DNA of 64,000 bases, taken from Batrachochytrium dendrobatidis JAM81. Its lineage: Eukaryota; Chytridiomycota; Chytridiomycetes; Rhizophydiales. Location of the stretch: contig NW_006281117.1 of assembly GCF_000203795.2 (NCBI RefSeq), positions 193,501 through 257,500 on the forward strand, written 5' to 3'. This document shows positions 1 to 64,000 of this stretch, one piece after another. The notes under the pieces were generated by a model, which worked only from the letters and a program-made list of their open reading frames with translations, did not search any database and was not told where the DNA came from. Both the position numbers and the translations under genes were made by a program. Position 1 is the first letter of the stretch; each line of letters opens with the position of its first letter.

Positions 1-42
1 ATGGCTTGTTCCAACTTTACTTTGTAATATTAAATCAGCAAC

Positions 43-927
43 ATGTTTGTTTCAAATGCCATATTACTTTTGAGTATTGCATGCACAGTCTCTGCTAGCT
101 GGCAACGTCGAGTTTATTACACGGACAACAGTTGTAAAGCCAACTTTGGTTATGGTGTTCAGGTTTGGGTACCTAATGCACCTTGCTCGTCACCCGCATC
201 AGTGACCACGTCTTGCGAAATCAAATCCACTGACAGTCGAGCTCTTTCATCCGAAGGCACAGCCTGCGATAATCAACCTGCAACAGACAATGCTTACGTT
301 CCATCCTCTTCTGATGCTGCGCTCGTTCCTGGTGCCAATTATCTAAGTGTCAATGTATACAACAATGCTCCAAATCAGCAGCCTTGTTTCTTTGATCCAA
401 CTGTACAAGTAGAACAAACTACTTATGCTGCTGATGGGAAATGCTATGCATTCGAGAGTGGATATTACTTTAAAGCTTCTTGTTCTGGTACAAGTGGACA
501 AGTCCAGTTTTGCAAGTATGAAGGAGTCGAATTCAAAGCATAGTTGGCATGTCAAACAATAAGCTTTCATTACTAATATCTGATTGTTTCTAGTGACGCT
601 GAATGCAAGGACTGCAAGCCTGGCGGTCCTTCGTTTGATAGCGGATCTTGCCAAGTGGGAACTGGTCTTCCCACTCGAATGATATGCTCTGGATCAAATA
701 CTAGCAATCCACTTACACCTGTCAATACTACTGCTGCTGCTCCCTCTTCTGCTGCTGCTGCTACAGGTGCTGCCACGGCTGCTGCTGGCGCGACTGTCTC
801 CCCAGCCAGTTCTACTCATGCTGCTAGTGCTAAATCTGCTGCTACTGAATCTCAGGCTCAGCTTTATCTCACTGCCATCTTGACTTCTGGCTCTCTTTTG
901 GCTGCTCTCTATGCATCCCTAGTCTAG
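43..927 (+). CDS. Secreted, probably GPI-anchored cysteine-containing surface protein
   Basis: Two exons, 43-515 and 594-927; the 78-nt intron has a GTATGA donor and TAG acceptor, and splicing replaces an in-frame stop at 541 (268 aa). Residues 1-18 form a signal peptide (hydrophobic core ILLLSIACTVSA). The mature part carries many cysteines, including the spliced stretch FCNDAECKDCKPGG. The C-terminal third is Ala/Ser/Thr-rich and ends in a hydrophobic tail (LYLTAILTSGSLLAALYASLV region), the layout of a GPI-anchored wall or membrane protein. No family was recognised; expanded secreted Cys proteins of this kind are common in chytrids (general knowledge). The gene stands alone, with A-rich polyadenylation-like sequence after the stop (AATAAA near 980). 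The exon structure is well supported; the function is unknown. Confidence 0.75.
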
Positions 928-1102
928 TACTCTCTTACTCGACTCAATCCTGTCTGCATTCTTAATGCAATTCTTTAACAATAAACAAAATACTTTGTAG
1001 CTTCTTGTTTGATACTGCATATGCTTTGAAATAAACTCAATCCTTACAAATTAACAATTGAATTGAATTGTAATAATTCATTTCACAACTCGTAACACAT
1101 GT

Positions 1103-1184
1103 GGTCGTTTGGCCGAGTGGTCTAAGGCGCCGGATTCAAGTCCCGGTCTCGAAAGAGGCACGAGTTCGAACCTCGTAGCGATCA
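1103..1184 (+). tRNA. trnL-CAA: tRNA-Leu (anticodon CAA)
   Basis: Type II tRNA of 82 nt. The acceptor stem GGTCGTT pairs with AGCGATC (two G-U pairs), followed by discriminator A and a T-run terminator. The D arm is GGCCGAGTGGTCTAAGGC. The anticodon loop TTCAAGT holds CAA at 1137-1139. A long variable arm (TCTC-GAAA-GAGG) precedes a perfect T arm (ACGAG-TTCGAAC-CTCGT). The innermost anticodon-stem pair (A1134 with C at 1142) is a mismatch. No intron is seen. Confidence 0.93.
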
Positions 1185-1314
1185 TTTTTGCTTTTGATTC
1201 AAATTTAGACATTTTTAAACTTGCATTCTTTTATAACTCGAAATATCATATTTGCACATCAAAAATCCATTTATTTCAAGTACTAGATTTAAAGTAATCT
1301 ACTAAAATCAACAT

Positions 1315-4300
1315 TCACATATTCGATGCTTTAAAGTGTTCCAGAGCCATAGAACGAATCACAGTCGCATTAGCAATACCAGTGGCCTCGACTAAATCAC
1401 TAAACACAGAATCTTTGTTTTGTAACAGAACATGAGGTGCATCAAACTCGGCAACCGTGCCTTGATCAAGAACAAGAACACGATCAAACGCGGCAATCGT
1501 GTTCAATCGATGTGCTACACTAAATACCGTAGTGTCGCTAAAGTGTGTTTGGATTAAATCCTGAATCCGTCTGTCAGTCGATGCATCAACAGCTGCTGTT
1601 GCTTCGTCCATCACAAGTACCTTTGGACTGGCTAATATGGCTTTGCAGAGGCATATCAGCTGTCGTTGACCAGCAGATAGATTCGTGCCGTTTTCTGAAA
1701 TCGTCGAGTCAAGCTTATTCGTCAAAGATGAAATATAAGTATTGAGACCAACTGTTTCCAAAGCACGCCATATCTCCTCATCAGTGTATTCAGATCGCAC
1801 ATCAAGGTTACTGCGAAATGTACCACTAAACAAAATCGGTTCTTGTGGAATAATCTGAAGACTCGATCGCAACGTTTTTAACCCCAACGTGGAAATATCA
1901 ATCCCATCAATCTCAATAGAACCAGATTGTGCTTCAATGATTCTAAATAGTGATGCCATAAGTGTTGATTTGCCTGATCCAGTGCGACCAACAACGCCCA
2001 CTTTTTCACCAGGTTTGAGAAACAACGATATTTCCTTGATAACAGGATGATCGGGCCTACTTTCATATGCAAGTCTCAATTTTTTAATTTCAATTGCACC
2101 CTTTGTTGGCCACGTCTTGGGTTTAGGATCTGTTGGAAGAGTACCTTCTGCCTCGGATTTCAATTCGTATGAGTAGTGATCTAATCGCTCCACGGCATTA
2201 AACATGGCCTCTGTTTTTCCCCATGCTGTCATGAGCATGTTTAGCGAGTCGCTGAGTCCCATCGATGCTACAAGTGAAACTCCAAGTGTTGTCGAGGTAG
2301 AACCACCGACACGCAATGTAGCCAACAGAACAAGCACAAACGTTACTGATGCCGCCAAAAGCTCAAGACAAAGTGCTAGCCAATTGCGAGCACCCTCAAA
2401 ATACATATTCGAAACGCTACACTGATCCATATTTAGTCTCTGTTGATGGATAAATGAATCTTGCATGCAATAGGCTTGGATGGTTGCAATCCCTGTCAAT
2501 GTTTCGGAAATATGAGCATTGAGTGGAGATCGCATAATAGCCACGAGTCGCTGAAGCTCTCTGTACGACGATTGAAAAAAGCGAAACAGTATAACAACAA
2601 GCACTGCTAGACAAGCAAATTGTGCAAGCAGGATAAAGGATGACGTGGCAATTACAATCACTCCTGCAATGACATAAATCATAAAATTCACTGCAGCTAA
2701 TAGTGCTTCCGGCATTTTAAGATCAATCAATTCTATATCACCAGATAAGCGATTCAAAATGCGTCCAATCGGCTGGGTATCAAAAAATCCCATTGTCGTG
2801 CGCATAAGTCCATCCAAAGCAGTATGGTGAATGAAGACACTTGCTCGTTTTCCAGCAAGTAATACTAGCGTTGTCATGGCAATACTGGAAAGTGCTGATA
2901 AACTGCCAAGTAAGATATACATGCGAATGTATTCCTGGCTCGACAAACCAAGTGTATCTTCTGCCCACCAACCAAGTGCCAAATGAGTGCAAATCACCGA
3001 TATGGTAGCAATTAAAACTACAATAGATAGTGACGCGACGTATGGAATACCACCACAGAAATTCATGTACGATTTTAATGTAGATAGCTTGATACGTCCC
3101 TGAAAATACCAATCATTAAATAAATTAGTCTTGTCAATCATAAACCAATATCCCAACTAAAAAAACTTACTACTATGCGTTCTTCCTGGGACGGGCTATC
3201 CTGCTTTTCAGTCATGGCAGTTTTAGTTTCAGCCATTTCTTCCACGACAATATCGGTCTCATTATCCAAATCAGATGTGTCAACGTGATGATTGGACATG
3301 ATGTGCGAGAGATGGCTACTTGGACTTGCAATAAGATCACTATACGTTCCAGTTTCAACGACACTGCCTTTGTCCATGACAACAATCATGTCCATTTTGG
3401 GCAACAGATGGAGTTGATGAGTCACCAAGACAACAGTCTTGTTTTTCAATACTCCACAAATAGCATTGTCAAACACTTTCTTGCCAACATGTGCATCGAG
3501 AGCTGCAAGCGGATCATCCAGTAAATAAATATCAGCATCGTGTGCTATCGCCCGTGCAAGAGCAATACGTGCTCGCTGACCACCAGATAGATTTATCCCC
3601 TTTTCTCCAATTTGGGTTCCTAAACCAAATTCCATACCCTTCAGATCAAGCTCAAGACACGATGCAGAAAGCGCCATGGGAATATTGGCACGAGCCGATT
3701 CTTTGTTGAACAAAATGTTGTCCTCGATCGTACCAGTGATAATCCAAGGTTCTTGTGAACAGTATGAAATAGACCCATAAATATTTGCTTGGCCAGATAC
3801 TTTGCACATGTCACTAATCAAAGCAGATAGCATCGAGCTTTTTCCACTACCAACGGCACCAACAACTGCTACCAAGCATTTTTGCGGGATATCAAGCGTA
3901 GTGGAATGGATCCGAAACGGTTTATCTATGAGTGATACAGTCGAATTGTCCAAATTCAAACTAGACTTTTTGAGTAGCATTTTGAATTTCTTGGAATTGT
4001 TTTTGTTCTTGGCTGATTGGTTTGATTCTCTAGCCGATTCCCAAATAAATTCAGCCGCTTCAAGTTTAATAGCAGTTGTACTATTTTCAGGTTGAGACTT
4101 GTGAACCTGTGATACTTCAGATTCTAAAACTTCAGATGAAATTAAATATGGGGCCATGCGTTGATAACTGACACCTGCTTGTGCAGCAGCACTGTGGCAT
4201 TCACAATAAAAGCAATATTGTGAGTATTAAAATACATGGGTGACAGTAGGATCTAAAACACGGTACAACTTACGCAAAAATCAAAGTAACTTCGTTCATG

Positions 4301-5881
4301 GGTTTCAACAGCATGTTAAAAATACCAAGCGCAGAAAATGGAACATAGCTATGCATGTCACCACCAAGAGTAGCATACACGGCAAAAGCAACACCAGGAA
4401 CAAACACCTCCTGTATCTGCAGCAAGCTAGTAATGAAAATGATCGATACACTAAACAGCTGTAATGACTTGGTTTGCAAATCACGCCAATAACGGATATG
4501 CTGTCTAAAAATTTCCTCCAGTGCACCGTACTTGATGACACGAATGCCGCCAAGAAACTCGCGTGAGATTGTAATGCGATGATCAAAAGTTTTGAGATAT
4601 CCATTGACAGCCTTGGACATTGCCCCTCCCAAGCCCATCTGGAAAAGGGTAAAGAGAATGTAAATGCCTGCCGCTGACCATACAGCGCGTCCAATCAATT
4701 GCGACAGCAAGTACATGGATATGACAATGTGCAGTGGAACCGACCACATTTGATTAATGGTGACAGACAAAAAGACGGACAGTGAGCGAACATCCACATT
4801 GATCATAGTCAAAATCTTTCCTTCAGAGAATATCTGCCGAGATTTGGGTGATAAACGCAGTGCTTTTTCATAAACCGCTCCAGTAAGAAGCGATGTTACA
4901 CGAATAGCAAGATCTACCTCGAGAGAGGTACGAGTACTATTAAGCAAAGCGATTACAAGTAAAATAGCCAAAAATGCAAATGAAATGGCCAAACCCGATC
5001 CAAGTAGCAACGACGGATCGTCTGGATTGCTGATAAATTTAAGTACCTAAACCCCAGAAATGATGATATACGCCAAAAAATTAGACCAGTGTAAAGTATT
5101 TACCGCCATAACCCAAGCAGCTATTTAATATACTGGGTATATGGAAAGTTAAAATACATATTTGCCAATACTCAAAATATGCAATATACTATTACAATTA
5201 TGAAACATCAATCCATATTACACATGCCTGTGGTAGTACAATGTAGGGGAGACCTAGATTAATGATAATCGAAGCCAATCTCAATATCGCCAGAAATAAC
5301 CTATCAAAGCAAAATTCAAAATAGATGGAAATGGTTAGCGTTTCTGCAGCCGTATTCACATAAAATAAAACACTAATGGATGCCAAAATGGATAGTGAAC
5401 CGCCAATTTTGTTCATTAATACAGAAAATTGTTCCGTTTACGTAAATGTGGCTATAATTGGACAAAGGCAACGTAAAAAAGTATATGCGCTTACATGGTA
5501 GGATAATAAATCGCAAAAAGAGTAAGCGATAGATTAGGACATTTATAATCTTTTGGGTTACGAGCATGTTTTGAAAAGTCATCCCAAAACCGAGCAAATG
5601 ACGCAGCAACAGTCACTGATTGTTCGCTTGTACTAATTAGTCCTAGGTCCTATTGGTACATTAAATTGAAATCAAGTCATGTTATCAAGGCAGTTCAACG
5701 AGTCGAAAATGTTTCAATTTAGATTTGGTCAACGCTAAATTCAAGATACAGGCAGACAGTGTGTCAATACAGAACTTGCCTGCTGCTCAAGTGGTTTTTT
5801 AGATCCAATTCGAATAATTGGAGTTATCCATGAAAGTGTCGGATAGCTCCACACATTGCGTGAAAGTCGATGGTCAACCAT
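1315..5881 (-). CDS. ABC transporter, ABCC (MRP) family, short form without TMD0
   Basis: Six exons on the minus strand: 5881-5780, 5649-5495, 5300-5228, 5046-4274, 4191-3171, 3099-1315 (1302 aa). The start gives MVDHRLSRNVWSYPTLSW, the conserved ABCC N-terminal elbow, so the TMD0 of long MRPs is absent. Order: TMD1, NBD1 (Walker A GAVGSGKSS at about 479, signature LSGGQ, Walker B IYLLDDP), TMD2, NBD2 (Walker A GRTGSGKST at about 1079, signature LSAGQ, Walker B VLVMDEA). NBD1 has Asp after Walker B where NBD2 has Glu, the usual ABCC asymmetry of one degenerate and one competent site. It should be an ATP-driven exporter of amphipathic anions or conjugates in the plasma or vacuolar membrane; the substrate cannot be read from sequence. 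Introns 1 and 3 are GC-AG type. Intron 2 contains a small inverted-repeat relic. Exon 3 is the least certain. Confidence 0.88.
5347..5454. mobile_element. MITE copy H (short relic, inside ABC transporter intron 2)
   Basis: The left end CAGCCGTATTCACATAAAAT and the right end, which includes TTTACGTAAATGTGGCT, are inverted copies of the terminal repeat shared by the other elements in this window, about 108 bp apart. The interior is short and AT-rich. It lies wholly within intron 2 (5301-5494) of the ABC transporter. Confidence 0.6.
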
Positions 5882-6209
5882 TTTTTTTAACAGGCCGATG
5901 GAACAGATTACAACCAAAAAACTAAAGTAGCTCAGATAACGGCCAAGACCAAGCCTTTTATGAGGTTTGAATCGAAAATAAAATTATGCGGCCTGTTGGC
6001 TAGGCAGTCCTTTGACAAACCAATGCAGGGTTGGGCTTTGTCATTCGAGTCGAATGACTTGATACCGCTTTTATATTGCCATTTATTTGATGCTTTTTCA
6101 ACAGCTAATATTTGTGCAAGATTACAACAGGAATCGTTTCCAGTTCATAACAGATGTATTGGAACACAATTATACACAAGATTCCAGCTGACTGTTATCT
6201 CTATTCTCA
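5882..6209. other. Intergenic, upstream of ABC transporter
   Basis: No gene or RNA is recognised here. It contains the presumed promoter of the minus-strand ABC transporter; an A-run lies immediately before its start codon. Short open frames lack any family features. Confidence 0.5.
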
Positions 6210-6611
6210 CGGCCGTATCCATGTAAAGTGGAGCCCAAATAAGGGTGTCTAGTAAACAGCCAACCCACACCAAATGTATTAGGCAATGGTGTCTTGAACT
6301 TTTCGACAAAGCTCTGGTTTTTCGTGTTCGGTTTTGTAAACAATCGGATATTCAAAGCATTCACATCATGGTTTCAATAGATTCCATATCAACAATCGAG
6401 CCCGATATATGGGTTGCAATGAGTCTGGTGATTGTGCAGTGCACTGCTATGCCAAACAGTGTTCATGTTTACAAAATCAAACTAGTTTTGAACAATATTG
6501 TCGCTGCTAGAGTCGATTTCTAGCAAAAAAGCACAATGAATATTTAACCACTCTTTCAAAGCAGTGAAAACTCGCTACAAGACTGTGATTCATGTCACGT
6601 GAATACAGCTG
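6210..6611. mobile_element. MITE copy A
   Basis: About 400 bp bounded by CGGCCGTATCCATGTAAAG on the left and the inverted form CACGTGAATACAGCTG on the right, followed by TA. The subterminal motif AATAAGGGTGT matches copies B, C and F. No transposase-like frame is present, so it is a non-autonomous element. Confidence 0.75.
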
Positions 6612-6909
6612 TAGTTTGACGCATTCAAACTTGGCCAAGCTCGACCAGTATATGGTTTTAAACGACAGTATAATGAAAGATGCACTGCAACTATTCTATA
6701 GATGGCATGTTGGCAAAAACAATCATGGCAATGACTTGTTTTTACACAAAAAATCATCTGTATAGCATACCCTGAATGCAGCTGTAATGCTCAAGGGTCT
6801 TTTTTAGATACATGCTGCCAAGGTAAGAGCAAAGCTGCATTTATTGTCTTCAGCCATAACCCATAGAAATTGCAATATACATGAATGCGCCGTAACTTAT
6901 AGGTCATTA

Positions 6910-7341
6910 CGGCCGTATTCATGTAAATAGAACACGAAATAAGGGTGTTTAATAAGTAGTCAGTCTCAATAGAATCATGATTCATATTAAATCTACTGGA
7001 CAAAGTTTAGCTGGTTTTCACCTTTGCGTATTTTATAAGCAACTGAGTGGATGTTTGCATTGCAGTTTCAATAAACCACATCAACAACCGAGTCTAATAT
7101 CTGGGTTACAATGGATGAATATGACGATCGTACAATGCATGGATATGCCATACGAAAATAGTATGTTTAAAACTATAGTTTGATTATGCGAATATCATAT
7201 GATGGACCTGTGCTTGGAACAATAGTTGGGGTGTCTATTAAAGCCAATACAGTAGCAAAATGCAGCGAATGTTATCTATCCTAGAGCAAATGAAAACCAA
7301 TATAAATGCAGAGCGTGTTCCATTTTACGTGAATACGGTTG
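6910..7341. mobile_element. MITE copy B (full-length, inverted partner of copy C)
   Basis: 432 bp flanked by TA on both sides (6908-6909 and 7342-7343). The terminal inverted repeats are CGGCCGTATTCATGTAAAT and, on the other strand, CAACCGTATTCACGTAAAAT. The interior is almost identical to the reverse complement of 8325-8774, including the stretches around 6975-7180. It has no coding capacity beyond chance open frames. The TA target site suggests mobilisation by a Tc1/mariner-type transposase encoded elsewhere (inference). Confidence 0.88.
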
Positions 7342-7780
7342 TAAATGCCGCTTAGCTACACATGTGCCCAATGACTTGATTTGGATATTCTGGTGGCTTG
7401 ATCAGGCCAAATGAAACGAATTCATTACATATCGAGTTTGTTGTGTATGGCTTGTTAGCTTAGTTTCACCTTTAGAAATCACCGCAGTTGGAATGTGATT
7501 TTGAGCATCCTTGAATAAACTGCAATGCAATATTGAGTATGTAGACTACTGAAAATAACCAAAAGTGACCTAAACCCAATTGACTATTATGCAGCTCGGA
7601 TGTATTTTGCCGGAATTCAAGTCTCTTTATTGGCTGTCCCTTAAATATTCTTAGTTGGGCTGGGGATCAAGAGTTTCAAGTAACCATTTGAGGCTTGAGT
7701 GGCAGTGTCGTGCTTTTTATTTCTCATGGCAACCAGATATCATAATTCAAATACTCGAGTCAGTTTGTCAAATCCTATAA

Positions 7781-7787
7781 TATAAAT
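7781..7787 (+). promoter_or_regulatory. Possible TATA element of the chitin deacetylase gene
   Basis: TATAAAT about 105 bp upstream of the ATG at 7893, in a generally AT-rich stretch. Position and sequence are the only support. Confidence 0.35.
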
Positions 7788-7892
7788 ACTGGCTTTGATT
7801 TCCGATAAATCGACGATTCCCAGTTTTTTTGCAAACTTGCTTGCGTAACCGGCTTTATTCACCTAGACATTTTTACTTTTTAGTCATTCAAC

Positions 7893-9680
7893 ATGACCTA
7901 CTTTTTGCTAATTGCCACGGCCATTCTTGGATTCGCCACTCAGTCTACGGTCGCTGCTGTGCCTGATGCTACCAAGTATCCATACAAATTTGATCCTGCT
8001 CCTGTCGATCCAAGCTGGAGTGCTCATTTCCTTACAGGAAACATACCAAACATTCCTCTCGCCACTGGTCCTGTTGTTACTCCTGATTTCTCAAAAGAAA
8101 TTACTCGATGTGTAAACGACAATGACTGGGGATTGACCTTTGACGATGGTCCAACGTGAGTTGTTTCAAAATTTGATTTCAATGTTTAATGATTCTTATA
8201 GTAGCACCATTCATATATGCGCTTGATTGTCAAATAATTGGTTGCATTTCGTTCATGCCACGAATTTGTACTCTACATTGTGTTTATTTGATTGGTACCT
8301 TGCGGTAACTCGGATGCATTATTACATCCGTGTTCATGTAAAATGGAACACGCTCTGTATTTGTCTTGCATTGACTGCTTATATTTTGCTTTGGAATAAG
8401 CAGTGGTTGAATATTCGCTGCATTTTGCTACTGTATTGGCTTTAATAGACACCCCAACTATTGTTCCAAGCACAGTGTCCATCATATGATATTCGCATAA
8501 TCAAACTATAATTTTAAACATACTATTTTCGTATGGCATATCCATGCATTGTACGATCATCATATTCATCCATTGTAACTCAGATATTAGACTCGGTTGT
8601 TGATGTGGTTTATTGAAACTGCAATGCAAACATCCATTCAGTTGCTTATAAAATGCGCAGAGGTGAAAACCAACTAAACTTTGTCCAGTAGATTTAATAT
8701 GAATCATGATTCTATTGAGACTGACTACTTATTAAACACCCTTATTTCGTGTTCTATTTACATGAATACGGCCGTAAGCCACTTTTTGCACCTAAACCCT
8801 AAACTGACCGTTTTATTTGAATAGCAACAACACTCAAATCGTCCTTGACGCTTTAAAGGCTTCTGGAATTAAAGCAACCTTTTTCGTTATTGGCTCTCGT
8901 GTCCTTGATGGATATCAATGGCTCAAGGCTGCTCACGATGATGGTCACGAAATTGGCATTCACACCTGGTCCCACCGTGCACTGACCACTCTTACAAACG
9001 AGCAAGTTGTCGCCGAGTTGATATGGGCTGCTGCCATTATCAAAGAAGTTATTGGTGTTACTCCCCGATACTTCCGTCCTCCTTGTAAGAATATGTTGTT
9101 TTTGGTATACATTATGAATGTGCTAGTTTATGCAACAGAATATTCAATATTATTATTGCTTCAATACAAATCATGATAAATAGATGACTCCATGGACGAT
9201 CGTGTTCGCGCCATTGTCAAAAACATGAATCTGACTGTTGTTGAATGGTCATATGCCACTGGTGATACTAACGGTGTCACAGATGTAGCCCAGCTTATTG
9301 CTGCCCGTGCTCAAAGCCCAACAAAAAGTGGAACCATTTCTCTTATGCACGATTTTGCTTACCCTTATGCTATTCAAGCTCCTGCAGCCATTTCCGCTCT
9401 TCAACAGTCGAGTGTAACTCCCAAACTACTTTCCGGTTGTCTCCAGGTTCAGGCAGTTTACAACGAGGCATTGTGGATGAATATTTCCCCACCAGTTTCT
9501 CGAAACGGATCTCAGACAGGTGCCAAGCCTCAAACAACTGGACCCAGTTCAAACTCGAGCTCATCTTCAAACTCATCTTCTGCTAGCAAGATCCAACTTC
9601 AATCTGCTTTTGCATCCACTATTTTCGTTGTTTCTCTGAGTACTATTGCAATTGTCTTTGGTACTGCTATCCTTATGTAA
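7893..9680 (+). CDS. Chitin deacetylase (NodB/CE4 polysaccharide deacetylase), GPI-type
   Basis: Three exons: 7893-8155, 8825-9084, 9184-9680 (339 aa). It has an N-terminal signal peptide (about 1-22). The NodB domain shows motif 1 TFDDGP (82-87, split by intron 1; catalytic-base and metal Asp), motif 2 HTWSH (metal His pair), motif 3 RPPY (restored by splicing intron 2) and motif 5 LMHD. A Ser/Asn-rich linker and hydrophobic C-terminal tail predict GPI anchoring at the cell surface. It would remove acetyl groups from chitin to give chitosan in the fungal wall. Intron 1 is 669 bp, far longer than the other introns here, because it contains a 450-bp MITE. Further MITEs lie upstream and just after the stop. 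The family call is secure; physiological role (wall maturation, zoospore encystment) is inference. Confidence 0.93.
8325..8774. mobile_element. MITE copy C (inside chitin deacetylase intron 1)
   Basis: 450 bp with TA on both flanks (8323-8324 and 8775-8776). The right end CATGAATACGGCCG is the inverse of copy B's left end, and nearly all of its length aligns with the reverse complement of 6910-7341 with scattered substitutions and small indels. It accounts for two-thirds of the host intron (8156-8824), leaving the splice sites intact. Confidence 0.88.
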
Positions 9681-9701
9681 TCGTTTTATCCTTTTGATTT
9701 C

Positions 9702-10084
9702 ACAGCTGTATTCGCGTAAAATAGAACATTTTTGTACTCATGCATGAACTGCCTTTATTTTGCTTTGAAATAAACAATGGTTAAATATTCATTGTGCTTT
9801 TCTACTAGATATTGATTTGATAGACACTCTTGATTCTTGTGTATTTGGAATTACTCGACCATTTTTTAATTCTCGGCACAACTTGAGAATGGACAATATA
9901 AACTATATTCGTGATATTGCTCATTGTTGAACGATTGACAGATTGTGTTTAACCAGTGAGTTGTAACCTTGAGCATTCGTTCATGATACAATATTGTCCA
10001 GTAAATCGACATCAATCAAACACGAAACCGACTTTTTATTATACACTCTTATTTAGTGTTTCATTTTACGTGAATATAACGGTA
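9702..10084. mobile_element. MITE copy D, just downstream of chitin deacetylase
   Basis: The left end CAGCTGTATTCGCGTAAAAT starts about 22 bp after the chitin deacetylase stop; the right end is TTTTACGTGAATATAACGGT. The interior shares TTTGCTTTGAAATAA and the GTCCAGTAAAT region with other copies. It occupies nearly all of the 474-bp gap to the next gene and may supply the 3' UTR. Confidence 0.75.
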
Positions 10085-10154
10085 TGTAACAATTGCCAGA
10101 TATAGCATCTATTAGTGTCATGACGTAAACTATGCTTCAGCGGCGCAAGTACTA

Positions 10155-13100
10155 CTATTCTTTTTGTTTTTTGGATTTGCGATATGACTTTTGAGGAATG
10201 GCAGCATCATCATTAATTAACCACTCAAACTCTTTGGTATTTGCCAGCTCAATATTTCCAAGCTGCTTTGAAGTTGGGAGTAGTTTTGAAAAATCACTGA
10301 GCCGGTCGTACTCAACATGCAAGCCAGTTGCCACTTCTGCTAGTTTGCGATCTCGTTGTCTCCATTCAGATATCATCTCAATTTCGCGTGTCGACTCTTG
10401 ACTTGTGACATGCAGTTTCATTCTTTCAAACTCAATTCGTAGCTTTCGCTCGGATTGGTATTGAAGTCGATTTTCGTGTAATGCAGTTTCAAGTTGTTCA
10501 CAATGGGCTGTTTCAGAAGTGAGTGTATCTTGCGTAGATGCCAGTTGAGTCTGCAGTGTCTGTGTTGTATGTGTCAACTGTGCAATGGTATCTACATTAC
10601 GCTGCATGGTAAGTTGAGCTTGCTCAAACAGATTCGATAATCGACGGATTTCGTTATTGCGCTCTCGAAGAATGTCGCTTGTTTCGCTTTGGAGAATCTC
10701 GATTGCTTCAGATAACTCGACTACCCTTTGCTCTGCTGCACTCAGCTTTGTTTGTACCGACAAATAATTTTCATTGCTTCTATTCAACTCGGTACTTAGC
10801 CGAGTATTGTCGCGTTGTGCAATACCTGCCTCTTGTCGACTCTGCTTTAGATTTTCCTCGAGAGAATTTTGGCTTTTTTGCATTTGATCCTGCTTCATTT
10901 TGAGCTTAACATTTGTGTCAACCACCATAAGCTGTTTGCTTTCAAGTGATTTGTAATCTCTAGTAAGTTGTGCGTGGTTAGTTTGCAATGTTGAAAGCTC
11001 TTGTCGCAGCTGCGCCTCTAATATTACCGCCTTTTCTTGATACTCTGTAAATGAGCTGTTGATACTGGTAAGCTCATCTTCCTTTTGTCTGAGATCTGCT
11101 CGTGTCGTCTTGATTTTTTCAGTAAGCTGTCGTTTATCATTGGACAGATTGGACTTTGCTGCAGAGAGTTTTTCAATCTGCTCATCCAAAAGCGCAGCCT
11201 TTTCATCAGCAACACGCCTCACCTGAGCCATTTCAAATGTCAGTACATTGACGTTGGATAATTCTCGATCAAGTTGATTCTGAAGATCCGTAGTTTGAAA
11301 CATCAGCTGCTCCTTTTGTTCTTGAATCTTTTTGATGGTTTTTGAATCATCTATACGCAAATCACCCAGTTCTTTGATGCGAACATCTCTAGAAGCAATT
11401 TCTTTTTCGCACTTTTGTTCATACAATTTTGTCGATGCTTCAAGCTGATCCTTGGACCGTGACAAACTCTTTAATGCAGCTCCTAATTTTTCACTCTCAG
11501 ATCGACTACCTTTGAGTTGCACCTCCAACTCTTTTTTTACAGTACTCCATGCCTCGCTCTCTTTGGTGATTTTGGCAGTCCGCAATTCTGCCTCTTTTTT
11601 ATAATCATTAAACTGATGGTCCAGCAATCTCAAATCAGCCTCCAGCTTTGATTTTTGCATAGACAGTTGCTGGATGTTTTCCTCGGCATCGTGTAGCTGT
11701 CGAGTCGTAGTTGCCAATTCTGATGATATAACAATATTGAGTTCCTCCGACTTTTGCTTACCTTCTCCGCATAGATTAAATTGCTGAACCAATTCATCCA
11801 ACTCAAACTCCAATTCTCGGATTTTTGTTAGCGAAATACTGAGTTCTTTGGCAGATTGCTCAAAATCAATAGAAAGCTTTTCAAGATTTTTTTGAAGAAC
11901 ACCGTTGCGTGACTCAGCCGCCTCTGTTCCTCGCTGGGCTTCCTTTTTTAAACGAGTCATTGTATCATCCATTGCTAGAAACTCTTTAAAAGAGTCTTGA
12001 AGCTTTTTTTTCATTTCTTCGACTGATTTCTCGGCTTCCTTGACACCAAAATCTTTGCTCTTGACTATTTGATGCATTGTTGCAATCTCTTCATGAAGCT
12101 GCAGGGTAAACGCAAAATCATAAAATCTATTAGATTCAACATATTACAAACGTGTCCAACATACTTGTGCATTCACTTACTTTTCGCTTTTCCTCTTCAG
12201 CATTAATTAAAAATGCCATCAAGGAGGAGACTTCGGTTTTTAAATGTTGAACATCAAGCTGCAGTCGTTGACTCTCGCTCTGTTGCCATTCCTCTGCAAA
12301 CATGTAGAAATAAACCGATCGGTTGAGTGCGGCTCTTAAACGCTCAACATTTGCTGATTCCATCTGTTCCTTTCTTCCCAGACTAAACAATTCTCCACGT
12401 AGTCTCATGATTTCTTTATCTCGTGCATTTATCATGCGTTTATAAATCTCACCTGAAACAACATGACCAGAATGCGATGGGATAGTGTGTGTGGCATTCC
12501 GTTTGTGTATCGAGTTCATTCCAAGGTCTTCGCGAGCTTGGGATGCTTTTTGTTGCTGAAATACCCATCGATCTTGCTCTACTTTTTCGTGGGGATCAAT
12601 GTACCCAGCCGGTTTTTTCACTGTTGGATCTTTAATAATATCAAAATATGGAACTGGTCGTTGTGGCATGGCATCAGCGACTTCGTCTATTAAATGGATG
12701 GATGTCAAGGCAGCTGAATTGACGTGCCGTGAAAGGCAATGGTCAAACGTGGCTAAAAGAGTATGTTGGCATTGCTTGCATACATTCAATACAGATGTTT
12801 GATTTGACGTGCTATCCAATTCATTATCATGATGCTCGTCTGCGTCTATTTCCTTGATATTTGATTGAAATGCGTTATTCAATACATACTTTTCAGTAGT
12901 TGGATCTTGGTGATGAATATGCTGCAATGGAGAAGTGGTGGAAAACAATGGGTCTGCTTCTGTTTGTAATCGTATATTATCGGACTGATTTTTTTGGTTG
13001 GATACGTAGTTGTGGGTATGTTTTGGTGATAGTATCGAGGTGGAGAGTGGTGGAAGTAATGGCGGACCAGGTAAAAAGTGGTGTAAGGCTCTATTACGCG

Positions 13101-13215
13101 GCTGAGAGAAAAGTGCATCCGCGACTTTATCTGGATTGACTGGTTCAGAAAGCAGCATTGGTGTTGTATTTTGGTCTCCAGATGGTCGACTGACGGTGGC
13201 ATTTTCAATCTGCAT
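10155..13215 (-). CDS. Long coiled-coil protein, family not recognised
   Basis: Two exons, 13215-12181 and 12098-10155 (992 aa); the 82-nt intron has a GTAAGT donor and CTGCAG acceptor. The first about 170 residues are low-complexity. From about residue 250 to 970 the protein is almost pure heptad coiled coil, rich in Glu, Gln, Lys, Leu and Ser, and the last residues are basic (SYRKSKKQKE). No catalytic motif, membrane segment or signal peptide is visible. Such a protein would be a scaffold or tether: a golgin, a centrosome or basal-body component, or a ciliary protein. In a flagellated fungus the last is attractive, but nothing in the sequence decides it. It is transcribed divergently from the gene at 13642, with 426 bp between the start codons. 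Confidence 0.8.
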
Positions 13216-13641
13216 CGTAATGTATTGAATCTATCTAAAATGCAGATATTTGCAAAGAGAAATGCTGCAGATTAACAAGTTTGATTGCTTCAATTTGATT
13301 TGAATTCAACAAGCGATAATAACTTTGCAGGAACAATTTTTGGCAAAGTTTTGATTTTAGCCTTTTAAATATCCCTTTATATAAAAGCGATACGTTTGTA
13401 ACAACAGGCCATCTTGTATCTTTTCCAATATATGATTGATAGCACGATTACTTGAAGTGGATTCTCAATTTGATTACTTTTATAGCATTTTCCCAATATT
13501 TTATTGCCAGATAGTATGCAAGGCAAGCAGATAAAACAAATGACCGGATCACACGCTAAATATCCAGGTAAGGCACCACCAAACATCAATAGCTGTTTTG
13601 TCAATTGATAGTCAAATCACACCTTTCATACTCTCAATTTA
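13216..13641. promoter_or_regulatory. Divergent promoter region between two unrecognised genes
   Basis: 426 bp of AT-rich sequence separating the starts of the minus-strand coiled-coil gene and the plus-strand 747-aa gene. No repeat, tRNA or recognisable operator is seen. It must hold both promoters unless one gene has a distant 5' UTR exon. Confidence 0.5.
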
Positions 13642-15885
13642 ATGTTTTATAATTGCATGATACGATTTTTAAAAGATTCAGCCCAACTACATATACCAGG
13701 CCAAGAAAGTATAGATTCAATATATTGGGTTCCAACACATGCAGACACGAACAAAATCGAACAGTCGAGTAAAATCGAAAAGATCATTTGTCCAGTACAG
13801 CAAAAGAGTATTAGTGCTTCTGTATCCAAGGCAACGACTCCACGAGCCTTTCATAAAATATACACTCCTACCAGCGGTAATACCTCGTCAAAAATTCATA
13901 GTATTTCAAAAACACAGTCATGGAGTCAACACGACTCGATTGTAGTGATTAAACCATCCGCGGCAGAAATACATTGTTCTAAAATAGGTCGGTCGGGTAT
14001 CAAGAGATGCAATACAGAAACATCGTTTATCTCAACCCAGTCTGCTCCATCTATGACTGTATCTCTACCAATCAAAGCACCTCGCCCAAATGCACTGTAT
14101 ACACTGACAGCTAGCAAAAACATACGATACCGACATCGTAATTGCATATCGAGTGCTCCATTAAACTCTTTGAATCTTGACAAAACTACACATGCCAAAC
14201 AAATACGCACATCATTGTCCAAAGCATCCTTGAAATTGAATAAACCAATCAAAACGACTCTGTCAATACAGAATGAACACGAAAAAATCAAAGGAAAACC
14301 ATATTTCAACAGATCTGTATTCGAAGTGACACTTGAAACGCACGAGTCGATGCCTTTGTCCAAAGTGTCTGAAGCTGACGTGCGTAATAGAAAAAAACAT
14401 CGAACAACTCAATCGCGTACAGCAGATCACAAACAAAAAACGTCAGCCAGAGGTTCATTGACACGATCTACTATACAGTCAAGAGATGCATCGTTTAAAC
14501 ATGTCGATGAAAAACCACCTATGCATATTTCTGATGAAATAGCAACAAAAGCAAATCATGACACTCACTCGCCAGGGAAAAATCATCGTGGTAGTAAACT
14601 GAATGTGGACTCTTTTCAAGCTTATAGATATAGCAATGGTCACACAAAAAAGTTGCGCAAAAAACAAACCGTTGCATCAAAAATAGAAACTGAACAAATG
14701 AAAAAAGATCACGATAGTTTCAAATTCAAGCAAGTAGCTGTTGTACCCACACACGAAATAGCCGCATACCCGAAACCATTGCTTTGGATACGGGACAGAG
14801 ATGGTAAAATCCAAACTCTACCTTTACAGGTTGCACCCAGTGCATTTGGTGAAAGTCAGCCTAATTCTGGCTCTAATATAGCGGCTTCCTCCAAACATCA
14901 AACTCACCAACGTATTCGGCATCTACAATCCGCTGGAAAACACGATGTAGGCAATGGATGGAACAGTTCTACAATTGTCAAACGTCCACCAAAAAAGCCT
15001 ATTGACGTAATTGTGCCTTTGCTTCGATCACCCGACACATCCATCGACTTGATAAATACCTCACAAGATGAGTTTACTCTTAAAAGTTCACCGTCACAGC
15101 AAAAAAACATTTTTCGGAGACAATCAGAAGTTAAACCAAATGGGGTTTGTTACCCAGATGTATTCGCACTCAATGCAGACCCTACAGCCAGACCTTTAAG
15201 AAGTGTATGGACGCCAACCGAGTTTAGTTCATCTCGTCGCGAAAGTAAAGTCAGACTTTTAAGAGTGAGTCGTGAGAGTGATGTGGGTATGCTCGACAGC
15301 ATGTTTGATAACGTTCCAGGAGTGAGCATTACTTCGGGAAGTCTTGACACAGATATGGTCGCGGCAGCATATAAAGAGTTTAAAATGGAGACTAAAACTG
15401 TTCTACACTCACAATCCTCTGATGACGCAAATGATGAATATAGTGTCTTGTCAGATCCCACTCAATTGATTCCTTCACTTGACGAAACATCAGATTCGGA
15501 GGTGATTACAACAAAACTTCCTAGTCTTACAAACTTGCAGATATCAACTATAATCGATCCAGTACCAACCGAACTCTTGTTGAATACGTCTCAATCGAAA
15601 TCCAAGCATCGTTCAAATTCATTGCATGGTATTGTGGCTGCAAGACGATATATACATACTCCAGTTGTACGCGCAAAAAAAATTTTACCTAGCCAGCATC
15701 TGCGACAAGAATTTGGAAAAGGAGAGTACATGAATATGCACTTGCATCCTCATCTCATGTCACCGCCGTTTCCTATTCCAAAAAGAGCGCAGATACTATT
15801 TGGGCCGTATGAGGATGGGTTATCAACAGCGGAAGCAGTTTTTTCAAATCGGACATACTATCATTGCCCAGAAATATATGGTTGA
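13642..15885 (+). CDS. Hypothetical basic, mostly disordered protein (747 aa)
   Basis: Single uninterrupted frame, unusual here because neighbours are intron-rich. The protein is rich in Ser, Thr, Lys, His and Arg, with no signal peptide, membrane span or clear domain. Two stretches look more ordered: around 365-385 (PKPLLWIRDRDGKIQTLPL) and the C-terminal about 60 residues (PFPIPKRAQILFGPYEDGLS, then a Tyr/Cys-rich end), which would be the place to look for a conserved motif. Length and lack of stops support a real gene. Function unknown; shared promoter region with the coiled-coil gene hints at co-expression only. Confidence 0.7.
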   Translation: MFYNCMIRFLKDSAQLHIPGQESIDSIYWVPTHADTNKIEQSSKIEKIICPVQQKSISASVSKATTPRAFHKIYTPTSGNTSSKIHSISKTQSWSQHDSIVVIKPSAAEIHCSKIGRSGIKRCNTETSFISTQSAPSMTVSLPIKAPRPNALYTLTASKNIRYRHRNCISSAPLNSLNLDKTTHAKQIRTSLSKASLKLNKPIKTTLSIQNEHEKIKGKPYFNRSVFEVTLETHESMPLSKVSEADVRNRKKHRTTQSRTADHKQKTSARGSLTRSTIQSRDASFKHVDEKPPMHISDEIATKANHDTHSPGKNHRGSKLNVDSFQAYRYSNGHTKKLRKKQTVASKIETEQMKKDHDSFKFKQVAVVPTHEIAAYPKPLLWIRDRDGKIQTLPLQVAPSAFGESQPNSGSNIAASSKHQTHQRIRHLQSAGKHDVGNGWNSSTIVKRPPKKPIDVIVPLLRSPDTSIDLINTSQDEFTLKSSPSQQKNIFRRQSEVKPNGVCYPDVFALNADPTARPLRSVWTPTEFSSSRRESKVRLLRVSRESDVGMLDSMFDNVPGVSITSGSLDTDMVAAAYKEFKMETKTVLHSQSSDDANDEYSVLSDPTQLIPSLDETSDSEVITTKLPSLTNLQISTIIDPVPTELLLNTSQSKSKHRSNSLHGIVAARRYIHTPVVRAKKILPSQHLRQEFGKGEYMNMHLHPHLMSPPFPIPKRAQILFGPYEDGLSTAEAVFSNRTYYHCPEIYG

Positions 15886-16323
15886 TCCGTATCGGGTATG
15901 CCTGCCTCTGTAATGCAAATAGCCAAAACTATAAATGGATTGCTAAATAGTAACATTACAATTCCAAACGGAAAAACAACGAGCCATTTCAAAAATGAGC
16001 TAAATGTGTCGATTTAGTTATCAAAAAGCAGTGACGAGCCGTGGAAATGATTAGATTTATCAGAAATAAAATCCAGTGACGTTTGTAATGTAACCCAAAC
16101 AACTGATTCATCCTCATTAAAAAATAGCCCCAAAAAGCAAAACAACTTGAAAAGTAAAGAAACAAACATTCAATCATTATTGATTCAACACTAGAGTAAA
16201 TCAAAGTTCCCGCTGGCATTACACATTTTATCAACCACGTTTCAAAAAGAAACCAGTGCATGATAAAAATGGTTGAATCAGGCTGGAATAGATACCAAAA
16301 GTGAAACCAACACGAATAGTGGC
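15886..16323. other. Intergenic between convergent genes
   Basis: 438 bp between the stop of the 747-aa protein and the stop of prolyl oligopeptidase. Nothing recognised apart from AT-rich 3' flanks of both genes. Confidence 0.5.
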
Positions 16324-19205
16324 TCAGTCGTGCCATGTAGCACCAGTGGCCAGTCCAATAAATGCAAACTTGTCAGTAGTGTCTTCAATCTGCAGTGTTT
16401 AAAGCCAAATAGAGTAATGGGTTAACATTATTTCACTTTAAAGCAGTCATATCAAGCTTACAGATTCGCCAACTTACAAATTGCTGAGTGGATTTCCCAG
16501 CACCGTGTCCAGCCTTGACCTCGACTCGCTCAATGAGTGGCTTAACATTGTCTTTAAGCGTATGCTGCAGCTCAGCAATAAACTTGTGAGAGTGAAGTGG
16601 AACACTGATTGTTTGAGAGCAGTAGATTCAACAAAAGTTGAATACAAATATTTGAAAAATATAGTATCAGTAGCTCATTTTTGACTATTTAAACTCGAGA
16701 GGAACAACTTACACCCTATCATCGTGATCACCAGTCATGATCAAAACAGCTGGATACTGCTTTTCTTTTTGAATGTTATGCAGTGGGGAGTACCTATGTT
16801 TATAGTTCAAACGGCAGTAGAGATAGTAAAGTAGATTGGTAAGAATGCTAGCAATATATATATATCGTGGATTTGCCAATAAAGATCTAAACTTACTTTT
16901 TCATAACAGCAAAGTCTTCAGCATTGTCAGGGTTGCCATAATCAGAAGTCCAAGCAGCACCAATTGTGAATTTATGGAATCGGTAGATATCCATAACACC
17001 GACTTGGGCTACAGCAGCACCAAACAGCTCGGGAGCCTGATTGATGCATGCACCAACCAACAGACCACCATTTGAGCCACCATTGATGGCAATTTTTTCA
17101 GATCGGCAGTAGTTGTTGGCAATAAGCCATTTGGCAGCCCATTGAAAGTCATCAAACACGTTTTGTTTCTTGGCACGGCGACCTTGATCGTACCACTTTT
17201 CTTGGCCGTATTCACCTCCACCACGAATGTTGGCGATAGCAACCACTCCACGCAAGTGCTGAACATAGGTCAGCCACGAGACAGAAAAGGATGGGGTAAT
17301 GGAAATGTTGAAGCCGCCATAACCATAAAGAACAGTTGAATTACTGCCATCCAGTTTGGTGTCTTTATGAGAAATGATGTACATGGGAATTTTGGTACCA
17401 TCTTTGCTTTCATAAAAGACTTGAATAGTTTGAAGATCACTGGTGCAAAGTCTAAATAGCAAATAAATTTGTGTTGGTAATCCATCGTAATTGAACACAA
17501 ACCATCAAAAATGAAAACAAAATCCGTCTTACCCATTGACAATAGTCTCTCGAAACACAGACTGAGAATTGGTTTTGAAATCGTAGCGGTAAGTTGTACC
17601 AGGAGTCAAAAATGACGAAAACATGTAGAATATTTCCGAATCCTTTCTGCGTCCCTGCATAGCATTGATAATGGATCCTTCAGGTAAAGGAAGCTTAGTA
17701 GGACTAAGAAGACCACCAGTGTAAAGATCATGCACAAATGCAATATGCTTCACATCTGCTAGATACGTCACAATGAGTTTGTTATTGTCTGCAACTTCAA
17801 TTGTAGAAATGACATTTTCAGTTTCTGGAACAACCTCGACAAGAGTCTAGAATTGATTATATTGAAAGAGTTGGTTGAAAAGTAATACACATCACGAATG
17901 ATTGCAAGACTACAAAACGCCCGACATACCTTGTCAGTGCAAGTAACATCAACTTTAACAATACGATGTTTAGGCGAGTTTTTCGTAGTGGAAAACCAAA
18001 AGATTGGACCATCGTTGGTAACACTAGAAATGGAGTGGATAGGAATTTCAGGAATATATTTTTACGATACAGATTTAAAAAGATAAAACACTTACTAACG
18101 ATACGATGCATCGAATGTACTGGATTAAAATGCAGATTAGTATCAATTCCAATTCATAGTTTATAAAATTAAAATAGGAAACTCACGTAAATACAGGAGA
18201 GAATACAGGCTTGTTGGAAGCAGACACTTCACCCTTGAGTTCATGAATATGAATAGCATTTTCAGGATTGCACCCATCGACAGTATGCAAGATTAAGAAT
18301 TTTCCATCATCGGAAACTGTTACCGAACCCATGCGATCAGGATGGCTGGGATCCGTGTAAATCATCACATCGTCATCTTGACACGATCCTATCTTGTGAT
18401 AGTAAGTGGAAGGACACTTGTTAGCATTGGTCTCCGTGCCTTTCTTGCCTGAATCCAGCGTGTCGGGTTTGACATATCTGCTGTAAAAGTAACCCAAATC
18501 ATCATGAGTCCATGAGATGGACGTAAACTTTGCCCATTCGATAGGCTTGGGTTCGAAATCCGTAGTGACTCCATCTTGAGTTTCTCTCACATGAATGTTG
18601 ACCCAGTCAGAACCACTGGCAGACAGAGCATAAGCAAAGTACTTTCCACTCTCAGAAAAGGCAAACGTATTGATAGAACTGATTGTAGTGTATGATTAGC
18701 ATCTCATTCAACATCCAACAGTCTAGTCATCACTTACACAGTACCATCGACAGACAGAGTGTTTGGATCAAAAAACACTTTACGTTGAGCATCAGGACTC
18801 AACGAGTTCTGCTTGTAGAGAACTGACTGAGGCTGCAGTCCAGTGTTGTGAAAGTAATAGTAAGCGTCGCCCCTATGCATAGGACATCCGACCTTTTCGT
18901 AGTTGTAAAGCGCTGTCATACGATCTTTGAACTTGGATCGATAATCGCATTGACTCAGAAACTGTTCTGCGACTGCATTCTGTGCATTCACAAAGGTTTC
19001 GGTTTCTACAGAGTTTGGATCTTCTAACCAACGATAAGGATCCTATTAACAATAATATGTTGATCATGACAGTAATACACATTAATCATTTTAATACAAT
19101 AACAGCAATATCACAACAACAATCACTTACAGCAACAATAGTTCCATGTAGATTGTCTTGGATAGAATCGTCACGACGAGCAGCTGGATAAGAGTATGCA
19201 GACAT
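16324..19205 (-). CDS. Prolyl oligopeptidase (S9A)
   Basis: Ten exons: 19205-19131, 19042-18738, 18678-18187, 18119-18096 (a 24-nt micro-exon), 18023-17930, 17846-17533, 17451-16897, 16793-16713, 16604-16478, 16389-16324 (710 aa, the family's typical length). N-terminal [10 protein letters not shown] is created by the first splice. A beta-propeller region is followed by the alpha/beta-hydrolase domain with nucleophile Ser561 in GGSNGG, Asp in TGDHDDRV and His in KAGHGAG. It is a cytosolic serine peptidase cutting short peptides after proline. The chosen start gives [10 protein letters not shown]. An in-frame ATG 25 codons upstream (19280) lies inside a MITE, so an extended form is possible. 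The exon phases all agree. Confidence 0.95.
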
Positions 19206-19230
19206 GGATCGAGTAGTAAAGATGGTTTTA

Positions 19231-19562
19231 CTGCCGTATTCACGCAAAATGAAACACTTTTGAATCCATCTTGCTGCCATTTCCCTTATTTTGCTTTGAA
19301 ATATTCAATTATTTCTATTCAACTTCACTTCTTGAATAAGCACAATGTTCATCTTATAAACTCTTGTATTCTAAAATCATACATTCGCGTTCTAGTTCAC
19401 ATCTCAAATATGCAACAGTTTCCTTGTTCATCGTTAAAGATTCATCAACTCAAAAAGATTCAAAAAACACTATTGTTTAGTAAATAAGATAGAATTCATC
19501 ATTCCATAATACTGTGTGTTTTATACCCTTGCTCAGTATCTTGTTTTACGTGAATACAGCTG
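19231..19562. mobile_element. MITE copy E, abutting the 5' end of prolyl oligopeptidase
   Basis: Left end TA-CTGCCGTATTCACGCAAAAT, right end TTTTACGTGAATACAGCTG; about 332 bp, sharing the TTTTGCTTTGAAAT motif with copies C and D. Only 25 bp separate it from the prolyl oligopeptidase ATG, so it must form part of that gene's promoter or 5' UTR. Confidence 0.75.
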
Positions 19563-19721
19563 ATACAACATGAGTTTGTTTGCAACATAATCTTGATTAT
19601 TATATTATGCATACACTCAATGAACACTATTCTCGTCAAACATAATGATTTCATTTGCAGAAATGCTCAAATGATCAGAAACTGATCATTGTTTCTAATG
19701 AACATCATCCATTTGGAACAT

Positions 19722-20791
19722 TCATTCAGATCCAAGTCGATTGCCTGCTCCCCAAGTATACCCACGCGTCGATCCAGAACTGGTAGTGTGAGCAGTGGTT
19801 CTACCTGCATTTCCCATGTTGGGAATATTCCCTGTTGTTCCCATCACATTCGGTGGTGGACCAAACCAATTTGATATAAATCCTGGTGCTACTAATAGTC
19901 TGTTTCCGCCACTTTGTTGTGGATACACCACATCCAGAAAGTAATACAAATGTCCAACTGCTATTCCAATAAGCGACATAAAATAGCCTCCTCCCATCAA
20001 CATATTCTATAATCAGAGTTTAATCCATTGTTAGTGTCCAGTGTTGTAATGTTTGCGTGAATCTATTTCCACTTACAAAAACAATCAAGACCCAAGGAAG
20101 AAACTTGGCTTTGAATTGCATTCCAAACATAAATGTTACAATGGCATCACCCTTGGACATGGCATACATGTATGTTACTGCCATGCCAAACGACTCTGTT
20201 AATATAGGAAACTCGAAAAAGTATGAAATCACCTTGAAAATAATAGAGTTTAGATTAGCACAAACTCATTTGGATCTATAGAATCAAAGCAATACACACA
20301 TCCAAGACACCCATGACAAACAAGACAAATGTAGCATAGTCTGCAGGCCGACTTGCAAAATGATCGTTTTCCAAACTAAGCGAGTTTTGATACAGCATAA
20401 ATAAATGCCAGATCATTGCTTGTCCGCTACAATAGAAATGTGCAGTAAATAGCCTCCAAACCTAATAAAAGAATCCATGTCAACGTATACTCTACAATGC
20501 AAGCAGATATTCACGATTTGATTTCATGACAAAAACCTATAAAGCAATCCAACATCGCATAGGGATGAAATCAATGAAATGGATTAAAATCATGAATACC
20601 TCGAAACGACGAAAAACAGTATAATAATCCAATAGCAGTTGATCTGGCTTGCACAGTCCAGCCATGGCACCCAATGAAAAGCAAAAAGTGCAAAACACAA
20701 GATAACGAGTGACTGTTGGAATAGAATAAACAAAACTACGCAAGTCTTCCAACAAGCCAGGCATAGGAGCACCTCGATGTTGGTCAGCCAT
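19722..20791 (-). CDS. Derlin (rhomboid-like ERAD channel protein)
   Basis: Four exons: 20791-20600, 20461-20300, 20232-20077, 20006-19722 (264 aa). The N-terminus has the Derlin pattern (short acidic helix, FVYSIPTVTRYLVF first membrane helix), then RRFEVWRLFTAHFY, several hydrophobic helices, NWFGPPP, and a C-terminal tail with YTWGAGNRLGSE. The tail matches the SHP box (WGxGxRLG) that binds Cdc48/p97 in Derlin-1. Catalytic rhomboid Ser/His residues are not present, as expected. It acts in the ER membrane in retrotranslocation of misfolded proteins. It is head to head with Listerin, 180 bp between start codons. Confidence 0.94.
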
Positions 20792-20971
20792 GATGTTGAT
20801 TACAAGATTAAAAATGACAGAAATTCAAACTTGAATTTTTGGCCATAAATTTGGCCAAAAATACAAAATCAATTGCTTGAACATTCATTCAACTCGATTC
20901 CTTGACATAATATTTGACACTTTATTCGTGCTGTAGATTCAGATTCAACTCAATTTCATTTGTCATTCAGA
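20792..20971. promoter_or_regulatory. Divergent Derlin/Listerin promoter with a perfect palindrome
   Basis: 180 bp between the two start codons. It contains TTTTTGGCCA (20836-20845) and its exact reverse complement TGGCCAAAAA (20852-20861) separated by six bases. A palindrome in the middle of a divergent promoter could be a dimeric factor site acting on both genes. No factor can be named from sequence. Confidence 0.5.
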
Positions 20972-23900
20972 ATGGGTTCTGATTCAACAACTGGCTCGAA
21001 TAATAAGCAACATCGAGTTAAAAACAACTCGACTCCAGCTGCTAGCAGGCAAAAACTATTTCATGGATTTTGTGTGGATTCTTGTCAACAATTCATTGCT
21101 AACGCAAACTATTGTTTTTTAGTCGTGCTTCAAGCGCATTGAATTCAAATCAAAGTGCTGGATTTTCTGTACGAACGCCTGAAGTTGACGGAGCTCCACG
21201 TCTTGCATTTGGTCAACAGAGACTCGCTAATGCCAATGTGGTTGCTGGAAATTCTCTTTATCAAATAGATTCATACTCTTCTGCATTGCATAGCGATCTT
21301 AAAGTTATTTTAAAAAAACTCACTAAACGAGACTCGACTACTCGGATTCGTGCTCTGGATGAATGCACTGCATTTGTTGGATCTCATTCCATTGATGATG
21401 TTAAACCCTTTTTACACTCATGGGTACGCTATGTTTCAAAAACTCTATTCATCTAAACCATCTTTGACTCACTGTCAATCTTGTATCATTCTTAGCCAAA
21501 TCTATACGATAAATTGGCATTGGATGCCGACAGGAGAGTGCGCGAAGCAACTGCAAGGCTGTTTTTAGCATTGGTTAAATTGCTCAATAAGCATCTGGCA
21601 CCCATCTTGAAAAAAATCATTGGTCCATGGTTGATTGCTCAAACAGATTCTAGTAAAGATGTAATGAATCTGTCAAAAGATGCATTCGAGGTATGTGTCA
21701 AACTTGTCCGTTTCTCAAACTGGTTATTTACAGAAATGCAATGTTATACTAACATCATCCACTATATTTTAGACAACATTTCCCAATAAACTGGAAAGTG
21801 TGCTTCACCATTGTCAGGCTTGCTTGCTTGCTTATGTTCGTTTCAATATTTTAGAGCAGACCCCTGAAGCCATGAGTGATTCTCGATACACTACACCAGA
21901 AGATATGGTTTCCAAACATGTCCGTGTCGTGTCTGGCTCGTTTTACATTTTGGCAACGCTAATTGGTACGGTTTCCTGCTACTCATTAGACATGATTTCA
22001 TAGTGCATTTCTTCAAAATCCCACTGCTTTAGCTTTGGCTCATCTATTTATTTGCAGTCATTACAAAAGAATGATTCATGTATGCTTACATTGCGTAATT
22101 TACTTTATCTATAGCCACGCTTTCAAACGATAAACGATCTGTTGCAGAAATCGAATACAACTCCCTTTTTGATCATCCAAAACTATGGAATTGCTCAAGT
22201 CATGATGAACCCAATATTCGTTTTTCTTGCTATCAATTTATCCACGCCTGTCTTGAAACATCACCAGGTAATGCATCGGTTTATCACTTCACGATACTTG
22301 TACACATCTATGTATTATTTTGACATGCTACAACTGTCATTTGAGCAACTTTAGAAATCATCGAAAGTCGTCTAGACCTGGTTTCAACAACATTTTTGGC
22401 AAAGGCATTTTCTGAAAAAGTGCCATGGAATCATACTCAACTTTGGGATACTCTCATCAAACTTTTACAAAAATTCCCTATTACTTGGAAACTTGCATCT
22501 TCTAAAAAACCACTTGCAGATAAGCTTTTTGTATTTTTGAAAAATGGCGCATATGGTGGTGTCGCTCCAACCTATCCTTGTCTTGTTACTCTTGTTCAAT
22601 GCATTCCTGAATCTGTGAGTCATTTTGGTTCTGTTTTTTCCAAATTGCTGTCATTTGCGTTGTATGATTAAACTGGACTTCAATCTTAACAAACTGCTGC
22701 TGTATGGTCATATTATTGATAGATTTTGGCAGAAAATGCATATGAATTTTTCTCTCACTTTTTTGACTCGTTCTGGAAAGGTCTTGGCAAAGTGAACCAA
22801 TCTTTTTCTGCCACTTTAATTTCAAGCTATCTGGATTGCTTAACAAGCGTGTTGACCAGGTAAATTTTACTGCAAGCTATTTCCACAGCATTATCCACAT
22901 TTTTGCATTTAAATAAGATCGACTGATTTGTGCATCTCATACATCATTGCATGATTATTTTATAGATCCAAACGGATTCCTTTTGATAACGCACTGGATC
23001 TTATAGCTAATGCTGGATTCCAACCCATTACACATCTTTTTTTCCCTGGAAGATTTCCTGAAACCAGGCACAAGTTCAAGCCAGAAGAAGTGGAACCTAT
23101 TGTCGCTTCATTTATTGTCAAAATCTGGACAAAAAATGGCATTTCACAATCTGAGCGTATTTGTTTTAAAAGCAAGTTTATGGATCTGGTAGTATCTGGG
23201 TTTTGTATTGATGATGGCGCTACCAATCTCGATTTGGAGACTGAAAGTACAGCTATGCGCACACCAACAAAAGCAGATCAAGACCATGATGTTTTCTTTA
23301 GTCGCTTGGTTTCATTTCTGGTTACTGTAAACACTCTATCGCGATCTGAAAAAGAGCTTGACACTACTGCTTTTCATGCATTGTTTGATACAATTGTTCA
23401 CAGCGTTACAGAGCACACTCTTAAATATCTCACCAAAGATGCAAGCTCTTTCAGCTATAATGCTTTTTTGGCTAAATTGGTTTCATCCTTTTCAAGTGTG
23501 CTACTTTCAGATGGGTCGGCATCTTCTGGTCAAATTTTCAAATACATGAATTCAAATGCGGTTGCAATGATAACTTCTAATCCGAGCTCTGAAAGTGTTT
23601 TATCTATACTAGCTACTGCAACGCATTTACTCGAGTTTTATGCTACTTCCAAAACTGAATCTTTTCAAGAAGAAATCCAAAACATGTGGGATCAGTTCAT
23701 GAATGCCATATTTACGGTTTTTGATTTAAAACTAAGGTTTAAGTTGCTCCACGCACTTTGTATTAAAGTAGGTTTTTGACACGTTTGCGTCATTGTATGT
23801 ATTGGCATTTCAAACCGCTACCTATTCTAATCAATTGACGAAAATGATTCAGGTAGGAAACTCTGGACTGTCTAAAAAAATTGAAACAACATGCAAAAAT

Positions 23901-26900
23901 TTGGATGATCTTGTCGTGCTTACCGTCAGTGAAGGAAACCCGTGTCGATCACCGTATGCCGCAGAATTGGTGGCCTCGTTTCTAAAAGTTTCCCCCGAAT
24001 GCAGCATTCTTTCTGACAACTCCATTCAAACCGTTATAAAGACCATCAAGAAAACGATTTTAACTTGCTCACTTTTGTATTTGACTGTCGCTGACAAGAA
24101 TGCACATTCTGTTTCATCTCAGTCAATGTACCAATTATTGTTTTCGATAAAAGTACTAAATAGCGTTGTATCTCCGCTACCGATACTAAAGCGTCAGACT
24201 GCGCAACACTATTTTGCTCTTGTGTCTCCGGTTGTCATGGCTATCTTGGATATAGGCATCTTTCATCCATCCACTATTGCCAAATTTGTATGGACACCTC
24301 AACTTGATGCCGACATGGACGAATCCACTCTCATCAACAACATTATTGAAACGGCGAAAGCATCATGGGAGGGAATCATGTCGATTGTAACGTACACGGG
24401 AGGTCAGATGCTACGTACTGCATTAAAATTGTGGATGCAACGATGGCTCAAATCCTTTTCTGATCCTTTCCATTGCGGCAGTCCGGCTGATTTTATTTTT
24501 GAAATCAAAACGCTTTTGGGTTTATTGAGCGGAAAGGAGTTGATGTCAGTTCGATTATGGACTATTGAATACGCGCTACAGTCACAAAGCAAGTGGATTG
24601 AAGCAAGTTTGCCATTTTCTATTATTGATGATCGTCTTGCTATTTGTGATGCAATGTATCATACTGTAGCTGTGACCAAGGAACTCACGTCTGATGATAC
24701 AAGCATGACAACAGAGAAAACCGCAAAGGATTCTGTGCTCTATGATCACGATGGATTATGTCAATATGCAAAAATGATTCTTTTTTTGATTGGTCTAATC
24801 AAGGACAACATGATTGAATCCACAACCGATTCCGCATGGCTGTGGATAGAACTGGTTCGATTTTCGATCATCAGTGATGATCAATTCCGCTTGATGGGTG
24901 CGTACCAAGGTCCAAAGTTGTGGAGTACAGAGTGTGCAATTTCGCCTAACCATCTTACACACGAGATCCGCACACTTCTTTCCAATGAAATCAAGCAATC
25001 TCAGATGGTGCTGGCCGAGCAAGCAGAGGAAATAGAATGCTTATTATCGTCATCGCTCCACACCTATGATACATCGATGCTGCTTGTTGCTTCTATACAC
25101 TGTACTTTTGAAAACAAGACAAATACTTTGGTGTCGCCGATAGTTCGATTTGGCTACGCTAGAGTGTTTCAAGAAATGTGTCGTTTGGCTTTTTCCAAAT
25201 ACTTGACAGAGCCTGACGAGTATTCTGTTTGGGTAAACATTCTAAAAACCCTTTTAAAAAGTCCAAAATATTTCCAATGTGCAATAGCTTTAGGTACTGC
25301 TTTACGATCGTCACTACAGTCTACCAAGTTTTTCAAAAAAATTGTCAAGGAGATTATGGATGCTATTTGCAAATTTGATGGGCGTGCAGTGACGGATGCA
25401 AACTGTCGCGATCAAGTATACTGTTTAATCGTGTCTTTGAATGTATTGGCTGTGTCGCATGCGGTTGAAAGTCAAAAGTCAGATGTGATTACAGTAGCGT
25501 CTGCAGAAAAAATGCTGAGAACGATTCGAACTTGGTTGAATACAAATATTCCATCTGCTCAAGATATTCTAAAAGCCAGGTCTGCATCTACCAGTTTGGA
25601 TAATTCGATTTCCGCTAGTCATCAGACCCATACCATTCCTCAAAACAGTCGATTGGATACTTGCATTCAAAACCACTTTTATGCGGTGGTAACTAAACTG
25701 CAGCTTATTTTAATTGAAGTTGGTTCACCGGGTATTGTGATGACCAAGTTTCTAGTTGATATGGTACACCACCGACTCGAGGAACTTGCTGGGTATGCAT
25801 TATCGGACGAATTTCTTACCTTTTCCGATTGTGTTTTGCTGCATTCTACTCTACTGTTATGGCACAGAATACGCGATATTGCCTCATCAACCGATATCGA
25901 ATGGATGGAGATGGTAGATATTGAGCTGTCAATTTCGCGTACTTGTTTGAAACTTCTTATTGCAATAAGTGAAAAAAGCAGTCAAGCAGAAAAAGAAGTG
26001 GATAGTGAGTTGTCTAGTCCAATGACAGAGATTCAACATTTACTTTGCGAGCTTATTAGCGACTTGGAATATGGAAAAGAATATACAATTTCCGTGATTC
26101 ACCCTGACTCGATTTACCGAATGATGTTTGCACAAGACACACTTGTACAGTGCTTGGCTTGGCGTATGATGCATCAGTATACAATCCAAACTGTATATGC
26201 ACGATCTGTGTTGATAGAAATGGGCACGTTGAAGCTTGCATTACAGAACTCTGAAACTACTGAAGATGGAGAATCACATTCCAAGGTTGACGACGAAATG
26301 TATGGAGATCAGCTTTCATCTCTACTTGTTGCTGGATTATTGAAAAATGTCAATGCTACTCTGCACTCTCACGTCTCGTTTGGATACTTGATTTCATGGA
26401 TCATTGCGTTTGAAAATTTTGAAAATGCGGTAAGTTTTGTTTAATTTAAAGATATTGTCTGATTTTATCTTGTATCGATTGTTTTAAAGTGGCAATGGTA
26501 GTTTATGTTTAACATCAATGATTGTGTATGCATTGTGTAGACGTTTCAATTGAAACTCGGATACATGAACCAACTTCGAAGCCTAGATGTTGTTCCCAAG
26601 CTGCTTGAATATTGTTTTTATGTGTTGGGCGTGGGTGTATCTGGAGTGATGCCCTTTGATCTTACAGCATGGGATTTCCAATCTTATGAAATTGAAGGAT
26701 TCGAATTGAATTCAGAAAACAGTTTGCAACTGCTTTGTGCTCATGTATATTGGCGTGCAATTCATACCGTGCCTTCTTTGGTTCGTATCTGGTGGCTAGA
26801 ATGCAATAATCGACAGCTGTCGTTGGGTGTTGAAAGGTATGATACTTTACAATTTACTAAAGTTGTGTGTGGAATAACAGCTGTTTATTCCATGATATAA

Positions 26901-27634
26901 GACGGATAGAGAATGTTATGCACTAAACATGAATTTTACATTATGATTTAAGCTTTACAGAAAGGTACTATAGTCCCAAGATTGTTGAAATGGAGCTTAA
27001 ATCGGCAGAAACATATGATACTCGGGACACGGAAGCACTTGGTATTCGTGTTTCAATGTGGTCGTGTGAAGTCACAGCTTCGTACACCATTGAAGATGCT
27101 GTTTTAGAGCTTGTGATTCAATTACCAAGTTCATACCCTTTGCGACTAGCACAGGTTGGAAGCGGCAAAGGAGGAGGTAGAGCAGCAGGAATCAATGAAG
27201 CACGATGGCGTGCATGGGTATTGAGTGTTTCGGCGGTCATGGCATCACAGAATGGAAGCATTATTGATGCACTAACAGTATTTAACAAGAATATTTCTAT
27301 GCATTTTAAAGGCATTGAAGATTGTGCAATCTGTAAGTGAAATTTGTAATGGATTTGGATGACATTCATTGTCATGCTAGTTTTAAACATATTCTGAATC
27401 TGCATTACTACGATTAGGTTACTCTGTTGTCAGTGCAATTGATCGAGCATTGCCGAATAAGCAGTGCAAAACGTGCAAAAACCAATTCCATGGATCGTGT
27501 CTATACAAGGTACGTATTGAATCTATTTATTTTTCATACTATTAAACTAATTGAGCCATTTATGTTTAAACTGGAATCAGTGGTTTAAATCTTCTGGACA
27601 AAACACATGTCCACTGTGTCGCCAGCCTTTTTAA
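20972..27634 (+). CDS. LTN1: Listerin, E3 ubiquitin-protein ligase of ribosome quality control
   Basis: Thirteen exons: 20972-21048, 21123-21423, 21496-21690, 21773-21965, 22115-22267, 22355-22614, 22723-22859, 22966-23767, 23853-26429, 26541-26836, 26953-27332, 27418-27509, 27581-27634 (1838 aa). The N-terminus has the Ser/Arg-rich listerin start (AASSRASSAL) followed by WPNLYDKLALDADRRVREA; the middle is HEAT/ARM-like helices; the C-terminus has the RWD-like segment and a RING-CH finger (CAIC...CKTC...FHGSCLYKWF...CPLC). It ubiquitinates nascent chains stuck on 60S subunits. Intron 1 uses a GC donor (AG|GCAAAA), chosen because no GT donor gives the right phase. The 149-nt intron 21966-22114 is preferred over shorter alternatives. 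Confidence 0.93.
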
Positions 27635-27794
27635 AGAAAATCAACAGTTGATTTTCATGCGATTCTACTGTGATTCTGACTAGATTTAAGCAATAAAATA
27701 GCTTTCATGAACAGTTTTGTAAAGTTAGAAACACGTGATCGTCAATGTCAAAATGATTGAATCAAATTCATCGTTTTGTTGACCATTTCCGACA

Positions 27795-28414
27795 ATGTCA
27801 AAAGTAATGCGAAGCATCCTCAAGACCGGCGAGACTGGTGAGTTGGATAGGTTGCTATGGAGTGTTTTACTGGACTGATGTGTTCTGCTTCTGTTTTTAC
27901 AGCCATCCGCACCAAGGAGTATCAGAATCGTCTTTTCTGGGAGGTGAGAACTTGTTTAAACGCTCACTTTTGGAGTCTTGATAGTTGTATGATTTCATCA
28001 ATGACCTGACAGTACAAGTATGACTTGGCTGTCATGAGTAGCCGAGTCAAATCTTTAATTGTACAATTCGTCTGATTCATTTAAGAAACCATTGCTTGTT
28101 GAGTTGAATGGCTTTTGTAACTGACCTCATCTACTTGTTTAATGTTATCTAGAAGGACTCTCATATTCCAACCCATGGACGTGGAAAGAATGATGGTTTC
28201 ATGTATGCCACTGCTCTGGCTTTGACTGCTGGTAGTGTTGGCATTTCTGTCAAATGCATCTACGATTTCCTTCACGTATGTGTTTTCTTGCTCATGATCT
28301 GGCAATGTGGCTTTCATCAATGTGTATAACCTGGAGTCTTTGTATTTACATCATTTCATATTATGGCTTGAACATCTTTATTTTGTACACACCATGCACT
28401 ACTAGGCAAAATAA
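27795..28414 (+). CDS. Cytochrome c oxidase subunit VIIa
   Basis: Four exons: 27795-27837, 27903-27943, 28153-28275, 28406-28414 (71 aa). Sequence order fits the COX7A family: YQNRLFWEKDSHIPTHGRG (compare the FQ..N.LPVHLKGG pattern), then one hydrophobic helix (GFMYATALALTAGSVGISVK) and a short tail. It is a small single-span subunit of complex IV in the inner mitochondrial membrane. The last exon encodes only Ala-Lys-stop. It begins 160 bp after Listerin and its stop lies 18 bp from the stop of the opposing G-patch gene. Confidence 0.82.
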
Positions 28415-28432
28415 ACGAGATACAAAGTTGTA

Positions 28433-29589
28433 TTAGGGTTCACTTTTCTGTTTTTTGGTCTTTTTAGACTTTTTGGGTGGGTCATCTAGGTTAAGATCTG
28501 CTTGTGATCGTTTGAGCTTGGACGAGTGTGCCGTCTTGGACTTTTTTTTATCGTCCTGCCTATCTGCTTTGCTCCGTTTAGATTTAGATTTTTTACTACT
28601 TGTAGTGATAGTGTCGGTGGGTTCTTTTATCAGATCTATACTTTTACAGCCATTAGATGCGTCTTGGTTTTGTTTCTCCAACTCTGTAGTAAGGGTATTG
28701 TGTTGCACTTGGGGTTTTTCTGGCTGGTAGATCCGAGCACCTTTTCGTGCTGTTCTACCCTCGCATGCAAGCAACAAATCCTTGTCTGATACCTTGATTG
28801 AATAGTCTTTGTCAAGATCACTTTTTTCAGACTTGTTCTCACTGTATACGATGGATCATTATGGTTAGAATGTCTAATCACTCCATTGAACATCAAATCA
28901 ATAAAGTGTATCTCGACCTTTTTACAAATGAGCCGTAAAGAAGTTTCTTTTCTTCTTGTCGCTGTTCGGCCTGAGATGCTTTTTGGACTGTTACCTCACC
29001 TTCATCGGAATTGATTTGAATCGATGCAGATGTTTTGTTGAATACATGATCCCTGATAAAAATAGAATTAGAAACCAAATGTGATTCAGATTAAAAATGT
29101 AGTTTAGGCTTACCACCAAGCGAATCCCCATTCACCAGATTTTGCACCAAGCTGATTTAAATGAAACATTGTTAGTATAAAACTTCAAAGATGGCAATGA
29201 AATGAGTAATCTCAAACTACATACACCATCTGTGTCGTTTTTTACACCGAGGGATATAGCTTTAGTGAGACCAGCTTTATAGTCGATGGGTTGTTGTAGG
29301 ATTGAGTTTGATATGGCAAGTGTTGAAATAAGTTTTTTGTAAGTTTCCAGATTGATGTTGAAAATCATTTCAAATGGATAGATTCAGTCCAGTTTAGAAA
29401 GGTTGGTGTTAGTATATTGGCTCTCAGTCCAGCAAATTATAAATGATTTATCAGCAATTGATATCCACGACTATGTTGGGATGGACTGTAGGAACCATTG
29501 CGAGCCATTCACTTGCCTCCATTCGTTCCCAATGCCTGGCCTTGTTCCCAGCCATATTTCTTCAACTGTTTTTCAGCAAACGATACCAT
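28433..29589 (-). CDS. G-patch protein, GPATCH4-like
   Basis: Five exons: 29589-29517, 29274-29225, 29151-29114, 29052-28918, 28841-28433 (234 aa). The start gives MVSFAEKQLKKYGWEQGQAL followed by a G-patch (LGTNGAGLTKAISLGVKND), then LGAKSGEWGFAWWDHVFNK, the WWDHVFNK signature of GPATCH4. The rest is Lys/Ser-rich with nuclear/nucleolar localisation-type tracts. G-patch proteins of this group activate DEAH helicases in ribosome biogenesis or RNA processing (family knowledge). Intron 1 is GC-AG (GGAG|GCAAGT); exon 4's donor (AG|GTCGAG) is weak. A short protein for this family, but complete. Confidence 0.85.
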
Positions 29590-29664
29590 TCGATAGCGTT
29601 ATGGTTTAAAAATAAATGGTCAAGTTTCAAGAATCCGTTTTGGAGTTGAACCTGCCAAATTTTA

Positions 29665-29951
29665 CAGTCGTATTCACGCAAAACATTAAATAAGGGTGCA
29701 GTGCATAAAAGCAGTCATTTCATGGAATGATTCTCATCATTGTGTCATGAACTGTTTGATTTAGTAGTTTTTCTTGTGATGACAAATATAAAAGCAGTTG
29801 TATTCCTGAAATGATTTCTTGAACTAGAGCGTATCTGTGATTTTGGAATACAACAGAGGATATAAAAACAATCAATTTCTAACAAATATTTAACCTGTTT
29901 ATTCCAAGATACTGCAAGATAAAGTATTTCATTTTACGTGGAGATGGCTTT
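29665..29951. mobile_element. MITE copy F
   Basis: About 287 bp with left end TA-CAGTCGTATTCACGCAAAA and a decayed right end CATTTTACGTGGAGATGGCT; subterminal AATAAGGGTGCA matches other copies. It lies upstream of the GPATCH4-like gene and downstream of the DUF4436 gene. Confidence 0.65.
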
Positions 29952-30060
29952 AATTAAAATAATGATTGGTGGATAACAAGCCAACATTTAACCACTTGTA
30001 AAAATCCAATTCTCAAATTGGTTGGGTATGAATGCCCATCAAACGTATCCTGGCAATAAT

Positions 30061-31449
30061 TCAAGTGATGACCACAATAGGGTTTGAGTGGTGAGGTGAA
30101 GGAACATGCAGAAAAGTTCCACTATGTCTGCGATTAGTCAAATCAACCGAATCGACATCTGAATGGGTATATGCACTACAGCGATCATCGTCGATGGAAG
30201 CAGTATTGCGGTAATTGAGAGTTGTACCGTTTATACTTGTTGAAATATTATGGGAATTTATACCCACAAGAGATGAACCCAACTCAGATCCATCACCACC
30301 CAACATGGCACCAGGTATTCCCATGACTGGATTGTAATGATGCCGTTTTTCTCGTTTGTATCGAACAACATAATTAAGCATAAGAAGAAACATGGATAAT
30401 GCGGCCAAGCCAATGTTCCAAAAGTAACCTGCAATATCCAATGTGCATCCGACAGGAGGAGAACCCGGTTGAGAGCTGCGAATGGCAGGCAATGAAAACA
30501 ATAAAGAAGCAATAACAGCAATCGTTGGTGGTTCAACTTTGCGGTTTCTAAACCATAATGTTGCAGCTAGAATGAATGCAGTGATGGATAAAATCCACAT
30601 GATCGTGAATACCAACTGTTGATATGAAATGAGTTGAACGAATGCAAATAAAAGTTTAAATAGTTTGACAATTATGGAGTACATACGAGCGAGAAGAAGC
30701 GGGACGTCCAAGATCGATAAAAAGTGGCGAGAACTTTCAGCGTAGGGCTGACATCAGAATTGAACGATGCATCAGCTTGCCAGCTATTTGTGCTAGCCAT
30801 GGTAGCCAAATAGATTGGAATTGGAGTTCTAATCAAAATTTTAGTAATTTACTCCTCAATACAACACATAATAACGATTTAATACTGACTGAACTCCCGT
30901 GGTAGAATTAACGAAACTTGCAGAAACCACATAGGAAATATTGTAAGTATCAAAAGGATAACGATTAATGTTTCCCGAGTCTATATTAAGCATTGCATCT
31001 TGTTTCCGGATGTACAGATTAGTGGGAAAGACAATGACTTGAGTATCAAACACGACAGTGATTATGGTACTTGGACGATACAAATCCCCAGATGTTGAAC
31101 CCATCAAACGCCCACAAGGAATAACCGATAATCGAAGCTATTGAGAATATCAGTTTAGTAGAAATCAGCAGAACAAACGACACAACAGAAATACCTTGTA
31201 ATTGAAGGATACTAAATCCAGATTAATAATAGTAGCAAATACAGCGATACCATTGAAATCAATCAAGTCCGTGACTGGGTTGTAATTACGCTGAGCATTG
31301 TCAGGATCTAGCATTAAAGACGAAATATTATCAGAATGCCAAGCCAGTAAAGGAACACAGACAGACAGCAGAATGGTTCCGCATGCAGCAAGTATCAGTT
31401 GGATGCGAGTGCGTCTTTTTACCCGACTCCAAGGTCGAAACAAAAACAT
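30061..31449 (-). CDS. DUF4436-type fungal membrane protein
   Basis: Four exons: 31449-31195, 31137-30890, 30828-30687, 30615-30061 (399 aa). A basic cytosolic start (RPWSRVKRRTR) precedes a first membrane helix (about 18-38), a luminal or extracellular beta-rich segment with INRYPFDTYN and several Asn-linked glycosylation sites, then three C-terminal helices (LVFTIMWILSITAFILAATL; TIAVIASLLFSLP; YFWNIGLAALSMFLLMLNYVV) and a Ser/His-rich cytosolic tail. The organisation and YPFD motif fit the DUF4436 family; its role is unknown. The donor of exon 2 (CA|GTCAGT) is the only phase that stays open. Head to head with the TFIIIC gene, 133 bp apart. Confidence 0.8.
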
Positions 31450-31523
31450 GTCGATGATTAAGAGTTGACTTGTTGCAGCAAATTGATTACAACAATCATT
31501 GAGCCATTAATACTATCGAAAAC

Positions 31524-31579
31524 TCAGAAATATCATCAGATTTACTATCAGAAATATCATCAGATTTATTATCAGAAAT
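31524..31579 (+). repeat. 24-bp tandem repeat in a 5' leader
   Basis: Two near-identical 24-nt units, TCAGAAATATCATCAGATTT plus ACTA or ATTA, and a third partial unit, ending three bases before the ATG of the TFIIIC gene. It sits in the divergent promoter or 5' UTR. Confidence 0.85.
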
Positions 31580-31582
31580 CAT

Positions 31583-34500
31583 ATGGCCAGATCCACTAAT
31601 ACTATCACACATTCAGAATCAGATTGGGAATCCTCTCATGAAAGTGAGGACTTGAGCTCAGACCATGCCAGTCTGATAGAACCATCCACAGAAACCATCT
31701 TATCTGGTGTATCCAAAGCCAGTGCTTCATCCTCAAATAAACTTAATCATACATTATCTACTTGCAAAACCCTTCGTTCTAATGCTAGTCATCCGGATTC
31801 TATTGATTCTAATATTCAAACCATCTCATCAACTCATCTTAGTCCATCCTGTCCTGAACCACTTGATCATCAGAAAACTGCTTTACATACTCGAATTCAT
31901 CAGATATTACTTGATGCAGTTCATGCTTCAGTCACTAGAGACTTTCATCACAAGATACCGTCCAGTTTCCTTGCAGCTAAACAGAATCCTGATTTGATTG
32001 ATGGAGTCGATATTAAAATCATTGATATTACATTGGATAAAGGTCGTTTATATTGTCCTATTCATGGCTGCAATCGTCACTTCAAGCAGTTTGAAGGCAT
32101 GAAATATCATATATCAACCTTTGAGCATGATATACCAAGTTTCATCAAATGTTATGCTGCTGGTGCTACTGCTGGAAAAAGATTTATCTCGCTCGAAGCC
32201 AACATTGCAGATTCTTCAACATCCAAAGCCATGCATGAATCTGTTGCCTTGGTTGATTCCGATTTAGCTCATAGAACAGCACATATGACAGAAATCGATC
32301 AGATTTTAAATTCATCGGATTGGAATGTGGATCCTAATTCTCCTCCTATTATCCTTGGTCACTACAGTTGGCTCAACCTTGCTTCCCGTGTTACTCCACC
32401 TCTGCCAATTATTTTCTCGTCAAAAATATCTGCTCCTAAACGTACAGAAGTCCCTCTCAATCGTCTAGCAAGCATAGATGAACTTTATATAAACAGTCTC
32501 AATGGCAACCACCACAAATTGCATAAAATGGATATATTACCATCAAAAAAGCTCATTGGTATCCTTTCTATCGCAGAAGCAATTGTTGATCAAGATCTTG
32601 TTTCTGTGTCCAATTTTAAACCCCCTTTTGATTTAGTACTGCCAAAGTATGTGTTGATCTCGTATTATCGTGTTTATGAACTACTAATGCATGATCTAAT
32701 CCCAATTTTTACTGCAATGCTTTATCATACCTATTAGAGATGTAAAATCCTATTTTGCAAAACAAAATGATCTTGAAGTAACCATTAAATCTGGACCATC
32801 CAATACAAAACATTCTATACCGCATATGACATCGGTATACTCTGGTATATATATTCAATTCACATATCATATTTTCGAGTCAATTTTTATTCAACGCTAT
32901 CCATTCAACATCAGTTTTGATTGAATTACCAACACCTATTCATCTATGGTAATTAAACTATTTAGATTCTGGTTCCCGAAAACGAATGATTTTGAATGTT
33001 GGATGTTCCGTGTGGGGGCTAGAATGGTGTCCTGGAATACCTCGATCTCATAGTATGTTACTTGCTTTTAACTGATTGTATTTTTATTCCCTAGATAAAA
33101 TATACGCACTATCATATAGTCTAACATGTGCATGCATTATTTAATTGATTGCTTTTCAGAATGTCAGTATTTGGCAGTGGCTGGATATCGTGAATTTAAT
33201 GACAATCATGTGTTAAACGAACGGCACACAGTTGAGCAGCATGGCGAAACTTCCATGAGTGGTGCAATTCAAATCTGGAGTGTTCCTGCGTTTCCTTCAG
33301 AGAAAAACATACCAAAATTAGAATTGATTATTCTTCATAAGCGTGGGCATGTTTTACATTTAAATTGGTGCACGCCTGCTTTGTTTGTTTCTCCCAAACA
33401 AAATGTAATTCAATATTTTAAAATATGTTTAAATACTATACTAGAAACTATAGCCTGCGTGAAAATATTATAGTCTGCTAATTCTATTTTGAAAATGTGT
33501 TGATTAGTCTACTGGACAAATGGGCGTTCTTGCAGCGTGTTTTGGAGATGGATCGGCTGCTGCATTTTCAGTTCCACTTCCTGACTCATTTAGAGCTTGT
33601 CTATCCAAACAAGAGCAGACTGCGTATGAAACCCATCCCATAAGCTGTACGTTTTCTGATAAAAATACCAGATTCATTTTATTGCATTGTTTGGATTTTT
33701 GCCAGTTTCCCTTTGAAGATTAACAGAATGCAATCTACTCACTGTATTTTAGATGCTATTCACAAGAATAAGCTGGGACATAGTGGCTTGATACTAGACA
33801 TGTCTTGTCCAGATATGCTTTTTTGGCGTGTCGCTTGGGGATCACAACACATTCTTGCTGTAGGATCACAAGAAGGTATGTTTTAATGCTTTATATATAC
33901 TATACTTTATTTAGGTAGCGATATTTGATTTATAATTTGGTCTCGTACTACTTTTTAATTTATTATCCACTGTTATTTGTTTATGTAATTAAACTTTAGG
34001 TCGAGTGTTGATAGTAAATACAAAAACAGCAATTAAATCTGCAGACTTTGACATTGATCGAGGTAGTGATACGCTGGCAGTGTTAATGATTCAAATCAAT
34101 GTTTTGATTAAACTTGTTTTTAATACTTACTTTACTTTTGACTATGTGTAGATGTTATTGTTGGTTTTCAAGCTCATGACTCTGCAGTTCGACATATGAG
34201 TTGGTGTATACTAGATAAGCAACCAGTACGCCACTTGATTTCCGCTGGACTTGATGGGAGAATTTCATATCGAGACATTTTAGATCCTTGGGCTCGTGTA
34301 GATATTTCAAGATTTAGAAGCAAGTAGAGTTTTGCAATATTGGATTATTCGTAGAATTATATACTAATGGTGGGTATACTTTGTGGGGTGTAATAGTTCC
34401 TTTTGCTGCTGTGACATGGATGAGTGCATATGACTCCATCATACTATCAGACACAGAGTATTACGTTCGAATCATGAGTTTGACACCAGATACTAAAGAA

Positions 34501-36071
34501 GAGCTGGATTTACCTAAAAGACATGCCAAACAACTGGCCTCTCATAATGCAACTATTTGGGTATGTGCTTGCTTCATGGTTTTCATTTGTAAATTTTATA
34601 ATAGAATATTTATTTTCAATACGCCCGACTTTAATCCGATCATGATTTTAGCGAGTAGATGGATCGTTATTTTTTCCATTTGTGGCAAGTGCATCTGCAA
34701 ATGGAGTTTTTATGCTGGCCTTTACACTAAAGCTAGGTCGAAAACCACGAAAGCCAATTGGAATCTATCGTTTACAATGTGAAGCTGAAAATACACATTC
34801 AGTGGTTTTTGATGAGATATGCTTGGAATCGGTAATGTAAATTGGGCGGTTTACATCTCTGTATCAATCTCCCATATGATGGTAGATATCTGACTACTGC
34901 GATAACATCACAGCTAATGATTCAGCAAATCATCTTGTTTCATATTTACTAATATTCAATATTTTTACCATTGGTGACGTTTAGTCTTTGTCTGAATCCG
35001 TCGAGATTCATCCAATATACAATGGAGTTCAGCAAGTAAGTGTAAACAGTATAAATTACCGTCATACTCATGTAAAATAGAATGCGTGTACAACCAAATT
35101 ACAATTTTGGACATGCTCCTTCTGTTCATTTGAAACAGTGATGCATTGTACGATCATCAAGTTTGAAACCATATTCATTTATTGTAATCCATATATTGGA
35201 CTTGATTGTTCAGATATGAGATTTATTTGACTTGCAATGTAAGCATTCATTCAGTCGCTTATACAGAATGAGCACAAAAAATGATTAAACTTTTTCAGAG
35301 TTTAGAGGATACAATATTGTTTAGTAAATTTTATCAGTCATTTTATTGAGATTGGCTGTTTATTATACACACTTCTTTTGTGTCTCATTTTACGTGAATA
35401 TGGCGGTAACTGGTCAATGAGATGGCTAACCAAGTATACTAATTTTTATGACTATTGGTTTTAACTTGTTTAAATAGGTTCACTGGTGTCCAAATTTGTA
35501 CAATGAGGTACATCATATAGATACAGAGGATGATTCTTTGACATTGATAGACGAAAAAACGTCTATTCAAGCTGCCAAGACACCCAAAGTTGGCACTGGA
35601 CGAACTGGGAAAAAACCACATGAAAATAAGAAATCTCAAAGTAGTGGGAAGAAACCATCGATTGTGAAATCGTCAGTAAGGTCATCCAAAAAAATATTGG
35701 TGGCAATTCCATTGATGGAAAAACAAGCATTGAGCGACCAAAGTGCTGGTACTTCAAATACTAAATCTAAGCGCACTTCAACATCCAGCACAACTTTCTC
35801 TCGAGCTCACAGTAAAACTATGGATTTAGTTTCTGACAAAATCGTTGATTCAGCTGATGATTTAAATATTGATACGGCTTTAAATCAAGACATGCAATTG
35901 AAGAATATACGGGATACCACCATCGCGACCAACACAAATCCTAATAGACCAAAGAAACCACTGCATTATCTTGAAAATGGCGAATACTGTAGTGCACAAT
36001 TGATTGCATCAGCTGGAGCTCGTGGCTGGGTTCGCATTGATGCTGTATTTTCTGGCCTTTCCGTAAAATAA
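31583..36071 (+). CDS. RNA polymerase III transcription factor TFIIIC subunit (Tfc6/GTF3C2-like), zinc finger plus WD repeats
   Basis: Twelve exons: 31583-32646, 32738-32844, 32966-33052, 33160-33404, 33508-33646, 33753-33875, 34000-34062, 34152-34319, 34397-34560, 34652-34831, 34985-35035, 35478-36071 (994 aa). The N-terminus is Ser-rich and acidic, then a C2H2 finger (YCPIHGCNRHFKQFEGMKYH). The centre and second half form a degenerate WD propeller (VWGLEWCPG, LAVAGY, IQIWSVP, GVLAACFGDGSA, VRHMSWC, LISAGLDGRI). The last exon is Lys/Ser-rich and disordered. This matches the TFIIIC p110/Tfc6 class that binds the B box of tRNA genes. Intron 8 is read as GC-AG (A|GCAAGT) with an acceptor at 34396; a 35-nt alternative exists. 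The final intron (35036-35477) holds MITE copy G. Confidence 0.8.
35059..35406. mobile_element. MITE copy G (inside the last intron of the TFIIIC gene)
   Basis: 348 bp with TA on both sides (35057-35058, 35407-35408), left end CCGTCATACTCATGTAAAAT, right end ATTTTACGTGAATATGGCGG. The interior shares the sequence around ATGCATTGTACGATCATCA with copies B and C, in the orientation of copy C. It makes up most of the 442-bp intron. Confidence 0.85.
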
Positions 36072-36332
36072 TATTTGCCTTGTTTAATTAGAAACCCATT
36101 TATATTGCGTTTTACTCTCACTCTGCAACATTACAATGCTACTTTGATCATCCATGGCTGATGACAATTGCATTTGCATTTTTGTAATGTTATTTTGGTG
36201 TAATAGTTCATTTCAATTAGCAATAAACCTTTTCAAACGACTTTATTTTAACTAGCAAAGCATGTGTTTGGCGATCCGATTTGGATTTTTGTATTTTCCA
36301 TTCACATGACAATCTATGATTTAAAAAATCTA

Positions 36333-39300
36333 TTATGGATTCAAAAAACATCCAACTCCTGCAAGAATCCAAGGTGCTTTGGCATCTACACATGGGATTG
36401 TAAGTGTTGCCACCACCTTTTGTCGCGTGCGATCCATGTATAATGGCACTTGTAATTTTCCTTTTGTTGATACAGATTTCTAATAAACTTATCAATTTAG
36501 TGACAAGACTATTTTACATTTGAAAATAATGATTTAAAGTTGTTTTACCTCTGCAACCCAGCCAATGTAACATGTTGGAGCAGTTACAAATATTGGATCG
36601 TTGACGTTGGCTTCGAGTAGTCTTTCCCCATCAAAGTTGCATCCTTGTAATAGTAGTCCTTGTACAGCAATCCTGAGTGGACAGTTTTTCAATTCATTTA
36701 GATTCCATTCAGATACTAACTGCAACGAATCCATTGGTTGGCGAACTACAAATAAAAATAGCAGCATGGCATAATATTGCACCGTTGTTAAATAAAGCAG
36801 TGCGTGTATATATTGGATTTAAAATAAAAGTTTGACTTACGTATTCGAGAAGTCTGCTGGCGTTGTGCATTCAAGAATGTAATTGGGTTAAATAAATTAC
36901 ACAAAACGATAGACTCCTTGATACCTGCACTTGCTGTATCGCGTAAAGTATCCACTGCGATGGCTTTGGATATAACGCTTCGAATATAAACCTGTGCTGA
37001 CTCTGGACCTTCCCAAAGCTGCATCCATCTGATTTATTAAATTTGTATGCAAAAACAAGTTAGATGCTTTCAATTCAGGATATACTATGGAAAACAAAAA
37101 AAATATTTTACCGATCTGGTGTCTCTCCATGCAGCAAATTAGTACCGATTTTATAAATATCATTAGTAAGCAAGATGGTTCCACGAAGAAGCTTTGAAAT
37201 ATTTGACAGATCTGTGTGGATTTGCCGAATCAGTTCCAAAGCGCTTGAAAGTTCCTGAAAATATAAACATTAAATTCATATTAGAATGATGCGTATAATT
37301 GCTAATCCGTTTGATTTTTTATGCACGACTTGCCATATTGAAAAATGCTGGAATGGGGTCTGCATCTGATTGAACTGCCAGCTTTTTTTGGAGTAGATTG
37401 GTGGATCCGTTCAGCTAATTATATATTTAAAATAATAAATAAATCTACACATGATTAAATATGCTAGCAGTTTACAAATACTCAGTATCATACTTTTTTC
37501 CATAGTTGCAACAAAGGCATAAGTTCTTGGGACCATTTATCCTTGTTAAATTTATGCTGCTTAACATCAACATGCCGCTAAAAAATCATACCAATAAAAT
37601 CAGTTGATATTGTCATTAAAGTACAACTAAAACAGCACTTACTAGCGTTTTAAGTTGCTCAATTACAGCTTGACTTGTAAGTTTTTGAAGAGTGCGATCG
37701 ATATTTGCAGGAAGTCCAAAAAGTTCAACATTGTCTATTTCTGGAAGCTCCGTAATCAGTTGGTGGTAGGCTGCATACTCATTTGTACGCGGTAAAACTA
37801 TTCCACAGTTTAATGAATAAAAAGTTAGAATAAGCAAATTTTAAATTCCAAATGATTTAATGAATCGACAAAATTTAAACTTGCCAAAATTCTTGCAAAT
37901 TTTACGAGTTGGACCTTTCCCGTTGATAGTAAATACATCTATTGCATTGATTAAATATAATGTAAACAGATTCAAATTAGTTTACATTTAATAAAACTGG
38001 AAATTGCTAAACCGCTTGATATTAACTTACCATTATAAAATAACTGGTGCAAATATGTATGCAAAATAAGCGCATCATGATGATCATCAATTCGACCGCC
38101 GTAAATAGCATCTTGCAACAAACCATGCAATACTGCCCATTGAGGAGACTCTGACGTAGTGCACATGATCTTTACATCAAACAACATGATTACAATAGAT
38201 CAACTCAATTAGTCTTATTTTAGTAAACAGCCCTTGCTTTACACTGGGTTTAACTTACATCGACAACGTCAGCAGATGATCTCAGATCTGCAGCAGAAAA
38301 TTCATAAAACTTGTTCCACCCTTGTGGAATATAGTTTCGACGCTCTTGAATAACTGCGTGAAACCATGCCAAAGCAAAAAGTGCTTGTGCTCTAATCAAT
38401 GTACCACGTTGAATAAACTCGGGAGTCCATCCTTGGTAAATTCGCTGCAGATTTTTCTTGACACCTGCATACATAAAACAGTCAATATACTGAAATTTAG
38501 ACACACAAGTTTGTAACTCTACGCAATCTCACCTGGCGGAGCCTCTATAGTCACTTTAAGACAATTTTCCAAAAGACTGGCTGGGAATTTTACATGGGAT
38601 TCCGATGTCATCCAAAGCCTAAACTTGGAGTGTGGTTTTAAAAACAGTAACTCTTTTTCTAATATTGGAACCCAATTAATCACAAGATGAATATTTTGAA
38701 GAAATATCCATCCGCCTTCATTGGAAGCTTTGCGGAGCAGTTCAATGGCCAGTTCTCCTTGTCCCTGACCCATCGATATCTAAGATTATAAATTTAGCAC
38801 ACTTGTTAATTTCCAAATTTAAACTTGTAACAAGCTTAATTAAATTTGCATACCTGATAATAGTTTTCAGCACCAACTTCTGTCATTGCCAAATCTCTTA
38901 GTTCCTGAGTGGGATCTGCACCGGATGTTGTAATAAATAATACTGGCTCGCTACTTATCGTTTCTTTATCAAAAAATTCCTTTAATTCAAGCGCAGGCGG
39001 TGCCAGATTATCCATAGCAAGTGCATTACAACTAAACGCTGCCACTATTTAAAATGTTAACAAGTTTGGCTAAACAATGCATTTAAATTAAACACGGCTT
39101 ACTAGAAGTTAAAAGACGATCCGGTCGAAGGGCTTGCACAACCAATAATCTTTGAAAAGCACTATATTATTTTGAATTCCAAATACCACATCAGCCATCC
39201 AAAATATTAATAACCGGCGGTTTAGAATTATCGAAACTACCTGGTTTTTTCTCTAGGAAAGATTGCGTCACAGTTTGGACTAGAAATCCAATTTATCCAT

Positions 39301-42300
39301 ATTTCTTTATCACCAAATCCTAGCGATTGTGAAAGATTAGGCAAAAGAGTCTATGCAGCAACATGTTAGTTTGATTCACATTCAACGCGATATTCCCAAC
39401 AGTTTAATACATACCTGAAGCTGTCTAAAATACGGCCTTCGCTCCTCTGGAACCCAGTCTGGAATTTCAATTGATTTTTCTTCTACTTCAACCAACACAA
39501 CCTGACCAATGAACAGTTCCCATTCTTGCGGTCCAAAAAGGGTTGGATGTAGCTCGTGGATCATATACAAGGCAAACATTTGCTGATCAGCCTTGAAAAT
39601 AGACCGTGAAATATATTCAAACGTCAATCGTTCCATGGTTGTCATGAGTAGCTTAATACGCAACTCGGTTTGATCCTGTGCCGTTGTGGTTTCTGATTTT
39701 AATGCTTTTTCAAAAATACGCAAAAATGAGCTCAGCGAAAATCTATACATGGTATTAATCTTTTGCATATCACTAATAACAAAAAAAAGTGAGCTTCCAA
39801 ATGTTGATACAGGAGCAAATTTATCACGCTCAGAATCGAGCGACTCTTGAAGCTTTTGCGATTCTTTGAGACTTTTGGCAATAATGTTGCTTTTCTCCTT
39901 GGTTTCATTCAATGAGGTGAGAAGGGCCGTGTTTTCCAAGATATTTCCCTCAGAACTAGCCAAAGCCTTTAATAACTGATCCTCAAGATTTGAAAGCTGC
40001 ACCTTAAGTTCTTCTTCTTTTTTCAGCAGATTCATTTTTTGAACTTCAAGCTCTGGTCGTTCATGCTTGAGTGTGATACCAAGAAGCTGGCCTGACAAAC
40101 CAGCACGCGTAATAGTAAAGTTGATGTCATTCACATATCCAACAATATCTGCTGAAACTGTAAATGTTGATCTGCGTGTGGTAAAATACAGTTTAAAGTC
40201 AGAGTTGTAGTCGATCGTTTTGTCTCCGATTTCGATAACCAATCGAGGGCCTTGCTTTTGAAAGTCTCCGCGGATAAGAGGCATCAATACTGGTTCAATA
40301 TGAGTTAAATCTTGAACAATCAAAGTTTTTCCAAAACGCACAGCCAGTTCCAACGATCTCATAAAGCTTTCATTGCTTTGGCTAATTATTTCTGGTTTTT
40401 TATCTTTTAAATAATGTTTGATCCACTCTGTTGCTTGTCCTGATGGATCAATAAGTAAAGAAATTGCGCGATTATTGAGTGTGATGATAGCGTTTTCTAA
40501 TGAAAGTGTATCAGCAGGTAGTCCTTGTGATTTCCATATAAGCTGCTCACTTTCAGTATTCATAACTGTTATACAATTAAAGTTATTGATTCCAGTAATC
40601 TTTTCCCATTTCCGTACCATCAAATGACGCATATCTTCAGGTGCGCCAGCAAGGTACACAATAAATGCTGCAGCTAGTAACCCATTTCGAGGCAGTTTCT
40701 GGATTTCCTGGCCAATAGAGCTCACCTGAGAATTCCATCTATCTCCCTCTCCTGATAGTTTTTCTAATAGTCCTTGTGATCGCTTGATAATCCCCATGGC
40801 ATTATCAAGACTAATCTTAAGGCTCTCTGCTTCGCGTGTTTTGTCACTGAAATCATCCTTAAGCGCCTGCACCTTTGCATCCACCGCTGATAGCTGATCC
40901 TTAAGTTTGCTCAGCCAGCTTCGAGATGCATCTAAAGTAGCTGAAAGACGCTGCAAATTTTGCTCCAAAGGAGCAACTTTTTCAACAACTGTAGAATATT
41001 GAAGATTGGCCTTGACCCATAGTGCAAGGGGAGCTGCAGCAACTGAAACTCGTCTAATAGTCGCTTCTTCAAAGGAACTTTGTTTTTGCTTAATAAGCTC
41101 AAAAACGGCTTCTCGGGTCTGTTTGGTTATACTATGTGCATCAAAATTCATAATTTCTTCCTTGATTGACCGTTGACCCAAAAATCCCTTCATACTATTC
41201 CACGACATATCCAATACACCCATCAAACGAAGTACACCCTCAAGAACATCTCGGATTGCTGGAGGTGGAGCACGAAGCGATCGAATTTCCGATAAGCTTT
41301 CTGACCGGATTTCTCCAACAGCTGCTTTGGCACTCTTGATAATGGGCTCTACTTCTGAAAGTTCTTTTTGAACAGCCTGTTTTTGAACAAGTACTTTTGT
41401 TTCTTCTTCTTTAAGAGAAATAGTTAGCAATTCCATTTCTTTTTTTTGCTCAGAAGCTTGCACCATACTATCGGTAATTTGTCCAAGAGCCGCGTCTGCC
41501 TGCTGCTGCTTTTGAGTCAGCTCTGTCTGCTGTCTTTTGGCATCGGATGAAAGTTTGTCGACATATGTGGAAGCTTCGTTTAGTTTTTTTAGCCCTTCTA
41601 ATAGATAATTTTGTCTGATGCATAGTGAATCAAGCTTGGAAGAATATACTTGATTATACATGGCAAGATATTCGATAAAATGTTTTGGTGTTCCATCTCG
41701 AAAAACATTTGATTGGTGAATTGTCAACAACTCTTTGATCAGAGCATCCTTATCTTTGAGAGTTGTCAGTGAACCGGACTTGTTAAAAATCTCATTTGCT
41801 AAATACGTCATACTTTCATTGGAGAAAGCGTCCATCCATAGCATTTGGCATCGTGTGTAAAGTGCTGGATTTGATTCGCAGTTGATGATAAATTGCGGCA
41901 AGGCATGATCCATTACTAATATGACATGCAAATGTTTGCGCACACGGGATACAAAATACTCGTATACAGATCCTCTAAATCCAGCCTGGGAATGGCCGTC
42001 TTTAAGAGAGTTTAATATAAGATCCAACTCATCTTGAGCGTATATTCCTGCCACTTCTGACCCACTCAATAAACTATTGATCGATTCAATATATGATGGC
42101 TCTACAAGCTGATAGTCTTGCAACAAAAGCACTGCATCTTCTCCAGTCACTCCTGTAATTTGTAGTATAGCCTTTAAATCCGCCAAAAATGCTTTGGTTG
42201 AGTCACCACGCAGCACCTTTGGTGAAACAACCGTATATCCAAGATAAAATGATATCAAAAACGAAATATTAACATATGGAATGCCAGGTCGTCCTGCAAG

Positions 42301-45300
42301 AAGTAGCGATCCACCCGATTGACTCAAAACCCGTTCCATACGAGAAATTAGCTCTAGCATTTCTGGATACAACGATATGTGCAGATCTCTATTATCACGC
42401 TCATAGACACGCAGTTGTTTTGTTAATTTCTCCTTGTACTGATCCATTGTCAAACAGCCCAATTTTTTCGCAGTAGTAACATCAGAAAGAGAGCCCAGTT
42501 CTCCAGCCTCGGTGATGGCATAAATAATACCCTGCAATGTGCCTTGGTAGTTCCACTCTGACTGCAAGATCGAAAATAGTAGAGACTGAAAGCTTTGTCT
42601 AGCATCATGTCCAACAAGACGATCTTGGAATAGTCTTTGACTTTCATAAGCAATTACTTTAATAAGCTCGTTTTCATCGTTTTCTTGGTATACAAATCTT
42701 CCAAGAGACAATACTAGTCGCGAAATATCTCTTGGAGTAAAAACATAGTGCGAGTGCATGTCCACCCTAAACTTTTGAACTGTTTGTTCAAAAATACTTA
42801 CTATAGTCGAAGCCAGTTTGGAAATACTTTTTGGATGCGACCAAACACGATGATTGGGCAAGCACGATTCCAGTACGGGCTGAAGCATAATTTGATAAAT
42901 AGATTGAAGTTGCTCGCGATCAGTGTAAGATATATAGCAAACGCGGACAATAGACGAAAAACGAACACTCAGTTTGTGGCGACCAATTGTGGTTGATGGG
43001 TTCATGGATGCTACAATTTGGATGTTCTCAATGGATACCCATTCCAAAGAAGAATCATAGAATCCGCGGTAGGTGAGCAACTGTTGCAAAAATTGAATAA
43101 TCTCGACAGTTTCGTACTTGTCTGGTTTGGGAAGATTAATATCTTTGAAATATAAAATCAGTCTTTCGCAGTCCTTGGGTCGAAGTACCCGTCCTTTTAT
43201 ACTTGTACTTGCCACACAGGTTTGAAAAAGACGTTGTACAATATGCGACGACTTGGTTTGTGAATTACAATGTATAATAGAAACACTTGTAGATTTGAGT
43301 TTTGAAAAGCAATGGCGAAGTAAAGTGTATTTTCCTGCTCCTTCGGATCCAACCAATAAAAGTGGATGTTTATCATTCAACCATGGCATAACCATATCCA
43401 CTGAGCGCTGAAGATCTGGTGTAGCAATCACTGGTAGCCGATCTAGATCCTGCATGCAGGTGATGTCAAGAGACGCAGGTTCCTCAAGAGTATACGTCTC
43501 CAATTTTCCACTAGAAGACACCCAATAATCGAGTATTTTCTTTGGATCAGGGACTTGTTCGTTGGCCCATTGAAATAGCTCATTAGAAAATAAAAGTCGC
43601 TGTTCTAAAAACAAGTTTGAGCCAAGTCCACGAATCAAGCCAAAAAGAAATTGAAGTTTGCTGGTAGCACCGTGAATATGAGACAGACCATTCAATACCA
43701 ACCCAGCTTTTGTAGTCTCAACAGCCATTTCACAATTTTGTCTGATCCAGATAATACTTTGGTAAAAGTAAGCTTTGATCCAACCCATCAGCGCGACACG
43801 AAGCGGCTCTGCCTCTTTTTCAATCCAAGAATTCACAAGTACGTTAATATCCAAAGTTTCATCGGAAAGATAAATCATACCCATGCGACTGACAGTAGCT
43901 GGAGATGCAAAATTAAGGTTGTGCGTTTCAAATATAAAATTGATATTAGGACCAAATTGGATACGCTCGCCATTTGGCATGGTCAGTAAACGATTGTCAT
44001 CTAAAACAGAATTAAGTGACTCTATCCATTCAGGATCAATGTCACCGTCGGATATAATCCATGTATGCACGTCAAGCGCTTCTTTAACTGCTTGCCGTGA
44101 AGCGTATGTTAAAATGCCGTCCGTCCATTCTCGTGTATCCATATCCATGTTTCCTAAAAGTGACTGTCGGTCAACTGCCTTTGGGTTGGTAATGTGCGAT
44201 ACTAGTCTTTGTCCAGTTTTATGCAAAGCATTCTTGAGAAGTCGCCAAATTGTGCTTTTTCCAGATCCAGATGGTCCGACCAGTACAACACCCATACGCT
44301 GTTTGCACGCTTCATACAGTTGAAATACTTTTTCTGCTTGAGATTCAATATATATAAGGCCAAGCTCAACATAGGATTCTTGTAATGCCTTTTGGAGTTC
44401 TTGATAAATAATAGTATGAATGTCTGTTTCAGGAAAAATATCATTCATCAACATGCTAAAGCGTTGAGCATCTCCAAAGGTAAGCTTGGACAGAGTAGAT
44501 ACGCGAATCGCCTTGACCACGACGATCGCTTCTTCAACAGCTCCTACAGGACCAATCTTTTTTTGCTCGTGCAAAAGACTTCCGGCAAGCTCCAGTACAG
44601 CTTTTAATGGTCGTAAACCCCAATCGTAGTGCTGTTGTGCTGTCAGAAATTGTTTACATAAAGTAAAGATAGAAACCACTTTTTTTCCCAGTTCTCTTCC
44701 AAGATGAAATCCTTCTGAAAACAAAATGACCTCTGAAATCAGCTCGTTATTAGGATGAGTCATTGCAACTGATCGGAATAGCTGCTTGAGATTGTCTGGT
44801 AAACGTTGTCGTCCTCCATATCCTTTTCCCGCTGGATTTAATGTAACAAAAATTCCCGAATTTTTGTCGAGATCGACAGTCTTGCCCAAAAGCACAACGC
44901 TGTTTTCTTTGCGCTTAATCGCGGCTTGGATGACTTGAATTTGTTGGGATACTGCTGAAAGTACCGCCTCTTCAAGTCGGTTGAACTCGTCAAAACAGCC
45001 CCATGCTCCACATTTGACAAGACCGACAAAGATTCTTCCCATACTTTTGTAATCGATTCCCTCATCGCAGTTGAAAACAAGCACTTGTCTACCAAACAAC
45101 ACTGCGAGTGCTTTGACCGACTCTGTTTTTCCTGTGCCAGCCGGTCCAAAAGGATTTCCCCCGAATCCGCTCGACATTGCCTGTGTAAGAGTAAGATAGC
45201 ATTTATCGGTGAGCGGAGTATGCACAAGCCTTGCTGGATTACCTTGATATTCGTATGTATATTCAAATTCGGCATTATTCATACGGATAACGCATGCGTT

Positions 45301-48300
45301 TTCACTGTTCAAATAAAAACGTAGTTGTCGTTGCCATTCCCAGTCTGTCACTTTCAGCAAATCTACTTTTTGAAGTTGCTCAATCACATCCAGAAAATGA
45401 ATGATATCCAAAATGAGAGGCTTGATTTTTAACTCGATTACACCACGCTCAGTTTTATCGGCTACCGTTGACGAATCAAATGTCGTATATTTCTCCAGCT
45501 CATCGCGTAGCTGCTTTTCTAGTTGCTCAAAACCTTGCTGATTTTGAATACACTTTTCCACACTGCTTGTAAAATGCAAATACTCTGCAAGACAAATAAT
45601 CTGTGAGGGATATTTGAAAATATTCGATTCGGCAACACATTCTTGAAGCAAGATTTTCAAAGTCGATTTCATCTCAATTTCAAAACTTTGTAGCCACGAT
45701 TCGACCTCCGCAGTGACGGTCACTGGATTTTTGAGTGAAACAATCTCTCCGCTTAAACTCTGCATAGCGTCAATGGATGTCATCTCAGCATTAAATCTAA
45801 CGCTAAATACACCAGCAAACAGCTTTTTTAGATGCGCTTGAATAACTTGAGGATTCATGGCTTGTCCCAAAATTTCCAAAAGATCGTCGTCTCCAATGAA
45901 ATAGAATCGAGCAAACTTGGCACGCTTTTGCTCTAAAAACTCATTCAGTGCCTTTTGGCAGCGCTCCAACTGGTCCATCAAAGCAACCAAAATACTCCGT
46001 ATGTTTGGGAAAAAGAGTATGGATACGATTCGTACATCTGTCATGATACTTTGTATCACGGAGCGAAAGTCCTCATCAATACGATAAAATCTGCTTTGCT
46101 CAGAAGGCAATGCTCCGCGACTAAAAATGGGTTCCAAATACACCCATCGCCGCTGAATTATATTAAGTTGACGCAAATACTCGTCCAATTCGGCAAGCTT
46201 GTGTTCCCAGGATTGTGCCTTTTCAGCAAAATTATTAAAGTATGGAGAGTCTTTCAATGAAGATAAAAGCGACTGGTTGTCACCAACCTGCGTAAGCGTC
46301 TCTTTCCAGTCCTTGATAAGCGATAGTTGATTTCCTTTTGCATCTTGATATTCTGTAAGTGAAAACTGCGCACCGGCTCCCCAAATATCAAGTTCCTGGA
46401 TGGCTTCGCGAATAGCAACTTCGCCATTGGCTTGATTGTTGAGCTCTTTGATCAAGGAAATTTTCAAAACAATGGCATCACGTAAATCCAAAAAGTGGCC
46501 AACATTGAGCTCAGAAACAGTAATACCCTTTGGAACTGACAAAATTCTAAATAGTTCTCCCCAGTGTTCTGTCGTCCAGTTATCCCCGCGTAATAGTTTG
46601 AAATTTGGAACAACTTCCCGATACGAATCCAGATCCTTTAAAAGCTGAGCTGAAACAGCATCAGTTGGACGACTTTGAATAGTTTGGCTCCATTTCCCAA
46701 CAAACTCGTCTAGTTGATGAGATTTTGCTCTAAAAGAAATCCAATCTTGAGCACGAATTTGGTCTAGCTCTTGAAGATACTTTTCGCATAGCCCCCACAT
46801 CTCTTTTGACTCGCTCAGGTCTTGGCGAATCAACTCCATTTCTGAAAAATTTGGAGGTGAAACATTGAAATGTTGCGAATCAACCATGATTTGGTTTGCC
46901 GTCTTTTCAAGCTCTGAAAACTCGAGTACTCTTTCTTTTACAAATTCACCAGCTTTTCTGGTTTCTTGAATATTTCCTATATCGCTGGATTTAGGTTTTA
47001 ATTGACTCCATCGCAAAGAAAACTTTTCCATTTCTCCCAAAAACAGCTGAACGCGACCATCGATTGCACTTCGCAGTATATTCACCTGCTCCTTGATCAT
47101 CAGCTCGTGACTTTCCAGCATCAGCTCCAACTTTCCCCACTTGGCCTCCACAGAACTAGCATCAATTCCTGAACCTGAAACAGATTTTAAAAGTTTGTTT
47201 TTAGTATAGACCGCTTCAAAATGTGACTGAATAGAAAGTTTGCTTTGAGAGAGTTCTGCATGACGTGCATTTGCCTCTCCAATCTCTGCCATGGTCTGAG
47301 GGTGTTTGAGCAAAATGTCCATGCCTTTGTTGACAAAATCGTTTATTTCGGCTATATGCACTAATATAGCCTTACGCAATGCAGCTAGCATAGCATCAAA
47401 CATCCGCTGTAAATGATCATCAATTGTTGCCTTGACTGAAGCAGTAGAAACGGTGATACAATCAACTTTGATGGTGGATGGAAGCTGCTCGGCATCTTTT
47501 CCCTTTTGTTTTAGCATTCGAAAATTGAGTTCCCAGTCAGAAATCTCTGTCAACGATTCTTGCACAAATTCATCAAGATCCACCGTACCCAACAAAACCC
47601 AGTCCTGAAAACTATTGTGCATTTTGACAAGATTTTGAAAAAGTAGTTCGGCTTTTAGGTAAACTGTTGATAGGGATAGCGAGTTTTGGTCAATGAGCTG
47701 ATTAAACACACGGGTTTCTCCAATTCCCTTGAATACACTTGGTAAATTGATAAACTTTTTCAATTCTCGGTAGTATTTTGCACGAATTTCCTCAAACGTG
47801 GGACGAAACTGTAGTTTTTGCTGCTTAAATACAAGATCTACTTTCATCTCTGGAAGATTTTCATTAAGGTTTTCTAAACCAACTTGGTACTGGTACTCCA
47901 AGGCCTTGTAAAGCTGGTAATCCCAGTGGTTTCTCCATGTGATGGTCAATTCAGGGGCAATACCACCGTCTTGAATATGAAGAATAATGCTACGGATTTC
48001 ATTAAGAGTTTCTTTCCAAAAAGCTTGATTTTTAACAAGATCGATGCTCATCAATGAGATAATGTGATCTGAAATAACGACATGGTACTTGCGAAGTCTA
48101 CGGTTTTCTGAAGAAAGATGTTCAGCAGCTGCTTTTAGTTTGAAAATATAGCTTTCCAGCTCTTGCGGATTTTCCCAGTTGAGCATTCGAGATCCAATGG
48201 AGTTCGATTCCTCATCAGCTCCACCAGAAACAGATGGATTTTTGACGAGTCGTTCAAACGCAACTGCAGCCTGTAGTAGCATTGATTGTTGGCTTGGAAG

Positions 48301-51037
48301 CATTTGCTGCTCAATTGTGTTGTAGAAATACGCAACCTGCTTCAAGACAACACCGTGTCGATATAACTTTTGAGCAGAATCAGCAGACTGCTGGATTTGA
48401 GCAGAGACAGGAAACCCCATTGCAATCAAAAGCCGAATTTCTCGAAATAGTGTTACTAAATGATCTCCATAATTAACCACTAGTTTTCCACTAGAGTAAT
48501 CCAACTCCATAAGTCTGCCAAACTGAGATGGTGACAATGCGCTATCTTTATCTTTTAAATCGTTCATGGTTTGCAGTGACCATACTTCAAACTGCTCACG
48601 CTCATATTTACGCAACTCATCATAAAGCTCGCTGGAAAGAAGTTGATATGAAGACTTGGCTCCAATCAATGATGTCACAATTTGATTGGTTTCCTGAACT
48701 TTGGTAATGGCTTGACGAGCCCAGACAATATCTGTGATAAGATTAGGAAAGTTTCGACCTTTTGGGGTATTTGAATGATGTGAGCGACTTTTAAACTCGT
48801 TTTGAATCGATTTAAGGGAAGTTGAAAGTTGACCCAGAAGCATTTCACGCTCGGCGACGAGATGGCGAAAAATGGTTTCTCTACTAACAAGATCGCGATA
48901 TTTTTTAAACTCGCGCATTAGCTGTCCAGGCTGTGTTTGTAATTTATCAAAAATACTAGCAAGTCGTTGGGCACATTGTGTTTCGGTTGGTTTAATAGCA
49001 TGGTTGTACTGAGCAGTAGCAGCCTATAAAGTATCAAAACATGATTTATATGTAAAACTATTAGTGCACACATGTTTGTATTCAAACGACCAGTCAATCG
49101 CCTTTAAATAAAAAAACTTACAGACCAGGCCAATTCGACTCCCTTGCTACATTGAAAAATGTTCAATCTTGAAAACGGCTTGAATATATTATCTACTTGA
49201 ATGTCTTTGCTTTCTTCAGATTGAACAAGATCCATCATAATATCATGGGATACTCGAAGAGAAATTATTTTACTGATACGATCACAAAGTTCGTTAGCAG
49301 AATGACTGTAAAATGGTTCGTCACCCCATGGGTTTGGTGAAAACAAAGCCCAAAACGTTCCAGTAAGAGACTTTAAAATTTCAACCCATCGGCCAAGTGC
49401 ATCGCTTGCCAAAACCAGCTCGTCTTTGATCTAATGTAATTATTTTGATTTAATACACACATGACATACTATGTAAAAAATACTCCCGATCCCACAATTA
49501 TGAATTCATGGTTACCTGTGGCAATGGCTCCATCATAACTTCACGGTCACCGATTTTTGCTTGAATCACACCAATGATTTGCTCCGATATAAGATCCAAC
49601 AGATGCATCATTCTAGATTTTGGATAAGGCGAGTATTCATGTTGTCGCCTAATAAGTACAACACATGTTAGATTCAATACTATTCCAATTGCTATTGATT
49701 ATGTTTGAGCAGACGTTTGCTTGCCATAGATCATCCAACGCATCGTGACTTTTTTCCACAAGCTCCATGAGTGTTGAAAACGACTCGTTGCTACACATTT
49801 ATTAAAGTGTATTAGAATCTGCAATTTATATTCCAAAATAAACCATTCACGCACAGTTGTTTATCAAAATCAGCCTTGAGTGGCTGTAGAGTGGTACTGA
49901 AATAAACTGCCCGTTTACACTCTGCAGTAGAAGCGTCTTTTTTTAAAGCCATTTCTTGCCAATACGTATATTCATCATTTACACTGGCAATGGATTCAAA
50001 GCTGGACTCTGTTATAGTTCATACAATAGCATTTCAATTAGAACGACAAGCATGCATTGTATTAGCAATCAATATATTGATACTCGATTAGACTCACCAA
50101 GAGATGATTTCAAATCAGATGTGTTACGAAGAGTACTGGCTAATCCTTCGTCGAGATCAACCAAGAGCCGTTGTAGTTTTGAGTTCATTCCCCATTTTCC
50201 AGTTCTAATTTAGATATTTAGAAATCGTGATAATAAAAATAAGTTGGTACCATTTGTTAAGCGTATCATGACATCATGCAAACAAATCTACAGCATACTT
50301 TTGGAGAATTGGAGCATAGACTGAATGCACGGATTGATAGAGTGTATTTACGGGTGTGTCTTGCAGTTGAGTAACCCATACAATTTCTGCCATATTGGCA
50401 GACGTGACTACTGCTGGTCTTGTTTTAGAAATAATAATGGTTTTGAAGGCATTGTTAATGCTGTCCAAGTCAATACTGCATGTCACTGCACCAGTCTAAT
50501 TTAATACAAATAATGAACGAGGCTTGTCAGCATGGCATCACAGTATGAATACTAGAATAAGTAGCAAATTCAGCAATTATGTTCCGTTCATATAAAAACG
50601 CAACAAGTCGTTTATTCACGTCGAGTTCATCAACTAGCAAAGCTGTCTGCTTGCATCGAATCATCTATATACTTGAACCGTATCTACTACTAGCTACGAA
50701 TGCAAGCCCAAAAAGACACAAATTCATCATATGTGCAAAATTGCTGCTTCGTCCACCACTCCAGCAAAATAAACTGTAGCCTACATACCTCAATGTTAAG
50801 CGAAATGGCAACCATAGATACATTCACGTCTCCAATAAACTGCTGTAGTTCTTTCGATGACCCTATTGCCTCAAAGGGTCCGTTGACGTTGTCATTTGCC
50901 ATATGAATCCCCACCAGTTTTTGTATCCATACACTAGCTTCCATGATTGGAGCTGCTGTTGATTCAAGTTTTAGTCGCGTATGAAACAGTTGGAAGACTT
51001 GAATGTGGTAATTGGTCGCGCTATAAAAGTCCGACAT
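36333..51037 (-). CDS. DYNC2H1: Cytoplasmic dynein-2 heavy chain (retrograde IFT motor)
   Basis: 23 exons, 4309 aa, close to the family's usual length. Exons: 51037-50789, 50646-50542, 50495-50299, 50204-50098, 50008-49855, 49790-49725, 49648-49516, 49430-49122, 49023-39415 (9609 nt), 39350-39241, 39161-39103, 39044-38854, 38779-38533, 38464-38259, 38169-38031, 37938-37885, 37797-37643, 37577-37494, 37414-37334, 37254-37112, 37028-36841, 36745-36549, 36479-36333. The tail has VNTLYQSVHSVYAPIL and YSPYPKSRM, typical of dynein-2. AAA1 has GPAGTGKTE (about residue 1730) and CFDEFNR; AAA2 GPSGSGKST; AAA3 GSEGAGKYT; AAA4 has GRPGIPYVN, lacking a Walker A Lys. Then the stalk coiled coil, AAA5-6 and the C-terminal domain. 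It drives retrograde transport in the zoospore flagellum. Three introns are GC-AG; the 46-nt intron 2 is the least certain. Confidence 0.95.
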
Positions 51038-51218
51038 TGCATGTTTACATCAGTCTACAATTCACGCTGCCAAATATAAAAGTGAACCAACTGAAAATAA
51101 ACATGGAAATCTAGATCAGACATGAAAAACAGTACAAGTATAGCTCTCATATCAAGACACTGATCTAAACTCTATCACTTGTTTGTTTATTAAGCTGCTA
51201 AATTGGTCATTTCACAAG

Positions 51219-54200
51219 TTACATCTTGGCAGAAATTCCAGAGTTTGGGACAACTGTTCGGTGGGTAGACACTTTTGGTTTCCTACTTGTAAGAATAGGG
51301 TTTTCTATTTTTCTAATCTCCATTTGGGTCCGACACAACTGAGCACGTAAAATGTCGAGTTCAGGCAAGGGAACAGGCAAGGGTGGTGTCCATGTATTTG
51401 CTTTTTTAAACTTTTCGACCATTTGAGTAACAGATTCAAGCTCGGGACCATATGGGTTCTTTTTCGATAAAAAGGATTTTAGTCGTTCAATCGTCTCATT
51501 GACAGTGAGTGATCTCCCTGGAGGAATGGGAGAGCCGTTGGAAGGAGTCACGCACTGCATGTCTACTTCTTTTCGCAAGCAATGATCGACATCTACTAGG
51601 GAGAAGAATGCGACATTCTACTCAATAAAAAATTTAAATGAATAAATTATATCTAGCTATGCTCGTAAGCATACTACACTCTATAATGTAAGCCATACTC
51701 ACCAGAGGTAAATCATGCAACCCAAGCCGACTTGAAAACATAGCGCGTGTCCATAAGTTACTGATGTGCAAAGCAAGACAGGCAAGATCAACATGCTCAT
51801 CTTTGATGATATAACGAACCTCGTCGTGGATACTAATCAGAAACCGGCCATCAATATTAAGTCGGCGCATAAGATAATTCATGGAAATGAGAAGAAGATG
51901 CAAGTAGTCTACTCCTGATGATTGAACTGCCCAATTGATTCGACTTGGCATAAACTTGATGAAAAAGTATAAATTCACAGATACCATATCAGTCTTGAAT
52001 GTATCAAATAAAACTAAAGTACGTAACATACCTGATTCCGAACATTTTGAGGCATTAAAGCATCTGGAATTTGACAACCAAGAATAGGTGTACGTGGATC
52101 AGAGTATGTTGCAATCCAATCCAATGTATTAAACATCATCGATTCTGTACCGCCATGCCATAAATTATCGAACCTGCCAAGACTTCTATGTCGCCGACCC
52201 TTGGTGCTCTTGTAAAGTTGTTCTGCCTTTTTTTCAGCCATTTCTCGTGTCAAATTTGAATTGCCTTGCATGAGCAGCTGAACTGCATATCGAATACCAG
52301 CTCCATAAATCCGCCCATAGTTGAAGACTTTGGATTGGTTACGTGAAATACCAAGAATTTTTCCAGTCGTAGAATGCAAATCAGTGCCAGCAGCTTTTGC
52401 ACCTTGCAATGTCATAAACCCAATTGCAGTGCTACCGTGCTGGCCAAACTGTGCATCTCCAAATACTGAAGCGATCCACAGTTCTTCACTATCCACATCT
52501 GCACCCACGAGTGAATATCCTTTTGCAGGCATTATCATGGACTTGACCTCTGAACCAATACGATTTTCTTTGGCGTTAGATGCAGTCATCCACAACGGCT
52601 CAACAGCTCGACGAGTAATGGTGCCCATGGGAATAGTGCAGGGTAAAATTACACCAATATTGTCGTCATTTGCATGAGAAGCGTATCCCAATGGTTGTTT
52701 AGCCGAATCCCAAACAATAAACTGGCCGTTGATGCGTGCACGAGATGAGATCCAATATGTGCATTGTGCGTGTTTTTCAAGAATATTCTGTGCCTCTGGG
52801 ACTGCAGACGTAAGTATTCCCTTTTCAAAGTGAGTAATATATGGTTTAGACAACGGATTTCCACAGTTTTGATTTTCGCCATTTGTATGGGGAATGCGAA
52901 AATATGCATTCTCTTCATCAAACGTGGCAATTGGATCATAGGCTTTATCTTTTGGATCCACGCTGAATGAAAGTTGCAGTTTAAGACATTCTGAATCAGG
53001 GGGGATATCCTTGACTGGACGACGATACATCCATCCATACGCACGACAGTATGAAATAGGAAATCCGTCCCAATTCATTCGAAGTAGATATGGAACAATG
53101 CGCCTGCTTGTACTCAGTAAAAGACGCTTATTACTCGAATCCCATTGATCACAATACCATTTAGGTTTGTCTATCAAATGTGCATCGCCCTTGGACTTGA
53201 ATGGACGAGCAGGATGCACTATAGATCCATCTTTTGAAGAGTACTTGGGCATGGTTAAACGAACTTTTTTAGGAGTCCAGTCTAAAAACTTGAACCAAGG
53301 ATCGTTCTTGTAAGCTTCGCCTTCAGCCAAAGCCAAAGCACTTTCTGCCAAAGCAGACAAATCATGCTCGATGCTCTGTTGAGTGTTGGAGCAAATATTT
53401 TCACAGCGATCCACAAATTGTTTCCAATCGGAAGTTACTGTCAAGTAGGATTTGCCCATATGCAACACGCCAGCAAAGGATGCAGGATGAGGGCATTTTA
53501 CTTCGAAACGCGGAAACAAAAATCCAAAAAGCTCGTGAGTGACCTTGACATCCTCTGCACAATAACTCATAAGAGTTTGAAAAAGTGCCGGATCATCAAA
53601 CTGTGACATATCTGAAGAAGAAAAATAATCTCGTACGGCCTTGTCAACTTTACGCTTCAAATGCAATTTTGCCACTTCAAAAAGACTATTTACAGAAGTT
53701 TTTGTAAGCCATGGATTGGCATCAGCCAGCTCCAAATCAGTCATTCCATTTACCAAGGGTGAAGGAGGAGGTGTTGCGTATTCGTCTTCAAATTCCATTT
53801 TGTCTTGAGCTATTTTTGATTTACGGTATTGAGTCCAAAGCATTCTCTGCTGAGAAGACATGCCAGAAACAGCACAATGCAAACTCATAGTATCAATCAA
53901 GGCGTTTTTTGTTGACTCAGATTGATACTCTTCCAAGATACGAGCACGATCATAGGATACATTGTGACCAACAATGATTCGAGGAATGTCAGTTTTTCCA
54001 AAGGAAATCAGATCCTGACATGGCTGTACACCACCACAGATTGCAGGTGAGCACCACGAATACCACGAAGTAGCAGATGCAGCAATGGCGATTGTAGGAA
54101 ATAAACTGATTTTATACATGACTTCGACATCAAAGACAAGAGCTTCCCCAAAAGGCGGGTGCTATTCAATAGTATGATTTTTGATATATTAGTTTAAATG

Positions 54201-55123
54201 ATTGATTACAAAGAAATCAATACCATTATGGAGGATTGAGAGAATATGAACGTATATTCAATTGAGAATGTAAACAATATGCTGATAATTGGTTCGAAAC
54301 ACGATGAAATTCGATATGAAGAATAGTTTGTAGACATCAAACAAGACAGAATATAAACCATTAAATATTACATTTATCAAAGTAGTGGATCCATCTGAAC
54401 TGTATTGAGTCCAACCGGCAGATTTAATCCAAGTTTTGGGCATATCAGGCAGATTGGAAGCAGCAAATTTACGAGTTTGAGATAGATAAGGTTCAGCCTG
54501 TTCCAAAGAAATGATTCTAAAATGTTCTTCGATAGTAGCCATGGATGGATCGGTGTAAGCTGTAACGAGTGGAGGGAGTGGCAGATCTATTTCGGGAAGC
54601 GGAGCCAAATTTTTGCCAAGAAGATCATGATCAGATAAATGTTTTTTTGAGAGTTCCAATGCAGTCTCGGCCTTGGTAGTGGAATGAGTTGACAAGGCAA
54701 CAATGCGAGGTTTATTGTCACGAGCAACGATCTTGGAAGTATTGTCAGAAATGGCGGTTGATTTATTATAGTATTTGGGAAAGACTTGACGATAAAGGGA
54801 ATTTGACAGCATTTGAATGCCAAGTGGATTGAATCGAGACGAACTGTTAGAAGTGCAGTTTGAATCTGAAGTGAATGGAACATCCTGAACAGGATTGTTT
54901 AAGTTAATATTAGAAGAGAATACGACAGAGTTATAAATACGAATGGAAGAGCGACTGAGTGATGAGTCGGAAAGTAACGTTTGATTTTGACGAATGAGTC
55001 TGGAAGAGTTTGGAATATAACGAAAGAGTGACCTATTATATAACCAAAGTAGATGAAAATGTTAGTATGAAGTAGATATGCAAGATACTGCTTGAGGATG
55101 ACAAACCAGTTAATTCGATGCAT
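51219..55123 (-). CDS. Mitochondrial DNA polymerase gamma, catalytic subunit
   Basis: Five exons: 55123-55089, 55032-54372, 54161-52032, 51954-51703, 51617-51219 (1158 aa). The N-terminus is rich in Arg, Ser and Asn with almost no acids, as in a mitochondrial presequence. The 3'-5' exonuclease shows Exo I (LVFDVEV), Exo II ([11 protein letters not shown]) and Exo III ([13 protein letters not shown]). The family A polymerase shows motif A ([17 protein letters not shown]), motif B ([16 protein letters not shown]) and motif C (IHDEVRY), so both activities appear intact. It replicates mitochondrial DNA. The 3' exon ([19 protein letters not shown]) belongs to the polymerase end and is not a separate gene. 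It lies 181 bp downstream of the dynein-2 start on the same strand and is divergent from TPP2. Confidence 0.95.
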
Positions 55124-55547
55124 TTTATTGGTCGTATTTCACGTAATGAAGTTCAAATTGCCGAATTTTCTCGTTTAAAATTCACATCAAATTTGAATAT
55201 TAATTCAAGCTGAAGAATCTTTTAATAAATTGTATTCTTGTGTAATTGGTAACATGAAACTGTTTAAATTTCTGTTTTGAATAATTCGAGTTTTTAGAAT
55301 TCAAGAATAACTGAGTGAATTTGGTATTCAACAAAAAAGAAATTCAAAATTTTAGTTGGATTGTATCATTATGACGTATTCTGTCTTTATTAAAACCAAT
55401 TTTAAGCAACATATTCTGCTGTTGCTTATTCCAGAACAAAGTTGGAATGTAAAATGTTTGACTTGACAGAATTCTTTGAAAATACTTCATGACCACGTGA
55501 CTGTGGAAACTCGTAATTCGATAAATGCGAAGTTTACTCGATAAGAA
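55124..55547. promoter_or_regulatory. Divergent promoter region of Pol gamma and TPP2
   Basis: 424 bp of strongly AT-rich sequence between the two start codons, with repeated AATTC/GAATT words (for example GAATTCAAG near 55297 and AATTC near 55360). No defined regulatory site is recognised. Confidence 0.5.
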
Positions 55548-58500
55548 ATGACTGATAAAACGATGAGTAGATCTGCGTTTCCTGTTGAAGGTTTACTGCC
55601 AAAGAATGAGACCGAAGCTGCCATGTTTATTTCCTCTAATCCCGAGATGGATGGAAGAGGAACCGTCATTGCTATTCTTGACACTGGTAACACTATCAAA
55701 TCTCATTCATAAAGCATTCATGTTAGATTGAAGATGGTTAACTTGAGCATTCCTTGTTATTCTCAAATTTCCTCGTCTAATTAGGTGTCGATCCCGGTGC
55801 TCCCGGTTTACAAGTAACCAGTCATGGACTACTGAAAATAATTCATTTGATTGATTGCACCGGGTATTCATTGCTTTTTGGATTACAATCCATTCCATTC
55901 AATTCATTCCTAAAATGACCTTCTAATTCAGTTTTTATATTCTACAGTGCTGGTGATGTTCCCTGTTCAACTGTCGTTGAACCCACTCCGAATGCTGATG
56001 TCACTACATCTTCATTGGGTACCATTGTTGGTCTTTCTGGTCGTACTCTTACTTTAGGAAACTGGAATTGTCCTACAAACAAGTTCCGGTTAGGTCTGAA
56101 ACACTCTTCTGACCTTTATCCTGGCCCACTTGTGGATAGACTTGAAAAGGTTTTTGATTCTCAACCATGTACGCATTCCATGTGGATTCTCTAACAAACT
56201 GCACTAAACTTGATTCAGAGCTCAAAAGAAAAAACACTCATCAGTCATCATGCTCTTCTCACTCAAACTGAAGCTCTGGCTGTCACAGCCGACAATTCTA
56301 CTGCTACGGATGACAATGCCATTCTAACCAAGAATGACCAAAAAGCTCGTGTTGAAGTCTTGAAAGATTTCATGAAAAATCACGAGGATCCGGGTATTCT
56401 TATGGTAACTTTACTCGAGTGCGCTAAGCGACCCTTTCATACTATTACTCACTCTTGTCATTCTAAAATAGGATTGTGTGGTGTTCCACGATGGAAAAAC
56501 CTGGCGTGCAGCAATTGATGTCAACGAGACTGGAGATTTGACAAATGTTACAACATTGGCATCCTACTCGGAAGAACACCAGCATCTCTGCTTTGGTGAC
56601 GATTCAATGCTCAATTACTCTGTCAATATTTACGATGAGGGTCAAATGCTTAGCATTGTTACTTTGGCTGGTATTTTATTTTATTTCCAAACTATTTAAA
56701 TTCGTGCATACTTTTACGCTCCAATTATTCATCACACTGATCACGATCTCTTAATATTTGATCTTTAAAAGGTTCTCATGGTACCCACGTTGCTGCTATT
56801 TCTGCCGCAAACTATCCCGAAGACTCTCGTTTGAATGGCGTATGATTTTAATGCTTTGATCCATCATCACTCTGCCTTCTACCAAGTCTATTTACTGATT
56901 CTTTTGCTATACATCTGGTTAAATCATAGATTGCTCCAGGTGCTCAAATCGTTTCTCTCAAAATTGGCGATACCCGTTTGGGTTCTATGGAAACTGGCGC
57001 TGGTCTGGTTCGTGCTGCTATTGAACTTGCGCGCTTAAATATTGATCTTGCCAATATTTCCTATGGAGAAGCTGCTGCTATTCCAGATACTGGTCGCTTC
57101 ATTGAATTACTTCGTGATGAAGTCATCAATAAAAAAGGTTGCATTGTAGTCGCCTCTGGCGGTAATGCTGGACCAGCACTGACTACTGTGGGTGCTCCGG
57201 GTGGTACTGGAAGCGCTGTTATTGGTGTGGGTGCGTATGTCAGTCACTCCATGATGGATGCAGAGTATGCTTTATTAGATAAAGTTGAAGAGCGTGCTTA
57301 CACTTGGTCTTCGCGTGGCCCATCCAGCGATGGTGATATAGGTGTTGACATCTTTGCTCCTGGCGCTGCCATCACCAGTGTACCTCAATACACGATTCAG
57401 CGTTCTCAGCTAATGAACGGAACATCCATGTCTAGTCCAAACTGTTGTGGATGTCTGGCACTTTTACTTTCGGGTCTAAAAGCTAAGCAAATTCCGTATA
57501 CTCCCTATCTTATCAAAGCTGCCATCCAAGCCACTGGAAAAGACATCAAAGATCCCTTTGGTATTCGCTTTGTTCAGGTACAAAAGGCATGGAATTATTT
57601 GACTGATACTGCTCAAGGCTATCTTCCATCGACCCTTCACTATGCTATTACCATCCCCGAAAGGGATGATGCTCGTGGTATATACTTGCGCGATATCGTA
57701 GAAACAAGCGAATTGCAACAGCTTGCTGTCAAAGTGAGCCCTGTTTTTCCTCGCAAAGACGAACCTTCGCAAAACCTGTCCAAACTATCCATGGAAGTCC
57801 AGGTTTTACTCAAATGTTCTGATCGCTGGATTTCGGCACCTAATTTTGTGCTTCTTAACAATTCTGGTCGTGCATTCAATATTCGTGTGGATCCTACTCA
57901 ACTTCGTCCAGGTTTCCACTACGGTACCATCACTGGATATGATGCCAACAAGCCAGAAGTTGGATCTATTTTTACCATTCCCATTACGGTGTGTAAGCCT
58001 GAGGTCGTCACTAGCGCGCTGACCGAAACTTCCTGCTATGTCAAATATGATTCTTTGAGCTTTAAATCTGGCGATATTCAACGTCACTTTGTTCACGTTC
58101 CTCTTGGAGCCAACTTTGCGGGTAAGTGTAGAGTAATTTGGTGATATTTAATTTTGAACATAATTCTATAATATAATGATTGGATTCTAAGTATTTTTGT
58201 GAATACTTTTCATGGTATTAGAGCTTATTATGCGATCAGAAGGACGCCAAACTTCAGCCAACTTTTATGTCCACATGCTGCAGCTGCATCCACAATCTCG
58301 CTATCCAATGTACGAAAAAAAGTACACCTTTTCACTCAACTCTGTTGGTTCTGGAGCAATGAACGAAGACTCTGTTTATCGCAAACACTTTAGTGTGCTA
58401 CCAAATGTTACTATTGAACTTTGCCTTGCGCAGTTTTGGTCGAGTCTGGATCCATCAACCGTGTCGGTTGAGCTTAAATTTCATGGACTTTTGGCATCTG

Positions 58501-60250
58501 CTTCCGCATCCACAACTGGTGGGAACGGTCTTTCAAGTGGAAGCGGCGGTGATCTGATGTATATCAACCCGGGAAGCAATGGATTTGCCCGTGTAGATAT
58601 CACTGCTCCTGTTCGCAACGAATCTATTTCGCCCAGTATATCTTTAGATACTCTTCGCAAAAGCATACGTCCAACTGATTTTACTATTTCCCCTCTCAAA
58701 TCGCGCGATGTACTGCCCGATACTCGTCAACTTCATCAACTCGTGCTGACCTACTCTACAAAGATAAATGAGAGTGGTTCGATCACGCCCCGCTTTCCCC
58801 GCATGAATAACATGCTCTATGACTCCTCTCTTGAAAACTTTGGTTTGTTTGGTAAGTACAAGTTTGTCAATCACTGCATCCAATCCGAGCACATCTATAT
58901 TCTTTGTATGCTTTAATCATCCTGTTAACAAACACGGGTTTCATTTTTTCTAGTTTTTGACTCCAACAAGCGGACAATTGCCTTTAGAGTATGTTTTTAT
59001 TTAATTTGAATATCTCATTAATATTTTTTGATTTCTTGATCATTGTTTATTGATTACAACCATTCTATGTTTAGGACATTTACCCCAAAGCGATCAAAGC
59101 CCTGGAGGGTACATATACGTTCCGCGCTCAAGTTGTATCTCACTCTCTTGACGTCCTTGAAAAGCTACAGTCGATGCCACTTGTGTTGGATATTGCTTTA
59201 TCTAAATCAGTGTCGCTGTCTATTTACAACTCATTGGCTGGAGCCATCTCTGAAGACGCAGCAATGTCTTACAAACGAAAAACACTTTTGCGTGGACAGC
59301 GTTCTGTATTCTGGGTTGGAGATATTGCTTCTAATTCGGTTCCCAAAGATGCCAAGCATGGTGATTTGCTTGTAGGCAAGCTTGATCTTACCTCTACTAA
59401 AATTGATGGAGACTTGTACCCAGTTGCCTATCTTGTTTCTCCCGAAATCAAAAAAGACGCTTCCAATGACATTACGTTGGCAGGTGAAAAAGAACCTATC
59501 AAGGAAGATGCTACTTTGATTACCGAGGCAGTCCGTGATTTGGAGATTTCGTGGATCAAAAAACTCAAGAGTGATGAAGAACGAAAACTGTTACTTTCCA
59601 AGCTTGAAAAAGAAAACCCGACTCACTTGCCACTTTTTAAGCAAAAACTAGAGCAGCTTACTGAAAAGTCTACTCAGTTTTCCTCTGCAACCCCCATGTC
59701 GGATGAGCTTTCTTCTCAGATTCTTGCCACTACGCTGCAGATCATTAACATCATTGATGAAGGCAGCGTTGCCAAATACTTTGGTGTTCAACATGACGTA
59801 GCACAAGGTGGTGAAAAGATGCGTACGGAGAAATCGGAAATGGAGGCAAAAAAAGAACTACTGATCATGGCTTACAGATGGAAATCTGCAGCTTATTATA
59901 GCATGCTTGATACAACCAAGGAGCGCGCAGAGCAGTCCACTCTTTTTGTTGAAGCTTTGGCTAAATACGCTGAATGGCTTCCTTCCTCCTCAGCTGCCGA
60001 TGGCTATTACATATTGCTTTCTGCATGCCGTAACAGACTTCGTGGGCATCACGGTCTTGCCCTCAAATCGCTCAACAAGTTTATTGCCGATAGAAAAAAT
60101 GTGTCTACTGAAGAAGCAGGCAAGAATCTCTGGAAGGCTGCTATTGAATTGCGTGTGTCCATTCTTAATGAGCTCGGATGGAACATGTGGGCTGACTACG
60201 AGTCCAAGTGGAAATCCTTGAAATTCCCCACCGAGTATGCTTCTTTTTAA
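55548..60250 (+). CDS. TPP2: Tripeptidyl peptidase II
   Basis: Ten exons: 55548-55686, 55785-55863, 55948-56149, 56219-56404, 56472-56670, 56772-56839, 56930-58121, 58222-58851, 58954-58988, 59075-60250 (1301 aa). The start region [17 protein letters not shown] matches TPP2. The subtilisin domain has catalytic Asp45 ([12 protein letters not shown], split by intron 1), the TPP2-specific long insert between Asp and His, His271 (GSHGTHVA), oxyanion Asn about 370 (ASGGNAGP) and Ser about 457 (NGTSMSSPN). A long TPP2 C-terminal region follows. It is a giant cytosolic serine peptidase that trims tripeptides from proteasome products. Intron 3 has a modest donor (AAG|GTTTTT), selected because the usual-looking GTACGC site gives a stop. 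Confidence 0.94.
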
Positions 60251-60637
60251 CTAAAACAATGAGGTGGGAGCATCTTCAAAAAATGTCATCGGATTTGGAT
60301 CTAATTTTGAATACTGGCCTTTTATAAATACAGAACGTTGATCAGTCTTTTATGATTGGCTATTCTAATTTTTAATCTCTAATAGATTGCAAATATATGA
60401 CATGATTGGAAGATGGAATGAATTTATTGTTTATTTGATGAATAACCCGGAAATTAAATGCTATTGATACCAAAATCAGGCAATAACACGTTCATTGACA
60501 TTCGAATCGGGATGATGACCGAGTATCAACAAGGTTGCGAATCAGCTTGCATTCAAGCCAAAAAATCGTTATTTTCACAAAGTTGACCCCATCCCTGTAT
60601 ATTCATATCTGATACAAATTATAGTGGGGACAAAACA
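60251..60637. other. Intergenic between convergent TPP2 and DYRK genes
   Basis: 387 bp between two stop codons, AT-rich, with TTTATAAATAC-like polyadenylation context near 60320. No gene or repeat recognised. Confidence 0.5.
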
Positions 60638-63245
60638 TTACAGATGTCTAGGTATGGATTGAAAAAATGGATGCAAAAGTGCTTGTTCGGGTGTTAATCG
60701 TTCCTTGGGATCAATTCTAAGTATACGTTCGACAAGATCGATAAATTGTGCTTGAGAGTTGGAATCTGCCAATTCTAATCCGCCGTCATTTACTAGCAAG
60801 GCAGCATGAAATCCAGCAGTAATGATCCCTCGCAAGGTTTTGTTGGATGCTCGAAACTTTTTGCTGGGTAGGAGTCGGTATACACCACTACGTACACTTG
60901 CAAACATGCGGCTGACTCGTTTTGGAGGAGATGTATCAATAAAACTAGTTGGTGGCATGCCGATAATATCACAGATGCGACACATTTGATCGTGTTCGTC
61001 TGTGCCAGGAAAAATCGGATTTCCTGTCAGTAATTCCACAAGAATGCACCCAACAGACCACATATCGATTGCATGCGTATATGAATGTCCCATAATAACT
61101 TCAGGTGATCGATAGAAGCGGGACTGAATATATGTGTGTGCCTAAATACGTCAAATCAAGTATGGGTGCATATTTATGTAAAATAAAAATTAGGACATGT
61201 GAGTACTCTTAAATACTAAACCGACTTGTCAGTAGCTGAAAACACGGTATACCTTTTCATTGGCAAAACATGAGCTTCCAAAGTCTATAATCTTTAAATT
61301 TGCTTTTCGAGACTCGACTATCATGATGCTATTTTACATAAAAATATTAAATGGCAATATTGGTCACCTCGATTAAAAATCAGATACTTGAGCAAGGCTG
61401 ATTCAGACAACAGAATTGTGATGGACAACAAAGGCGGCAAATCGGAAAACCATGCGGGTTTATTTAAAAACAAGACTTACTTTTCTGGCTTAAGATCGCA
61501 GTGAATAATTTGAATATCGGGTCGTGCCAAGAATCTAAGGCCGTGTAGAATTTGTTTTGAAAATTTACGAACTAACAGTAGTGGAAATCCAGAGAACGCT
61601 CTTCGTTTGAGAAGTTCGTATAAATTCAATGCTAAAAGAGGGTATACTATACATAAATGATTCTGATACATAAAATGACCTTTCATCTTGACTATGTTGT
61701 TTAGTAGAATTAGAACTTGCTAATGATAAAGTAAAACAATTTTTATATTTGATGCAAGTATTTAGAGCATAAACTCGCCTACCTAAACAATTTGAGTCTG
61801 TAGAATCTTTGCTAGAAATAAGTTGCAGCAATTTGATTTCGATTTGCGCTTGGTTGGTGAATGCACGACGGTTTTTGATTATTTTTATAGCGACATGTTC
61901 TGTATATTGCATATCAAATGCATATACTACTAGTCCAAATGATCCTTTTCCAAGCTGACTAAGAATATGAAACCGATTCATCCAGATCTCTCCCTCCTTG
62001 ATAATATAGTCGTCATTTTCATCATCAAATGAATTGTTCTCTGCTATAGTTTTGTTGCGTTTCGAATTACTGTCATCAATACTAATTTGTCGTTTACGTT
62101 TAAAATCGCCTCCTGGCGTCTAATATAACAAGATGAAAATGTAAGGCAAGCAAAGCTAGAAATCACCAACATAAATACAAAGATACCTTGATTTTCTCGT
62201 AAGTTTCTATGAGATTAACAGACAGTTTGCATATCGTGCTATTCTTCCATGGCCTAATGGTAAAACTTTGTGCGATGGGAGCAAAATCAGATAAAACTGG
62301 CATTGTCAATTCAGCCAAATTAGCTGCGTTGCCAGAGATGCTAGCAATACTTTCTAATTGATCAAAATTAGGTAGTCTAATTTCATTGACATGCGAATCA
62401 TCGAGTTTGGACAACAGCACGTTTTCTATTGACGAATTCTTGTATATATTAAGTTGGGGTTTTTTGAAGTTCACTACATCATTAAAGTATGACCTGTGCA
62501 TGTTTGGATGTAATAGCAATGGCGAAGATTTCTGTGAGTAGATTAGTGATCCAGATGCATCCTTTAAATGAGAAGGAAATAAATGCCGATTTTGTGTTTC
62601 ATGCAGGAGTTGATTTTCCTGAGCTTGACCATTTAGCAATTGTGATAATTCAGAACATAAACCATAAGAGTGATCATTTTCCATAGTGGTTGAGGAAAGA
62701 GAAAGGGATGCGGCTGCCTTTAAAAGTGGTGGAGATATAGGATCTACATGAATACCAGTAGAAACAGATGCAAGCTGCTGCGGGAGTATTTCTGAAAGCG
62801 TATATGGCTCAGCAGCAGGAGCCGCAGAATCATTTAGATTAGATGGACAATAGTCCGGGTTGAGATGATCACATGAAGGAATCAAGACAGTTTCAGTCAA
62901 CACAGTAGAGGATGGATATGATGGTAAAAGCACTGGTAGAATACTCGACATTTCATCCAAAGATGGAATAATGCAAGTCGGAGCTGACGCGTCTTCAGAA
63001 GCGGAGATTGGAGCACAAGTAACAGCTACAAGATTGCTGGGTATCGGAGCAGATATGGATGGAATAGAAACAGAAAGTGATGTTGGTTCAAGAAAGAGTG
63101 AGCAAGCAGTCTGACAACGAGTTGCAGTAGGAATAGATAATGGCGTTGTGTTGAGTGGTAAAGTGATTAAATGCTGACGAGATTCAAGAGTCGGTTCGTT
63201 GACTGCTGCTAATTTATCTACTGCTTTTGGCTGGAAAAAAGCCAT
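60638..63245 (-). CDS. DYRK1-type dual-specificity kinase
   Basis: Five exons: 63245-62187, 62119-61783, 61691-61481, 61328-61253, 61141-60638 (728 aa). The first about 330 residues are Ser/Pro/Leu-rich and disordered. The DYRK-homology box follows (KLSVNLIETYEKIK; DENDDYIIKEGEIW). Kinase domain from about 400: GKGSFG loop, AIKIIK lysine, RHFMF-like GHFMYQNHLC, catalytic HCDLKPEN, DFGSSCF, and the DYRK P+1 loop SRFYRSPEV. The activation-loop YxY is HTY here: the second, autophosphorylated Tyr is kept. The domain ends close to the C-terminus (LLHPFFQSIPRHL). Expected roles are growth/stress and cell-cycle signalling. All exon phases agree. Confidence 0.93.
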
Positions 63246-63893
63246 ATAAACATGTAGTAATATTACTAGGGGCTAAATCTGAAGACTACATTTAAAACCT
63301 AATATTAATAAAACGAAGCAATGAAACCCAATTCAACAGTGACATCTTGTATTAGAGAATATAAACTAGTGACTGTTGTAATCCTGGATAGTGTTGCTAT
63401 ACAACGGTTAAGAACACTCCCAAATTCACTGTACGGTCTCAACAGCAAAATGAGGTTTTTATAGAATATCTTGTAATATTTTGTATGGAATCTATTACAA
63501 CTCTAAAGAACGGTTAAAATACAGGAATGAAAGTGGTACCTTGTGCAAAGAACTCCAATGCAGTTACTATGGCTGTTGCTAATTAGCCTTTGTGTTAACA
63601 ATAGTTTCTGCAGTGGTTGATAGTTGCAGTTCTAGTAAAAGTCTAATCTTGGCCAGCTTTCCATCGACACGTCATGAGGTTGAATCTTGACAAAGTCGAT
63701 TCTCAATAGTAGAACATATCGCATATTCAACTCTACTAATCATCTGTTCGTCTTTATTATTATTTATTTGCGTTTTGCATGCAATGGGCGGGGAAACGTC
63801 TTGTTTTTAGATAGTACAACCGTTAGTGTCCGATGGTCTAGATATCCAAATATATACCCCTATATGCCATGAATTACAATTTCAAAGTTTAAA
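63246..63893. other. Intergenic, no gene recognised
   Basis: 648 bp upstream of the DYRK gene. Short open frames only; a TATATA-containing stretch (about 63848-63862) lies shortly before the possible start at 63894. Confidence 0.45.
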
Positions 63894-64000
63894 ATGGTTT
63901 TCAAGGCCATCAGCACACTCGTCATCTATGCATTACCTGGTCTATCAATGAAACCAAAACACATTCCACCTCATCCGCCTGTGCATTTTCTCCTGATAGT
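63894..64000 (+). CDS. Possible start of a secreted protein, cut by the window edge
   Basis: ATG at 63894 opens a frame that stays open to the end of the window (35 codons). It begins with MVFKAISTLVIYALPGLS, resembling a signal peptide, then a Pro/His-rich stretch. A TATA-like run lies about 40 bp upstream. The reading is short and could be chance. Confidence 0.35.
   Translation, partial: MVFKAISTLVIYALPGLSMKPKHIPPHPPVHFLLI

What the first reader, a model, noticed from the sequence alone, without database searches (positions are those of the whole stretch)
5347..35406. A MITE-like element family with a conserved terminal inverted repeat and TA target site
At least eight intervals (5347-5454, 6210-6611, 6910-7341, 8325-8774, 9702-10084, 19231-19562, 29665-29951, 35059-35406) start with a variant of C-R-G-C-C-GTATTCAYGTAAAAT and end with its inverted form; the better-preserved copies (B, C, G) are flanked by TA. 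Lengths run from about 108 to 450 bp, none codes for protein, and interiors share blocks (AATAAGGGTGT, TTTGCTTTGAAATAA, GTCCAGTAAAT). TA flanks plus short inverted repeats fit Tc1/mariner-derived MITEs (family knowledge). I do not know of a description of this family.
Basis: partly seen in the sequence, partly recalled or inferred. Interest (0 to 1): 0.75.

Follow-up and report, generated by a model that had tools for sequence, protein, structure and literature searches.

The report
Deleted mariner transposons in frog chytrid
These short repeats are cut-down copies of a mariner-type transposon, with more than two thousand matching ends in the genome of what is likely the frog-killing fungus Batrachochytrium dendrobatidis; our search met no complete transposase gene there, and in the sample compared every near-identical pair of copies sat close together, likely because neighbours overwrite one another.

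Summary
A model built from 30 copies outside the window's contig recovers all eight intervals (best E per interval 3.9e-56 to 8.1e-10; reversed window 0 hits). Genome-wide, 2,338 terminal repeats match at up to 2 mismatches, against 8 for the reversed pattern. Of 277 exact 20-base ends, 219 follow TA.

Parentage: in 12 of 12 fetched transposase (DDE_3) loci, of 24 found, the catalytic domain lies between family blocks in the same order and strand. Window copies C, D and H keep a decayed first catalytic block. The copies are internally deleted Tc1/mariner derivatives. No DDE_3 match has an open frame above 172 aa. TA duplication itself was not shown: 0 of 12 joined flanks met an empty site.

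Unexpected: among 74 copies, 13 of 2,701 pairs are at least 90% alike; all 13 lie under 40 kb apart, and the next pair is 81.6%. Identical tracts stop 20 bp or more inside an element in 6 of 16 aligned pairs. This favours local gene conversion over fresh jumps without proving it.

The parts
5347..5454 (+). copy A, 108 bp; TA on the right side only
   Evidence: (5347-5416, E 8.1e-10)
6210..6611 (+). copy B, 402 bp; TA on the right side only
   Evidence: (2.5e-31)
6910..7341 (+). copy C, 432 bp; TA on both sides; inverted near-twin of D
   Evidence: (1.4e-46)
7084..7245 (+). decayed first catalytic block of the transposase inside copy C
   Evidence: E 4.4e-10; reversed control none
8325..8774 (-). 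copy D, 450 bp; TA on both sides; lies in an intron of a polysaccharide deacetylase gene
   Evidence: (3.9e-56)
8466..8600 (-). decayed first catalytic block of the transposase inside copy D
   Evidence: E 4.2e-8
9703..10082 (-). copy E, 380 bp; TA on the right side only
   Evidence: (two pieces, 8.7e-22 and 2e-17)
19231..19562 (-). copy F, 332 bp; TA on the left side only
   Evidence: (two pieces, 1.5e-18 and 5.3e-10)
29665..29950 (+). copy G, 286 bp; TA on both sides
   Evidence: (two pieces, 1.1e-19 and 1.3e-8)
35059..35406 (-). copy H, 348 bp; TA on both sides
   Evidence: (2.6e-26)
35141..35230 (-). decayed first catalytic block of the transposase inside copy H
   Evidence: E 4.1e-9
55312..55453 (+). 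possible ninth, worn copy without recognisable ends
   Evidence: E 2.6e-4

Best explanation
The eight copies belong to one family of internally deleted derivatives of an IS630/Tc1/mariner transposon, which likely inserted by cut-and-paste at TA and of which our search met only broken transposase genes in this assembly. Shown: same ends and same block order in short copies and in transposase-bearing copies; TA at most intact ends; decayed transposase sequence inside some short copies. Inferred: a transposase, with 39 residues between its second and third catalytic positions, bound the roughly 20-base terminal repeats, cut elements out and pasted them at TA (preferred context T-TA-A); copies that had lost parts of the gene were moved in trans and multiplied, and the gene itself then decayed. 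Also inferred, at about 0.55: the second class of 97-100% identical neighbours arose mostly by short-range gene conversion between copies already in place, in either orientation, with tract ends often in or near the terminal repeats, rather than by fresh jumps.
For: 12 of 12 fetched DDE_3 loci (of 24 found) have the family's 3' block just downstream and an inner or 5' block just upstream, same strand. L073 holds 5', inner, catalytic and 3' blocks in order over about 1.6 kb; L074 is a 734-bp copy with both ends and an open catalytic fragment. Transposase pieces match 11 of 47 copies (first catalytic block; 10 of 46 leaving out L074) and 2 of 47 (second-third block; 1 of 46 leaving out L074), 0 in reversed copies. 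219 of 277 intact ends follow TA; TA is 6.8% of dinucleotides held. Neighbour twins: 13 of 64 pairs within 40 kb are at least 90% alike, 0 of 2,637 others. Tracts stop 20 bp or more inside an element in 6 of 16 pairs; in the ten other whole-length pairs except none dropped from that ten, the outer 30 bases at each end hold 18 differences in 600 against 35 in 4,125 inside.
Against: No empty site was found (0 of 12), so TA duplication is unproven. Several of the 12 loci are near-copies of one another (L065-L070 and L072 share long stretches), so they are not 12 independent cases. L074 lacks TA on either side. The spacing of 39 comes from related copies; in L075 the stretch is broken by a stop and shifted frames and would count differently. 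The N-terminal DNA-binding domain gave no Pfam match. Against conversion: three twin pairs are alike to the TA on both sides, as a jump would leave them; starting conversion between partners 70-80% alike is hard; in the sample nothing lies between 81.6% and 96.7%, although one neighbour pair picked later is 91% alike.
Confidence: 0.82

Rival explanations
1. The near-identical neighbours are recent local jumps, driven by a transposase that is intact in other strains or missing from this assembly, and the family is still mobile.
For: Three of 16 pairs are alike right up to the TA on both sides with unrelated flanks; both orientations occur; local hopping is known for Tc1/mariner elements (recalled).
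Against: Six of 16 pairs have tracts that stop 20 bp or more inside an element, and end bases differ more than inner ones; no DDE_3 match has an open frame above 172 aa; no twin was met on another contig (0 of 2,637 distant pairs).
Confidence: 0.35
2. The short copies arose apart from the transposase gene and only share its ends.
For: Many MITE families elsewhere share only their ends with the partner transposon (family knowledge); 36 of 47 copies gave no transposase match at E 1e-3.
Against: Blocks are collinear well inside the ends and decayed catalytic motifs are present.
Confidence: 0.03
3. The elements belong to another superfamily with TTAA or TTA/TAA targets (piggyBac, PIF/Harbinger).
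For: The context is mostly T-TA on the left and TA-A on the right (19 and 22 of 23).
Against: TTA on the left and TAA on the right are not a direct duplication, TTAA is not present whole on either side, and the transposase remains are DDE_3.
Confidence: 0.03
4. The twins are assembly errors: one copy placed twice.
For: The assembly was not checked against reads here.
Against: Flanks differ completely just outside most twins, both orientations occur, and tracts often stop inside the elements.
Confidence: 0.05

Closest known systems
Tc1/mariner (IS630-Tc1-mariner) superfamily, DD39D families (PlantMar; DD39D/GT)
   Same: DDE_3 catalytic domain, TA at the ends, short terminal repeats, 39 residues between second and third catalytic positions.
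   Different: A 2020 survey gives PlantMar as restricted to plants and a few oomycetes (PMC7325037, passages); this host is a chytrid. No tree could be made from fragments, so membership in that family is open.
Stowaway-type MITEs (recalled)
   Same: Short, many copies, TA flanks, derived from mariner-like elements.
   Different: Terminal sequence CAGCCGTATTCACGTAAAAT is not the Stowaway end (recalled CTCCCTC...); no sequence comparison to Stowaway was run.
Published repeat catalogues of Batrachochytrium dendrobatidis (PMC11797018, PMC12204190, PMC9926174, PMC5364385)
   Same: They report large repeat fractions; PMC11797018 lists 18.15% unclassified repeats and 3.28% DNA transposons for JEL423 V3, among which this family presumably lies.
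   Different: Tc1 has 0 occurrences in the main text of all four; PMC11797018 names Mutator, Cacta and Maverick types as commonest DNA elements. Supplementary libraries were not readable here.

Membership tests
IS630-Tc1-mariner superfamily | DDE/D transposase of the DDE_3 type between the element's ends | tested here: met
   PF13358 over its cut-off in L062 and L065 fragments; inside family blocks in 12 of 12 loci. All are broken.
IS630-Tc1-mariner superfamily | duplication of a TA target | tested here: inconclusive
   TA before 219 of 277 intact ends, but no empty site in 12 tries.
IS630-Tc1-mariner superfamily | terminal inverted repeats | tested here: met
   44 paired copies in the loci held; 2,338 ends genome-wide.
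IS630-Tc1-mariner superfamily | N-terminal helix-turn-helix DNA-binding domain | tested here: inconclusive
   A piece upstream of the catalytic part reads like one by eye, but Pfam gave no match.
DD39D family (PlantMar) | 39 residues between second and third catalytic positions | tested here: met
   L076 fragment; the same stretch stands in L062, L065 and P0001.
DD39D family (PlantMar) | grouping with that family in a transposase tree | not tested
   Only fragments were available.
MITE | short, TIR-ended, without intact transposase, in high copy number | tested here: met
PIF/Harbinger or piggyBac | direct TTA/TAA or TTAA duplication | tested here: not met
   T-TA on the left and TA-A on the right in most of 23 copies, which is not a direct duplication of either.

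The most novel reading that the evidence does not exclude
The family has stopped jumping but lives on as a set of local templates: a copy that suffers a break is rewritten from the nearest copy on the same chromosome, in either orientation, with the terminal repeats serving as the homology that starts and ends the copying. Distance along the chromosome, not descent by transposition, then decides which copies look young, and ages read from copy identity are wrong for such families.
Probability: 0.4. Interest if true: 0.65.

Novelty: new member of a known kind. Interest (0 to 1): 0.42.

Why it matters
It gives a parentage to a high-copy repeat in a genome where one assembly lists about 18% unclassified repeats (PMC11797018, passages), and places a transposase with DD39D spacing in a chytrid. 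The neighbour pattern bears on a general question: do near-identical short transposon copies mark recent jumps or recent copying between neighbours? Strain assemblies of the same fungus could settle it. Inverted near-identical pairs 1-35 kb apart would also be natural substrates for inversions (inference).

Tried and rejected
Rejected: an inverted-only rule for twins. The first five pairs were all inverted, but of the 13 pairs nine are inverted and four direct, and of the nine neighbour pairs picked later three are inverted and six direct. Rejected: nested insertions as empty sites; most split matches were the transposase-bearing copies themselves and none was followed as a nested insertion. 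Spanning hits were nearly all a query's own locus under loose scoring; one weak hit elsewhere (C1_985807 on L034, 72.6% over 62 bases) was not taken as an empty site. Joined flanks: 0 of 12. PF03184 (DDE_1) gave no match, but its control genomes gave none either, so this shows no absence. Plasmid records: no match. Rfam: only a tRNA. PDB sequence search: one hit at E 0.96, taken as chance. The 126-aa transposase piece found one protein, a B. dendrobatidis fragment; candidate length is tied to query length, so full-length relatives could not appear. The N-terminal piece had only a herpesvirus family at E 0.071, below its cut-off.

Limits and dropped rows. Of the 74 copies, 40 are on C1, because L031-L060 are the first places listed; L001-L030 were fetched by likeness to copy C. 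Identity there is that of the best local stretch of at least 150 bases, not of whole elements. Genome searches scored 40 candidates each out of 103 to 757. L079-L094 were picked by eye as same-contig neighbours, so they are no unbiased test of closeness and serve only for tract ends. One search aligned 16 pairs: 9 of the 13 pairs (four pairs of the C27 cluster were left out) and 7 of the 9 picked pairs; left out were L082/L083 (likeness runs past the element, 842 bp) and L093/L094 (91%). The ten pairs used for end-versus-inside counts are the 16 less the six with tracts stopping inside, a choice made after seeing the tracts. In one search, 30 of 31 eligible copies were used.

Full report
WHAT WAS CHECKED. 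The window lies at G000:C11:193501-257500 in an assembly of 23.49 Mb in 33 contigs. The organism is likely Batrachochytrium dendrobatidis: a transposase fragment (L065) is 94% identical over 112 residues to a protein so named, and a window protein has a partial match (83% identity, 18% of its length) in a record coded Hompol1 (that this stands for the chytrid Homolaphlyctis polyrhiza is recalled). The TIR core occurs 26 times in the window at up to 3 mismatches, against a mean of 7.8 and at most 13 in 100 shuffles. A profile built from 30 copies, none from contig C11, recovers all eight intervals with best E from 3.9e-56 to 8.1e-10, plus a doubtful ninth (55312-55453, 2.6e-4); the reversed window gives none.

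SIZE OF THE FAMILY. The 17-base end pattern at up to 2 mismatches occurs 1,139 + 1,199 times in the genome; read backwards it occurs 2 + 6 times. At two ends per copy this is of the order of 1,100 copies, roughly half a megabase at about 450 bp each (my estimate; single-ended and worn copies are not counted properly). The exact 20-base end occurs 277 times and is preceded by TA in 219 (79%), while TA makes up 6.8% of dinucleotides in the sequence held. Among 42 end-paired copies of up to 800 bp, 23 have TA on both sides and 38 on at least one; of the 23, T precedes the left TA in 19 and A follows the right TA in 22. In the window C, D, G and H have TA on both sides, A, B, E and F on one (read).

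PARENTAGE. A search for the catalytic domain PF13358 (DDE_3) gave 24 places, the best at 35.5 bits against a cut-off of 28.6, with no open frame above 172 aa. Twelve of the 24 were fetched. In 12 of 12 the profile of the short copies matches just downstream on the same strand (its 3' block) and just upstream (an inner or 5' block). In most of them about 280-320 bp of second-third catalytic region lies between the two. The twelve are not independent: L065-L070 and L072 share long stretches. In L073 the pieces follow in order over about 1.6 kb: 5' block, a stretch of 0.8-0.9 kb, inner block, catalytic block, 3' block without its terminal repeat. L074 is a 734-bp copy with recognisable ends and an open catalytic fragment, though without TA at its sides. 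Conversely, pieces of the transposase of L076, used apart, match 11 of 47 copies for the first catalytic block and 2 of 47 for the second-third block at E 1e-3 or better, with 0 in reversed copies; leaving out L074, itself a transposase-bearing copy, the counts are 10 and 1 of 46. Window copies C, D and H are among them; A, B, E, F and G are not. I conclude that the short copies are internal-deletion derivatives. In L076 the second and third catalytic positions are 39 residues apart, the spacing called DD39D; a 2020 survey gives that family (PlantMar) as restricted to plants and a few oomycetes (PMC7325037, passages). A tree was not possible with fragments.

NEIGHBOUR TWINS. Copies C and D start 1.4 kb apart in opposite orientation and are 97.5% alike over 365 bases; over whole length the figure is 91%. 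The next best long match to C in the genome is 71% over 244 bases, while shorter pieces of 60-80 bases reach 83% (40 of 103 candidates scored). Among 74 copies of 150 bp or more from L001-L060 and the window there are 2,701 pairs. Thirteen are at least 90% alike over 150 bases or more; all thirteen lie within 40 kb of each other (64 pairs do), and none of the other 2,637 reaches 90%. Nothing in this sample lies between 81.6% and 96.7%. Fisher's p is 2e-22, treating pairs as independent although the 13 come from 8 clusters. One neighbour pair picked later is 91% alike. Of ten copies whose relatives were sought genome-wide, three had a relative at 90% or more over a long stretch, each less than 2 kb away on the same contig; seven had none among the candidates scored. 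Both orientations occur.

JUMP OR CONVERSION. Sixteen twin pairs were aligned (one search printed the alignments, cut in the middle). Three are alike right up to the TA on both sides with unrelated flanks, as a jump would leave them. In six the identical tract stops 20 bp or more inside one element: C/D (88 columns short), C21 1562/1570, C33 867/868 (24), C1 2405/2406, and two of the C27 cluster. The other seven are a few bases short of an end or run slightly past it. In the ten pairs other than those six, the outer 30 bases at each end hold 18 differences in 600 against 35 in 4,125 inside (p 5e-5); leaving out CpG changes, 14 against 32 (p 0.001). One pair (C21 1405/1413) has 3 differences in 624 bases, all within the first six. 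A jump copies both ends, so these patterns favour copying between elements already in place. Against this, conversion between partners only 70-80% alike is hard to start and should leave intermediate likenesses, which are rare here. I take conversion as the better reading for most pairs and a jump for some.

SETTING IN THE WINDOW. D lies in an intron (8156-8824 by GT...AG sites read) of a polysaccharide deacetylase gene whose second exon matches PF01522 at 3.3e-25. C ends about 550 bp before its start codon and E begins about 20 bp after its last frame ends.

WHAT IS IN PRINT. I searched the held library for Batrachochytrium with MITE and transposable element, with mariner, with 'miniature inverted' and with transposon/repeat content, for DD39D with fungi and mariner, Chytridiomycota with Tc1, mariner and transposase, and MITE with gene conversion and local transposition. 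I saw listings, and passages of PMC6572847, PMC11797018, PMC12204190, PMC9926174, PMC5364385, PMC7325037 and PMC8533490; I read no paper whole. The passages seen do not name this family. PMC11797018 gives 18.15% unclassified repeats and 3.28% DNA transposons for JEL423. Supplementary repeat libraries and Repbase were not readable, so an unnamed consensus of it may exist there.

VERDICT. The family is a new member of a known kind. The unexpected part is the strictly local second class of near-identical copies in the sample.

Noticed in passing
window 7893-9680: A polysaccharide (chitin) deacetylase-like gene carries copy D in its first intron, with copy C about 550 bp upstream and copy E about 20 bp downstream.
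   Followed up: partly
genome-wide, places: At least 10 of the 24 DDE_3 places lie within 25 kb of a contig end (lengths of C8, C9 and C10 were not seen), and several are near-copies: the transposase remains look subtelomeric and carried by segmental duplication.
   Followed up: partly
L073:4770-5560 and the like stretch in L070: Two transposase-bearing copies hold a 0.8-0.9 kb stretch between the 5' block and the catalytic part, with an open frame on the opposite strand that has no Pfam match.
   Followed up: partly
window 55312-55453: Weak match to the family profile (E 2.6e-4) without recognisable ends; a worn ninth copy or chance.
   Followed up: no
right flank of the copy at G000:C1:211007: Thirty bases of this flank match exactly three places on C33 and read like the 3' part of a tRNA gene (by eye); the copy seems to sit beside a tRNA gene.
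   Followed up: no
window 1102-1185: tRNA-Leu (CAA) gene found by two programs.
   Followed up: no
window 52014-54119: Minus-strand frame of about 700 aa matching the mitochondrial DNA polymerase exonuclease domain (PF18136, E 4.4e-61).
   Followed up: no
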